From: Bryoerythrophyllum caledonicum
Lineage: Eukaryota > Streptophyta > Bryopsida > Pottiales > Pottiaceae
Length of the DNA stretch: 64,000 bases
Assembly (NCBI GenBank): GCA_963971425.1
Contig: OZ020515.1
Span: 36,718,371-36,782,370 of the forward strand
Direction: 5' to 3'
Shown: positions 1-64,000 of the stretch, piece after piece
How positions within the stretch are numbered: the first letter of the stretch is position 1
How the letters are laid out: each line of letters opens with the position of its first letter
Notes under the pieces: model-generated
What the model saw: the letters and a program-made list of their open reading frames with translations, nothing else
Database searches by the model: none
What the model was told of the DNA's origin: nothing
Position numbers and translations under genes: made by a program

Positions 1-324
1 TAGATACTTCTAGGTCATTGGTTGTTGTACATCTAATTCGGAAACCAAATGTAGTAAGTGACAGATTGGCAAGTTGTTAATCTTGGTAATGGAGTCACAT
101 CATGCAATTAATGACTGACATTCCGTGGTTCAGAGATATTTCATATGTTGTGCATATTAAAGAGTGGGCTTCGGCATTTGCAAATCACAGAGTGTCGTCA
201 GTCATTCAGCATCCAATTTGCACAGCTCTGCCGTATTCTCAGTCTTGCGGTGCATGAGAGCTTCCATGCAGCGTGCACTGTTCACAGCGTGCAAGCTTCA
301 CTAATCACAGTCCCAATATTGTCG

Positions 325-888
325 ATGACAAGTCGCTGGAATCGTCAGAATTTTGAGAGAGAGGATGAGTGTCGTGCGTGGTCCGATACTGAAAGTGAGG
401 ATGCTCGGATGATGGAGCACGGCGACTTTCAGGGCAGTGGCGACGAGAGCGATGGTGATCTGGAGTTGCTGCAGGGCGAAATCCCGCCTGCCCTCACGAG
501 CCTCAATCGGCCCGGGAGGTGTTCAATTGGAAGTTCACATGGCATCAACTCGGCCTCACTTACTGCCGATTTCGATACCATTGGAGACGACAATGATATC
601 ATTGTCGCTCCTACGCCTCCAAAGTTGCTTCGGTCGACTAGTAGCCAGCAACTGCCTACGTCGAATCCTCAACTCAGGGCGTCTCGGAGGTTTGGAGCGG
701 GCAGTAGACAAGTTGGCGAAGGGCGCATGAGGGCTAATCAAACGGCCATCCCATATCTTTGGTGCAGGTCCGGAGGGGCCAATGCTACATCGAGGAGGTC
801 ATCTGGAGTGGGGTCGGGAGGCATGCGGCATCTTGACAGCCGAGGAGTTGGGCTCAGCTCACAACCATCAATTCAAGGTGGTACTTAG
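325..888 (+). other. Open reading frame upstream of the pogo-like transposase, function unknown
   Basis: An ATG at 325 opens a frame of about 187 codons, ending with TAG at 886-888. It lies in the same frame as the transposase start at 928, about 40 bases downstream. The frame stays open further upstream to about 145. The first third is acidic and rich in Glu, Asp and Ser; the rest is Ser/Arg/Gly-rich with no recognisable domain. It could be the N-terminal part of the element's transposase cut off by a stop, an accessory frame of the element, or chance. Position and frame continuity favour it belonging to the element, but I recognise no family. Confidence 0.3.
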
Positions 889-927
889 CCGAGCAATTCA
901 AGCCCAGCTGTAGCAGGTCGGCAAGTC

Positions 928-3112
928 TTGGGAGATATCAGTAACGTGGAAGGGGAACGTGGAGTAAGGACTGCAGGATCGGGGGCCAAGAAGCGATCAC
1001 TGCAGAGAGGGCTCTGGACCGACGATCAACTTTCCAGAGCCATGCATGCAGTTGAAGGTGGGATGCGAATTCAAACTGCCGGGAACCTATACCGAATTCC
1101 TCCATCATCACTGCGCGACCATCTTTATGGTATCACCCGTGGGCGCAAGCGGGGTGGAAAATGCGTGTTGTCCGCAGAGGAGGAACAACTCATTGTCGAT
1201 TGGGTCATTCAGCTCCAACAACGTGGCCACCCCATCACATTGGCCTCACTGCGGATGAAGGTAGCAGACATATGTCAAGATAGAGAGACTCCCTTCACCG
1301 AAGGTATACCCGAGCGAGGCTGGTTGAGATGGTGGCGCCGTCGGCATCCGGAGTTGACTCTTCGAGTCGCTCAAGGGCTTCAGACTTCCCGTGCACGTGG
1401 CCTTTGTGAGGAAAACGTACAGACCTTTTATCAAAATTTGAAGCACCTGTATGATATGAATTTGTACTCACCGGATAGAATTTGGAACTGTGATGAAATA
1501 GGTGCACAGGCTGGTCGAAACGGAGGTGCACTTGTTCTTGCACGCAAAGGTACTCGCACTATCCATCAAGTGATGCCAGATGAGAGAGAGTGGCTATCAG
1601 TTCTCGTGTGTGTCAATGCTGCAAGACAAGCGATTCCTAGCTTCTATGTTTTCAAGAGCAAGAGATTTCGACGGAATTATATAGCGAGCTGTGAAAGTGG
1701 TGCCACCATGGCCATGCAGCCACATGCGTGGATGAAAAGTTTTTTGTTTTCTAAGTGGATTTCCCATTTTGTCAAGTCTGTTGAACAGTTGGAGGTATTT
1801 CATGTGAGCGTAGGCACTTGCTCATTTTAGATGGGCATGTGAGTCATGTGTCTATTGACACAGTAGTGGAAGCACGTCGACAAGGTCTTGATATCCTGAC
1901 GTTACCATCGCATACGTCACATGCGATGCAACCGTTGGATGTGTGCTTGTTTAAACCTTTTAAAACCGCATTCAAGGCCTACCGTGATTATTGGACATAT
2001 AGGGCTGCTGGATCAGCTGCGAAGAAGGAGAACTTGGCCCTGTGGGTCAGCTTGGGCTTGAGGAGAGCGCATACTGTCCAAAACATTGAGAAAGGATTCC
2101 GGGTGACTGGTATATGGCCTTGGGATGGGACCGCCATGGCTGCCAAAATGGGTCCCTCTCAGACATACCGCCCGGAGGTTGAGGACATGGCCGAGGCCTT
2201 CACGCAGCTCCATGTTGAAGAGATTCAACAGGAAGTGTCAAAGCCACAGAATCCTGACAGCCAGCACTTCTATGTTGACGTTGATGGCGTAGAGACGATG
2301 CCTGGAGACGACATGAGCATCGTGGCCTCTGATGAGGAAATGCTGCCTCCCGAGGAGCCAACTCCATCAATCACCAGGTTTCTAACACTACTCGAAGTCA
2401 CAGTCAACAGGCCTCGGAGGAGGGCCGAGCCTATTGCTGACTACAACAAGTCTATAATTTTGACGAGTGAGAGTTGATGGAAGAAAAAGCTGCAAGGAGG
2501 GAGGCTATGGAGAAGTCAAAGGAAGAGAAGCGGCAGCAACGTGAGCTTGACAGAAAACGCCGAGATGAGGAGAAAAAAAAAGAGCACGAGAATAAGAAAA
2601 TCAGGGAAGATGAGCGTGCAAGGAAGAAGGCCTTCGATGCTGCATGGACGCCGACAGCCGTTTCTGCCTACGGCCAGCGACTTCATGATCGAATCCGCTC
2701 CGGGGAGCCTCTGCCTGCCAACACATTCCGCGCGCCCTTCTTGGGATTTCCGCCATCAATCTGTAGGGAGAACCAGCGTTTGGCAATTGAGCGCCGAAGG
2801 GCGAAACGGCGAAGGGAGGATGCCAGTGCTATACCAGCTGCCAACCCACCGGAGTGGGTGCATAAGCCCGGCACTCCTCTGTGGAGTAGAGTTGTGAGCA
2901 TGCAGGCTCAAAACCCGAGTTGGGTGAGAACCCCTGAGGCAGCACGGCAATTGTATTTGCGCCCATATGAGCAGGGAGGGGTGGCGATGGAGAACAGCCA
3001 CGGAGCCCTTATATTGCAGCCGGAGGTGGAACCGAACTCGTCCATCGCGGGGGTGCTCAGAGGAGAAGTCGAGGAGTCGGACTCCCTCGGGTTCACTCAA
3101 GTTGCAGCATGA
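928..3112 (+). pseudogene. pogo/Tigger-type (CENP-B-like, DDE_1) transposase, frameshifted
   Basis: The protein would bind the element ends and cut and rejoin DNA in the nucleus. Residues about 20-70 form a pipsqueak/CENP-B-type helix-turn-helix (WTDDQLSRAMHAVEGG). A second Tc5/CENP-B HTH follows (SAEEEQLIVDW to GWLRWWRRRHPE), then a DDE_1 catalytic core: first Asp in WNCDEIG near 1490, second in LILDGHVSH near 1830, third in HAMQPLDV near 1940. The core is broken: the first frame ends at 1830, and the second starts in another frame near 1806, consistent with one lost base. That second frame stops at 2477 and overlaps a third frame (from 2474) encoding a Lys/Glu-rich coiled-coil tail of about 200 residues. 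Overall order and length fit a full-length transposase of this group with two frame changes, so it is probably inactive. I could not find terminal inverted repeats; the left end may lie outside the window. Confidence 0.8.
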
Positions 3113-3228
3113 GTGGAGAAGGTTGTGGGCAGCGAGATAAGGATTCATCGGCGCTGGGGAAAAGGTGCCCAGCCAAACATGAACTAGGTCCATCGCGCGT
3201 CACATTTTGGTGCAAGTTGAATCAGTTT

Positions 3229-3940
3229 TCCCCAACTTCCGGTCTTAGATATGTGGTGCAAGTTGCACGGTAGTAGGTACACAGGGCAGCGTATTAAGGT
3301 ACCATTGAGCTCGGTTCCAGACTCACAATATGAAGGATTATCAAGTATGTTTGTTTTTAGTTTTGGGTACAGTAGGAGGCGGAAGTTGCTACTATTGGGC
3401 ACGGAAATGGGGCCGTCTATCAACAGCCAAGTGTGCCTACTGAGTTTCATGTTTGAGTGCATGGAATCTGGTCAAAATTTGCAATAAATTTAATTTTCTT
3501 CTTACATTCTCCTCTCTTTCCTATTTGCCTTTGTTCTTGTACAATTGATCTCCCTGCTGCAATCTGGGAAGTAACCTGAATCGCTTAAAGTCACGGGAGT
3601 GGGTGCTCGTACCTAGGATATGAAGCCTCCAAGTCTATGCCATGACTATCTTTGAGATCTTATTTTGCCGCGTCCATAATAGTTCTTCCCTTTCCACTAA
3701 ATGATTGTTATATTGAGAAGACCTATTGAAGGGAATTGTAAACCCAATAGGTTTTGCAATGTCTTGTCTGAACCTTTGTCCATGTCCTATTTTATAGTTT
3801 GTGTATGGTGCAACACACATCATGGCCCTTCAACTTAGGAGGCTTCTCGTCACGGATGACAATTACCTCCACTTTAAACAAGGATTGTCCTATCCAATTT
3901 GGTTGTTCCTATGGAACCCAGTTAAATTAGAGGCTCTGCT
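3229..3940. other. Intergenic, no gene seen
   Basis: This stretch lies between the pogo-like remnant and the small TTAA element. Short open frames occur on both strands, but none shows a domain, codon bias or splice structure. I see nothing assignable. Confidence 0.4.
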
Positions 3941-4228
3941 TTAACCCTTCAATGCCAAAGTGGGCCATGAGAACCTAGGAGAATCTACAAGTGTAATAAA
4001 TCAAGCAAAACATCATCTACACAGAGGATACATTTCATTACAACTCCATTCCACAAAAACTATTGTAATTTGCAAATGCCTGCATGGATTGGAGATTCAT
4101 TTATTTCATATGTGGGTTATTCACTAATGCCAGACACGTCGCAACCCAAAAAAATGCATAAAATTGACACACAAGGAGCCATATATGGAAATACACCTAT
4201 TTCGACCAACTCGACGCTAAAGGGTTAA
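3941..4228. mobile_element. Short piggyBac-like MITE (TTAA target site)
   Basis: A 288-bp element begins TTAACCCTTCAATGCC and ends CGCTAAAGGGTTAA, so both ends carry TTAA followed by an inverted CCCTTYA sequence. The first 130 bp resemble the starts of the elements at 39057 and 61094 (shared blocks GAGAATCTAC and GGTACATTTCATT or close variants). It has no coding capacity. TTAA duplication with CCCT-type ends is the signature of the piggyBac superfamily; the assignment rests on the ends only. Confidence 0.65.
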
Positions 4229-4510
4229 GGAACAACCCTAAATCCAAAACCATGCTTCAAAGACACGAGGTCAAGGAAGAAGATCAATGCTCATGCTAGT
4301 CAAATACGGCGATCCCTAATGATCGTCAAATAGTCAATGGAGCTATAATTATGCCATTAAATCTAAACAAGTTCTCCAAATATATTCAAGTGAAGATGAT
4401 AATCATAGTGGTAACTGATCACCAACTCTATGTCATATGTCCCATGGTCAACTAACCTCATGTGGTTGAATTCCCTTGCTTTGTCACAATGATAAGTGCC
4501 AATAGTTGAA

Positions 4511-6857
4511 TCACAGCTTGCTGTTTGGAATTTTGGACCTGGATCTCTGCTCAACTGCGCGACCGAACTGCCGCAGCTCCTCCTTGGAAATGACACGCGG
4601 TTTTGACAACCATTGGCCACCATCAACTTGTAAAGTTGCACCATTGATGTACTTCCCTGTGTCACAAACCACAGATATTAGTCAAATTAACAGAGTTATT
4701 TGTAAAGCCACGTAAAGTTTTAAATAAAATACCTCCTTTCTTTTTTGTCTCTAAATATTCTCAATTAATCTAAAACCAGCTCAAAGGAAAGAGGCGCCTG
4801 AATATTCATGGTTGATTTCGTGCAAACTCTTTTCTCACTCTCAGTTCAAAGGAGAGAAAGATGGATGGTTGATCTCATGAAAACTCATTCTTCACTCTCA
4901 AAGATGGCTAAAACTACTTTGACTTGAGTTCAGAGACCTTCCACCAACTGAAGTGAAAGATGAGACTACCACGCTCTTCTATTGCTATTTAAAGTGAGGA
5001 AAGAGTAGTGTAGTTACAAATAACTATCTAGGTTTGAAGGAGGAAAAGGTAGCTAATATTCATAGTTGACCTTATGCAAATACCCTCAGAGAAGACTGAA
5101 ACTACTTGACTAAATTTATTACCCTAATCATCAGAACAACAAATCAAGAGGAAGGGGTGTCTTATTAAAACCTACAAACAACTCTACTGTGAGAAGTCAG
5201 AAATTTACCAGTATCAGCCGCGAGAAAGATGGCAGCCATGGCAATGTCCCACTTCTCTCCCATCTTATCAGGAGAGGAGTAGTTTCCCGAAACTTCATCT
5301 GGAACCAGCTTCTCCATGCCCGGCGTGTCAGAGATAGGACCTGGAGCAATGCCATTGCAACGAATGCTGTAATCTGTGCCCCACTCCAAAGCTAAGCTCC
5401 TTGTAAGACTGTCAACTGCAGCCTGCAACGCCAAAAAAAAAAAACTCGATGACTTCTGATTGCTAAGCCAAGTCCAACCAGGTTATATTCTCCACTGAAT
5501 GGCGAGTTTTCCATAACAAAGAGTGATTGTTCTGAAAGCAATCACCAAGTTCATATGTATCTCAACCTTTTCTAGGATTTTAGCCCAGGACTAAGAATTT
5601 GTTGTTGGATCTCCTCATACATTGAATTTTTTGGTTACAAGAATGCTTTTCCGACTCGAGGAGAATAACGAGGGAAATGACAAATACAAAACTGAAAGTG
5701 AAGGTGAAAATGCTTAATAAGGGGTTTACCTTGGCAGCGGCGACGTGGATTTGGTACCAGTTTGCAGAGTAATGCAATGTGGCACTGATGTTGATGATGA
5801 CTCCAGCTTCAGTTGGACCCTTTCCCTTGCCTCCCTGCTTCAAGTAATTCATGGCTGCATGGGACATCGTGAAGGTGCCCAGAGTGTCGATGTCCATCAC
5901 TGCACCGAAGCAAAAAAAATCAAAATATGTATTGCAAGTTCTACAAGGAAACTCATGACATTTTTACACTAAACTTTCCATAGATGTATATTTTGGCCCC
6001 CGCTAGTGATTCATTTGAGGTATACTGAGCTGTGGAAATGGACACTTTTGTCCTCATGAGCAGTTTTATCAGGAACCCTATCTCTTGCTCAAATTTGGCT
6101 TTTGGCCTACAAATTTCGGGGGAAGCAAGGCTTCGAAAGTGTAAAACAACCCCACTTCGGGGTTGAATTTATGGATAACCAAATACCGTATGCATAAGTA
6201 TGAACGTTTTAAATAAGAAAAAAGGCTCCTCAAACAGCAAAGACGTTATTGACACCAACTTAGCAAGTAAACAAAATCTAGAAACTCTTACCAGTCTTGA
6301 ACCCATTGGGAGACAGATCCTCAGCTGCGACTAGAAAATTGCCAGCAGCACCGTTCACAAGAATGTCGAGCCTGCCCAACTCACGTACCGTCGTCTCCAC
6401 CACACGACTAGCATCCTCCTTATTACGCACATCCCCTTGCACACTTATGGCCTGAAAATCAAAGCCAGAAAGCCCAAAATCTCAATAACAACCCAAAAAA
6501 AAAGAGAGAGAGAGAGAATAACACTTATAATTTGCCCTAAACCAACCCCCTTCAACTACATCAACCATTACCAACCCACATATCCTCTTCCAGTTGACAT
6601 CAATATTCAAGAAAAAGAGTTTTGAGGAGTTGCCCTAGAGTGAGAATCTGGAGCACACATACCTTGATGCCTCGGCTTCCGAGGGAAGCCACAGCTGTGT
6701 CCAGGACATGTTTCCTTCGGCCCATGATGGCCACCGCGGCGCCATGGAGCCCGAACTGAGTGGCAATCTCAAAACATATCCCGGAGCCTCCGCCTGTGAT
6801 CAGCGCCACCTTCCCCTTGAGCACGGCGCTCTTGAACGGCGACTCGTGCTCACCCAT
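4511..6857 (-). CDS. SDRB: Peroxisomal 2,4-dienoyl-CoA reductase-like SDR, frameshifted in exon 2 as sequenced
   Basis: A short-chain dehydrogenase/reductase that would reduce 2,4-dienoyl-CoA with NADPH during beta-oxidation of unsaturated fatty acids in peroxisomes. Five exons: 6857-6663, 6452-6292, 5899-5730, 5422-5209, 4656-4511; all introns are GT-AG. About 294 residues, a normal length. Visible features: nucleotide-binding TGGGSGIC near residue 20, DILVNGAAGNF (the NAAG-type motif), NISATLHYSANWYQIHVAAAK (split: NISATLHYSANWY then QIHVAAAK, with the catalytic-region Lys), NGIAPGPI, and C-terminal SKL, a type 1 peroxisomal signal. The ATG at 6857 was chosen because MGEHESPF fits the family start; an in-frame codon at 6896 also exists. 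Two oddities: an extra base in the AAA run at about 6418-6421 shifts exon 2 and brings in TAG three codons later, and Cys replaces the last Gly of the TGxxxGxG motif. All other splice phases agree, so either an assembly error or a young pseudogene is possible. Confidence 0.85.
4693..5185. repeat. Intronic repeat family I, copy in SDR intron 4 (probably two overlapping units)
   Basis: The ends are AGAGTTATTTGTAAAGCC on the left and ACAAACAACTCT on the right, which are inverted repeats. Internal blocks recur in INTS6 introns: CTCTTCTATTGCTATTTA, ATTCATGGTTGAT, and GGGGTGTCTTATTAAAACCT near the right end. A second internal AGTTACAAATAACT at about 5015 suggests two units side by side. No coding capacity. 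Confidence 0.6.
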
Positions 6858-6899
6858 CTTGCAAACACTACCAGCTCCCAACTCAGATCCCACCACTGA

Positions 6900-8529
6900 A
6901 ATTCACATACAAAACCTACACAAGCTCAGGTGGTGAAGCTGCAGTCGCAACTTCTGATGCAAATAGTTGCTGCCCTAATTGTTTCGTTGCACTTTGGAGT
7001 AGGCCCTGCAAGTTGACTGCGCATGGGCATGTCGCTTCTCTTCTGTTTTGAGAGAGAAAAGATCAAAGTATTTTCAAAGGAAAATCCAAGATATCCACAG
7101 TATTTTCAAAGGACGTTTCTGGTAGAAAAAGTCGGTTTTTAAGATCGGTGTTGGTCGCAGGTTGGTCACGGAAGAGTGATGACTTGAAGTGGTGGTCAAA
7201 GAAGGTGTCGAACTGGTTTTGCCTGTGCTTGTTCTAGAACCAGTAGTTGAGCAGCCTTTTGTGTAGGAATATGTAAGGAGGATTATTCTTGGATGAGTTT
7301 TGGACTACATTGAAAGAGGCTGAATTTGCGAAGGAAGAAGTAAAGTGTGTAATTGAAGGAATGGGTTTAGAAGTGGAATAAAATTATTGCTAAGGCTCAG
7401 TAGAATGTAAGGGAATGTGGCCAGCTTGATCAAACTCTTGCAAGAAATGTGTGTAAGCATTTGAAAACAGAGCTCCAAGTGCTTTTGTAGTTTTTGAAAC
7501 TCATATTACTGACTTGTAGATTGCCAAAACTGCAAAATAAAAGTGGCACCAATGTAGACAACAAGGATACTAGAAGTGGACATGATATACTATTTAGGTT
7601 TGAGACATTGATGAGGTAAAACGTGCTGGTAGAATGTGTCGGAAAATAAAGTAATGAGAGGTACTGAGATGGAAAAAGCAAATGCGCCATTTTGGTGTTC
7701 CTAAAATGCACTCTGATATTTCTACAAGTAATGTTACTAATACTTCCATATAACAAAACACCCTGTAGGTTAAAGTGAGTAAAGTGAATTGCTGAACAGC
7801 TCACCATAAAACCTCCAAACTTTGACAAGATTTGCCTACACTTCATTGGAAAAAGAAAGATTTGATTAGTCAAGTCTCACCTTCCATGGTTGCAAACTTG
7901 CGATGGCATACCCTACAACTTGCATTGTTCGTAAATTCTCACAACCAAGCATAAGAATAAAGCTGCAGCACAAAAAGCAAGCACCATAAAATAGTCGTGA
8001 TTGCATTCAAGGAAAACAGTGACGACCTTGCCATTCACTAATAACAATTTAAACATAGGTCTGTTTCCCTTAAACGCCTGTCACCTACTCACTACACTAT
8101 CCATTCTGTCATGTACATGGAAATACAACCCAGGAAGTAGACCCAGATATTCACCACAATATTCACCTTCCGAGATGAAGATGAGATAATCCTCCACCTA
8201 CCTTTGTCTGCAAACCACTGCTAGACTACCCCTTGAGAGGGTAGCAACACAAGCTGCAAAGCAATTGCGTTTGTCACCTTGTCCGGCAACTCCAACAATT
8301 CGAGCCAAGCTGTGCTTCGTTATCCTGTGTTGGCTGCTAAATTTGAAAATGACGGCAACTAACTAACCTGGAAGGGTGATGCCTCAGCTCTTGGGGGCTG
8401 AAACTCCTTCGTGATCTTCTCATTGGCCAAGGTGTTGAAGCAGCAAGAGCGTCGTGTCTGGAAACATGGTCAGAACCTCTAAAAAGAATGCGGGTAAGCC
8501 TGAAAAACTCCGAGGACATCGTTCCATAA
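6900..8529. other. Intergenic between SDR start and INTS6 stop
   Basis: This holds the upstream region of the SDR gene and the downstream region of INTS6, both transcribed leftwards. A 147-codon minus-strand frame at 7430-7873 is hydrophobic and Ser/Leu-rich, with no motif I recognise. I do not see a clear TATA box or terminator. Confidence 0.4.
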
Positions 8530-11500
8530 TCATGTTGAGCCAGCGTTGTCAGGTTGAGTTGTGATGAGAGCGTTCCGGTACTCTACCAGCTTCTTGGCCA
8601 CAGCCAATTTGTTGTATCGCTGGGCCTGCAAAGCAACCGTTAACTGGATGAGATACCAGGAAGTAGAGTTATTTGTCAAGTTACCCAAAGTTTCTGTAAG
8701 ACACACCCTCATTCATTTGTTCAAGATATATAGCTCTTGGTGCACTTTCAATTATGATCTTTCTTAAGTATGGAAGAAGAGCTTGGTGGCCTCCAAAGTC
8801 ACGTCAAAGTAATAATGAGTTCGCATAAGATACCATGAATATTATCAGCCTTTCTCTCCCTTGAGCTAACTTTAGATTAATTGAGAACTATTAAGAGGTA
8901 GTTTCAATAATTCAAAATGAAAAAAGAGAGGTCTCTTGTTCAAAATTCAGGGGACTTTACAAATAACTCTGGTAAGGTTTCAATTAATCGTAACACATGA
9001 TAAGTAAAAACGAAGACAGTCCCATATTTAACACGAGAATTTGTAAAAGAGAAATCTCGAAGATGATAAGTAGAAAATCTAGAACACACCTGTAGAATGA
9101 GCTGCTCTAAAAAGTTGCCTTTGTCGACCGGAAAGTCCGGTACAGAAAGAAGCTCGAACAACTGCACATACAAGAAGTTCAAGCCTACAGTTAGTGAACA
9201 ATAGTCACTTCATTACAAAAAGGTAATCTCCTAATATACCACTGAATTCTGATCACTCCTAAGAAATCGGTAACCGATTCCACAGCATCCCTTCGGTACA
9301 TACCAGATCACTAACGAGTGCTATAAATAAGGGAGCAATTATATCACAAAGTATTATCATCGGTGAAGACACTGACCTGTTTAGTATTTGAAGACTTGGA
9401 ATACCGGAGAGCCTTGATAACAGAGAGAAGGAACGCGACCACATGTGACTGCTCTTGATGCATTCCCAGAGGAGCCATGTGCCTCTTCCGCCGCCCTTGA
9501 TCAAGAGCCCGGCTTCCTAAATCATTGGCCACCTCTAAGTCATTCTCATTCTCTGCCTTTTCCACAGCTCTCATTCTGTCGCCATACTCATTCAGCTTCT
9601 CAGTAATAGAGAGTGGCGTCTTGTGATTTGCTCGCAGCTTGTCTGCATTCTCAGAACCTGCAACAAGGCTGTTGTCTTTCCTCTCAAGAGCAGGCTCCAC
9701 AATCTTCACGTCCGTGGTCACAACATCGGCCCTTTGAGGTGAAGTCACCTCCATGTTAGGTGATGTGGTTTCAGCAGAGGAATCGGCAAGGCTGGAGAGA
9801 TTGGAGGAGGAAGGAGATGAAGAGAGTGAGGGAGAAGAAGGAGCGTCTCCTTGTTGTTGAATGCGCCGGCGTCGCTTCCGACCTCTTTGGAGCAACCCCC
9901 CCGTCCCTTCACTCCACCCTTCGTCCGCTCCTCCATCGTTCTTCTCCTGCCGGTATGGGTTGCCAAACATCATGCGCTGCTGCTTTGTTCGGTCAGGCTC
10001 CTCTGCCTGCAAGCAAAAAAAAAGATTATTCATTAGCTCTGATACGGCACAATGCAAACCATCTCAGATTTGAGACAATAAAAAGTATAGTGGCACTTGT
10101 GTGAAGACATTGTATCTGAAAAAGTGTTTCACAAAGACTTCTAAGATAAATTACTTCCTAGAGTCACGGAAGAATCATATTGAGGAGGACATACTCAAAT
10201 GTTTCTAGGAACTCACATATGGATTGCGAGGTGGCTGCTGCTTGAGGAGCGCATCATTGAAATCTCCCATCTGGTCACATTGGAATCAGATCACATGATG
10301 TTATATACTACTCAAATGAGTATAAGACCGAAAGTAACAACTTCATTGCTGCTATTTCGATGCCAATCTACACGAAGAGCAGAATCATTTTTAACCAGTA
10401 GATCTCACTAGTGGCTAGAACCTTGGACAATGTAGTCCAAGTAGTTGCAACACCCAAGTCATGAATAAACCAACCTTTTCAATTGGAAGAGAGTGCCGCG
10501 CATCATCCTCCTCCTTCGCCGCCAGAAGGGTAGCCAAGTTACTAAGGCTCGACTTGATAGATGATTTTGCGCCTTCTCTGTTTTCCAGCCTTCTGCTCTG
10601 TCGTGACTCCAACGCCAGCGCAACTCGAATGGGCAAATATTGCAGCTGACTACATTCAGAAGGAAAAATAAACGAGATTACATATGGAAAATCTTCACGT
10701 GTGTAGAAGGTAATAGAGTTGATTGTATAATTAACCATAGTTTCGATAAGATACCCCGTCTTTTGATTTATAATACTGCTCTTTCCTCACTCTCTAATAA
10801 GTATTAGATCAATAGAATAGCTTGGTAGTCTCATACTTCAATTCAGTCAGTGGAAAGAGCTTGGTGGTCTGTGAACTCATCAAAGCAGTTTTCGCCGTCT
10901 TTGAGAGTGAAGAAAGAGTTTGCATGCGATCAACCATGGATTATAGCCGCCTTTCTCTCCTTTGATCTGATTATAGATCGATCGAGAACTATTTTTTAAT
11001 GAGAAGGAGACAGTACCCCAATGAAACCTCGGGTGATTATGCAAAAAGATCTTCAACCACAAGCAGAAAAACTAGCAGGGATGAGACCACCAACCTAAGA
11101 AGTTGATCACGTGGAATGTCGAAAGGATTCTTGAAGAGACTGATGTCTTTCATGATCCCCGTTGGAACCGTGGGTGCTGCCATTTCAGGACCAGGCATAT
11201 TCAGCTGAGGTGGGTATGTCGCAGTTGGAACATATGGAGCGGCAGCATGAGCAGGGGTTGGGCCGTTCGGAAGGAGCAGCAGTTCCCAGCCAGCTTTGCG
11301 AGCACCAACTTGCTCACCGTGACCTATTCCTCGTTGATGTGCAACAGAATTTGCTGTGGACGTAAACCCTGGGGGCACCTCTGCAGGTGGCGGATTGGAT
11401 TGCGAGAGCGTCCTCAACAGTGGGCGCGTCACATTGCCTGCAGCCACCATTTGTTGTCCAGCCTGTTGGGAGCAACAAAAACAATTGAACGTTTTTAGAG

Positions 11501-14500
11501 AGCCTAAATACTGGTCCAACTATCCAACGGATATTTAACAGGTCCAAGGAAGATGTGTGGGATAGAATAGGAGAAGACAGGAACAAACAAGGAGATGAAA
11601 TACGGACCATAATGCGAGCCATGTCAGCATCGAAAAGCTCCTTCGCTTGTGTTTTGAACCGCTTCAGCTGCGTGCCTACAAATCCTGTGTACAAGTTACC
11701 CTCCATGGACTCGGGTACCACATGAGCGTTGATGCCCCAACGCTTCAAGGCGCTTCGTAGAGGAGGTCCATAGTATGCTGGAATACTGCTGCAATACCTC
11801 TCCATGTCTTGCCGCCATGGCGGTAACGGCGACATTTTGCATTGCCCTGGCATCTTGCTCAGCTGCTCCAGCAGCTGCCATAAGACCTGAATATTCCAAC
11901 CACTCGAATAAGTCTAGGATTGCCATAGTAAGCGGCCTGAACTTTGAGGCAACCTCTTTATGCATTCAGAATGAATCCACTGGAACAAGCTAATCAACAG
12001 AAAACTACTTTTTGGGAACGAAGAATACATAGAGGCTTACAAAGGCTAAACAAGCATTCTGATATGCAGAAGACAATGCCATTCTTTTTGAGTTGGTAAT
12101 GATCTAGAAATTAAAATCTAAATCCTTCTTTAAAATGAACCAACAGAACCTGGGAATGGTGTAGGATAAGATTACTCACTGGATAGTTGTAAGGGAGAAC
12201 GAAAAGAGTAAGATTGCTTCCAACTCGATTAAGTCTTAGATATCTGTGATTCAAGAAAACAAGAAAGCTCAGTAATAAAATTGCGACAAAAATTGCCTCT
12301 ATCGTCCATGGAGCAGTTTAGTTAAGAAGCTTCATAGCTTACCCAAAGGGGTCACCGTAGCCATGATTTGTGCCCTTGCTATTTCGCACAAACACTTGCC
12401 AGCAAGCTCCAGCGTTCGCTTTTTGGAGGAACCCCATAATTGGATAGGACTCAATCTGCAACAACACACATATCCAGAACATCCAACCTGCATGAGAAAA
12501 CTAATCCAGAGCAGAGTAAAACTACATCGGGTGACTTCACAAATAACTCTACTAATGCAAGGGTAAGAACAACTCAAACTCCAAGAAGTATCACGTACCT
12601 CATACTTATCAAAAATAAAGTTGGGAGGTATGTGAGGATCAGCATCAACTGGCTTGTAAGTAATCATTGGATGGGGTTCTCGTTGTGAGATACCCTGATG
12701 CGAGGGATCTGGCCAGTAGGCTTCCGGGATTGGCCAATGCCCCTGCCCTTGTGCTTGGCCGCCCCGGACCAGCAACATCTTCCGGTAGCAAGCCTGCTGA
12801 ACTTGCGGAGGAAGAGTAGCAGAGTTGGACATGGGCTCAAAGGACACAATAACACAAGGAGGCAGGCGTGCGGCTGTCACTTCCGTATGCTGCATCAGTA
12901 CCTTCCAACTAGTTGCTACGAAGCACTTCCCTCTGTTGACAGAAATTTGTAAAAAGAATAACGATACCATTCATGAGTTAAGTTTAATACAATTTAGAGA
13001 CTGTCAAGTTGCTTGACTCTATTCATTAACGCCACGTTCAACTCATCATGAACTGTTTCGCATCAGATACAAGTGATATGAATACTGGCTACATGAACCA
13101 AGTTCCAGTTCAGGTGCTTACCCTGTGAACTCGCAAAATTGTGAAATGTTTGTATCCAATGCCAAAGCAGATGGCGCTCCAGAAATGGGGGCATTCTGAG
13201 GAATAGGACCGCTTCTCTCCAGAACCGCAGCACTTACGGATGGTATCCTGTGCAGTTGAAAACAGTTGCTTAGGAGTTTCCTGTGACTGAAATCTTTATG
13301 TTGATAAATCACAAAAGACTTTGCAGACACGCCGAGACAAGTACCAATAGTATCATTTGAAGATTCCGGTTCCGGAGATGTAAAACTGAAAGCTGGTATC
13401 TGTTTTGTTTTTATCTTGAAACTGCCAAGAAAGGTCTAGATTCACTCCTCCAAATGATCAGGATTCAATATAAAAGGTAGCAAAAACGAAGATATAAAGT
13501 AATCCGAGACAGCAAAATGAGAAAGACAATAGCGCAATTAAAAGAAACATGTTTATCACCTCAAGACAGTTGCAAACACGCGCTGATCCCACCGAAACAG
13601 CTGCTGTGCCAATTCACTCCCCACCGCAGGGGGGCCATTAGGTTGCAAGTTGATACTCACTCCATTCTGCGCACCAGAATTCGAACTCGGTTAGTGAAAC
13701 AGGCATCACAGTAAGCATCCATACGCACCAAGTATCCAGGCAATTAATCAAGTGGCATACCAGAGAGGTGAGTTCCGTCCCATCGGTGAGCAATAAAATC
13801 GTGGTCAAGTCGTTGACACATGGATTACGCCCTTGCCCTGCATTCAAAGTCATGTGAGTACATACCGCAGCACAGAAAGGCACCATATCCCCCAACATTG
13901 CCCTTAAACCTCAGACCAGTGCTGAACGCAAGAAGATGAGGAGGGCCTAAATTGGTAGAAACAAATACCAGGCTTATTGAAGTTATTTGTAAAGCAACCC
14001 AAAGTTTCAAAAACCTCTCCACTTTTTCAATTTCAATCGAATTAAACTAAGCTTTCCCTTTCTCCCAGACCACCAAGGTCTTCTATTGATCTACAGTTTA
14101 GAGTGAGGTAAGATAACTGTAATAATAAAAAGAAGGGGTATCTTATTGAAGCTTTGAACAACTCTATTATCTTTAACCGAAGAACATGAAATGCAGGAGT
14201 TATCTTAAATTACATGAAGTCAACTGTTTGTAACATCTACAGTTCGTCGGGATGTCAAATGTACCGTAACGGTCGATGTCAAGTGCAAGACGCTGTACAT
14301 GAAGAAAGCTAAAAACCCGATGCAACGCTGCTCCCAGATTGGTCAAGTCCCGAGCTTGTACGCTCTTGAGAGCACGCATGAAATGCGTGAACGGGTACTT
14401 GTCAACCACCTGATCACATCACAGTACCATCGTCAGTCAACGAGCCCGGTAAACTCAAACATCTCGCCAAAAAACAGTACCACATATGCTGTCATCGACT

Positions 14501-15278
14501 AGAAGTATTTGCAGTCACCCATTTTATCATGATTAAATCACCTCTGAAGGAGAGAAAGAAGGCTATCACTCATGATTCATCCCCTGCAAACTCAAAGATG
14601 TCTACAACTACGTCGAGTTGAGTTAAGACACCACTTGATTTACTTGAAGGATAAGACCACTAAGCTCTTCTATTGTGCTCTGATAACTACATAATGAGGA
14701 AGAGTCGTACAATATCAAAAGAATATTGTCTTATTAATACTCTAATCTATGGTTTCTTGTTTTAGCTGGTTAATATCATGCAAACTATTTCTTTCACTAC
14801 TCTTTGACATGAGTTTAGAGACCACCAAGCTCTCCTAGCTATTTAGAGTAAGGAAAGAGTAGTCTAAAGATGCTGCAAATAAGGTAATTAGTGACATTAC
14901 AAATGAAGCAGGATTACCTTGATGTAATCCGCGCTCTCGTCGCATGTGACAAGCATGTACCTGCAGCCATCATCCCTCAGTCTATGAGCACCAACCCTAG
15001 AAACACAGCCATTTCCAAATCATCAAGGGAAAGACTCGCCAACCTGTCCAGACGACACGACGCATCCCGTGATCGCACCTGCACACACATACACACCATC
15101 GCCAGAAAACAATCAGACAAAAAATTCACCTCTGCTCCCTCCTGCCCGCGAGAAATACACACACACACACCTTGTGAAAGTGCTCCACGGCGCTCTTGGC
15201 GCAGTCCAGCAACGACAACCCGTTGTTGCAGCGCTGGTTCATGGACGCGCTCGTGTCCAGCAAAAAAACGATCAGCAT
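8530..15278 (-). CDS. INTS6: Integrator complex subunit 6
   Basis: A subunit of the nuclear Integrator complex, which acts with RNA polymerase II in snRNA 3'-end formation and promoter-proximal termination; INTS6 helps recruit the PP2A module (family knowledge). Seventeen GT-AG exons join in phase without a stop, giving 941 residues: 15278-15171, 15078-15044, 14960-14918, 14409-14265, 13837-13761, 13666-13560, 13247-13122, 12932-12599, 12455-12343, 12243-12180, 11886-11608, 11462-11095, 10649-10475, 10270-10217, 10006-9377, 9161-9090, 8625-8530. Residues 1 to about 190 form a von Willebrand A domain opening MLIVFLLDTSASMNQR, with the DxSxS metal site at residue 8, then GQGRNP and LLLTDGTELT. 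FRWDQRVFATVLR, VLPYNYPVLW and PAYYGPPLR follow the INTS6 order. Exon 15 adds a low-complexity basic and Ser-rich insert. The last exons give LFELLSVPDF and NKLAVAKKLVEY, the INTS6/SAGE1-type C-terminal domain. The ATG at 15278 starts directly at the vWA strand, as in other INTS6 proteins. Confidence 0.93.
8665..8970. repeat. Intronic repeat family I, copy in INTS6 intron 16
   Basis: A 306-bp unit with inverted ends AGAGTTATTTGTCAAG and CTTTACAAATAACTCT. The internal blocks GAAGAGCTTGGTGGCCT, CCTTTCTCTCCCTTGAGCT and TAGATTAATTGAGAACTATT recur in the copy at 10714-11045. It sits wholly inside the intron and does not reach either splice site. This is the best-preserved copy of the family. Confidence 0.7.
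10714..11045. repeat. Intronic repeat family I, copy in INTS6 intron 12
   Basis: It starts AGAGTTGATTGTATAA and includes AAAGAGCTTGGTGGTCTG, GAGAGTGAAGAAAGAGTTTG, GATCAACCATGGATTATAG and CCTTTCTCTCCTTTGATCTG, in the same order and orientation as the copy at 8665. The right end (ATGAAACCTCGGGTGATTAT) is worn. Non-coding. Confidence 0.6.
13979..14168. repeat. Intronic repeat family I, short copy in INTS6 intron 4
   Basis: About 190 bp with left end AGTTATTTGTAAAGCAACCC and right end AAGCTTTGAACAACTCTATT. The block GGGGTATCTTATTGAAGC matches the right end of the SDR intron copy. Internally deleted relative to the 306-bp copy. Non-coding. Confidence 0.55.
14503..14896. repeat. Intronic repeat family I, worn copy or copies in INTS6 intron 3
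   Basis: Contains GGAGAGAAAGAAGGCT, CACTAAGCTCTTCTATTG, then again ACCACCAAGCTCTCCTAGC and TTTAGAGTAAGGAAAGAGTA, so two degenerate units appear to lie in tandem. The flanking exons splice in phase across it. Confidence 0.5.
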
Positions 15279-15905
15279 CTTGACGACGATGATGATGAAA
15301 AAGATCAGTTCTCCAAAACCCCACACCTTCACGCATCTCCTTCCACGAAATTGAAAAAAATCCCACAAAATATTCCCCTCGCGAGCAACCCAGCTCCGAC
15401 CAACACCGACAATCTCCAAAATCCCTCTAAAATTCGCTCCGCGTAACCCAGCTCCGGAAACCGAAAAGGGTCATAACCTACGATTTCTAGAGCTCCGAGC
15501 CTAGAGAATTTCTAGACGATTCCTACGCGCCGACCTGCAGGCTGCAATTTGCGCCATGAATGCAGGCCCGGTCAAGGAGCGGGCATGGCTATTTGAGGAG
15601 GGAGGGGTGGCGATGGCGAGGAGGAGGACGGTGGGGAAGGGCATCGTCGTCGTCGTCGTCAAGGTCATGAATGCGTGTCCATGAGAGGGCGTACTAGTGC
15701 GACCGGTGATGGCGATGTAAGTTATGTGCAAAGGGAGAGCGAGTCGTGTTGGTGAAGAACCCTAAAATATCTCTCTTTCCTCCTAAACCCTTGGAATTCA
15801 GTGAGTCAGCCTGCGCTCACTGCGGGCTTTGTAATTGCCACCTCCCTTTCTTCTCTGCCGTGGACTAATCATGAGAGGAGACGTTCCTTTGCCACCGTGG
15901 CTGGC
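15279..15905. other. INTS6 upstream region
   Basis: Sequence immediately 5' of the INTS6 ATG. It is C/A-rich close to the start and has no other gene I can support. The minus-strand frame stays open upstream of the ATG to about 15419, but that extension is hydrophobic and does not look like part of INTS6. Confidence 0.4.
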
Positions 15906-15907
15906 AG

Positions 15908-16150
15908 GGTATCACACGGGTATCACATGAACATCACATTGGATATCACATAGGTATCACATTGGGTATAAAACGGGTATCAGGTGGGTATTACGTGGAT
16001 ATCACATGAACATCACATAGGGTATCACATTGGATATCGAACGGGTATCACATGGTATCACATGGGTATCATATGAACATCACATTGGGTGTCACATTGG
16101 GTATCACATGGATGTCACATTTGTATTGTATTGGTCTCATATGGGTCTCA
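15908..16150. repeat. Degenerate minisatellite built on GGGTATCACAT
   Basis: About twenty imperfect units of 10-13 bp, variants of GGGTATCACAT, GGATATCACAT and GAACATCACAT, run head to tail. The same motif appears inverted (ATGTGATATCC, AGGTGATACC) at about 27880-27975 inside a TTAA element. No coding potential. Confidence 0.8.
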
Positions 16151-17066
16151 TGGAGTATTGTGTAGGTATGTAATGGGACCATTTTTACTTGGTGAGGTTT
16201 TGGGTTTTGAAATAAAGCTATGGTAAACTATTGTTATGTAATTTGATTGTATCCTTAGCATTATAACATTCAAAACAATTTGATTGTATTTTTGATCTTG
16301 CTAATTTATCCTTGATTGTATCTGGGATATAATACAAGATCAAGGATATGATAGGAGCATGATCTAAGTGAGGAGAATTTGAGTGAAGTGGATCTATGGC
16401 CATGGATTTACGATGGTTTGTAGGAACTTTTTTGTTTGTTTGATTTCACACTTAAATCCATATAATCAAAATTTATTAAACTATTTCTAAATAAAGTTAC
16501 AAGGTTTTAATGTGTAGAATTTTCTAATATTTTTTGCAAAGAGATCAAAGTCATCATGATTTTGTAAAGGGAAAACTTGAGAAATTCATATAAAAAAAAA
16601 CAAGTTGTTCCACATGTCCCTATTTTTCTATTTGAATTATTATGGTGGATGAAAAACATCCATGTCTTTGAAATTAGTAGAAAATACTAACCCATGGAAA
16701 CAGCTAGTTCCATTCTACTAGACCAATATCCGGTGGACATGAATTTAGTGGTGGAACAAACGGACACTTAATTCACGCCGCATGTGGGAGTCTGAAACTC
16801 CCACTTGGTTGTCTCTACCAAAAAAATTAGTTAAATTGTGATTTTTAGTCTTAGATAACCGGAAAAGTAGTTAGTGTTATGTAGAAGTAGGTTGTATAAT
16901 AATTAGTGAAAGTCGGTGAATGCTCAACTAGTTAATTAGTGTTAAAGTGGTGATAAAACCGGGCCTTAAAACTACCGAGGTTGTGCCCGGAAAGACCTAG
17001 AAAGAATGCCCGGGAAGGATCTCTGGGACAAAAGTCCAAATCACCACTTAAGACTAAACTAACTAG
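16151..17066. other. AT-rich intergenic, one copy of the stem-loop motif
   Basis: No gene is supported. One copy of the stem-loop-associated motif occurs at 16745-16804 (see separate entry). The remainder is AT-rich with no clear structure. Confidence 0.4.
16745..16804 (+). repeat. Stem-loop motif, copy 1
   Basis: TTAGTGGTGGAACAAACGGA continues into CACTTAATTCACGCCG, followed by arms GTGGGAG (16784-16790) and CTCCCAC (16798-16804). The core recurs at 19033, 19097, 19181, 38247 and 53950, each time next to a different stem. Confidence 0.55.
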
Positions 17067-17577
17067 TTAACCCCTAAAGGACCAAGGCAATTTTTCCTCA
17101 AAAACACTCCAAAACTGCCATTTTCAGTGCATTCAACACAAAATGATACAAAATCATTTTTTTGAAAATTTAACCGTAGGATCTTGTACAAGACTTGTAT
17201 GAGAGTGTGTGGTGAAATATTTGGTAAGTTTGACCGCACAGATTGAAAGATATTAGCCTTTGAAGTGCAACACAATCTCTTTTTCAGGTCATACTATACA
17301 CCTTCAACAAACTTTGACCACCTCCTATGGCAACTTTTTGCACTACGGGCCGTGATTTTATTGTCTTAACTTGAAAAGGATTATGTTAGGCACATGTGCA
17401 CCAAATTTTAGAAGAAGAAGAGGTGTAGAAGATGTCCTAAAAAATGCTGCAATGCACCTATGTGCCGAGAATCAACAATACACTTTATATTTTGCATATA
17501 TCATATCCTTCTCAAATATTTGAAATTCACAAATCCGTACGGTAGATGCAAAGATCTCAATTTCTTTTCCAAGAAGA
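17067..17577. mobile_element. Truncated piggyBac-like element
   Basis: It begins TTAACCCCTAAAGGACCAAG at 17067. The next 500 bp run inverted and similar to the right-hand part of the complete element at 28233-29048, for example CAAATCCGTACGGTAGATGC against its complement near 28575. The other end is missing; similarity stops where the C-rich tract begins. Confidence 0.7.
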
Positions 17578-17582
17578 CATTT

Positions 17583-17630
17583 TCCCGTTCCCCCGTTCCC
17601 CCCATTTTCCCGTTCCCCCCGTTCCCCCGT
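17583..17630. repeat. C-rich tandem repeat (CCCGTTCC type)
   Basis: Several imperfect units of CCCGTTCCC lie next to the truncated TTAA element. Low complexity. Confidence 0.7.
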
Positions 17631-17730
17631 AGCCCTTCTCCTCGACCCTTCCTCGACAGACCCCCACCCAACTCTAGTCTTCACCTTCCTCTCCAGCGAC
17701 CCCCCCCTTCCCGAATCTCTCCTCCCTCTC

Positions 17731-17733
<3 letters not shown>

Positions 17734-17775
<42 letters not shown>
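17734..17775. repeat. (CT)n microsatellite
   Basis: About 20 uninterrupted CT units. Confidence 0.95.
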
Positions 17776-17778
<3 letters not shown>

Positions 17779-19020
17779 CTAAGGAGTTGGATCCTTTTAG
17801 ATTTGGGATTATTAGGGTTGCAACAAGGTGAAGAAGAAGAAGGAGGGTGTTGGAAGAGGCTTTTTGAAGAGATTTCAAGGTTGGAGGAGGCTTTTTAAGG
17901 AGGTGTTGAAGGAAGTGTGAAGGAAGGGCACGGGAGCTAGGGTTTTGGAGGAGATTTGGTGGCACCTAGGGTTTGAAGCGTCAAACCTAGGATTTGTAAG
18001 AAGATGGTGGTGGAGGAGACTTTTTGACAACGGTGGTCGAGATTCCTAGGTGTGGAGGTGGTGCAAGGAGATTCACGACCGCGGCGAGAAGATTCAAGAG
18101 ACAAGGCCTTGATTTCAAAGAGGTTGCGGATGCAACAGGAAGGTGGCAAGAAGTTATGGAAAAGGTGATTCTTGCCAAATATTGGGTTTTTCTTGTTTAT
18201 ACAACTTCCATATATCTTAGATCTCTTCTTTTTTTTCTTCTCCCGGGGTGACCTCCGGTTATCTCCTCTCCGGTCTAGAGAAAAGTCTCCCAGTAGACTC
18301 TATCTAAACCATGTATGTCCTAGATTTTGATTTCTTGCACTTCTGCGACTACCTTCATGTTCCATCGTTTATTTTCCATTGTCCCGGCCTTGTGGCAAAA
18401 GTCTTCTTCAATGTTTTCTCCATTCTCCGTTCATCACTAGGTCTTGTCTAATTTTTCTATCTTTTTCCTAGTCTTCCCGGTCAACCAGGAAACCCCCTTT
18501 CAAATTCTTGTTTTCCCAAATCATTTTCTTGAAGGGGTCAACTGTGATGTTGTTTTGATTGTCGTGTTACTAGATACGTGCCATACCTACATCCACGTTA
18601 GTTTAGTAAAGTGTTCCGAAGAAAATACACCGGTGGTCCGGTATACTTATGATTTCTAGGCCGGACCGGAGGCTGTGATATGTTGATAGGGAGATTGGTG
18701 CAGGTGCAGGTACTTCACAGAGCTAGTCCATCCCGGACGACATGGCTCTACCTGAATCACTGACGCTTTCAAAGGTTGACCCAAACGAGTGGGAGGGAAT
18801 TGCAAAATGTGAACAGTTGGAGGATGACCTCATCCGTATGGGTTGTAGAGGACTATACGAAAAGCCTTAGGTCTTCCAGAAAGGACGTGTGGTGGAAGAG
18901 TTGCAACCTCCTGGGACACCCTAGGGAGTCTATTGGGCTAATCCCTGGTCATGGACCACGGTGTCCACCCTGAGAGGGGTTAGTAGTCCTATACCACTGT
19001 TGTTATGTCCTGTGGGCATA
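17776..19020. other. Intergenic with a possible decayed coding remnant
   Basis: A frame opening at 18741 reads MALPESLTLSKVDPNEWEG and continues about 42 codons to a stop, then stays readable with a second stop further on. It may be a remnant of a retroelement gag-like frame, but I cannot assign it. The remainder is Lys/Gly-codon-rich low complexity with no supported gene. Confidence 0.25.
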
Positions 19021-19032
19021 TCATCAAGGGTA

Positions 19033-19225
19033 GGTCGAACAGACACTATATTCACGCCAACCCATAGGGGTCTGGTGTTCTTCTTCTTCTTCTTCTGGAA
19101 CGAACAAACACTTTATTCACTCCAGTCCCCTATAAGGACCAAAGTTCTTCTTCTTCTTCAAGTGGCCATAGACGTAGTAGTAGAACGAACAGACACTTTA
19201 TTGAGGCCGGCCCCCAAACCTTTAA
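19033..19225 (+). repeat. Stem-loop motif, three tandem copies
   Basis: GAACAGACACTATATTCACG at about 19036, GAACAAACACTTTATTCACT at about 19102 and GAACAGACACTTTATTGAGG at about 19185 are about 65-85 bp apart, with TTC-rich tracts between them. Each is followed by an imperfect stem: CCAACCC with GGGGTCTGG, AGTCC with GGACC, and GGCCCCC with a GGGGCG arm further off. Confidence 0.55.
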
Positions 19226-19319
19226 AAATCGGGGCGACCAAAATCTGGTTGATGGAAGAATGTAAAATGCTCCCACGTGATGATAAATCATTACTTTCAT
19301 CCAAGTTTTTGTGAAGGTG

Positions 19320-19922
19320 TTGTCAATGAGTGCATGTACCACACGCACTGTAGATACCCCTTCACAGAGTGTGTAACTTTTTCTCTAAACAAGAAAATAT
19401 TTGTGACATGGAACTCAACGTAGTGTATTTTAGAAACTTCTATCTTTAGCTCTAAATCTGAATTTGAGTCATTAAAATGATAATCTTCAAAATTGAGTCC
19501 ATCTAATGAAATGAAGTTTATCAAATCTAGTTTCCAATCCAGTTTGAAAATTCAAAAACTACATAAAATTGAGTAAGTTATCTTTAGGCCTATTACCATG
19601 GATGACCAATTTTTTAATTTTAGCCGAACACAGAAGTTTCAACTACACTACAAGTATCAGTACAATAATGTATACCTTCACTGAAATTACCATATTTTTA
19701 ACGCAAAAATTGTACATGATATGAATATTCTTCAAAATTTTCTTCAGAAAATCACGATAATTTGAATTTCCACCAAAAAATCTTGTGTTTTTTGTGACAT
19801 GAACAAAACATGTGGTGTCATCTCTGGAAAAAAAATATATATATATTTCCACTTATATTTGATGAAGAAATAGAGCTCATATTAGAATGAAAATCGGGAT
19901 TGAGGCCACGGTCACAGCTCCG
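19320..19922. repeat. Partial copy of the repeat at 61360-63690
   Basis: Blocks match, some in reverse, the element at 61.4-63.7 kb, for example ACATGTTTTGTTCATGTCAC and TGAATTTGAGTCATTAAAAT or close variants. Truncated against the TTAA element starting at 19923. Confidence 0.5.
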
Positions 19923-20854
19923 TTAACCCCTAAAGGACCAAACGTCCCCCCGGGGTCATTTTGGATTTTGGGCATGTACCTACAATTCGAAAAAAAATCC
20001 TTTTTGATTCAACTTTTTTTTCAAGATAGGATCTGATAAGAGCTTCATGGAGATATTTTTTTATTTTTTTTTGGATTTGTGGTTTGAAAGTTAGTACCAC
20101 TTAAAGCCAAAAGTGGGACTTCGGGCACCTCCAAAAATTTTGACAAAAGTTTCTATTGACATTGAGATTTTTCACACATGTAAAGAATATTTCCTTTTCC
20201 GGAAATTTTCAAAAAAAATTCTTGTCTTTAGTGTAAAAAGGCATTTTATTCCAAGTCAAACATTTTCACACATTTTCGGGCAACGGGGGAAAAAAACTTC
20301 ATCTTTTCTACATAAAACCTAGAGATCTTCATATTTTTCACTTTTTTTTTTTTCAACTACAATATATGGTAAAAACCTTCTTATTGGCCGTTTGGATTAT
20401 CATTTGAATACATACGTAGCTCACCAAAAAATAAAACGTGAAATGGCAATTTTTGAACCTCCACTCCTTGCACACTTGTTTTGAATATGCTATACCCCTT
20501 TGTTACCTCTAAAAATTGGTGTGTAGGGTAACAACATCATGCTTAAGACAATGGTAAAAGATTTAGACCTTGTGCAATGCAAAAATTTGATACAAAATGA
20601 AGTCAAAGTCAGCTGATCTACTCAACGCAGGGATGAAAATGATCCATTGTTTTGACTTTAAACACTAAATCTATCAATCCGTGCGGTGGATTGCAACCAA
20701 AATTTGATGGCATGTTTATATGGAAGTCTATTTTAAGATCTTACGGTTGAAAATCCAAAATTCACTTTAAAATGTGATTTTCATGTCTCATTTTGACAGT
20801 GGCAGTTTTGGACTGGTTTTAGAGCGAATTAGGTCGTGGTCCTTTAGGGGTTAA
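19923..20854. mobile_element. Complete piggyBac-like non-autonomous element (932 bp)
   Basis: TTAA at both ends (19923-19926 and 20851-20854), with 14-bp perfect inverted ends CCCCTAAAGGACCA. It has no open frame of note and is AT-rich inside. The length is almost the same as that of the nested element at 55675-56607 (933 bp), and internal blocks are shared (GTCTTTAGTGTAAA, CCTCCACTCCTTGCACAC). It therefore looks like a defined non-autonomous family. Confidence 0.8.
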
Positions 20855-21561
20855 CAGGGCTGGAGTTTTTTTTTTCTTCTTGTTCCTCGGAGTTCCAGTT
20901 TGTCTGCAAATTATCAGAACAGAGCCCACGAAACGATCATTGACCAGACTCGGAATCTTGAGCCACACGCCTCGAGCGCTGCGCCGGCGGCGACCATATG
21001 CTAAACCCGGCACCACATTTCATCCCAACAATAATATTATATCCTACCAACCAACAGACATGCTCCACTTCTCCATCATTCCATCATCATTCGTAACCTC
21101 GAGTTGCGTGCAGGAGGGTCAAGCTCTCGAAGGTAACGCTACCGACTTCTAGCATGTCACGAAAAGCACTCCGGTGGTCGATAAGATCAGATCGAGGTAA
21201 ACTTCCGTCTCTCGAGAAAGGTAGTGGCATTAGTACTGAGCTAGCTTTTGACCGGTGTCTAGATAGTGTGTGTGTGTGGGAAAGGTGGACGTGAAAGACG
21301 GCTCCAGGTGATGAATTTGGGATAAGTGTAGAATACGAGATCTAGGTTACTTGGAAAGTGGAGCAAGGAGTCATTTGCGGCACATCGACGCCGTCTTTTT
21401 CTCCGAGGTAGATCATCTTTTGTTTGTGGTTGTCTGGTGCTAGTTCCTGGTTTTGTGTGCAGTTTCGGTGCCCTGCGGCTCTGTTCGGGTAGAGCGTCGA
21501 CCGGGCATCCGCATCCACTTGTACAGATTCGTCGTTGTAGATATTATTTGTTTGTGTTAGA

Positions 21562-23538
21562 ATGGTGCACGGGAGTGCAGCCGTGATGCCGACATCCAAC
21601 AGCGAGATCACGGAGTCGTCGCAGAGCCTGTCTCGGTCCAGGACAGCTTTAGTCAGTGTACAGTCCGATCCGTCCGTCTTGGCGTCCACACCGAAAGCGC
21701 AGCGGCACCGCCGCTACAACTCCATGTTTTCCGTCTTCTCGTCCGATCACTCGAGCTCCTCGCCGTCGCTGAAGACGACGTCGTCTGGTGTCACCTCGGG
21801 GCGCCTCAAGTGGGACTGGAAGCTGGGCGATCTCTGGCGCTCGCGCTCCGGGAAAGTAGACGCAGGCCCGGATCCCGTCGCGCCAGTACTGGAGTCCGCG
21901 TCGTCGGCGGACTCCATCTCTGAGGGAACCGTCGTTGCGCTGTCTAGGACTGGATCCCGGGAGACTGGCGGCAGTCTTCACTATACGAGCCTGGGGATCT
22001 TTCAGAGCTCGAAGTACAGCAGCTCGGATCTGGAGACGAGCGACCGGAGCGTGATTTCAGGTGAGTATGTGGAGGTACTGGGGAAGACGTCGCTGGCAGC
22101 GCGGTGGCGCGAGGTGCAGGGGGGGTGCAACTGGGAGGGGATGCTGGATCCGTTGGACCCCGACCTGCGGGTGGAGCTGCTGCGGTACGGCGACCTGGCG
22201 CAGATGACGTACGACAACTTCGAGCACAACGCGTGGTCCAGGTACGCCGGGAGCGCGAGGTACTCGAAGAAAACCGTGTTCGAGAAGCTGGACAAGACGG
22301 GGCTGGGGTACCAGGTGACGCGCTACCTGTACGCGACGTGCGAGAATCCACTGCCGGGCATCCTGCAGAGCTCGCTGTCGACTGAGAAGTGGGACGTGGA
22401 GTCCAACTGGATGGGGTTCGTGGCGGTCGCGACGGACGAGCGCGAGATCGCCAGGCTGGGCCGCCGTGACATCGTCGTCAGCTGGCGCGGCACCATGCGC
22501 ACCATGGAGTGGCTGGTCGACGCGCAGATCCAGATGGCGCCCATGACCCTTGCCTCGGATCCGCAATCCCACGACTCGCCCCTCAAGCCTTCCATCCTGA
22601 AGCCCAAAGTGGAGAAGGGGTTTTGGAGCCTCTACACCTGCAAGCGCTCCGCGTCGCAGTTCAACCAGAAGAGCGCCTCGGAGCAGGTGAGACCACTAGT
22701 CACTAGTTTCTAGAATAATTCTCTCCCATGTGAGTCTCATAGACAATGATCAATCAAGCGGAACTCATCCTAAACTTCTAGTTCACAGGTCCTGGTTTCT
22801 AGTCATTCTCTTCCAGGCATCATATGATCATCACATTCTCTAGTTGGATAATCAGACTTACAACGGAATTCGACATGTGCACAGGTGATGCGGGAGCTAA
22901 GTCGGTTGCTAACGTTGTACAAGGGCGAGACGTTGAGCATCACCATAACCGGGCATAGCCTCGGTGGAGCGCTGGCAATACTCACGGCGTACGAGATTGC
23001 AGAGCGAGAGATGAACAAACAGACGAGCGACGGATCCACAATCCCGGTGACGGTGTTCTCGTTCGCGAGCCCTCGCGTCGGCGATGCGGTGTTCAAGCGA
23101 CGGTTCGAGGAGCTCCAGCTGCGCGCGCTGAGGGTGGTGAACGTCCACGACGTGGTGCCCAAGTCGATTGGAGGGCTGCACCCGCCGTGGGGCGAGACGT
23201 ACAAGCACGTGGGCGTGGAGCTGCAGGTGGACTCCAAGCTGTCGCCGTACCTGAAGCGCAGCCGGGATCCCGTGGACTGGCACAACCTGGAGTGCTACCT
23301 GCACCATCTGGACGGGTTCCAGGGCGCGAAATCGAAGGAGTTCAAGCTCGTGGCGGGGCGCGACGTCGCGCTGGTGAACAAGTACTGCGACGTTTTGAAG
23401 CCGGAGTATTGCATCCCGGCGTGCTGGTGGCAGTCGGAGAACAAGGGGCTCGCGTTGTCTGATCAAGGGAAGTGGGTGGAGCCTGATCGGCCGATGGAGG
23501 ACAAGCCGTCGCTGGACAACAAGGAAAATTTCATTTGA
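21562..23538 (+). CDS. Class 3 lipase / plant phospholipase A1
   Basis: An alpha/beta-hydrolase that would release fatty acids from glycerolipids. Two exons, 21562-22686 and 22885-23538, with a GT-AG intron, encode 592 residues. The GHSLGGA nucleophile elbow places the catalytic Ser at about residue 400. The likely acid is the Asp of VVNVHDVVPK (about 464), and the likely base is in the HNLECYLHH segment (about 508-516). VVSWRGTMRTMEW, upstream of the elbow, is the oxyanion-loop region typical of plant PLA1 enzymes. WREVQGG, NWEGMLDPLD and RYSKK mark the DAD1-like/PLA1-II type. The first 180 residues are Ser/Thr/Arg-rich and extend beyond PLA1-II length; they may act as a plastid transit peptide, which I cannot confirm. 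The GC content is far above the surrounding DNA, as in the other coding exons here. Confidence 0.92.
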
Positions 23539-23917
23539 CAAATTGAGAAGATTTTGTAGCAAAAAACAGTCACACCGGAGAAAAACCTGTTGCATTGGTA
23601 TTGATGTAGGAATGTGGGTATTGGTTTAGAGTGAGGAAGTACATTTGGTCGCATGAAAATATTCAAATCATTCTTTGTATACATAATAAAAGAGTAGTAG
23701 AATCACCTAAGTTCAGGCTGGGGCTTCCACATTTTTTCAAGCTGGAGGAAACTAAGATCATTAAACCTTTGAATATGCACAAATACCACCTTTTTCTTCC
23801 AGAAACATAATGGATTAGAGCAGGTACATATTACTGTTGAAAGATCCCAATGTTTCAAGAAAAAGCCAAGCCCTTCCGCACCTTTTTTTTAATTCGTATG
23901 CGGCTTTCTATCGTTTG

Positions 23918-23944
23918 AGGGTTTAGGGTTTAGGGTTTAGGGTT
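23918..23944 (+). repeat. Interstitial telomere-type repeat (TTTAGGG)
   Basis: Three to four consecutive GTTTAGG units. This is the Arabidopsis-type plant telomere sequence; too short for a chromosome end. Confidence 0.85.
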
Positions 23945-24378
23945 GTGAAGTGATCCGATGAGGCCTCGCAGTCATGACAATCAATAAGCTTAATAAGGCT
24001 CTAAGGAAGGTTACTAAACATCGAGATGACAACCTGCCTTACCCTCGAAATCAATTCTTGTCCATGAAAGCTCGCAACTTGGTGCACAACGTCTTGACGT
24101 GGCCATAATCGTGCAACATCACACTAGTGCACACCTGTTCACATCCAAGAGTGTAAGTAAATCATCATCTACGATATTTTTAGCTATCTCGACGAAGCCT
24201 AGATCGGGTTGAAAAGATTGATTCATTGTCAAATGTTAGCCCAAACACGGATAGTGGCCTTGGCGGTGATCCAACGGCAAACCTCTCCCAGCACATAATG
24301 GCTCGAGTCCATGCTTCATTTATCTTTTCACCTTCTACCAAACTCTCCTCCACGAAACCCTTTAGCTACTCTGGAACA

Positions 24379-24735
24379 TAAGGTAAGCCAGCCATAACCA
24401 ACAAAGACCCATAGCCCCCGCCTATAAAATTGGGGTATGTCCAACCCTCTTCCATCCCATTACCACCAACTCAGCTCCAAATGGAGGTTTGCTATTAGTC
24501 AAGACCCTTACTTTTGGTCGTTGGTTATTGGGGGTACCAACTGCTGGCCACCCACTAAACATGGCTCCAGAGTTTGAAAATTCATAACTAATTCAGTTTT
24601 CATCGGAAAAATATGAAATCACTTGGGTTGGAATTGTAATTCTATTGGCTATCACTGAAAAACAACAGTACAATTATCTCCTCTCTTCACATGTGCACAT
24701 TCCTTAACTTGTCGGTTTTAGGGGGCCTTACCTTA
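24379..24735. mobile_element. MITE family C, copy 1
   Basis: The ends are AAGGTAAGCCAGCCATAACC and, inverted, AAGGTAAGGCCCCCTAAAAC. About 356 bp. Shares GCTCCAAATGGAGGTTTGCT and TAATTCTATTGGCTATCACT with the copy at 44432. Non-coding. Superfamily not determined. Confidence 0.65.
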
Positions 24736-26947
24736 ATGCCCGTATGTTTCTTTTAGTTGGGGCTCCAACGAACCTCACCAAGTGTGAGGCCCGCGTTCCC
24801 AACGTTCCCGGGAATTCCAGCCCCGTTCATGGGGCCTCATGCATGGAATTCCCGCCGTACACCCCACAACGTCCACCGTACCAAAAACCTTTGGGCAGGT
24901 AGCTGGGACGGCCTCTTCCTATACAATATATATGTGCCATCTCATGTGGGTTCTATTTTGAAGTGGTATAATCGTGATCGTCTAGAACTTGTAGTTGATG
25001 CTCGCGCCTGGCAAGAGCCACCTCCAGAAGAGCTTTCTGGAAGAGGCTGATGGGGGCCTCTCCTATGTGAGGTGCTTCTTCTCCATTTTGTCCATTTCAT
25101 GTGTATGTTTTGATTATATGACATTATTTTACCTTTTTTACAACTCAAATATCCTTCTACATTTCATGTTATCAACTTTTGTAATTATAAAAACATCTAG
25201 CCACAAGTGCAATTTTTGGTGTAGAATATGCAAGTTTACAAAACATTTTGATGTATTTCAGAATGCATTTCAAAATATGTTTTGATGTGTTTCAAGATAC
25301 ACTTTCAAAAAACATCAACACCGTCGCTATCCAACATGCTATGTCTAGTCTTCTCCATAAACGAACACTAGAAAACAACAAACCCCTACCTGACCCGCAT
25401 GACCCCCAATAAAATAGAAAGTTGAAAACTCTGGAAAATGAACACAAGCATGACTATCCTAGGCACAAACATTGAATCTTCTACACAAGGTATGCCCCCA
25501 ATTTTCATTCAATTTACAACTATTCAAAGACGCTAGCATGATGCGGAGGGTATCTCCAAGAGCTTGAGGTCCAAGAGGGAATGGGCTCGGGAGAAACTAC
25601 ACCCATGCTGGTACTTCTCGTGGATGAGCATGTGATGAATGGTGGGTAACCGAAGTTCGAGAAGCCGGGTTAAGTAACCCAATGCAATACGTACCAAGAC
25701 GTATTGCAATGGTGCGAAGTCAACAACTCTTGACCGACGCCGCCTTCAACATCCAATGTTGTGGCGATTTAGGGTGAGAGTCATTGGGCTCTGGTTTTGG
25801 AGCACTTTTTATATCAATCATGGCCATTCAAAGTAAACTCAATCAACGATCCACATCACTCTTATGATTAAAAAATTCCATTTTGAATGCACATCACTAA
25901 TCCATGATTGTCTTCAAATGAATACAAGATGCCATTTGAAATTCTTTTCTTTCAAGAAGGTGGCAAGCTCAATAGAAGAGAAGGTACTTACTTTTAAACA
26001 CTTTGCTTGATGTTGTGTGTGTCCAAATGTAAAATCATTGTTGAATCCATATCTTACATAGTTAGAGGAGATCGTACTTTTGAAGGTTTTAGGGTTTTTC
26101 TCTTTTTTGCTTGAATGGAAGGTATGCTGCAATATGTGCCTGTACGTATTGCTGCAGAAACAAAGCCATATTATGATACAGTCCGACGAGCGCCAACCCG
26201 TCTTCTCCTACCTCGACGATGCCGCCAGCGAATCCTACCCCTTGATGGAGAAGGCGCCTGCGCCTCCTCTTCTTCGCGCCGCTTGATCCCCCTCTGCACG
26301 CATCCCCGCGCTCCTCTGGACCCCCTCCATTGCACCTCCGCACGCCTCTCGCCCCTCCTCCCCCGCGCACCTGTCATCCCACCTTCCTCCGCACGGATCT
26401 TTAGAACTAGATCCCCACACGCCTCTAGCCCTCCAAACCGCGTGATCTCCCCCACTACTCGCCTAAAACCCTAAAATCCTACCACATTCCAAATTGCACC
26501 TCCTACCTCTCACACATAAATCCTTTTCCTTTACAAACAACATCAAGAAACTTAGTCTCAAACATACCAAGACATGCGAGGCAAGAAGATAGACAGGAAC
26601 CAAGAACGAGGGTGCATGGAGAGGAAGGACTAACCCAACCCTAAACCAACCCATGGTTAACCATGGGTTAAAGTTGTGGATGGGATGAAGGGGGCTTGGT
26701 CTCCTTCCATTCAGCTGGTACAAGCATGGGTGTAGTTTCGCCCAAGGGGAGGGAATGGGCCTCTTATGGCGTAACGCCCACTAGGTTTTTGGTTTTTGTG
26801 CTTGGGATTATTCTCGTGAGGGAAAATTTGGGAGATTTTGGGAGGCCCATGTGTAGGAAGGTTCTTCGGAAAGAGGTGTGTTGGATAGAATGGGGAAAAA
26901 AACCAGGCGGGCCTTACGTAGTGGATACAAATTTAGGCTAGAGTGGA
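24736..26947. other. Intergenic, unassigned; palindrome at 26648-26669
   Basis: No gene is supported. A perfect 22-bp palindrome centred on GGTTAACC occupies 26648-26669. A GC-rich block at 26180-26470 carries open frames in several phases on both strands, one reading DERQPVFSYLDDAASESYPL. It has no recognisable domain and could be an isolated exon. Confidence 0.35.
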
Positions 26948-27285
26948 TATATATCCTCAGCTCACCACACCAGTTTCTCACTACAAGCAACCTTGTCGCT
27001 CCTCACTCAAAAAGTGTCGCCCTTCACTCAACATAGTGCAAGTTTGAACCTTGTTCATTTATTTAAAGAATTTTTTAGCAAGATCCTATTGACTAGTAAA
27101 GTAGTACACAGTCCCTCTAAAATCCACAATTTCCACCACCTATCTACATTGGATGTTGTGCAAATTTTCCCCAATGTTAAGATCAGGTTAAATCCAATTT
27201 TGTACGATAGACACTAAAATTTAACATTCCATTTCCATGAGAAATCAATGAAAATAATCCATGTAATTTTGGGAAAAGTCCTTGG

Positions 27286-29372
27286 TTAACCCTTAAATGA
27301 TAAAGTCCCAAGGTTGGCTTTTGCAAATCTTGGGCACGTTCCCACAATTGCAATTTATATTTGCAATTGTTGAAATTTTGTACAAAGATGCAAGAAAACA
27401 AGAGGTACATGGGAATGTAATTCTTGTTCTCATTGAACCTATGGACAAAAGATTATGCCACCCTAATGAAAAACCTCTCAAGTAGGGGCATGTCAGGGAA
27501 CTCCAAAAACTTTTGCTAGGACACTCTTTAAGATATGAGACTTCCAATACTAGCATTGAGTAATATTATTTCCTTTCATATTGTAGAAAACAAAATCTTG
27601 TCTTTAGTGTAAAATAGCATATCAATCCAAGTCAAACATTTTCACACATTGTCATACATTGTCAAGCAAAGTACCAAGGAAACTTCTTTTCTACATAAAA
27701 TCTAGAGATCCTCAGATTTTTTATTTTTACTTTTTCCACAAAAATATGTGGTGTACACCTTATTGACCATTCAAATGATTGTTCTAGAACATATTACCCT
27801 ACGCTATGGTCAGTTTCGTACATAATTAATTCAAAATGGGGACTTGTCTAAAATTTTGGAAATTTCAAGAGATTTGGCTAGGCGATACCTATGTAATACC
27901 AAGGTGATACCCGTTCAAGATCTAGGTGATACTCATGCAATACCTATGTGATATCCATTGTGTCGAATCAATGTGACAGAAAAAAATAAATGCTTCGGCA
28001 GTTGCCTGCCGAAACTGACCGTAGCGTACGGTACGTGAACAAAGAAATATTACATGAATTGGCAATTTTTAAACCTCCACTCCTTGCACATATGTTTTTA
28101 CTAAGCTACACCCATTTGTTACCTCTAAAAATTAGTGTACCATACAAGGAACTAATATCATGCATAGCATGATGGTATAAAATTAAGACCTAGTGTAGTG
28201 CAAAAATTGACACCATTTGAAGTCAAAGTCTATTAACCCCAAGAGGACCAAAGTCCCCTCAGGGGACATTTTGAGTTTGGGTAAGGTACCACGTTCTCAA
28301 TTCTAGGCATTATTTACTGAGATTTTTTACTGAATGGACAACTTTTGATTAGCTTTGCGTCGACACAAATTTCATAGAATTTCGACTTATGGTTCAAAAG
28401 TTACAATTTATTTTCACTTACATATACAAATAGTGCAACAGCTTAGTGTGACATATCACAAATACTATCACTAAACTTTAATAACTTCTAAATTCAATAG
28501 AAATTCTATTTTTTTTTCCATTTAAAATAAATAAATGCCGTCTTAGAAAGGAAATTGAGGTCTTTGCATCTACTGTACGGATTTGTGAATTTCAAAAATT
28601 TGAGAAGGATATGATATATGCATAATATAAAGTGTACTGTTGATTCTCAGCACATAGTTGCATTGTAGGATTGTTTAGAACATCTTCTACACCTCTTCTA
28701 CTTCTAAAATTTGGTGCACATGTGCCTAACATGATCCTTTTCAAGTTAAAATAATAAAATTATGGCCCGTAGTGCAAAAAGTTGCCATTGAAGGTGGTCG
28801 AAGTTTGTTGAAGGTGTTTAGTATGACCTCAAAAAGAGATTATGTTTCACTTCAAAGGCTAATATCTTTCAATCCATGCGGTCAAACTTACCAAAATTTT
28901 CACTACACACTTTCATACAACTCTAGTACAAGATCCTACGGTTAAATTTTCAGAAAAAACATTTTGTATCATTTCGTGTTGAATGCGCTGAAAATAGCAA
29001 TTTTGGAGTGATTTTGAGGGGAAATTGTCTTGGTCCTTTAGGGCTTAATCCACATAATGTAGGGAAGAAAATGTATTGTTTTCTCTACTCCAAACATTAT
29101 AATCTTTCAATCCATGCGATCAAATTTTATGAATCTATTGTGAAAATACAATCAGCTCCTTTCACAATAGCCTGGTAAATATAGAATTTTCTATTTCGAG
29201 CGGTTGTTATAATGAAAAGGGTGGGTAATGCATGTTACATCAAGTGTTGTTGTAAAGAGAGAACTTTTTTTTTAACCCAAGCTACTCCCATAGTGAAATT
29301 GCTCTTGTATAAAATGCTTCTTTAAATGGAGCTGATAGTAGTGAAGTCCTACAGTTAAAACTTAGGGGTTAA
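27286..29372. mobile_element. piggyBac-like element interrupted by a second one
   Basis: Starts TTAACCCTTAAATGATAAAG and ends CTTAGGGGTTAA at about 29372. The interior follows the 19923 element (GTCTTTAGTGTAAAATAG, CACTCCTTGCACATATGTTT). It is split at 28233-29048 by a complete 816-bp element: GAAGTCAAAGTCTA lies before the insertion and a GTAGGGAAGAAAATG-type continuation lies after it. A small insertion with ATCAGCTCC ends lies at about 29148-29346. A GGTGATACC-type minisatellite lies at 27880-27975. Confidence 0.65.
28233..29048. mobile_element. Complete piggyBac-like element nested in another
   Basis: TTAACCCCAAGAGGACCAAA on the left and TTAAGCCCTAAAGGACCAAG on the right (reverse complement), 816 bp. 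TTAA flanks both ends. The right half is the full-length relative of the truncated copy at 17067. Non-coding. Confidence 0.75.
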
Positions 29373-30178
29373 CCCTTTAGCGCCCAGGGATGTTTCTGGA
29401 AAAACCAAGAATTCTGCTGATTTTTTTCTTCGAACCGGAATTGATGGAAATACAATGCCTAATATTAATATCTAACCTTACAAAATTGAACTTAACCCAT
29501 GATCTCAACTTTGGAGAAATTTTGCACAACATCCAACCATCGATGGAATAGATTATAGTGTTTAAAGTTACCATATATTGGTAGTGAAAATTGTGGAATT
29601 TGGAGGGTGTACTACTTTAACTATCAATAGAGTTTTGCAAGAATTTTTTTACTTTGAATTAGAGTGGTTCACAGGTGCACTAGGTTGATAGCTTCGCATT
29701 GACATATTATATGTGAAGAAAATATTTATACCCAATTATTGGTGATTTTTTTTCTTTTTTCTACTTGGTTGTATACAAAAATGTTCCAACCTTATACGAA
29801 TCAAAACAGAAGTTTCGTGTGTGAGGAGAGAGATCAACAATCACAAAACCGTATGAAGAACGTCTTAAAGACCAAGTTCAATAAAAAATTAAGACCAAAA
29901 TCAATGTGCTTTTGTGTGAAATACAACAGAGTATGTCGCATAGTATTCATTGTATTCACTATATTTGAGTGTATTTGGTGTATTTTGTGTTGTATTCCTA
30001 GCTTTTCCAAGAGTTCTATAAATCCAAATCATGATCTGATTGTTGGAGAGTGTTCGTGTAACAAGTGCGCAAATCTGAACCTCATATCTTGAAGCCTAGT
30101 TCCTCATGGATTTCATGCAAATTGAGTTTGAGCACCTCCGGAGTCCCATTTCGGGCTTCCTGGGCGCTAAAGGGTTAA
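29369..30178. mobile_element. 810-bp piggyBac-like element, copy 1
   Basis: TTAA at 29369-29372 and 30175-30178, with a perfect 16-bp inverted end CCCTTTAGCGCCCAGG. Exactly the same length as the inverted copy at 39340-40149, with blocks shared through the length (CATGATTTGGATTTATAGAA on the other strand, and the ACATCCAACSRT region). No transposase frame. Confidence 0.85.
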
Positions 30179-31077
30179 AGAGTTAACATACCTTGTAAAA
30201 GCAGTAAGCTATAAAAGCAGTAAAGTACAGGAATGTGCTGCGTCAAGTTCAATTTCAAACTCGTAAAGCTTATACAACCAGTTCCCTTTACAACAACCCT
30301 GTTGGTTATTACTACTTCAAGTTCAATTTTAAACTTGTAAAGCTTGCACAACCAGCTCCCTTAACATCAACTTTGTTGATTCTGCCTATTATATTGAGCA
30401 GCTGTTATAATGGAAAGGGTGGGTGAAGGCTATTACATGGGAATGTTGGACGTATGGTTGTATTAAAGGATGACAGCACTCATCTAGTTCTGACATGCTT
30501 TATTCCAAATGGATGTCATGTGGGGTAACAATTTAGCCAAGTGAATGTTGCTATAATACCAAGTGGTTGTTATAGAGAGCAAATAGTTTTTCAGGACACA
30601 TGCCGACCACGATAATGGATCTGCTGTTGTATCAAATGCTTTGTAAAAAGAGTCCACTGTAACTCAAACACTTTCACCAACTCCAAAGAGCACAGTATTG
30701 AGAAACCTCATAACATCAAAGTGTTCATGGAAGGCGAGGGCCTGTTGCTGCGAATGCACTCGCAAGTAACACACGATATTTGCAATTCTCACGCACATGT
30801 ATTGCGCTCAGATAGTCATGAGATAAGTGACAGCCATGAGATCAATTGACGCCTACATTAGTATTAACTGCACCGAATTCGGCACAAACCAAGAGTCCAT
30901 GTCCAATACATACAGTAACTTCGAAAACCTCACTATACTGGGTTACAACTATCACCTTAGAAATACAAATGGTATGTATACTACTGCCAGAAGAGTGTAC
31001 TCACTGTCAAAGAAATTACCATATTAACCTCCTCATTGAACTGACGAATCAGTCCAAAGTTGTGTGCAGGCTCGAGT
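30179..31077. other. Intergenic, possible MITE remnants
   Basis: GCAGCTGTTATAATGGAAAG at about 30400 resembles GAGCGGTTGTTATAATGAAA at about 29200, so a further small repeat is present here; its ends are unclear (possible right end near GAGTCCACTGTAACT, about 30662). No gene is supported. The right part would be 3' flank of the LEA-like gene. Confidence 0.4.
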
Positions 31078-32969
31078 TCAGTGAGCGGCATCATGCGGGT
31101 GCTCGTCATGCGGCTTGGCTCCATATCCGAACAGGCCCCCGAGCTTGCCCAAAATGCCAGTCGCGGGCTCGCTGGAATGCGCGGCGGGCGCGTCGAAGAG
31201 GGTGCCGGGAGTGGTCGTGCAGGGCGACCTGTCAGTCTGCGTGACGCCGGCCGCGGTGTCGCTTGTGGACTGCGTGACGCTGGCCGCGGTGTCGCTCGCC
31301 TTTGCGGGCAGCGCCCCCAGAGCCTCGGTGATCTTCTCGCTCAGCGCCTTGTCCTCCTGCTTGGGCGTCGCGGCCTCCGCCACCGTGTCCTTGGCCTGCA
31401 CGGCGTGGTCCTTGGTGGCGTCGAGCGCGTCTGCTGCTGAGTCCTTTGCAGGCACAGTCTGGTCCGTCGTGGTGTCCGCAGCGGATGCTAGCGTTTCCTT
31501 CGCCTGGTCGACAACCGACGGGCCCTCGGAGGGCGCGTTCAGGCCCAAGGTCTCCTTGACCTTCTCCACCACGGAGGGTGATGATTCCTCCGACGACGGC
31601 TGGACTGCATCGGCTGCCTTCTCTGTGTAGGTTTCCGAGTCATTAGTGGCGTTGTTCAGATCCGCGGCCTTTGCTTCAGCAGCGTCTTTGGCACCGACAG
31701 CGGCGTTGGTCGCCTTGTCCGTGTAGGATTCGGAGTCTTCGGTGGCGTTGTTCACATCCGCTGCCTTCGATTCCACGGCGTCCTTAGCCTCGTATGCCTT
31801 CAACTCCGCAGCTTCCTCGGTCTCCGTGGCCTTCGACTCAGTCGCGTCTTTCGCTTCGTAAGCCTTCGATTCTGTTGACTCGTTGGGTTCGAACGTCTCC
31901 TTCGTCTGCTCAGCCACTTCGCTTCCCTTGTCCGCGACTGCGTCCTTTGTGTCCGTCGCAGCTTCGTAACTCTTGTCACCAATCTCCTCAGTTTTTGCAC
32001 CCACGTCGTCGGTCGCTTCAGATGCCTTCTCCGTCACACTGGGCTTCTCCTCTGATTCGGGTGCGGCTTCACTGACGCCCAAAGCACCGGCAGTAGCGCC
32101 AGCGCCACCAAGCACGGCATCTTTGGCTTCTTCCGAAGCGTCAGCAGCCTTGTCCGTCACAGATGGCTCGGATTCGTCTTTAGCTGCATCAGGCTCCGCA
32201 AGGCTCAGCTTGCTCACGTCAGGAACAGGCGCAGCTTCTTCCTTCGACACCCCGTCATCCGATCCGAACCTGGAAGGCTCACTCTGAAATCCCAGCTCAC
32301 GGGCAGCCGACGTCGCAGGGGACGAAGGAGCGACTGGCGACGGCGAGTCCTGGAATCATACCACAACAATCCCAAACATCAACCTCACATAACTTCCAAG
32401 AGAATCATGTCCCGATTTTGGAAACAGAAGCGTGAAATCCATGGATCTTACATCGCTGATGCCCGAGTCCTCTTCCTCCTCGCCTTCCACAGCCGGCGCG
32501 TCGGTACCGTCAGGATTCTTCTTCTTCCCAACCCTGGACTTGATCTTGGATCCGGCCTTCCTTGTCTTATCCTTCAGCTTCCCGAAGATGGACCCCTTCT
32601 TATGCGTGCTGGGGCTCTCCGGGCCTACAAGGTCAGACTCCCCTGCACACCGAAACCGCCAAGCTCATAAGATACAAAAAGCTCCATCTTGCCATCACAT
32701 AACACATCCAAAAAGCCACCAAAACGAATCCATGCCACCCCATATTCGCCCACGCTAATTACACAAGACACAATAATAACTCCAATCCAAAAAACACCAT
32801 CACACCAAAAAGAAGCTCTCATGAACCCGAGAAACATAATCCTCCAAAAAAACAGAAGATCACACGTCATAAGATCCAAAAAAGCTGATCTAATGAACCT
32901 GAGCCAACAGGAATTATTCACGGGAAAAAGCTCACCGGAAGCAGCCATTGGCTGATCGTATCCTGACAT
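31078..32969 (-). CDS. LEA-like (group 3-type) repeat protein
   Basis: A highly hydrophilic, Ala/Glu/Lys/Thr/Asp-rich protein of about 498 residues, probably disordered until dried and then helical; such proteins protect membranes and enzymes in water stress (family knowledge). Three exons: 32969-32936, 32642-32452, 32349-31078, all GT-AG and in phase. The N-terminus reads MSGYDQPMAASG, followed by a basic SIFGKLKDKTRKAGSKIK segment. The main exon is made of loose repeats such as SKAYEAKDATESKA, DSESYTDKATNAA and DSETYTEKAADA, alternating charge in about 11-residue steps as in LEA_4 proteins. The tail ends in a Gly-rich, His-rich segment. No signal peptide or membrane span. Two ABRE-type motifs lie upstream, which suggests ABA or drought control. 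The family is assigned from composition and repeats, not from a diagnostic signature. Confidence 0.75.
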
Positions 32970-33141
32970 GGCGCTACGCCGCCGCTATCGACAGGCACCC
33001 AGATGGCAGACGAGCAGCAAAGTAAGGAGGGGCTCCGAACGTGAGCGCGTGTGTGTGTGCTTGTTGGAGCGCCGGAGATGCGCAAGGAGATGGTGTGAAC
33101 TCAGTGAGAAGGGGTGAGTGATGGGGTGCGAGTGGGGAGTG

Positions 33142-33148
33142 CTATAAG
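33142..33148 (-). promoter_or_regulatory. Possible TATA element of the LEA-like gene
   Basis: CTTATAG on the minus strand, about 175 bases upstream of the ATG and about 30 bases from the nearer ABRE-type motif. Confidence 0.4.
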
Positions 33149-33173
33149 CTGCTGCCTGGTGTCCAAAGAAATG

Positions 33174-33222
33174 CCACGTGGCGGACCAGGAGTGGTGGGA
33201 GGAGGGAATTGTGACACGTGGC
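33174..33222 (-). promoter_or_regulatory. Two ABRE/G-box motifs upstream of the LEA-like gene
   Basis: CCACGTGGC (33174-33182) and ACACGTGGC (33214-33222) both carry the ACGTGGC core bound by ABF/AREB bZIP factors in plants. They are 40 bp apart, about 200-250 bp upstream of the start codon. Paired ABREs are typical of ABA-responsive LEA genes (established knowledge); function here is inferred. Confidence 0.6.
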
Positions 33223-33240
33223 AGGGGCCACCATGTGACC

Positions 33241-35445
33241 GGGTCTGTCACCGACCTCCGCGCTGGTCATGGAATCTCATACTCTTGTAGTTTTTACTTT
33301 TTTAGTTGCTATATTGGCAACTTGTGGCAATCCCATGAGGTGGAGTGAAGATTTTACAGCAAGGGATTGAATTTGCAACCACTCCATTCAGAGATACAAG
33401 ACCTTGACTCGGGGCAGTAATTTTCTTTTATTGGTAAGAATGAATCTAAGAGTTAGTGTTCAGTAGAGTTGAATGGGAATGTTGTGGCTTGAAATTTTTA
33501 ACTTTTTCCTGAAATTGGAATGGAACTCTGTATACTTATGAAACCTGGATGATTTGGTATCTCAGTGTGGTTGTTTGTAGAAATATAGGATAATTACCAG
33601 TTTTCTTGGAAATCTCTCTTCGCATTAGGTATAATTGGTGGAAATTTAAGAATGGATCTGAGCGTTAGTGTGAACTCAGCCGAATTGGATGCTCAAAATA
33701 CTGGGTTTGATTCTTACTTTTAGGTCAAAATCCAGGTGGAGTTTGAGATATTTGGGCTCTACTTCGATGATAAGACCGGGTGACTCAAATTGGTTGCTGT
33801 TAAAAAGTAAGGGATAACTACCGCTTGCCCTTGGAAACAGTCCCCGGATGATTGATTGTTGCACGGACAGTTACAGCGCAGAAGGAAGGACCCAGAAGCA
33901 GTTTTGGCGTTCTGGTTACTGTAGCATTTAATGGTTTTAGGGTACGATGAATGGGGTACGTTGAGTTAATGACGCAATGGCGCTACTGTTCTGAATCATT
34001 CTAGTTGTAAGGTAAGCCACCCTAAAACCGGCAATATCCCATGACCGACAGCTAGTTTTTGACTAGAAACCATCAATAGTTGTACAGGTAACTAACTCTC
34101 TATTTTTAATGGCGGGAGTAAAGGCAAGGGTGGCATGAATTGGATGCACAGTTGGTGGTTTTAGGGGAATGGGATCTTCTAGACTTATTGTACATGCAAG
34201 ATTGGAGAAAATGGAATATTTCTAGAATTAGTTTAAGGTTGACTCATTGCCAGTTTTTGGATGTTATGCATGCGGTTTTAGGCCATTTGTGTAAGGATCA
34301 TGGCCCCCACCTACTGACGCTCACCCAACTTTCTTCACATGTGCCTTTGAAAATTCATAACTAATTCATAACACATCGGAAAAATATGAAATCACTTGGG
34401 TTGAAATTGTAATTCTATTGGCTATCACTGAAAAATAATTTAACTATTATCTAGGTTCTCTATATATGCAAACTGCTTAACTTGACGGTTATGGGGGGGT
34501 TTACCTTAGTTGTCCGAAACTTGTGTTTTACTGAATTTTGTGTCAGAGTTCATTGCGTTGGGGAGTCTTACAGCACAGGTTTGAGGAGGGGCGCACCACC
34601 TTCAGCAATCAGTATGGTGCAGAATTGAAGGTTCAACAAATATTGACTTGGTCTTCTGGTGAATAATCCCCATCCTTACAGCACACTTCACAGCAGCTGG
34701 CATTCTGGAACCTGTAGCAACGCCACATGATAATGCAGAAAATGTCCGTATCATCCAGACCCCCCAAGTCCATGATGATGAAAAAGTTGCAGATTGTAAG
34801 TACCGGCAGCGTGGGATTTGACGGAGATGTAACGGAACACAATGAAAATATACAATAAAATACGTATATTAACAGATTAAGCCTCGTAGAAGTTTCTGCG
34901 TACATAATATATTCTTCAAATTACAAGGCCAGAGTGATCACCTTGTATGAGGCACGATAAATCCGTGAGCCTTCTAAAAAATTCTACCACAAATTCAGTA
35001 ATCAAGACTACAATACAGTAATCTAGCCACAGCTGCCCAATCCCAGTTGAGATTTGTCGTTGCAAATGCTGAAATCGAGTTATTTCATAGTGTTACACTT
35101 AATCATAGCAGTGCAAGGTATCCCTGATGAAACTACACATCAGCCTTTATTAAGTCCTCGCTTTAAAATAGTCTGCAGTGCAAAGTGCCAACAACTTTCC
35201 AAAACCCCTAGGAGTGCGCTAATTTCAATCATCGCAGCATAATATGTTACGTCAAAGACTATACAAGGATGCAGAACATCAAGCCGTGCGATGCCCGCCA
35301 GTTTCATGTCCAAGGTGACCATGGTGACTCCTAGACTCCAATGTAGAGGAACCAAGGTGGACGACCTTAATAAAACCTGGATACGACGGCTGAGAAACAG
35401 GGGACGGCAGAGAGAAACGCAAGGTCCCACTAAGAGACTGCTATT
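33241..35445. other. Intergenic apart from MITE C
   Basis: Sequence between the LEA-like promoter and the SFT2 stop codon. No gene is supported; the right end is presumably the SFT2 3' flank. Confidence 0.4.
34009..34507. mobile_element. MITE family C, copy 2
   Basis: AAGGTAAGCCACCCTAAAAC on the left and, inverted, AAGGTAAACCCCCCCATAAC on the right. The block ATATGAAATCACTTGGGTTG is shared with copies at 24379 and 44432. Longer (499 bp) because of internal unique sequence. Confidence 0.6.
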
Positions 35446-37124
35446 TTAACCCGACGTCAACCTTCCAAAGCACTTTTTGAAGGAATTCAGTATCATTGAA
35501 GTCAAAAACTGCATTCCAGCAGTCCCTCCCGGGAAGTACGACATCAGATAATACAACAATGCAAGCACCTGAAAACAGAACAACCAATATTAAATATACT
35601 GTAGTGTTATAATGCTAGTAATGATGATGCAGATGTCATCAACAACCTTCCATATTACGAGCTTCTACTCTCTTTTGAATGTACAGGAGAAAAACCCCAA
35701 CAACATACACAGTTGTGCTCTAGAGATTCCACCACATGACATGACTTCATCAAGTAGAAACAAACCTGAACAACAGCGAAAACCACGGACAGAATGTAGC
35801 TGTGAAGGACCACAGAAACATATATTGTAGCTGCCATGCTCCCAATAAATCCTGCTGTAAACGGCCATCTCTGCATTCGAACAAAGCTCTCTTGTTAGAT
35901 TCATTGATGCAAACCAAATTGTGGTATCAAACTACGAGATCCACAAGGAACACATGTCGCTTATCCAAACATGTCACTTGGTAAGAATCAAAGCAGCTTC
36001 CTCATGACATGAAAAATATTTGCCGGATGGATAATCACCTCTTTCGATATCATGTGATAAAACTGGGCTTTCGGTCCTTTGAGCGCGAAGAAAGATCCGA
36101 CAATGAAGATGGAGCCAATTGTGAAAGAGATAGCGAACTTTTGTGGAACCAGCACAATCACTGGTAAGAACATAAAAAACGCCATGAATATGAAGAAGGA
36201 CCCCGCCGCAATCATAATAAAAAAAGCAGTAAGCGCTTCCTTAGATGGCACAAATGAGGCGGCGGACTGCACATTTGCAGGCAGCTCACGCACTTTATTC
36301 GTGACTCTGCAGCAGAATAAACCAAGTACTTAGCATCTCAGCTTATCATGCAGATTAGTACTATTCAACGCTAACATATAATTGTCCGATTACGATCCAA
36401 CAGTGATAAATGTCTCTGTTCAAACAAACCCTAACAGCTTATCACTCTCCTTGACTAATCCGTGCACCTAATTTATCTTTCAAATTATGCTCGAGAGTTC
36501 TTGTCAACGGTAGATTTTGAAAGTAGATCGCAAAGTAGGTCAGAGCATAAAAATCGATCTCAAAGAAAAAAGTGCCCTCCGAGCCATCTCCTGAACGATA
36601 AGCAGTAGCCACGTCTCAAAAACTGTGGCAGCTATATTTGAATTGGAAGGAAGAAATACACGAACAACAGGCGAACCAGCTCGTGGTGAGCACACAATTC
36701 AAGAGCAATTCCGCTCTAAATATGCGCAACGAATCTCGAAACCCTGAGAGAGGCCACCTTTCAAGAAACAGATCCCTGAAACCCTCTCACAACAATTTCC
36801 AAGCGAGCGGGAGGAGACTCACGAGTTGAAAGCGTTGGTGATGCTGGAATTCGCGGACTTAAGCAGCGGCGCGAGCGACTCCGGGACCCCGGACTCCAGA
36901 TCTCGCCCAGGGGCGCCATGCGTGGCGGGCTCCGACACCTGCTGCGCCTGCTGCTGGCGCGTCGCGTACGAGTTCCAGGCCGACAACACGCCGCCGGACT
37001 GCGCATTCATGGGGTCCGCGGTTTGATCCCGGTGGAAGAGCTCCTGCACCTTCCCCTGCAGGTTCAAGTCCTGAATCTTGCCCTGGAGGTTAAGCTCCTG
37101 CAGGTTTCCCTTCACCTCCTGCAT
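35446..37124 (-). CDS. SFT2-like vesicle transport protein (Got1/Sft2 family)
   Basis: A four-pass Golgi/endosome membrane protein needed for vesicle fusion in retrograde traffic (family knowledge). Four exons: 37124-36823, 36306-36039, 35870-35766, 35568-35446, all GT-AG and in phase, giving 265 residues. Membrane spans are at about residues 122-145, 155-172, 193-213 and 218-240. Family motifs are visible: FMFLPVIVLVPQKFAISFT, FALKGPK, YVSVVLHSYILS and YYLMSYFPGG near the C-terminus. The long soluble N-terminus has repeats of NLQGK type (LNLQGKIQDLNLQGK) likely to form a helix. The frame is open to a TAG at 37218-37220, but the first ATG is at 37124, so I start there; a non-ATG start upstream cannot be excluded. 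Confidence 0.9.
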
Positions 37125-37267
37125 CTTGCCCTGGATGGCGCTCCGCCATCCCGCGAGCGTCGCCCCAAGCTGGGGCGGGATCCCGTCGGTCGCCACTGTC
37201 GCTCCCCTTCCCAAACCCTAAATCCGCGATCTCTCGCCTCCAACGATCACGCCAAATCCCCCCTCTG

Positions 37268-37296
37268 CCTCTCTTTCTCTCTCTCTCTCTCACTCT
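37268..37296. repeat. CT-rich tract in the probable SFT2 5' leader
   Basis: An almost pure CT run about 150 bp upstream of the chosen ATG; CT tracts are common in plant 5' leaders. Length is approximate. Confidence 0.6.
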
Positions 37297-37299
37297 CCG

Positions 37300-39056
37300 T
37301 GTTCTGAGGTCTAGCTCAGCAGAGCGTGGCGTCCACGGCAGCGGGCGCGTCCGCCATAGCCAGGGTTGAGGGCGAGTGTAGACGAGTTTGGAGCGCGTCT
37401 TCGTGTGAAGACCGCGGGTCTGCGTCAGCTCCACACAAGTCTTCCTCGCGTTTCCTGAGGGTGACCTCGAATCTTAGGGTCTTATGTTAGTAACTTGGTG
37501 ACTTGGCTTGGGAAAGGTCTTGGGAACCACCGGTCAATTTTTTACGGGGAGCTTTAGATTGCATTGGGTAGGGCCTAAGAGCATTGATTCCCGTGCATCT
37601 CACTGGTGTAACACAAGGGAATGTGAGATTTTTGGAAGTCTTTTCACGTGCATAAAAAAAAATCGTCTGGTTTGGCACCATATTCCTACTAGCTTTGCCC
37701 TTTGGGTAGCACTTTCAGGATTATTCTATTCTTCTGTATAAAAAAATTTGTCATGTCTTGCACCAATGTCTTATCGGTTTTTTTCCTTCAAGAAGCACTT
37801 TCAAAAAAACTCTTGCATTTGATTTTTTTGCCAAACAAAGTTATCCTATTTCCTAGTTCGACAAAACTTTTGGAAACTCTTTATTGGTCGAGGATTTTTG
37901 AATCATGAGAATCATCATAGCTTCATAAAAGGTAAACCCTAAACGGCCAAGCATCCACATGTTAAAGATAATTGTAAAATATGTCCTAAAGAGTAACTGT
38001 AGCATATGACTCTTCCATCTTTAGCCCTTAAATGTTGATCAAGAACTGTGTCTACAAGTCGTTGTTGAAATATATAGAGGCTTTGTTGTGGAGGGTTCCT
38101 TGGCCGATGCCAAATGAGAACAATAGAAATTATGATCTTTGCGCTACCATGTTCAATGTCTTCTCCGATGAAGAAGCTAAGGTCGCAATTGCTTGTTTGG
38201 TGGAGCATATAGAAAGAAGAACGCCGGTTCCCGGAGGGAACCGGCGTGAATAAAGTGTCTGTTCGCACCACCACTAAGACCGTGCCCACCAGGCAAGGAG
38301 CATATAGATTGTTTAGGTTGGACCGGGTCTTTGAGTGCATCACTTGATACACCGGGCTCAATTTGCCACGCTAGGAATAGTAATCCGCCAATACATAGTG
38401 CGAAGATGGCGGGATGCTCGTCGGATCACCTTTTTTATTCCTAAAATTGCTCATGTAAACGGAGCCTCCATGCAAGCTCACATATAGGGCAAAATTCAAT
38501 GAATTCATCACTTACAACTATCTTCATCAAAACCAATCAATGATGTTGCTTGAGATTGTCGTTAATAATCACCTCGTCAGAACCATCAAGGAACTCCCGT
38601 GAAAAACATCAGAATGTGGGCTAGAAAGTTTAATCAGCGTCCCCCGTCCACCCTAGCTACTGGAGCCAACCAAAACCCAGAATACGGCTTGTACAGCCCG
38701 GGCTATAGCAAAGTGGCCACCAGTGGCACTTTCTGATGTTTAAGAGTTAATGCCTAAAAGACTATGACTATGTTTTTGAAAAAAGAACTTCAAAACTACC
38801 GTCAAAGTGCCAACACTAAATATTCAAACTTTTAAAATCCCATTTCCACTACTAACTACAAGATCATGTGTATGCTAGTAGAAAATTAAAAATTAAAAAT
38901 TAATATATATATATATATATAATTTTACAGCACAAATTTAAGATAATAGTCTTTAAGACTAATTCAATGGTCTTATAGTATATAAAGATATGGTCACTAC
39001 AATAAATAATAATTAGTGTTAAGATTCAACAATGTTGTTAAACCCAAGCAACTGAC
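37300..39056. other. Intergenic, one stem-loop motif
   Basis: No gene is supported. It contains the stem-loop motif copy at 38221-38280 and a short (TA)n tract at about 38904-38922. Confidence 0.4.
38221..38280 (-). repeat. Stem-loop motif, copy with the strongest hairpin
   Basis: A perfect 12-bp hairpin, ACGCCGGTTCCC (38221-38232) with GGGAACCGGCGT (38236-38247) and a 3-base loop. On the minus strand it directly follows the shared motif ending GAACAGACACTTTATTCACG. Confidence 0.6.
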
Positions 39057-39339
39057 TTAACCCTTTAAGGATGATGCCGGTGAAACAACCTGGGAGAATC
39101 TACGAGTGTGATAGATCATGTAGAACATCACATATACAATGGGTACATTTCATTGCGACTATGCATTACAAACATCACTATAGTTTGTTCATCAGACTTT
39201 GACGCACATTCTCGGTGCTTCCGTTGGAAGCATATGTATCCAGAGAACTTAGCTCAGGCTGTGGATCAAACATAGATGACATGTCGGTCCACCAAATTTG
39301 CAAATACTCCAAAATTGACCACCTATGGGCTTCATGTCC
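39057..39339. mobile_element. Partial TTAA element, interrupted by the 810-bp element
   Basis: Begins TTAACCCTTTAAGGATGATG. The first 190 bp match the elements at 3941 and 61094 (GAGAATCTACGAGTGTGATA, and a CCACCAAATTTGCAAATACT block shared with 63.7 kb). It runs into the TTAA at 39340; I could not confirm its other end beyond 40149. Confidence 0.55.
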
Positions 39340-40149
39340 TTAACCCTTTACCACCTAGGAAGCCCGAAGTGGGACTTTGGAGGTGCCATAACTCAATTTG
39401 CATGAAATCCATGCGGAATGAGGCTTCGAGATACCAGATTCAAATTTGCGCACACATTACGTGAACACTCTCCAACAATCAAATCATGATTTGGATTTAT
39501 AGAACTTTTGGAAAAGCTGGGAATACAACACAAAATACATCAAATACACTAAAATACATTGAATACACTAAATACCATGCCACATACTATCATGTTGTAT
39601 TTCACACATGCACATTGATTTTGGTCTTTAATTATGATTGAACCTTGTCTTTAAGACATTCTTCATTGTTTTGAGATTGTTGATCTCTCTCGTCACATAC
39701 GATACTTTCATTTTGATTTGTATAAGGTTGGACCATTTTTGTATACATTCAAGTAGAAAAAAGCAAAAAAATCACCAGTAATTGTGTATAAATATTTTAT
39801 TCACATATGATATATCAATGCAAAGCTATCAACCTAGCGCACATGTGAACCACTCTAATTCAAAGCAAAAAAAATCTTGCAAAAATCTATTGATGGTTAA
39901 AGTAGTATACCCTCCAAAATCCAATGTTTTCACTACCAATATACGGTAACTTTAAATACTATAATCTATTCCATCAAACCGTTGGATGTTGTGCAAAATT
40001 TTCCCAAAGTCCAAGTCATGGATTAAGTTCAATTTTGTAAGGTAGGATACTTATATTAGGCATTGTGTGTCCATCAAATCCGGTTTAATGAAAAAAATCA
40101 GCAGAGATCTTGGTTTTTCCATAAACATACCTGGGCGGTAAAGGGTTAA
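39340..40149. mobile_element. 810-bp piggyBac-like element, copy 2 (opposite orientation)
   Basis: TTAA at 39340-39343 and 40146-40149; ends CCCTTTACCACCTAGG and CCCTTTACCGCCCAGG. It matches the reverse complement of 29369-30178 and has the identical length of 810 bp. No transposase frame. Confidence 0.85.
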
Positions 40150-40954
40150 AGAGTGAACATTGGCTCTAGAATGTTTACTTCTAAGCATCTATATTAGAAA
40201 AATTCCACAACAATAAACTCAATAAGTAATAATAATAAATTAATAAAAATATTTGAATAACTTCCACGTGAAGGTTGTAATCTTCAAACAAGTGGATAGA
40301 TGAAAATAATTTTTGTTGATAAGAAATTAACCATGAAACATTTAATTTCATTTCATAGTTCATTAGAGATAATTTGAAGTGAGGTGTTAGTGAACCTATC
40401 CTTATATATTAATAGTAGTCAACAAATATTAAGGTGATAATGAATACTCAAAACTATTTTCCTTCATTAATAAGTGACAAATTATTCCCTAAATGATTGC
40501 TAGTATTAAAAATGTAAATTCTTTTTAGTGATAAAAAATGGTGTCTTTTAAAAATCCCTATACATATATATATATATAGAATACTGTCTGTTTGGTGAAG
40601 CCGAACCCAAGGTGATATTCTGAAGATACCCATAGTTGAAATACACTTGTGAGTGGATTATACATGAACCACAGAGCGACGCAATTTTGTCAAAGCCTAT
40701 TGTATGATAGTAGCAAATCACATGTATCAAAAGTTGGTGCATTTACAAAAAATGATGAATGTGGCAAAAAAATAAATAAATAAATAAATCACAAGCAAGA
40801 GGGTGTGTAGCACAGGCTCACTCCAAAATCAACAATAAAATTCGCTATACAGGTTCACTTTAAAATCAACAATAAAATCCGTGACGCAAGCTTGCAATTG
40901 AACAAAATGGTGCAGAAATTGGGGGAACAATTGCATAGCAAGGAGAGCATCTAA
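40150..40954. other. AT-rich intergenic with simple repeats
   Basis: Short (AT)n near 40563-40577, (AAAT)n near 40770-40792, and a tandem pair containing AAAATCAACAATAAAATYCG at about 40825-40885. No gene. Confidence 0.5.
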
Positions 40955-41653
40955 GGGGCGGTTTACACTATAGACCAAGAGCTATGACCAAGGAAAATGG
41001 ATTAATTCCATGGTCACACTTCATGGTCACACTTCATAAAAATGTAATTTTTAAAGCCCTTGGGGCTCTCACTAAGTGTAAACCGAACTTGGACCGGGAG
41101 GAATGACCATGTACTAAAAAGTGGAAGTGCTGATTTTTTTAATGAATGCCTAAAAAGGGTAGTTTTGCCTAAAAAAACGAAAAGAAATCAAGCCAGAATG
41201 ACAAAATACAGCAAGAATCAAGGCACACAATACAAATGAGAGAATGATTCAAGGAAAGCAATGACCTTTACTACTTTGAGTTCAAAGTGTAACGGTATGA
41301 GGTAATAAAGGATGGCTGACATTGTATATGTAGTAACGTTGGGCCCAATCTAAACAAAACAAAACAAAAAATTAAAATAATAATAAAATAAAAAAACGGC
41401 ATTTCTTGCCCATGGTCTCCTCATTCAGCAACAAGAGAACCCTTTTTGCCTCTCTTGCCGCAAAATCCGGGGGACCCTTCAACATTATCCACTAGGCCTA
41501 TTTCTAGGTCTTTTCAGAACCTCAAATCCTTTGGTCACTTTTCTTTTTTCCTCGTAGTGTAAACCCAAGTCATCCCGGGACGAGTTGATGGAGCCAATCA
41601 CAGATTTTAGAGGTGCATAGGACGAGTTCTTCGTCCGTAGTGTTAACCGCCCC
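40955..41653. mobile_element. PIF/Harbinger-like MITE (GGGGCGGTT ends)
   Basis: Left end GGGGCGGTTTACACTATAGA, right end inverted GGGGCGGTTAACACTACGGA. Flanks are TAA and TGA, which could be a worn 3-bp TAA duplication. 699 bp, non-coding. Assigned from end sequence and target length only. Confidence 0.6.
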
Positions 41654-41762
41654 TGATTTGACCTCCGGGTACATTGGGATAATTTTCTCACACTTTCCTC
41701 TTACTAGTAGATCATACTGACAAAGTTTACTTGGTAAATGTGCATGTAAGCTTTTGGTGACG

Positions 41763-42159
41763 TTAATCCATAAAGGTCAGTGGGGGACAATATATACGGT
41801 CACGTATTTTATTTTTAACATACAAAACATGTACTAAAATTTAGCAAGACATGCACCTTTGGATTGAAGATTGTTCAACTAACATCTTTTATTTGGAGGT
41901 CATTTCAATATCTGCACCTTATCATGCTCCAATATGACACCGTACATGTAGAATATATGACCATTTTGCAACTTCTCAAGCATGTAGCAAGTGCAATAAT
42001 AATCAAAATTAAAATTTTCACGTGTCATTGAATTGGGCTCAACACAAATACAAACTTTTGTAACTATTATATACATCAATTCTTACACCTTGTATGTCAA
42101 ATACACAAAAAACATCATATTGCAATCCAAATGTGGCTTCTCTAACCTGTAAGGGTTAA
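41763..42159. mobile_element. Small piggyBac-like element
   Basis: TTAATCCATAAAGGTCAG on the left and, inverted, TTAACCCTTACAGGTTAG on the right (14 of 18 match), 397 bp. TTAA flanks both ends. Non-coding. Confidence 0.5.
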
Positions 42160-42400
42160 GTACTTTGGCAATTTCATGCTTGCCAAAATGAGAGTTTGAG
42201 TCATACTTTTACTCATGTATAGAAAGCACTTTTTCTATTGCAAATATAATATACTATTATTCATATTATTAATCCTCTTGCCAAAGCCAAGCATTAATAC
42301 CGAGTTTCATTTGTTGTACCGTAGAAGCTCAATTATTTCCTTAGTTCACAGCAGAGATAATTTAGGGTAACTACGGTATGAAACACAATTGGACAGCGTG

Positions 42401-43963
42401 CAGAGTCACTTTAAAAACTGACTCAATGTTATGGACAAGCACTTTCAAAGCCACTTGGTAAAAAAATAATGAGATTTTTAGTGGATGTAGAATACGGATG
42501 AAAAAGAACCTCAAGTTGACTTTGACATGATGTCATGATGACATGATCATTTTCCAGAAGGTTTGAGTGATAGAGAGGAAAGCTTTGAGAGTGTATAGAC
42601 TCAGTTTTTGAGGCCTTCATTGCTACCTTCTTTGGTAATTTGTTTGTTCTTATTTCTTCATGAAACTTGATAATTTTTTCCTGGGTTTGTATTAGATTGT
42701 CTTATACAGTACTTGTGATTGTAGAAGTTGTAACGAAGGATGAAGCCAATTTCTACAGACAAAGAAGAAAATATTGTAGCTTTGGTTGAAAAAGGAAATA
42801 GTAGTAGAAGATTGCAAGAAGCTTGAGTTTATCACAATCTATAGTTAATAGAGTGAGAAAGCGTCACTCTCACAACTTAGAATTGTCTAAAGGAGGTCGT
42901 CCTAAAGTCCTTACAAAAGGGGAGAAGCGGTATGCTTCACGTTCAGTAACTCTTGGAGGTTTAGAAATTGCAACACAGGTTGCAAAAGTGCTCAGAAGAG
43001 AGACAAGTGTAGAAATGTGTGATAATACCTTGAGGAATGTGTTGAGAGAACAAGGACTGCCTTCTTCTAGAAAAATTGAAGAGCCTTTTTTTAAGTGAGA
43101 AGAACATCAAAGCAAGGTTTCAATTTGCTCAATATCACAAAGAATGGATAGTAAGTGATTGGAAGCGGGTGGTATTTAGTGATGAAACCATAATATGTCG
43201 GTTTAGCTCGGATGGAAGAGTTTGGTGTTGGATTGAAGACAAAGAAAACATTCATGTACGTGTTGTCAAACATGATGGAGGGGGCATTATGCTTTGGAGT
43301 TGTTTGACTTCTAAAGGATTAGGGGCATTGCACAATATACAGGGGCGTTTAATTACTAGAGGCTACATTGGGATTTTAGAGCAAGATTTATATACTACAT
43401 TTTGGAATTTGGAGTTCAATGTTGAGGAAGTTATTTTCCAACAGGACAATGCTAGTATTCATTCAACAAAGATTGTTTAAAATTGGTTTGGAAGGCAACC
43501 ATTTTGTGTCTTAGAATGGCCTGCACAGTCCCCTGACCTAAATCCTATTGAAAATGTATGGGCTTTCCTCAAACGGCGATTTGAATTCCTATTCTACTCC
43601 TCCTAATGGTATTCTTCAATTATGGGAGCGAGAGCAAGAAGTTTTCTTTTCTAGTAGTGTGAGAGATTGTATGCTAGCATGCGTGATCAAATTGCAGCTG
43701 TTTTGGCTGCAAAAGGGCGGTGGACAAATTTTAAGCGACTTTTCAGGTGTAGTGCAAAAACCAAGTCTATGTATATACTTTACTTCAAGATCTTTCTTTA
43801 CTTTGTTGTAATTGAAATCATCTTTTTACCATTATGGTGTTATATAGTACTTTATCCTCTACAATTTTGCTTTCTATGGCTTTTGATTTTGATCATCCGT
43901 GTTTGTGGCATTGTCATTTGAAGTTGTGTGTTTCTTTCATAGACTCAATTTTTGGAGTCACTG
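42401..43963 (+). mobile_element. Tc1-like transposon, degenerate
   Basis: About 1.56 kb, the usual Tc1 length. Imperfect inverted ends: AGTCACTTTAAAAACTGA on the left and AGTGACTCCAAAAATTGA on the right (complement). It encloses the broken transposase at 42740-43750. Confidence 0.75.
42740..43750 (+). pseudogene. Tc1-like (DD34E) transposase, broken
   Basis: The order of a full Tc1 transposase is readable across several frame changes: start MKPISTDKEENIVALVEK, an HTH segment (SQSIVNRVRKR), a GRPKVL hook between the two DNA-binding halves, then the catalytic core with Asp 1 in FSDET, Asp 2 in QQDNASIHS and Glu in [11 protein letters not shown]. There are 34 residues between the second Asp and the Glu if the in-frame TAA at 43478-43480 is counted as one position. 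Lesions: frame change at about 42815, another near 43075, the TAA, and a further change near 43600 before the usual RDQIAAVLAAKG tail. Not functional. Confidence 0.85.
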
Positions 43964-44431
43964 CATGCAAATGAAAAGAACTAAAACCTCAAAAGCATTG
44001 CAAGTGCTAAAACCTAAAATTTCAGCACCTATGCACATGTGCACCCAAAAACATACAATTATTCACCTAAAAACAACGGTATTCATCTACACTCTGAACC
44101 ACCCCCCCATTTTTTTTCAAATTGGAGCCAAAAGGAAAAAAAATCCAAAAAAAGAATACTCCCCCCAAAAGTAGAAAATTCATGATTTTACATCGCAAAA
44201 ATTTCATTGATGGCCATTGCCATATCGCCATGTTGCTACTAATGAACAGTAGGGACTCCATCATGTCGCCAGAAAGGATGTACAAATCTATGTTTATGGA
44301 GAAAATTTGAGTTTGTAAGGGTTCAGGAGAAACTTTGTGTCGCCACATGTGTGCTCTCAAAAAGTGTGTAGCCACTCTGGCTATAACCATGAAACCAAAA
44401 AAAAAGGCTGCTCTGAACTCATTATGTCAAT
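43964..44431. other. Intergenic, nothing recognised
   Basis: Short A- and C-runs; no supported gene or repeat end. Confidence 0.4.
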
Positions 44432-44787
44432 AAGGTAATATCTCCTAAAACCGACAAGTTAAGGAATGTGCATACATGGAGAGAGGAGAATATTATACTA
44501 TTATTTTTCAGTGATAGCCAATAGAATTACAATTCCAACCCAAGTGATTTCATATTTTTTCAATGAAAACTGAATTAGTTATGACTTTTCAAAGTGTGCA
44601 GCCATGTTTAGTGAGTGGCCAGCAGTAGGTGCCCCCCATAACCAACGACCAAAAGCAAGGGTCTTGACTAATAGCAAACCTCCATTTGGAGCTGAGTTGG
44701 TGGTAATGGGATGGAAGAAGGTTGGATATACCCAAATTTTTTAGGTGTTGGCTATGGGTTTTTGTTGGTTATGGGAAGGCTTACCTT
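44432..44787. mobile_element. MITE family C, copy 3
   Basis: About 356 bp with ends AAGGTAATATCTCCTAAAAC and, inverted, AAGGTAAGCCTTCCCATAAC. It is the reverse complement of the copy at 24379, including the AGCAAACCTCCATTTGGAGC block. Confidence 0.65.
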
Positions 44788-45083
44788 GTATGCATTATGA
44801 CTCATTTTACGTAGGCCATTGCATACCTACCATACTCATAGAACAAGCTCTATGAGGAGGAACAAAGTTGCATAAAAAACACATCAATACACAAAACATA
44901 AGCAAAGTGACGGAGTTCAGCCTGTGAATATGTTTCATTGCACCTGGAAAAGATAAATGCTTCGCGCACGCTACCAAAAACTCGTACCGAAAGTAGAGCA
45001 CTCTTCCCAGAAGATGGAGTGAAAGAGGGATATATTTTCAGGAGGTTTAAGGATGGACTATTGTACAGAATGTCTGGATGCCA

Positions 45084-47086
45084 CTACCTCAACCTGAGCT
45101 GCGGCCTCCGCCTCCGCTCGATGGAGCCGTTGGGGCCATACAAGCCCTGGTACAAGGGCCGGATCCGGAGAATGAGCACCATGTTGAGCAGGATGCCCAG
45201 AGCGCACATCCCCGCCATGACGATGAACACGGAGCGGAAGCAGTGGGAGCCCATGCACTTGGGCGGGTCGGGGCCGTCGCCGAAGAAGAGGAAGATGCGC
45301 TGAAATGCGTTGAGATGCGGCACCGGCTTGGACGCCTCCTGGTCGTAGAGCCAGCCCGCCAGCACGCCGGAGAAGAGGAGCGAGCCCAGCGGGATGTTGA
45401 GGATGAGGAAGTTGTACAGGATGCCGAAGTGCTTCAGCCCGAAGAGCTCGGACGCCGTCGGCACCGTGATGGTGATGTGGACGCCGTAGCACACGCCCAC
45501 TATGATGGAGCCTGCGTACAGCGACCCGGGCGCGGCGGTGGCGAACAGGATGTACCCGAAGAAGAGGAACACTTGCGAGAGCGCCATCCACACCGGCCGA
45601 GGAATCGCTGCTTTCCTGCGACCAAGACGGAGCGGTTATGATGAGTGAGAATGCGATGGAATGCGTCAGATAAATGAAGATATGATGTTGTTTCTACGAG
45701 AGTAGTCACCCTGAGTTTGAATGAGTTACCTCCTCTTTTTTCAATCGAAAGAGGGTGAAACTTTGGGTGCGGGACTGGAAGCTTACTTGACATAGTATTC
45801 AGAGATGGCGCCGGCGCCGATGCGGCCAAAGAAGCCCCAGATGCTGATGAGCGAGATGAAGATGGAGACGTCTGCGAATCCCTGCGCTTCGCCAATCTGA
45901 CCCAAGTTGTTGATGGCCGTGATTCCGGTGCCAATCCCGCACAAGAACGTGAAGAACAGCAGCCAGAAGTCGAGTGTCATCAAGGCTTCCGCGAGACTGT
46001 GGTCCTCGCCAAGAACCGGGAACTGCTTGGAGCCCGGCTCCTGCACTTTCTCGGTCTCGGCGCCAGCTTCGACGTGCTCGAGGCTGGTTTGGGTGATATC
46101 CGAGGCGTTATCTGAGGCATTGTCTTCCAGGAGCGGCTTGGTGATGGACGACCCTTGGGACAGTAGGGTTGTTGACTCTGCCTTCTTGTTGTCGTTCCAG
46201 ACGCGGAGCATGAGGCGGAAGGGCACGGCGAGCGGCGCGACGAGGAAGAGCAGGAGCACGACCGCGAAGAGCTTGAACTGGAACGACGAGAACGGGAAGG
46301 TAAACTCCAGGAGCGTGAACGCCAGAAGGTAGAACGCGAGCGCGAGCGAAATCCAGTTGATGGTGGTGAACCCCTTCTGCTCCTCCGCGTCCTCCTCCGC
46401 GGTGGTCGACGCGGGCACCTCCGTGAGGAAGATGATGGCGAAGAAGCACACGATGGCGGGCAGGAACGTGAGCAGCAGCAGAAACGACGACGCCTCGCTC
46501 GTGAACAGCGCCGTGCACAGCTGCGTGAAGATAGCCGTGCTCAGCCCGATGTACCCCTTCAGCGTGCCCGTCACCGTCCCGCGGCTCCGCGGAAAATTCC
46601 GCATACATGTCACCAGCACCGCCGTGTTCATCCACGTACTGCTATTCCCTCCCATACACAACACTACACACATCTGCACCAAAACCAAAACCAAAACGTA
46701 CGATCAGCCATTGTCACCACAACTCTCGCCGCCATAACCTCACACAGAGTGCGCCTCACCTTCCAGTACGAGGGCGGGCTGATTTTCTGCGCAATGACAA
46801 GATACTGCGTGCCATAGCCGACGGCACCCTCGACGGCGCCGATGAGCAGGATGAGCCACGTTGGAAGTCGATCCGCGAGCAGGCCCGCGACCAAGCCGAA
46901 CGACTTACCCACGTCTTTCGCCACGCCGAGGTTGTTGAGCTGCAACTGGTTGTAGTGCATCACCGCCTTGAGCGCCGGCGAGTAGTTGGCAAACGTGTAG
47001 TTGTTCCCAGCTATCGACTGCACCCATATCGCCGTCACGAATCCCACCCATTTCTTGCTGATCGTCGAATACCTCACGTCCAACAT
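45084..47086 (-). CDS. Nodulin-like major facilitator superfamily transporter
   Basis: A membrane transporter of the plant nodulin-like/NFD4-type MFS branch; substrate unknown. Three GT-AG exons, 47086-46760, 46673-45787 and 45615-45084, give 581 residues. The N-terminus (KKWVGFVTAIWVQSIAGNNY then FANYSPALK) is the nodulin-like domain start. About twelve hydrophobic spans are visible, split by a hydrophilic central loop (KPLLEDNASDNASDITQ, residues about 290-340). MTLDFWLLFFTFLCGIGTG opens the second half, as in this family, and FLTEVPAS precedes the loop. The ATG at 47086 is the first in the frame; the frame opens earlier without ATG. The C-terminus ends in an Arg-rich tail. The exons are much more GC-rich than the flanking AT-rich DNA. 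Confidence 0.88.
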
Positions 47087-47134
47087 TGCAACCAAAAACT
47101 CCACCAAAACAGCCTCAAAGTCCCCTACCTCCAC

Positions 47135-48750
47135 ACAAACGGCCTCCCTTTCAGATAACTACTACTCGTCACCGACCATCAGCAACTCTCGAGATTCTGA
47201 ATCCTAAAACGATGAAACTCCCGTGAATTCCAACGTCCCAACCTACTACAGTGTGCTATTCGGCGGCTTTCGAGCGAACTGTTGCCGTTTCCAAGGCCCG
47301 ACTTCCCGAGGTCACGCTCCAACTACCAACATTCGCCACAAAACGTCCGCACTACAGTACTGTTGTGGCTCGTATCCCACCCGCCCCAAAGTCCACTTGG
47401 TGAGTCGTTTCGAACGTCTATTGGCCCAATCGCTTTCCTGGCAATAATATTTGTGTTATTAACCGTCTCATACTCAAGAATTCCCGTTTATTCCTCAGGA
47501 ATCTAGCGCGACGGTGACCCACACCGCACAGCTCTCTTTCTTCTCTAAAAATTTCCAACTTTTTTATTTCTCTATCACAAATTGAGCTGCGCTTTCGCTG
47601 AGTATGATGTTTTTAAAATTCAGATATTTACAACTGATTTTTTTAACATATAAATTTAGGAAATATAATATGTTTTGCTGTTTTTTTAATTTGATTTATG
47701 TTTATTTTAATTTGTTTCTTTTATTTTATTTTTGTTTTTGGGATAAAGTTGATATATAGATTGCTGTAAAGTTACTCGGGCGTCGTTGGTGCTTGAAGCG
47801 TCGTGACCATGGCTCATTGGTTCATGCGGAACGGACTTCACTGTTTCGACCAACCGTTGCCTCATATCATTTGTGAGATGCGTCACTCGCCATGTTTTTC
47901 CAATGAAAGTTGTTTTCGAGAGAAGAAGGCTTTCAGCAATTACAGTGAAAAGAAGAGACTTGTTCAGAAAATCCGGTTATTCAGAAAGTTTTGAGCAAAT
48001 ATTATCAGTTGTATTGGAGATGCAAATCTTCTCAGTTGGTAATGAATGGAATGACTAAAAGTGGCAACTTGAGGCACAGCGTGACGTCACGGGAACTCAA
48101 TGTTGCTGATCCAATTTGAATTATTTAGTTTCATCATGGATTTTCAGTACATGAGGAAAAGGGACTGGCAGAGGACATGCCTCTTTTGAACAGAAAATAA
48201 TGTTAGAATGGTGGTTGCTGCCGCGGCTTTCCCAACTTGTGTGGGGTTCTGATAATGTCCAGCGTCCTTTGAAGCTCAGATGTCCAGGCTGAACGATAAA
48301 AGGAATCTACGACAGGAGTAGATAGTACAGGACACCATCTAGGCCTTGAGTACATTTGGCTTACGTCCAGTCTTTTCTTTGAAAGGACAACCTTGATTCT
48401 ATCAGTCAGGATCTGGGGGCAAACTTTCAGTGCAAGTGGCCTGGGACGTGAATTACGATGCTTGAAGGACGGCACGGTAACATTCTATTGTTGTGCGTTA
48501 TGCTTGTTTAATCCTGCTCGAATATGCCCTCTGTAACTTTTCCGTTGTGCCCTCACTAACTACAGGGTCCCCATTAGCTTTATCTGATGAAACTTGTGGC
48601 CAAATGGCATTGGCTCCCTTGTGAAAGTTTGACATCTGCCTTCGATAAAGCCTACATTTCATCACCCAAACCAGGTCAGCGCAGCAGGTTGGCTTCAAGT
48701 ATACTGACTCATCGACTGAGAAAACTGACTGGATTTGCCTAAATACCCCG
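47135..48750. other. Intergenic, upstream of the MFS gene
   Basis: No gene is supported. Open frames at 48203-48475 and 48498-48908 (minus) have no recognisable content. Confidence 0.4.
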
Positions 48751-48988
48751 GTCGAGCGTTGCGCCAAGCGTGAGGCTTGGAAGGGTGGGAGAGGGTAGGG
48801 ACAAAATTGGCCCCTATTTTTATGTTGGAGGTGGGCCCTATCTGATCCGAGGGGGTCTCCATAGAAATTTGGAGCCGCAGGCCCCAATTTTGGCCAAAAG
48901 AATTCCAAAAAAAGTCTCTAGAATCCTAAAACGGGCACGACCAGAGAAATGGACCCACCCGAGGCTGAGGTTTGGTGCAACGCTTGAC
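48751..48988. mobile_element. Long-arm MITE family L, divergent copy
   Basis: Ends GTCGAGCGTTGCGCCAAGCG and, inverted, GTCAAGCGTTGCACCAAACC; 238 bp. The interior (GGCCCCTATTTTTATGTTGG, AGGCCCCAATTTTGGCC) resembles copies at 50707, 50980 and 53526, but the arms are unrelated to theirs. Confidence 0.55.
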
Positions 48989-49063
48989 TAGGGTCAATAA
49001 GGAGATCTAAACTGACTCCTTGGAGTTTTTCGGAGTCTTACTTGAAGAGGAAACATTCTATGA

Positions 49064-49455
49064 GAGCATCTCCACCGGGGCATGGGGCCTCGGCAGATTT
49101 CCTTGAATGGCATGTGGCGGACAAAAAAAACCTGCATCGTAGGATCTCGTCCGGGGTCCTGGTCTACCGGGTTGATGGCTAGGCAGGGCTGCAGACACCA
49201 AATCTGCTTCATTTCCCGTCCTAGTACGAGGGTTTGGCGTTCTCCCCTTGCTAGTGAAGGCCAACCACGTGGCTTCTTGAGGGACTTGCTCTCTGACCAC
49301 ACGCTCCCTTCCTTGCAAAAAAGGTGTTTATTGCAACACCGTGCCAGTTTTTGCGTCAGGGGTGGCCAATTCGGAACGAAAGGCATGTTGCTGGCTTCGC
49401 TCCACCCCGAAGTCACGTGGCATGGTGTGGCCAGGTTGGTGTCAGGGGTGATGAG
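49064..49455. mobile_element. PIF/Harbinger-like MITE (GAGCATCTCCAC), worn
   Basis: Starts GAGCATCTCCACCGGGGCAT. The right part (GTGTGGCCAGGTTGGTGTCA) matches the right part of the element at 57785-58337. The right end is decayed. Confidence 0.5.
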
Positions 49456-50706
49456 AGTGGGATATAGGAACGGAAAAAATTGGAGCATGAGAAAATTTCA
49501 TGCTTTCCTATTCTGTATTAAATGAAATGCATGAGGAGTAATGGTAGATAATAATCTATAGCCCTACTCAATGTAAGTTAAAGCTTCTTGACGTTGATCA
49601 TATCTCTATAGGGAAGAAGAAAACCATAATGCACTCTTCAAATGCAAGTACCTTTTGATCCGCGCCGTTAACGTTTACAAAATGTACTGAGTGTCTTTTT
49701 GTAGTAGTTAACTTGAAGATCCTACGATTGAAAACAGTTAGAGTGTTGTTTCAATAAGTCTTACATCTTCTCATCTTAGAGAGGCAATTTTGGGTGGTTC
49801 TGGTGTAACACAGTCTCAGTCCATTAGGGGTAAAGAGAAAAAACTGAAATGACTTCATCCATGGACTCAATTGCTATTAATACCCTATGCCATGGTCGCT
49901 TTTTGTACATAAATAATTCAAAATGGAGAGTTGTCCTAAATTATGGAAAATATACATTTTTGCTTGGTGATAAATAAAATTTAGAGTGTGCTTTAGTGAT
50001 GTAATTAGCAATAAATGTCAAGCCAAGCTATGGGGGATGGAGAAACCTTACACCTCATCTTGTTGTTAATCACATAGTTGCAAAGTAATTGCTCATATGT
50101 ACCTTTTTTGAAATAACACTAAATGTACACATGAAATTTTATTTTAATTCCAAATTATTTCTAAAGTTGACAAATAGTCTTAAATTAACATTTAGTGTTA
50201 GCCACATTTAGCCCTTCATTGACATTAAGTGTTTGCATTTGTATATATTGTTGCCAACACTAAATGTCATAGTTTGTGTACTAAAGTTGAGGCAGAAAAC
50301 ATTTGTTGATGACAGACTGTAATTGCAACCATAATTGCAGAGAAATCTACAAAGTTTGTACACTTTTACTGGGTAATGTGGAATTTTGAAACTTCTCATG
50401 CAACTGGTTATTGAAGTGGTGCTTGAACCAAAATCCAAATTCTGGAGAAGTTGGGGATATGAGCAATGGACACATCTTCCCACAAAACCTGGCCCCAAGT
50501 TGAGAGAAGACTATTCAACTACTGTAGAAAGCATTTTGTTTTGGGGTCATGTGAAAAGTGTTGTTTTGGGATGTGTTACAAGTTGCAAAATGTTGACCAT
50601 GTTGCAATTGCACCTTTCCTGCACCTTTGAAGGACTATGCTTTCCAAGTAGTTCAATGGAGTCTATTGTGAACCTGCCATGAAATGGGTCAAATGGGGCC
50701 CAGGGC
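49456..50706. other. Intergenic with fragments of the TTAA families
   Basis: A block at 49876-49975 (GTACATAAATAATTCAAAAT) matches 27.8 kb, and ATTAGGGGTAAAG near 49822 looks like a worn right end of the CCCCTAAA family. No gene. Confidence 0.45.
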
Positions 50707-50966
50707 AAATTGACCCCTGGTTGGGAGTTACCCGAGGTGGGTCCCGTCTTCATTGCATGGGGTCATTTTTCTAGCCCTCTTATTTTGGGGGGTCCGGAGG
50801 CTTTTTTTGGTTTTTTGGGGGGACAAATTTGGGATCAGCGGCCATCGTTCACCCTCAAGGACCCTCCCTTGCTACAATCAGGGCCCCGTCCCAAAACAAA
50901 ATAGGGGCTAGGTTTGGCCCCACCACCTCATGGTCCTCTCGGGTAACTCCCAACGAGGGGTCAATT
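50707..50966. mobile_element. Long-arm MITE family L, copy with TTGGGAGTT arms
   Basis: Left arm AATTGACCCCTGGTTGGGAG and right arm (complement) AATTGACCCCTCGTTGGGAG; both continue TTACCCGAG. Interior as in the copies at 50980 and 53526 (TTGCATGGGGTCATTTTTCT). About 260 bp. Confidence 0.7.
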
Positions 50967-50979
50967 CACCCTAGGCGTG

Positions 50980-51244
50980 GACAGGACGTCCCCAAAGCTC
51001 GGACTTACCCGAGGTGGGCCCCGTCTTAATTGCATGGGCTCATTTTTCTGACCCTCCCATTTTGGGGGGGTCAGAGGCTATTTCTGGATTTTTTTTACAA
51101 AATTGGAGCCTACAGCCCCAATTTGGTCTATAGGTCCCTCACTTGCCAAATTTAGGGACCCATTCAAAAACAAAATAGGGGCTAGGTTTTGGCCCCACCA
51201 CCTCTTCCCCCACCCGGTAAGTCCGAGCGTGGGGATGTCCTGTC
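50980..51244. mobile_element. Long-arm MITE family L, copy with GCTCGGACTT arms
   Basis: Left arm GACAGGACGTCCCCAAAGCT then CGGACTTACC; right arm (complement) GACAGGACATCCCCACGCTC then GGACTTACC. 265 bp. Confidence 0.7.
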
Positions 51245-51496
51245 AAATCGGGCGTCAAATGGGTTTCCAATGCTTGTCTGTAAATGTGAAAATACTTTTG
51301 TACTCCTGAGGTATGGCGAAGGAAGTTCAGAAGGATTGTTGTGCTAAATTCGCCTAGAAATCGACAATGTGTGATTCAAATGTGTTGGCTGTGTTCTATG
51401 TCCTGGTTTTAGTCTAACCTACAAGTAACTTCAGACTCACTTCAAGTTGATGTAATCGTTGTTCATTGTTGTTTGATTTACACAGAACACTCGTGA

Positions 51497-52597
51497 AGCT
51501 GGGTTTTTGCACTTCATGTTGCCTGCATGTTGATACGTCACTTTAATTGGCTGCACAAGTTAACCCTCAAACGTCATAATGTGCTGCTAGTAACCACATT
51601 ATCCTCCATTTATGGTGTCGTATTTGAACAGGATAAGTTTCAGGTTTTGAAAAGAGCTTCAAATGAAAGATGTTGGTTGAAGCACTTTCAATCCAAAGGT
51701 GTAAGGGCCGCTTCACACCAGGCCGAGTCGAGAGTCCGTCCGTCAAAATTTCTACCCAAACTATGGCAAGAGTCCAAACTTTTGGATAGCAAAAAAACAT
51801 TAAAATATATATATTGAAGCCTTTTGGTAGCTGTAGTGTGAAGCCCCAAAGCCCAAGTCAAAAGTCCAAACCCCATGTCATTGCGCCCAAAAAAATCAGT
51901 CCAAAATAATCAGCCAATAATAATCAGCCAAAAAAATCAACCAAAAAAAATTAGCCAAAAAAAATCAACCAAAAAAATTAGCAAAAAAATTTGTCCTCTT
52001 TCATCTAATGATCGAGATCTTATCAGATTTTGATTATTTTATTGAAAAAAATGACGGACTCTTGAAGGAAGTTTGGGTCGACTAAAACTGCACCAAAGCT
52101 CTCCAAAAGTATTGCCATGTGGGCACATTGGAAGACGACGGCCTTTGGACTTTGGCCTTTGGTATGAAGGCTGAGAGGCCGGACTTTGGCCATTCAAGCA
52201 ATCTCATTGGTGGAAACCGACGGACTCTCGACTCGGGCGTTAGGTGTGAAGCGGCCCAAAGTCTTGTTTAACTTTGATAAATTTGTGTAGTCTACATTCA
52301 TCCCTCCCATAAATTATAGTCAAGTTGGGTTTTTGCACTTCATGTTGGCTGCATGTTGATACATCACTTTCATTGGCTGCACAAGTTAATCCTTAAACGT
52401 CATAAGGCGCTCCTAGTGACCACATTATCCTACATGTATGGTGTCGTATTCGAACATGATAAGTTTCAGGTTTTGAAATGACCTTCAAAGGAAAGATGTT
52501 GGTTGAAGCACTTTTGATCGAAAGGTGTAAGTCTTGTTAAACTTTAATAAATTTGTGTATTCTATATTCATCCCTCCCATAAGTTATAGTCAAATCT
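51497..52597. repeat. Tandem duplication of about 270 bp, first copy split by a MITE
   Basis: GGGTTTTTGCACTTCATGTT opens both units (about 51502 and 52327), and the following 200 bp and the end CATCCCTCCCATAARTTATA match. In unit 1 the sequence GGTGTAAG is separated from TCTTGTT by the element at 51704-52258; in unit 2 the two are joined. Confidence 0.75.
51704..52258. mobile_element. PIF/Harbinger-like MITE with long inverted ends (GGGCCGCTTCACACC)
   Basis: Left end GGGCCGCTTCACACC followed by AGGCCGAGTCGAGAGTCCGT; right end inverted GGGCCGCTTCACACC then TAACGCCCGAGTCGAGAGTC. About 555 bp. The flanking TAA/AAA and the intact site in the neighbouring duplicate give a small (about 3-bp) target duplication. 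Non-coding. Confidence 0.75.
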
Positions 52598-52785
52598 AGC
52601 ACTGGTGGATGAAGATGGTAAGAACTTAGTAGAGGTTAAATTTAGCTAAAGGTTTAGCAGAGGTTTGGTAAGTTCCACAAGATTTCACCAGCAACCACCG
52701 ACAACATTTGGGCGGAGGAGGGGAACGAGCAGATGAGTATAGTTTCACCGCACTTTGGAAAGCAACAATCTGAGTGAACTCCTAA

Positions 52786-53177
52786 GAGCATCTCCACCCC
52801 AAGACGGAGAACCACCAAATTGGAGTTTTGTGAGGTCAAAAAGTTGCACCCATCACCTCAAAACGGGGAAACTTTATAAAATTTAGAAGTTTTGGTGCAT
52901 GGCACACACCAAAATCTCCTTGGATGGGGGGAGTGCGCCATATTTTGACGTTGGTGACACACCCATACCCTCGTGACACGTGGCGCCATGTCATTGATGT
53001 CGACACGTGGCGCCGTGTCATTGGTGGCAGGAGGTAAAAGGTCAAAGCATTTTTTTGGGTAAATTTTTATGGAGCTTGGGGTGGAGCCAAGCAAGCACCA
53101 AACCCTAAACCACTCCTGGCGTGAAATTTTTTTTCCGTCCTAGCGTGGAAAATTCCACGCCAGGAGTGGAGATGCTC
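52786..53177. mobile_element. PIF/Harbinger-like MITE, intact, TAA duplication
   Basis: GAGCATCTCCAC at 52786 and its complement ending at 53177, 392 bp, flanked on both sides by TAA (52783-52785 and 53178-53180). End sequence and the 3-bp TAA site fit PIF/Harbinger. Confidence 0.8.
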
Positions 53178-53525
53178 TAAGGGCATGTTTTCATGCTACA
53201 CTTGACCCATCAGAAATGGTGAGGTTGGGCCACTTCCATGAGAACAGAACATTTCCAACCCATTCTCAGATTATCTATATTTATTTCCTACATACTATTC
53301 TCTCCCATGTTAGATTCAGTTAAGGTGTCAAATAATCTTAAAAGGTGTTCAACATTCCCTGACTAGATGGAAGGGACCTACATGGAAGGGACGTCGTGGC
53401 TTTCTATCCTTGCAGTCACTGTCGGGTCCGGTCGGGAAGCTACAATGAATTTCAAGAGTTGGATGTAGTATGGAGACTCGCTCTAATTGGGAGAAAACGT
53501 ACATAGGGAGAGCATTGTTGGTGCG

Positions 53526-53794
53526 GACAGGATATCCCCCACGCTCGGACTTACCCGAGGTGGGCCCCCATCTTAATTGCATGGGGTCATTTTTCTGGCC
53601 CTCTTATTTTGGGGGGTCCAAAGGACTTTTTTGGATTTTTTTTTGACAAATTTGGATCCTACGGCCTTTGTTAACCCTAGGGGTTCTTCCCTTGCTATAA
53701 ATAGGTCCCCATCCAAAAACAAAATAGGGGTCGGGTTTGGCCCCACCACCTTGTGGCCCCACGTGGTAAGTCCGAGTGTGGGGGATATCGTGTC
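53526..53794. mobile_element. Long-arm MITE family L, copy 3
   Basis: Left arm GACAGGATATCCCCCACGCT then CGGACTTACC; right arm (complement) GACACGATATCCCCCACACT then CGGACTTACC. Nearly perfect 30-bp arms. 269 bp; interior as at 50980. Confidence 0.75.
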
Positions 53795-53925
53795 AAATCG
53801 AGCATTGTTGAGGTATAATTCCGTGAGATCATAACAGTGTCTTGTTGAGGATGCACACACAATCAATGCGTGAGAAGGGAGGTGATGGGCCACAATTTGG
53901 AGAAGTTAGAGAATATATATAAAGA

Positions 53926-54051
53926 ACTTTGGTCTCTAATGGGGACCTGGAGTGAATAAAGTGTCTGTTCGTTCCACCACTAAATCCATGTCTACCAGAG
54001 AGAGGTTTTAGTAGTATGGAACTACTGCCCTCTCTCGAGGGTAGACATTAA
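53926..54051. repeat. Stem-loop motif copy with a second long hairpin
   Basis: GGTCTC with GGGACC (53931-53947) abuts the motif (complement of GAACAGACACTTTATTCACT at 53950-53973). Beyond it TGTCTACCAGAGAGAGG and CCTCTCTCGAGGGTAGACA form a stem with an inner TAGTAG/CTACT stem. Two stacked structures. Confidence 0.6.
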
Positions 54052-54785
54052 AGATAGAGGACATTGCATGACTTGTCAAGATGAGAGTAGTTTTTGAAGT
54101 TGTTGCTCCACTGTCACTTGTCCTCTATTGTGTATGTGTGCATGAGTGTACATGGGTATTGAAGTGTTGTTGATGATGTTGTTTTGTGAGTGACCAGGCG
54201 AAGTTGGTCCTCATTTTGTGCCTTGCCGCATGTAAGCTTGTGCTGTATTTTGCTTGATAATTGCATTCTGCAGCACAATTGGGGTCTAATCAGGCAATGA
54301 AAGTTGTGGAACCCTAGACCATAATACTCTAATCCATAAAGCCCTAAATTGCACAACCCTAAACCTTAAAACCCTACAGGCATAGATAACACCAACATTC
54401 AACACAAGGCTTGGGGTTCTGGCTCTCATTAGGCACTAAGTTGAGTTGAATGAACATAACTTACAAGAGGTTATAACTTAGCAAAGGTTTTTACATCAAC
54501 AGTGGTTATAAGCTAATTGAGGTTATGGTTAGCAACGTTTATAATTTAGTGGCATTATAACATATCAGAGCCTTCAGAGGTATAACTTACAGTAGGGATG
54601 AGTGTCTACAATAAAATATGCGCTTGTATATATAGTTAACTACTAAAGGGTTCAAAAAGTAAGGATTTGCAATATGTACTTATAGGAACAAGAAAATGAA
54701 AAAATAGTGGATAGATAGAAATATGTAATAAGATTAATTTGGTGATATTTTATTATTTTATTTCACTTTTATTATTTTTAAATAA

Positions 54786-56743
54786 TTAACCCCTAAATTT
54801 CCAAGAGTCCCCTTGGAGGATTCTTGAAGGTTTGGGCAAGTTCCTATGGTGTTTGTTAATAAAAATATTCATTGTATTTTTGTTATTGTACACTATCTAA
54901 AGCTTTTTGACAGTTAATACCTACCATAAGTTTTACCTCTGATATGTTATAATGCCGCTTCTGGGCATTATCAAAAGCTTTTGACAATATAGTTTTTTTC
55001 TAAATTGGAGATTTAATGCAACAGTTATGCCATCTTAAAACAATACTTCATGAGAGCGGACATCTCACGCAACTCCAAAAACTTTTGCTATGACACTCTA
55101 TTGAATGTGAGATTTTCAATACTAGCAACTAATATTATTTCATCTCTTATGGTCAAAAATCTTGTCTTTAGTGACAAATAGCATGTTAGTCTAAGTCAAA
55201 AGAATTCAAACATTGCTCACATTGTCGGGCAAGGTACCAAAATTCTTCTTCTTTTGTACATAAGAACTAGAGATCTCAACTTTTTTTCATTTTTATTTTT
55301 CCTACTACAAGATATAGAGTAAACTCTCTTATTGACCATTAAATGGATCATCATTCTAAAACATGTTTAGTTCACATCAAAAATTAACGTGAATTAGCAA
55401 TTTAAGAACCTCCGTTCCTGGCACAATAGATTTGAATATGCTACGCCCCTTCTCTATTTCTAAAAATTGGTGTGCAATGAACTAATATCATGCTTAACAT
55501 GATGGTATCAAATTTAGACTTTGTGTAGTGCAAAACTTTGACACCAAGTGAGGTCAAAGTTTGTTGATCTCCTCAACACATGGAAAAAAATGAACGGTTT
55601 TCTCATCTTCAAACACTATAATCATTCAATCCGTGTACTTGCCAAAAGTGTATGGAATTTTGTGAGTTTGTTACTTAATCCCTAAGAAGCCATTTAACCC
55701 TTGGAGGCCGTTTCTCATTTTCGGCAGGTACCTAAAATCCAAAAAATATATTTTCTTTTTTGAAATATTTGTACTAGATTGTCCCTGATAAGATCTTTGT
55801 AGAATAATTTTTACAAAAACTTTGATTCATAATATGAAAGTTATTAGCCTTCAAAGTCAAATTTGGGACTCTGGGCAGCTCCAAAACTTTAGCTAGAAGC
55901 TTCTATTGGCATTGAGATTTTTCATACATATACTAGAGAATATTACCTTCTTTGGAGATGTCAAAAAAATTCTTGGCTTTAGTGTAAAGAATTTTTTTAA
56001 CTCAAATCAAACATTTTCACACATCATCGAGTTGGGTACCAAACAAGCTTCTTCTTTCCTACATAAAACCTAGAGATCTTCATATTTTTCACTATTTATT
56101 TTTTTGACAACAATATGTGGTGAAAACCTTCTTATGGACCATTTGGGTTATTATTTGAAAACATATTAAGTTCACAATGAAATAAAATGTGAATTGGCAA
56201 TTTTTGAACCTCCACTCCTTGCACACTTGTTTTGAATATTCTACACCCCTTCACTACCTCTAAAAACTGGTGGACAAGGAATCAACATCATGCTTAACAC
56301 AATGATAAAGGATTTAGACCTTGTGTAGTGCAAAAATTTGACACCAAGCGAAGTCAAAGCCTGTTGATTCACTCAACGCAAGGAAGAAAATGAACCATTT
56401 TCTTGACTTCAGATGCTATAATCTTCATATCCGTGCAGTGGATTGTAGCCCAAAACAATGTGGTAAGTTTGTATAGTAGTCCTTTATAACATCTTAGGAT
56501 TAAAAGTCCAAAATTGTACTGTATAGTTGGATTTTTTTGCCACTTGTTGATAGTGGTAGTTTTGTAATGTTTCTTGTGGGAAAATGCCTTGGGCTCTAAG
56601 GGGTTAATGAGTCTTAATTGAGATCTTACGATTAGAACTGAAAGTAAAAGTTTTTGTTTCCTTCTTTATTTATTGGACTAAAATCAACAATTTTGATGTG
56701 TTTTTTTTAATGGGAAATTGTCACAAAAATTTAAGGGTTATAA
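54786..56743. mobile_element. piggyBac-like element interrupted by a nested one
   Basis: Starts TTAACCCCTAAATTTCCAAG; the right end is worn (AATTTAAGGGTTATAA). The body is split at 55675-56607. Joining the flanks recreates the sequence order seen in the short relative at 57535-57775 (TTAATGAGTCTTAATTGAGA region). Confidence 0.7.
55675..56607. mobile_element. Nested 933-bp piggyBac-like element
   Basis: TTAA at both ends; left TTAATCCCTAAGAAGCC, right inverted TTAACCCCTTAGAGCCCAAG. Length within one base of the 19923-20854 element, with shared interior (CTCCACTCCTTGCACACTTG, TCTTTAGTGTAAA). Non-coding. Confidence 0.8.
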
Positions 56744-57206
56744 ACAAAAATCAACAGATGACTTTTAGATGTCAAACCTAATATTTCTAGTTTCATAAAA
56801 ATATATTTCTGAAAGGTCACAAACTTGCTATGGTAGCATGGTACATTACAATACAAGTATTTGGAATTACACTACGTTCAAAAAGAGAAGAGTACCAACA
56901 GCCTTTTTGTGATTTAACCCGTAAATGGCCATAAGTTGTTACTTCAAGCTTCATTACGTAGTGGTTTAAAAAATGCTTTAAATATTTAAATCACTTCTAC
57001 AGAAAATAGATAGATATTCTTCAAAAAATGGATGAATGAGAATTATCATTCATTATGCATGAGAATTAGATAAGAGATTATGCATGAAAGATTTGTTCAT
57101 AGTCCAATATATGAATGCTTGGACACATTGGGATCAAGAGTCTACTGAAGGTAACGATGCTTTTGAAGCCACCAAGACCTAGATAGCACACAATTCATTA
57201 AACACG

Positions 57207-57534
57207 AAGAGCATCTCCACTGGGGCATTGGGCCCCCACAAATTGCCCAGAATAGCCTGGACTTAATGAAAAGTGTGTCCACCACAACGGGGGGTTGGAG
57301 AAACGGCCCGCCAAGCTGGCGACTTGAATGCTCCCATACGCCACATTTGCAAGAATTGTGAGGCCGACGAAATAATTCCCCGGGCGCATGGGCTACTCAC
57401 GTGGTGCCATGTGCCAGCGTGTCACTGACCCTTGACTTCCAACCACTCTCACTAAGCTAACGTGATTACAAGGAACGTCTGCTACCGGGAACGTATATTG
57501 CCATGTAATTGGGAACGAGTTTGCCGTGAAGAGA
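57207..57534. mobile_element. Partial GAGCATCTCCAC MITE
   Basis: Starts GAGCATCTCCACTGGGGCAT as in the copy at 49064. No right end is found before the TTAA element at 57535. Confidence 0.4.
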
Positions 57535-57775
57535 TTAACCCCTAAATTACCAAGCCATTCTCAAACCAATAACACTTCAAAATTGCTAATTTCGATGCAA
57601 TGAATAAGGAAGAAAACCAAAACTTTTATTTCTATTTTTAAACATAAGATCTCAATTAAGACTTATTCAGTAACATACTCACAAAATATCACAAACTTTG
57701 ACCACACGGATTGAAAGATTATAGTGTTTGAAGTACAAAAAAGGGTTCATTTTCTTCACTTAATTTAGGGGTTAA
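57535..57775. mobile_element. Short deletion derivative of the 54786 TTAA element
   Basis: TTAACCCCTAAATTACCAAG and, inverted, TTAACCCCTAAATTAAGTGA; 241 bp. The interior is the reverse complement of the right part of the 54786 element (TCTCAATTAAGACTTATTCA). TTAA flanks both ends. Confidence 0.75.
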
Positions 57776-57784
57776 GTGAAGTTA

Positions 57785-58337
57785 GAGCATCTCCACTGTG
57801 CGGCCTGGAAACCGGGGAATATGGCCGCCAACATAATGAAAACGCCGGGCCCGGAGTGACGCAGTCGGCGCATCGCCTGCACCACAAAACTCTTATTTTT
57901 TTTTATTCCCTGTAAAAGCCTCCCATGCGTCGCTGAGGATTCTACAAAGAATCATTGGAAAAGTAAACAACTACAGCTTACTACAGTTTTTTGGGCCGAA
58001 TTGGAATCTAATCCACGGTCCACTGCCGCAGCCATTGCGAAAGCACCACGTGGAAGCTAATCATTGGAGGTCGCGCCCGGTGAGGTTTTTGAGGAGGCCG
58101 CCATAAAACCCAATTATTCCATTGCTCTTTACTAAACCTGTAAAAAAAAATAAAGGTCTTCCATACCCCGGGCCCGCGGTGGAGGGGCCATGCCACCTGG
58201 ACCCCCAAACCGGGTAGTTCTGCCAGGACTGGGGCCCGCGGTGGAGGTGCTCTTATCATTGCAAATTTCCAGCGGTGCAAGAGGATGCCGGTATATCATA
58301 TGGCGTGGCCGGGTTGGTGTCGGGGGTGGAGATGCTC
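57785..58337. mobile_element. PIF/Harbinger-like MITE (GAGCATCTCCAC)
   Basis: GAGCATCTCCAC at both ends in inverted orientation, 553 bp. Flanks TTA and TGA, a possible worn 3-bp duplication. The right part is related to 49064-49455. Confidence 0.65.
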
Positions 58338-59390
58338 TGATTGATGAAATTAAGTTGAACGGATGCAAAGTTTCAAATCCAGCTGGCATACTCCCAAAGT
58401 GTTCCACGTGGAGGGCTCTGAGGCATGCTGACTTTGCAACTTGGAGAAAGAACAATCCATCAGTGCCACGTCGGATGTGTAGTAGTTGTTCATTGGGAAA
58501 TGCGAAAGATTATTCTCGGAGGATTGCTGTTCATTTTCTCGGTGTTGAACCGATCAAGAGAAGCGGCGCCACAGAAGTGCAAGGATTTATGCAATGGATG
58601 AGAGACAAGTTGTGGAAGAAGAATGACTTGAAGGACTTCGTCCAATCAGCAGGAATAAAGTGCCTATTCCTTCCTCGTTCCATTACACAGATTTTAGAAT
58701 TTAGTGTTACGCTACATTTAGTATTATGACCACACAAGTCCAATTGTGTATCTCTTAGAAATTAGTGTAAAGATCGTGAAGGTCATCTTGTCTAGCTTGA
58801 TACATTAGGGGCATGCACATGGAGGCAAACGCAACCTTCATCCGCACCCCAACGTCAGGTAGTGGGCCCCACTTGGCATTGGCCATGCGTGAAAATCACC
58901 ATCTGTAATTTTACAGGGAACACATTGGAAACTCCACGGGGAATGCAGGTTGAACTCTATAGGAACGTAATGGAATTCATTGGGAACAACAAGGAACACG
59001 CTAGGAACGCGATGGGCACTCACATGGTTAAAAAGATGGAGTAAACCAACGGTTTGATTACTTAATTCCACAGTCCATGAGTTTGAGCACATCAAGGCTG
59101 GACAAGCCAAACTCGGACCCTATGCTGCCTGGTTTGGGTCCAAACGCAACCCATTTGCACTCATGTGCGTGACCTTCTTATTGCTGAATCTTTGGGAACA
59201 TATCAATGGCCTCATAGTGGGACCCTTCCTCGGCATACCCTTTCACCATGGCCAACCATGACATCACATCTCAATACGGTAGACCCACGCCGAACAATTA
59301 GCTAGCTTTTAGCAACTCTCTCCACACTTGGAATATAAGGGCCTTACCACACGGGAGGGGGAGGAAGTTTCACAACTTCCTCCAATATGG
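58338..59390. other. Intergenic, nothing recognised
   Basis: A 179-codon frame at 58190-58729 overlaps the MITE end and has no recognisable domain. No gene is supported. Confidence 0.4.
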
Positions 59391-59617
59391 CACTACACTA
59401 AAGATGACATTTAGTGTAGTGCCCAGTAAATGACTTGTAAATGCTATAGATTTTTACTATGAATGAATATTTTTACCAACTTTGTTTTTAGTGATCCTTT
59501 TATTTGAATACTATAGATAGTTGTTCTCTTGGTAAAAATTGGCATGAAGAGTAAAAACTTATAGCATTTACAAGTCATTTACTAGGCACTGCACTAAATG
59601 TCATCTTTAGTGTAGTG
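59391..59617. mobile_element. Foldback MITE family D, copy 1
   Basis: Starts CACTACACTAAAGATGACAT and ends with its complement. The arms extend over 60 bp (AGTAAATGACTTGTAAATGC on both sides). Each end is also a hairpin by itself (ACTACACTAAA with TTTAGTGTAGT). 227 bp. Confidence 0.75.
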
Positions 59618-60100
59618 GCACAAAAAATATTCTTTTCCTCCTTACATTGTGGACTTCCAGGCACTAGTGCCTAGTAGTTTTCAACGGCAATTATTGTGCC
59701 AAGTCATTGCCATGTAGATTCCAAAGCAACATCCAATGCAAATTCCAAAGCTACAAAGTTGCTCCATGTCATTCTTGCCACTCCCCCTACTTCCTCTCAT
59801 GTGGCAACCACTTGCTAATTTGAACCAATGTGAGTCATCCAACTCACTGCCTTTCCTCTCGTGTGGTTTGGCCCTAAAGGTGGTGAGTGCTTTGACAACC
59901 CATAGGTTCTTGTCGTAGCTTGATTGAATGATCCATCCATGCACCTTCTTACCCTGCTCCAAAGCGGTTGGACTCGTGCAAACCTTGGAGAATAGTAGGA
60001 GTAGTAACTCCGGTGTCCAGAGGAAGACAACGTGACTAGGTTTTTTTGTTTGTTCCCTTCACTATGTCGTTGTCCAAAGGACAAGGATAAGTGGAAGATA

Positions 60101-60324
60101 ACTACACTAAATATCACTTTTAGTATAGTGCCCAGTAAATGACTTGTAAATGCAATAAGTTTTTACTCTTGATGCCAATTTTTACCAAGAGTACAACTCT
60201 CTACAGTGTTCAAATGAAAGGATCATTATAAACATAGTTGGTAAAAATATTCACTTGCAGTAAAAACTTATAGCATTTACAAGTCATTTACTGGGCGCTA
60301 CACTAAAAGTGAGATTCAGTGTAT
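60101..60324. mobile_element. Foldback MITE family D, copy 2 (inverted)
   Basis: ACTACACTAAATATCACTTT to an end near CAGTGTATT. Same long arms as copy 1; interior in the opposite orientation (GAAAGGATCATTATAAACAT against ATGATCCTTTTATTTGAA-type sequence). 224 bp. Confidence 0.7.
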
Positions 60325-60576
60325 TGCTCTCATGGCCTTGGAAAACACTTGTTCGCTGAAAACCCCTCCCCCTGAGCCTATGTTCATGTAAATTGTGGAT
60401 ATTTTAATCTCACGAAGCTTATTCAAATCTACATTTTTGTCGGCATTTATCTTGAATTTGAAGTGATCTCAAGCCTCTATACAGATTATCATATCTACTC
60501 AGAGCCACAATTAATTAAATTTTTTACTATGATATATCATGGACGTCATTTAGATACCATGAAATGAAATCTATGA

Positions 60577-60677
60577 GTTATTTATGAGAGTTGTAAGTTA
60601 TTTATGAGAGTTGTAGGTTATTTATGAGAGTTGTAGGTTATTTATGAGAGCTGTAAGTTATTTATGAGATTTGTAAG
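60577..60677. repeat. 20-bp minisatellite, five units
   Basis: Five near-identical units of TTTATGAGAGTTGTAGGTTA. Confidence 0.9.
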
Positions 60678-61746
60678 CACCTGATATACTCGTTGGTTAC
60701 TTAGACCATCTTTCTATTGGCGACCATAGGAACTACATAAAGACCTTGACTAAGAGCATAAACATTTTTCATTAAAATATTGATTTTAATGAAAAAAATT
60801 ATCTTGATTTTTTTTCTACAAACTTAGTTCCTCGACATAATTCGGTCTTCTATGGTGTTTAGCCTTCGGATGAGTGCAGAAGGCTCTAATAAAGACTCAC
60901 TTACATTTTATTAAGAGAAATCAGTTTTCTTTCAAAACATGAATTAATAAATCTTTAATGAGCAGAAATGAAAAACCTAGAAATGAAAAACCTAGAAAGT
61001 GATATCAAATAACCTAGAAATAGAAACCTCTTTTTATAAGAGTATATAATTCAATTTTCATTTTGTATACTCGTAGGTTTCAAATGATTGTTGTTAACCC
61101 TTTAAGGCCTTTGAGGGTGACCAGGGGTGGGATAATCTACAACTTGTGTAATAGATCATGCAAAATATCATCTATATGAGTGGGTACATTTCATCAAATT
61201 ATTAATTGATTGTCTTGGAAATCACCATAGTTCACCTGTCAAACTCCGGTTTACATTCTCACTGCATTTGTTGGAAGCTCACAGATCCTTGGAACTTAAC
61301 TTAGGTTGCGGATCAAATAGAGATGATGCATTCCTTAAAAGCGCACATATACTTGGAACTTAATCCTTAAAGGATGGAGCCTATGATTGTAGAATCAACC
61401 CCAATTTCCATTCTTTTGTGTGCTCTAATTTTTCATTATATATAAGTGGATTTTGTTTTTCACATATGAGATCACATGTTTTGTTCATGTCACAAAAATC
61501 ACAATTTTTTGGGGGAAAATTTGAATCTATTGTGATTTTTGAAGAAAAAGTGAATAAAACTCATATTACACTCAAAGCATGCTAAATTATTTGAAAATTT
61601 CATTAAAGGTGTACAGTCCCCTCTACAAAGTAAGGTAACCGCTTGCTGTTTCTCACACACAGGAAGAGACCAACAAGAAAACTTGACTAATGCTACCTCG
61701 TGTACACATCAAATATAGATTTTTTTTCCATAAATAGTTAGCTTTA

Positions 61747-62978
61747 TACATGTAGAAGCTTCTTGCTAAAAAAATACAAATCTTTTGTAATCATTTCTAA
61801 CATGAAAATTGGATTGATCAACAACTACTACTACCACTATATGCTACTTCCTTTGGCATCAATAACAACTTGTATCCGTTTTGGAATGCTTGCAACTAAC
61901 TTGTCTAACATCTCCATTGGTATGCTCTCCCAAGCTGCTTACACTGCATTCCACATTTGCTCTTTGTTTTTTGGTCTTTTCATCTTCTGGACCCTATCTT
62001 TACAAATCATCCACATGCTTTCTAGAGGGTTTAAGTCAGGAGAATTTGGAGGCCAATTGAGCATCTTTAAACCAATATCTTTGATGCAATTTTTTGTCAC
62101 TGTGGCTGTATGTGTTGGTGCACCATCCAACATAAATACTAATTCTTCATGGTTAGCATGGTGGAAGAAGTAGGGCAATAATCCTTGCTCACATACAATC
62201 TCTACAAAGTCCATAGCAGTGCGTTGTCTAAAAAGAATTAAAATAAAAAACACTTACTAGTTGCAGTAAAAGCACCCCAAACCATGATTGACATCCTTCC
62301 AAACTTGAATGTTGGTGCTAAACATTGTGAATGAAATTTTTGTGAAGTAGTCCGCCATACTCGAGTTTGACGTGAATAAGCACCAATCTCAAATGACGAC
62401 TCATCACTCCAAATAACCAACTTCCATTGTTCCACCGTCCAATGTTTATGCTCTTTCGCAAAGGCTAACCTCAATTTCTTGTGTCTCTCATTCAAGAAAG
62501 GTTTCTTCTTGGCAATTCGGTTGCCAAATCCAAGGTCATGCACTTCTTTTCATATGGTATTCGTACTCACAGAAATGGGCAAGCTACTAGCAAGTTCAGC
62601 AAGAGGTATTCTACAATCCTTGACAATCTCATATTTGAGAACTCGTCGATCAATCTCTTGCAGCTGTTTTGGACATCCAGATCTTTTTGCTATTTGTACT
62701 GAACCTCGCTCTTGGTATCTCTTGAGGACTAGTTCAGAAATGTTTTTATTTATTTATTTTCCAACTACATTTGCATTTCACTCAAAGATGCTCCAGCTGT
62801 GTTCATTCCTACAATAAAACTCTGCTCTTCTACTGATAAGAAGTAACTTGTCATGGTACTAGTGAGGGAGAGTGAAAATGAACTTGTTGAATGACAGACA
62901 CAACAATTCTATGAGCTACTAAACCAACAACTACAGCATCACAAAAAATCAATTTTTCGTAGCAAAACCTTCTAGGTA
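61747..62978 (-). mobile_element. Tc1-like transposon nested in a TTAA element
   Basis: TA at both ends (61747-61748 and 62977-62978). Inverted ends: CATGTAGAAGCTTCTTGCTA on the left and CCTAGAAGGTTTTGCTACGA on the right (complement). 1.23 kb, encloses the transposase remnant. Confidence 0.75.
61841..62854 (-). pseudogene. Tc1-like (DD34E) transposase, broken
   Basis: Starts at 62854 with MTSYFLSVEEQSFIVG, then a Tc-type HTH region (KRYQERGSVQIAKRSGCPK), RRVLKYEIVKDCR, and the catalytic core: Asp in WSDESSFE, Asp in FMLDGAPTHT and Glu in SPDLNPLESMW, with 34 residues between the last two. The tail IPKRIQVVIDAKG is also present. Lesions: frame change near 62750, TGA at 62550-62552 replacing the Trp-type position before KEVHDLGFG, a frame change near 62245, and a stop at about 61939. 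Different from the 42.7-kb element. Confidence 0.88.
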
Positions 62979-63740
62979 TGAGTGACCTTCTCAACTCACA
63001 GATCATCACAACTACTCAACTTCATGACATTGCAATCAAAATTGAGCGACTTAGGTACTCACAAAGCTCCCTATTCTCAAAAACATCTGCATTGCTTCAA
63101 AAAGCTTCACATACCACATGGTACTCAAATTGACTCAAATTGGCTGAATCAACTTCCTAATTTGGATGTTCAATCAAATCAACTGTGTAACACATGTGAG
63201 CTGACCCATGGGGAGTTACCTTACTTTGTGGAGGGGATTGTACATAGTAGGAAAAAAACTTGTGGTGTAAATGAAAATTCCATGTTTCTCTAAAATAAAA
63301 AAATTGGTTAGAGGCCCAAAGTTTGAATTGCAATAACTTATCCAATTTTCAATATTTTTCAATTTGGAATGGAAATTAGACTTCATAAATCTCATTTCAT
63401 TAGTTGGACTCAAAATAAAAATATCACTTTAATGACTCAAATTTGGATTTAGAGCTACAACGAGAAGTTCCTAAAATACACTTTATGGAGATCCATGTCA
63501 CAAACTTTTTCTTCTTTGATTATAACATGATTACCTTAATGAGGCAAATTTCATCAGCACCTAATACTTACACATTCAATGAACTCTCCACAAAAAGGAT
63601 TGGATGAGAAACAATCGTTTACAACAATAATCATCCTCAGAATGTCATCCGAGATGCCATTTTTTGGCTGCTCAGGCGTTGAAGGGTTAACTTAGGCTGC
63701 GGACCAACAAGTTTGCAAATTACTCCAAAATTGACCACCT

Positions 63741-64000
63741 GGTTTTTTTGGGAACAATCTGACTACAGGCTCCAACCCATAGATCTATGATACTTGATTG
63801 GCTCATGTCTTATACATTTTGGAGCACTATGGTGGCTCCAATGTTCAAAGCATGTGCATCTTGTGGCATTATTTACTTATTTTTGCAAATATAATTTGGC
63901 ATTATCAAATTCTACTGTGTGCCTTTTTAGGCATGCATGTTGGATAAACACATTGCTTTGTGGCATTGTGAGCTTATTAGCACGTTCTAAAAGAAAAGCA
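63741..64000. other. Window end, AT-rich, nothing recognised
   Basis: No gene or complete repeat is seen. Confidence 0.4.

Follow-up and report, generated by a model that had tools for sequence, protein, structure and literature searches.

Non-autonomous piggyBac transposons in a moss genome that also carries piggyBac transposases

The 64,000-nucleotide stretch of DNA analysed here (the window) holds at least 12 non-autonomous elements with TTAA/CCC ends, several of them nested inside others. There is very little doubt in our minds that they are non-autonomous piggyBac transposons of a moss, MITE-like elements together with longer internally deleted forms; piggyBac transposases of the same genome presumably move them. 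The superfamily is a known one, with an ordinary mechanism; what is unusual is the abundance, diversity and apparent youth of such elements in a land plant. The original prediction, made from the letters alone, had already placed at least eleven of these elements in a plant-type genome, and LEAFY, which agrees with its Physcomitrium counterpart at 101 of 107 residues, identifies the host as a moss.

Elements in the window

All the predicted length classes proved to be real, namely 810 (two copies), 816, about 932 (932 and 933), 288, 397 and 241 bp. The catalogued elements are as follows (TIR, terminal inverted repeat).

3941 to 4228, plus strand: 288-bp TTAA element of family C with CCCTT ends; TTAA at both ends, weak inverted match
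17067 to 17582, minus strand: truncated copy of the 816-bp family, TTAACCCCTAAAGGACCA end intact (exact 14-mer)
19387 to 19921, strand unassigned: family D copy adjoining the 932-bp element, without the Tc1-like insertion of 61614-63240
19923 to 20854, plus strand: 932-bp element; TTAA, TIR CCCCTAAAGGACCA 14/14
27028 to 27259, minus strand: remnant of an 810-type element, 66-67% to 29688-29444 and 39940-40099
27286 to 28236, resuming at about 29045-29147, plus strand: 932-type element with left end TTAACCCTTAAATG, host of the 816-bp insertion
28233 to 29048, plus strand: 816-bp element nested at a TTAA of the 932-type element; TIR 11/14
29369 to 30178, plus strand: 810-bp element, first copy; TIR CCCTTTAGCGCCCA 14/14
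39057 to 39339, plus strand: family C copy with intact left end, 66% to 61094-61326
39340 to 40149, minus strand: 810-bp element, second copy; TIR 12/14, 87.7% to the first copy
41763 to 42159, strand unassigned: 397-bp TTAA element; ends 10/14
54787 to 56742, plus strand: 932/948-type element interrupted by the nested 933-bp element; right boundary approximate, by eye
55675 to 56607, plus strand: 933-bp element nested at TTAA, found by self-comparison; 75% to 19923-20854
57535 to 57775, minus strand: 241-bp element; TIR CCCCTAAATTA, 11/14
61094 to 61359, plus strand: family C copy split by 61360-63690, 66% to 39057-39279
61360 to 63690, strand unassigned: TTAA-ended family D element inside family C, placed by homology to 19387-19921 and flanks; left boundary by hand
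61614 to 63240, minus strand: Tc1-like element inside 61360-63690, with a TA duplication and a disrupted transposase; ends located by hand

When the window was compared with itself, 3941-4038 was 74% identical to 61094-61194, 3921-4072 was 69% identical to 39037-39187, and the truncated copy at 17067-17582 matched 29048-28533 at 90.7% over 516 bp. The 932-type element at 27286-28236 gave 63-78% to other 932-type copies in the same comparison, and the family D copy at 19387-19921 is 73% and 72% identical to 63517-63241 and 61615-61376. The 816-bp element is 88% identical to positions 7152-7965 of locus L018, with the flanks compared as well. The Tc1-like element matched DDE_3 (8.4e-14) and HTH_Tnp_Tc3_2 (1.7e-7), and its empty counterpart was seen. 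A stretch at 49610-49834 was considered as a 241-bp-type remnant and, at 61% identity, was too weak for the catalogue.

The population also reaches upstream of position 19923, where the predicted one began, with the elements at 3941-4228 and 17067-17582.

TTAA target sites and empty counterparts

Within the window, TTAACCCTTTA was matched 13 times with at most one mismatch (1.7 expected) and CCCCTAAAGGACCA six times with at most two mismatches (0.36 expected). TTAA sites paired by inverted 14-mers (at least 11/14) gave 10 pairs, including the 932-, 816-, 241- and two 810-bp elements; the 397-bp element was missed at this threshold and recovered at 10/14. A CCC/GGG end was present at 29 of 279 TTAA sites; the corresponding count for each of five other 4-mers made up of A and T only was 6 to 9 (256-496 occurrences each). 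When all 256 4-mers were ranked in the window (12/14, up to 1.5 kb), TTAA came top by the small margin of 4 of 20 pairs to 3 for AATT; three of the four TTAA pairs are listed elements, and 56614-57659 joins the interiors of two copies.

The genome-wide search for the 14-bp and 16-bp ends, which had been proposed as a check, revealed precise TTAA at both. The genome has 6476 exact copies of the 14-mer, 5530 of them (85%) immediately flanked by TTAA on the outer side; for the exact 16-mer the figures are 301 and 266 (88%). The window and loci L009-L038 together contain 37 ends with at most two mismatches; TTAA precedes 30 of these near-exact ends, and 5 of the remaining 7 are one base off. Short inverted ends starting with CCC and a precise TTAA target duplication, both characteristic of the piggyBac superfamily, are thereby observed.

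Empty counterparts were found as well, five in number and all paralogous copies. Only that of the L017 element reads TTAA, and the others are one or two bases off (TTGA or CTGA, TGAA, TTAG, TGCA). The window itself supplies empty counterparts for two transposase-bearing insertions: TTAA at 55035-55038, within 54787-56742, corresponds to the target of the L017 element, and the 397-bp element at 41763-42159 corresponds to a copy in L021 that is interrupted by a transposase-bearing element, the insertion place being 41913-41916.

Transposases elsewhere in the genome

As the original prediction stated, the window has no piggyBac transposase: a six-frame search with a profile built from 17 transposases of the genome detected no remnant at E values up to 10, while the positive control scored 8e-202. 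The 437-Mb genome, by contrast, gave at least 120 matches to PF13843 (DDE_Tnp_1_7), all above the cut-off and the best at 6e-81; among the matches listed, 47 of 120 are stop-free stretches by our own count. The piggyBac transposase gene family comprises whole and broken copies, more than 100 in the genome. A search for relatives on viral contigs gave 21 pattern matches, none of which was confirmed.

Twenty transposase loci were taken at 9.9 kb and their ends sought by TIR pairing, the pairing being looked at again in L025, L014, L022, L013 and L028. Five loci read as clear, with 13-16 of 16 end bases paired; eight further loci had only 11-12 of 16, and the remaining seven gave no pair around the transposase or only an A/T-rich one. 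The five clear elements are listed below.

L013: 4933 bp, 16/16 end bases paired
L017: 4942 bp, 14/16 end bases paired
L025: 7557 bp, 16/16 end bases paired
L028: 5393 bp, 15/16 end bases paired
L027: 5549 bp, 13/16 end bases paired

In all five, a DDE_Tnp_1_7 transposase lies inside an element with TTAA/CCC ends, and the clear elements start with CCCCTAAA, CCCCTCAA or CCCTTAAA. L013 and L017 are 97.4% identical over 4931 bp and differ in their flanks. L025 has an uninterrupted open frame of 1059 residues (DDE_Tnp_1_7, 9.1e-74). Compared with solved structures, the L013 domain matched piggyBac (6x67, 1.6e-27) and piggyBat (9c0f, 9.7e-24). Three aspartates were invariant in all 17 aligned domains (17 of the 20 loci) and align with those of piggyBac in the L013 match; they correspond to the catalytic DDD triad of the superfamily. 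A strict filter ranked ATAT (9 pairs) above TTAA (6 of 39) in the 20 transposase loci, and in ten random 5-kb loci it passed no TTAA pair, though three of the ten hold family sequence.

Relation of the window families to the transposase-bearing elements

The 932- and 933-bp elements each align at both ends with the termini of L025, starting at the very first base (E values of 4e-22 and 4e-46, and of 2e-19 and 5e-41, respectively). The 932 family shares 12 of 14 terminal bases with L025, and identity across the outermost 200 to 325 bp is 66 to 71%. The matching L025 stretches are correctly oriented and represent the outer portions of a single 932-bp element, and no closing end follows within 1 kb, which rules out that they are two complete short copies. 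The 810 family has only the terminal 29 bp in common with L013, and the 816- and 241-bp families gave single-end matches, partly to weakly paired transposase elements; for instance, bases 1-238 of the 241-bp element are 77% identical to L014:2059-2297, the end of such an element.

The proposal that a DDE_Tnp_1_7 protein would lie in an element with the same ends was borne out in part: transposases do sit in TTAA/CCC-ended elements, but no transposase element was found in which both ends carry the exact 14-mer or 16-mer, the closest being the relative L025. The expected autonomous source may lie among the transposase-bearing piggyBac elements elsewhere in the genome; no exact donor was traced for the individual window families. 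Two candidates were rejected. L041, where two exact 932-type ends span 6483 bp, turned out to be two separate elements (944 and 950 bp) without a transposase match, and paired ends therefore need not bound one element. A 5722-bp span between two exact 810-type ends has a middle of 2501 bp, again without a transposase match.

Copy number and age

Among 6872 first-look candidates genome-wide, the best 40 for the 932-bp window element were 96-100% identical to it. Besides the window's own copy, three at 100% identity were reported from other places in the genome, and the 932 family has hence moved recently. Full-length copies with the best scores (96-100%) are spread over many contigs, with near-identical ones on several chromosomes, and they start and stop at the element boundaries. 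For the 810-bp element, the 39 other best-scored of 3252 first-look candidates were 94-97% identical.

The first 100 listed places on contig C1 include 20 plus/minus neighbour pairs within 8 kb. Fifteen of them are 929-935 bp long, and the other five are 819, 971, 1421, 1993 and 6483 bp, the last being two elements. These places put the share of intact ends with an intact partner at about 0.34-0.40. Scaled from 6476 ends, this gives as a rough inference two-ended elements of the 14-mer class on the order of 8,000-10,000, assuming independent decay of both ends and a typical first 5.3 Mb of C1. The window families cover 4.15% of a 50-kb sample, all within three of its ten loci; the sample was 10 of 40 random places on 11 large contigs, picked for spread over the contigs.

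Alternative explanations

Kolobok and Sola3 also use TTAA, and the window elements might belong to one of these superfamilies and stand beside piggyBac by coincidence. This would agree with the lack of a transposase match inside the window and with the limited sequence that several families share with transposase-bearing elements, which is about 29 terminal bp for the 810 family and up to about 58 bp for families C, D and the 288-bp element, the 397-bp element being outside the comparison. However, the 932/933 family has 200-325 bp in common with a piggyBac-transposase element at each end, and the starts of the clear piggyBac elements of this genome, given above, resemble those of beetle piggyBac elements, which mostly begin CCCT or CCCTTT in the relevant passages of PMC12732532. 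We consider such a coincidence very unlikely.

Tc1-like elements do exist here, and a Tc1/mariner-type element with a TA duplication, its outer T and A due to chance or preference, would leave the same empty site once TTAA-element-TTAA is collapsed. The outer T should then sit near base composition, yet full TTAA, not TA only, is conserved both at the exact ends and at the near-exact ones. Barring a very strong TTAA target preference, the TTAA counts have already refuted this reading, to which we give practically no chance. It is also highly improbable that the elements are old relics multiplied by segmental or tandem duplication. The window copies are indeed often 60-77% alike and nested, and some 810-type ends on C1 form a series spaced 840 bp; on the other hand, empty counterparts exist, and the dispersed, near-identical 932-type copies bounded at the element ends have already refuted duplication for that family.

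Discussion

For the non-autonomous piggyBac elements of the window, ordinary cut-and-paste transposition would be the mechanism. PiggyBac-type DDD transposases, presumably from the elements of about 4.9-7.6 kb elsewhere in the genome, would recognise short CCCCTAAA.../CCCTTWA... ends, excise the element and reinsert it at a TTAA, leaving TTAA on both sides. The moss transposases would thus act on the window elements in trans, and copies may be active at present.

PiggyBac is widely used in animals as a footprint-free vector, and part of PMC4309413 records that it was brought into rice as a foreign tool. The original prediction had noted that the superfamily is rarely described from land plants. 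No description from mosses was found in the literature searched, but piggyBac had been tabulated in land plants earlier, in a C-fern repeat table and in the superfamily table of PMC4438587. We see about even chances that this moss houses an endogenous piggyBac system of several lineages that is mobile at present, in which several open-frame transposase clades, each having its own end type, drive thousands of non-autonomous copies, some of them inserted recently enough to remain about 100% identical. Such a system would, as far as the literature searched goes, be the first to be characterised in a land plant.

A land plant with its own abundant, recently mobile piggyBac lineages makes it possible to study how such elements are silenced in plants and to ask if they came in by horizontal transfer. 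Two further questions are the extent to which TTAA insertion shapes a moderately sized plant genome and whether there is a transposase adapted to plants. The findings suggest, too, that a large class in mosses may be overlooked or misclassified by plant MITE surveys that rely on five superfamilies.

Short non-autonomous TTAA elements of piggyBac type are reportedly found as MITEs in animals, for example in corals. The moss elements share these features with the animal ones and differ in their plant host and in having 810-935-bp classes beside short ones. Like the plant MITEs treated in the portion of PMC12550479 concerned, they are short, non-autonomous, inverted-repeat plant elements; that survey covers 207 plant genomes, four of them bryophytes, and that portion names no TTAA class. 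The moss transposase elements resemble the piggyBac superfamily (piggyBac of T. ni, piggyBat of bats) in TTAA duplication, short CCC-starting inverted ends and a DDD transposase that matches both solved structures. Visual inspection of the L013 and L025 frames showed a Cys/His-rich C-terminal tail, possibly the counterpart of the Cys-rich C-terminal domain of the superfamily; no Pfam zinc-finger model scored. The clear moss elements, at about 4.9-7.6 kb, are longer than the 2.1-3.5 kb given for beetle piggyBac in passages of PMC12732532. Unlike known piggyBac elements, they reside in a moss, and the 1059-residue frame of L025 has a long low-complexity N-terminal part.

TTAA-flanked elements in the window

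The elements listed in the original prediction are present in the window, and the 932-, 816-, 241-bp and both 810-bp elements were recovered when TTAA sites were joined via inverted 14-mers. Pattern counting in the window also gave a strong excess of TTAACCCTTTA-like and CCCCTAAAGGACCA-like ends over expectation. Under a stricter pairing filter, TTAA ranked top among the 256 4-mers with 4 of 20 pairs, followed by AATT with 3. Three of these TTAA pairs are listed elements, while the fourth links interior stretches of two copies, hence this control is weak when taken alone. A better control was the survey of the element side of the sites, where CCC/GGG was found at 29 of 279 TTAA sites; five other 4-mers made up of A and T alone gave 6 to 9 such sites each. 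This survey gave the 397-bp element, and self-comparison of the window found the copies missed by the pairing filter.

Elements found by the survey and by self-comparison (C and D, further TTAA families)
55675-56607: 933-bp copy, 75% to the 932-bp copy; self-comparison
17067-17582: truncated 816-type copy, 91%; self-comparison
starts 27286: interrupted 932-type copy; self-comparison
starts 54787: split 932-type copy; self-comparison
3941, 39057, 61094: family C copies; self-comparison
19387, 61360: family D copies; self-comparison
41763-42159: 397-bp element; CCC/GGG survey of TTAA sites

TTAA at the element ends genome-wide

The window lies at C2:36718371-36782370 in an assembly of 437,360,962 bases and 894 contigs. 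This assembly contained 6476 exact copies of the 14-bp end, with TTAA directly outside 5530 of them; the reversed-pattern control gave 2 copies and 0 with TTAA. Similarly, the 16-bp end CCCTTTAGCGCCCAGG had 301 exact genome copies, 266 with TTAA (controls 0), and TTAA preceded 30 of 37 ends with at most two mismatches in the window and loci L009-L038 outside it. Unless target preference is extreme, these counts exclude a TA duplication in which the outer base is free. A Tc1-like element nested in family D (61614-63240, minus strand, transposase broken) behaves differently and serves as an internal contrast to the TTAA elements, for comparison with the uninterrupted copy at 19387-19921 revealed a TA duplication. 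It lies innermost in a three-level nest, within a TTAA element within a third element.

Nesting and empty counterparts

When the 816-bp element was excised in silico, its host matched uninterrupted 932-type copies without a break. The flanks were likewise continuous once the 933-bp element was taken out of the element at 54787, the 241-bp element being the empty state, and once 61360-63690 was taken out of family C. Two transposase-bearing insertions have an empty counterpart in the window. L021:1503-6504 sits inside a copy of the 397-bp element, and its boundaries are supported by that counterpart; the filled site has TTAA on either side and the empty site TGCA at the same place. L017:3473-8414 sits inside a 932-type copy, whose window counterpart has an intact TTAA at 55035-55038. 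This is the only empty counterpart with TTAA, the other four being off by one or two bases; as all are paralogous copies, the target itself may have changed.

Transposases elsewhere in the genome

A profile search gave at least 120 genome matches to PF13843 (DDE_Tnp_1_7, the piggyBac transposase domain), all over the curated cut-off; this is a lower bound, as scoring covered 116 of 305 first-look candidates, and a few are fragments of the same gene. The window contained none of the matches listed. The elements originally predicted are real, and their reading as piggyBac is well supported by TTAA at 5530/6476 and 266/301 ends and by these transposases.

Twenty PF13843 loci were taken at 9.9 kb each and searched for terminal inverted ends (TIRs) with TTAA. 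Five elements, in which 13 to 16 of the 16 end bases pair, were judged clear (L013, L017, L025, L027 and L028). Eight weaker pairs with CCC starts had 11 to 12 of 16 (L009, L010, L014, L020, L021, L022, L024 and L026); in L009, L010 and L020 the right-hand end is part of a 932-type copy, so the pair may not bound the transposase. A convincing pair was missing in 7 of the 20 loci, namely L011, L012, L015, L016, L019 and L023 with none and L018 with an A/T-rich pair only.

L025 carries an open frame of 1059 residues (DDE_Tnp_1_7, 9.1e-74). L013 has a 480-residue open frame plus an upstream open frame, and its domain matched solved piggyBac and piggyBat transposase structures. Three aspartates were present in all 17 aligned domains, a set without L012, L017 and L020, which are near-copies of others. 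Judged by alignment, the transposases of this genome are diverse: the other 12 in a 13-member alignment were 34-78% identical to L025, and the tree of 17 had several well-supported groups. L013, L024 and L026 form one group with ends CCCTTAAA, CCCTTTAT or CCCTTAAT, and L025 and L027 carry CCCCTAAA ends; this comparison of end type with transposase group covers few elements, not all of them strongly paired. A 474-residue open frame with near-equal scores was also seen among the PF13843 matches at C2:9960665 (L027), C10:18467576, C3:19096604, C4:30447112 and others, suggesting one recently spread transposase lineage.

Relation of the window elements to transposase-bearing elements

At their two termini, the 932- and 933-bp elements align from base one with the termini of L025 (about 200 and 325 bp), and the match looks like that of an internal deletion derivative. 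As the identity is 66-71%, L025 is, on this alignment, a relative rather than the immediate donor of the 932 family. Two separate short copies are able to mimic one long element, as in L041, a 6483-bp pair of exact 932-type ends elsewhere in the genome. The termini of L025 were therefore examined for two short copies: its terminal stretches match, correctly oriented, the outer left and outer right parts of a single 932-bp element, and a closing end is absent within 1 kb of either terminus.

For the other elements, the 241-bp element was 77% identical to L014:2059-2297, and of the two ends of the 816-bp element one matched L022 and the other L025/L014, L014 and L022 being weakly paired. Between the 810-bp element and L013, similarity was confined to the last 29 bp of the former. 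A donor with exact ends was not found in the two candidate end pairs examined, L041 included.

Age of the copies

Copies compared within the window and fetched loci look old, in a comparison that mixes subfamilies: 932-type copies were mostly 71-79% identical, with two pairs at 88 and 92%, and the two 810-bp window copies were 88% identical. Genome-wide, three further full-length copies match the window 932-bp element at 100% (rounded); they lie on C14, on C8 and at another place on C2. Its best 40 of 6872 first-look candidates, itself included and thus the top end of the range, were at least 96% identical over the full length (one begins at base 2), with four lesser matches besides. For the 810-bp element (best 40 of 3252 candidates scored), the 39 other places gave 94-97%, and four of them lack 2 to 14 bases of the whole element. 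The transposase-bearing L013 and L017 share 97.4% identity across 4931 bp and sit in different flanking sequence. The 96-100% copies of the 932-bp element indicate that the 932 family has transposed recently; present-day movement is not implied.

Host and previous records

Window matches to Nodulin-like/NFD4 and class 3 lipase, and an LTI65-like one under the cut-off, indicate a plant host (profile search). The DNA-binding part of a LEAFY gene in the genome is identical at 101 of 107 positions (hand count) to 4bhk, Physcomitrium LFY1, and its bit score was 241 to 4bhk versus 173 or less to the other LEAFY structures. The host is thus a moss. The LEAFY SAM domain had seven genome matches, six far weaker than the first.

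The element kind is known already, and the surprise lies in host and scale. No description of piggyBac elements in mosses was found in the texts available to our literature search, an absence only as good as that search. According to the accessible portions of the following reports, C-fern has 1230 PiggyBac copies (PMC6890710), PiggyBac is among the superfamilies present in all groups studied, land plants included (PMC4438587), and piggyBac occurs occasionally in plant genomes, red algae being named (PMC12732532). In the same portions, plant MITEs are sorted into five superfamilies plus Micron (PMC12550479), the Pohlia genome has 23.68% DNA transposons with piggyBac not named (PMC9247546), and the insect piggyBac system is described as untested in Physcomitrella (PMC5505980).

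Other repeats and transposons

A Tc5/pogo-type transposase lies at 889-2477 (plus strand; HTH_Tnp_Tc5, 2.2e-8); as DDE_1 (6.2e-10) falls in a second frame, its reading frame is interrupted near 1800. For land plants, the available text of one report names Lemi, present in 23 eudicots, as the only form of pogo (PMC7386202), which may make a copy in a moss interesting. At 43046-43480 (plus strand), a frame resembles a Tc1-type transposase by eye (HTH_Tnp_Tc3_2, 0.0045, below cut-off). Fold-back (self-inverted) repeats at 59388-59620 and 60096-60330 are 87% alike in opposite orientation, with related copies in L014, L015 and L028, and a direct repeat occurs in several copies (50714-51253, 53520-53803, 48784-48957; also in L022). 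At C1:6093811-6161991, 810-type ends stand on one strand in short series with 840-base spacing, where elements of this family may have turned into tandem repeats.
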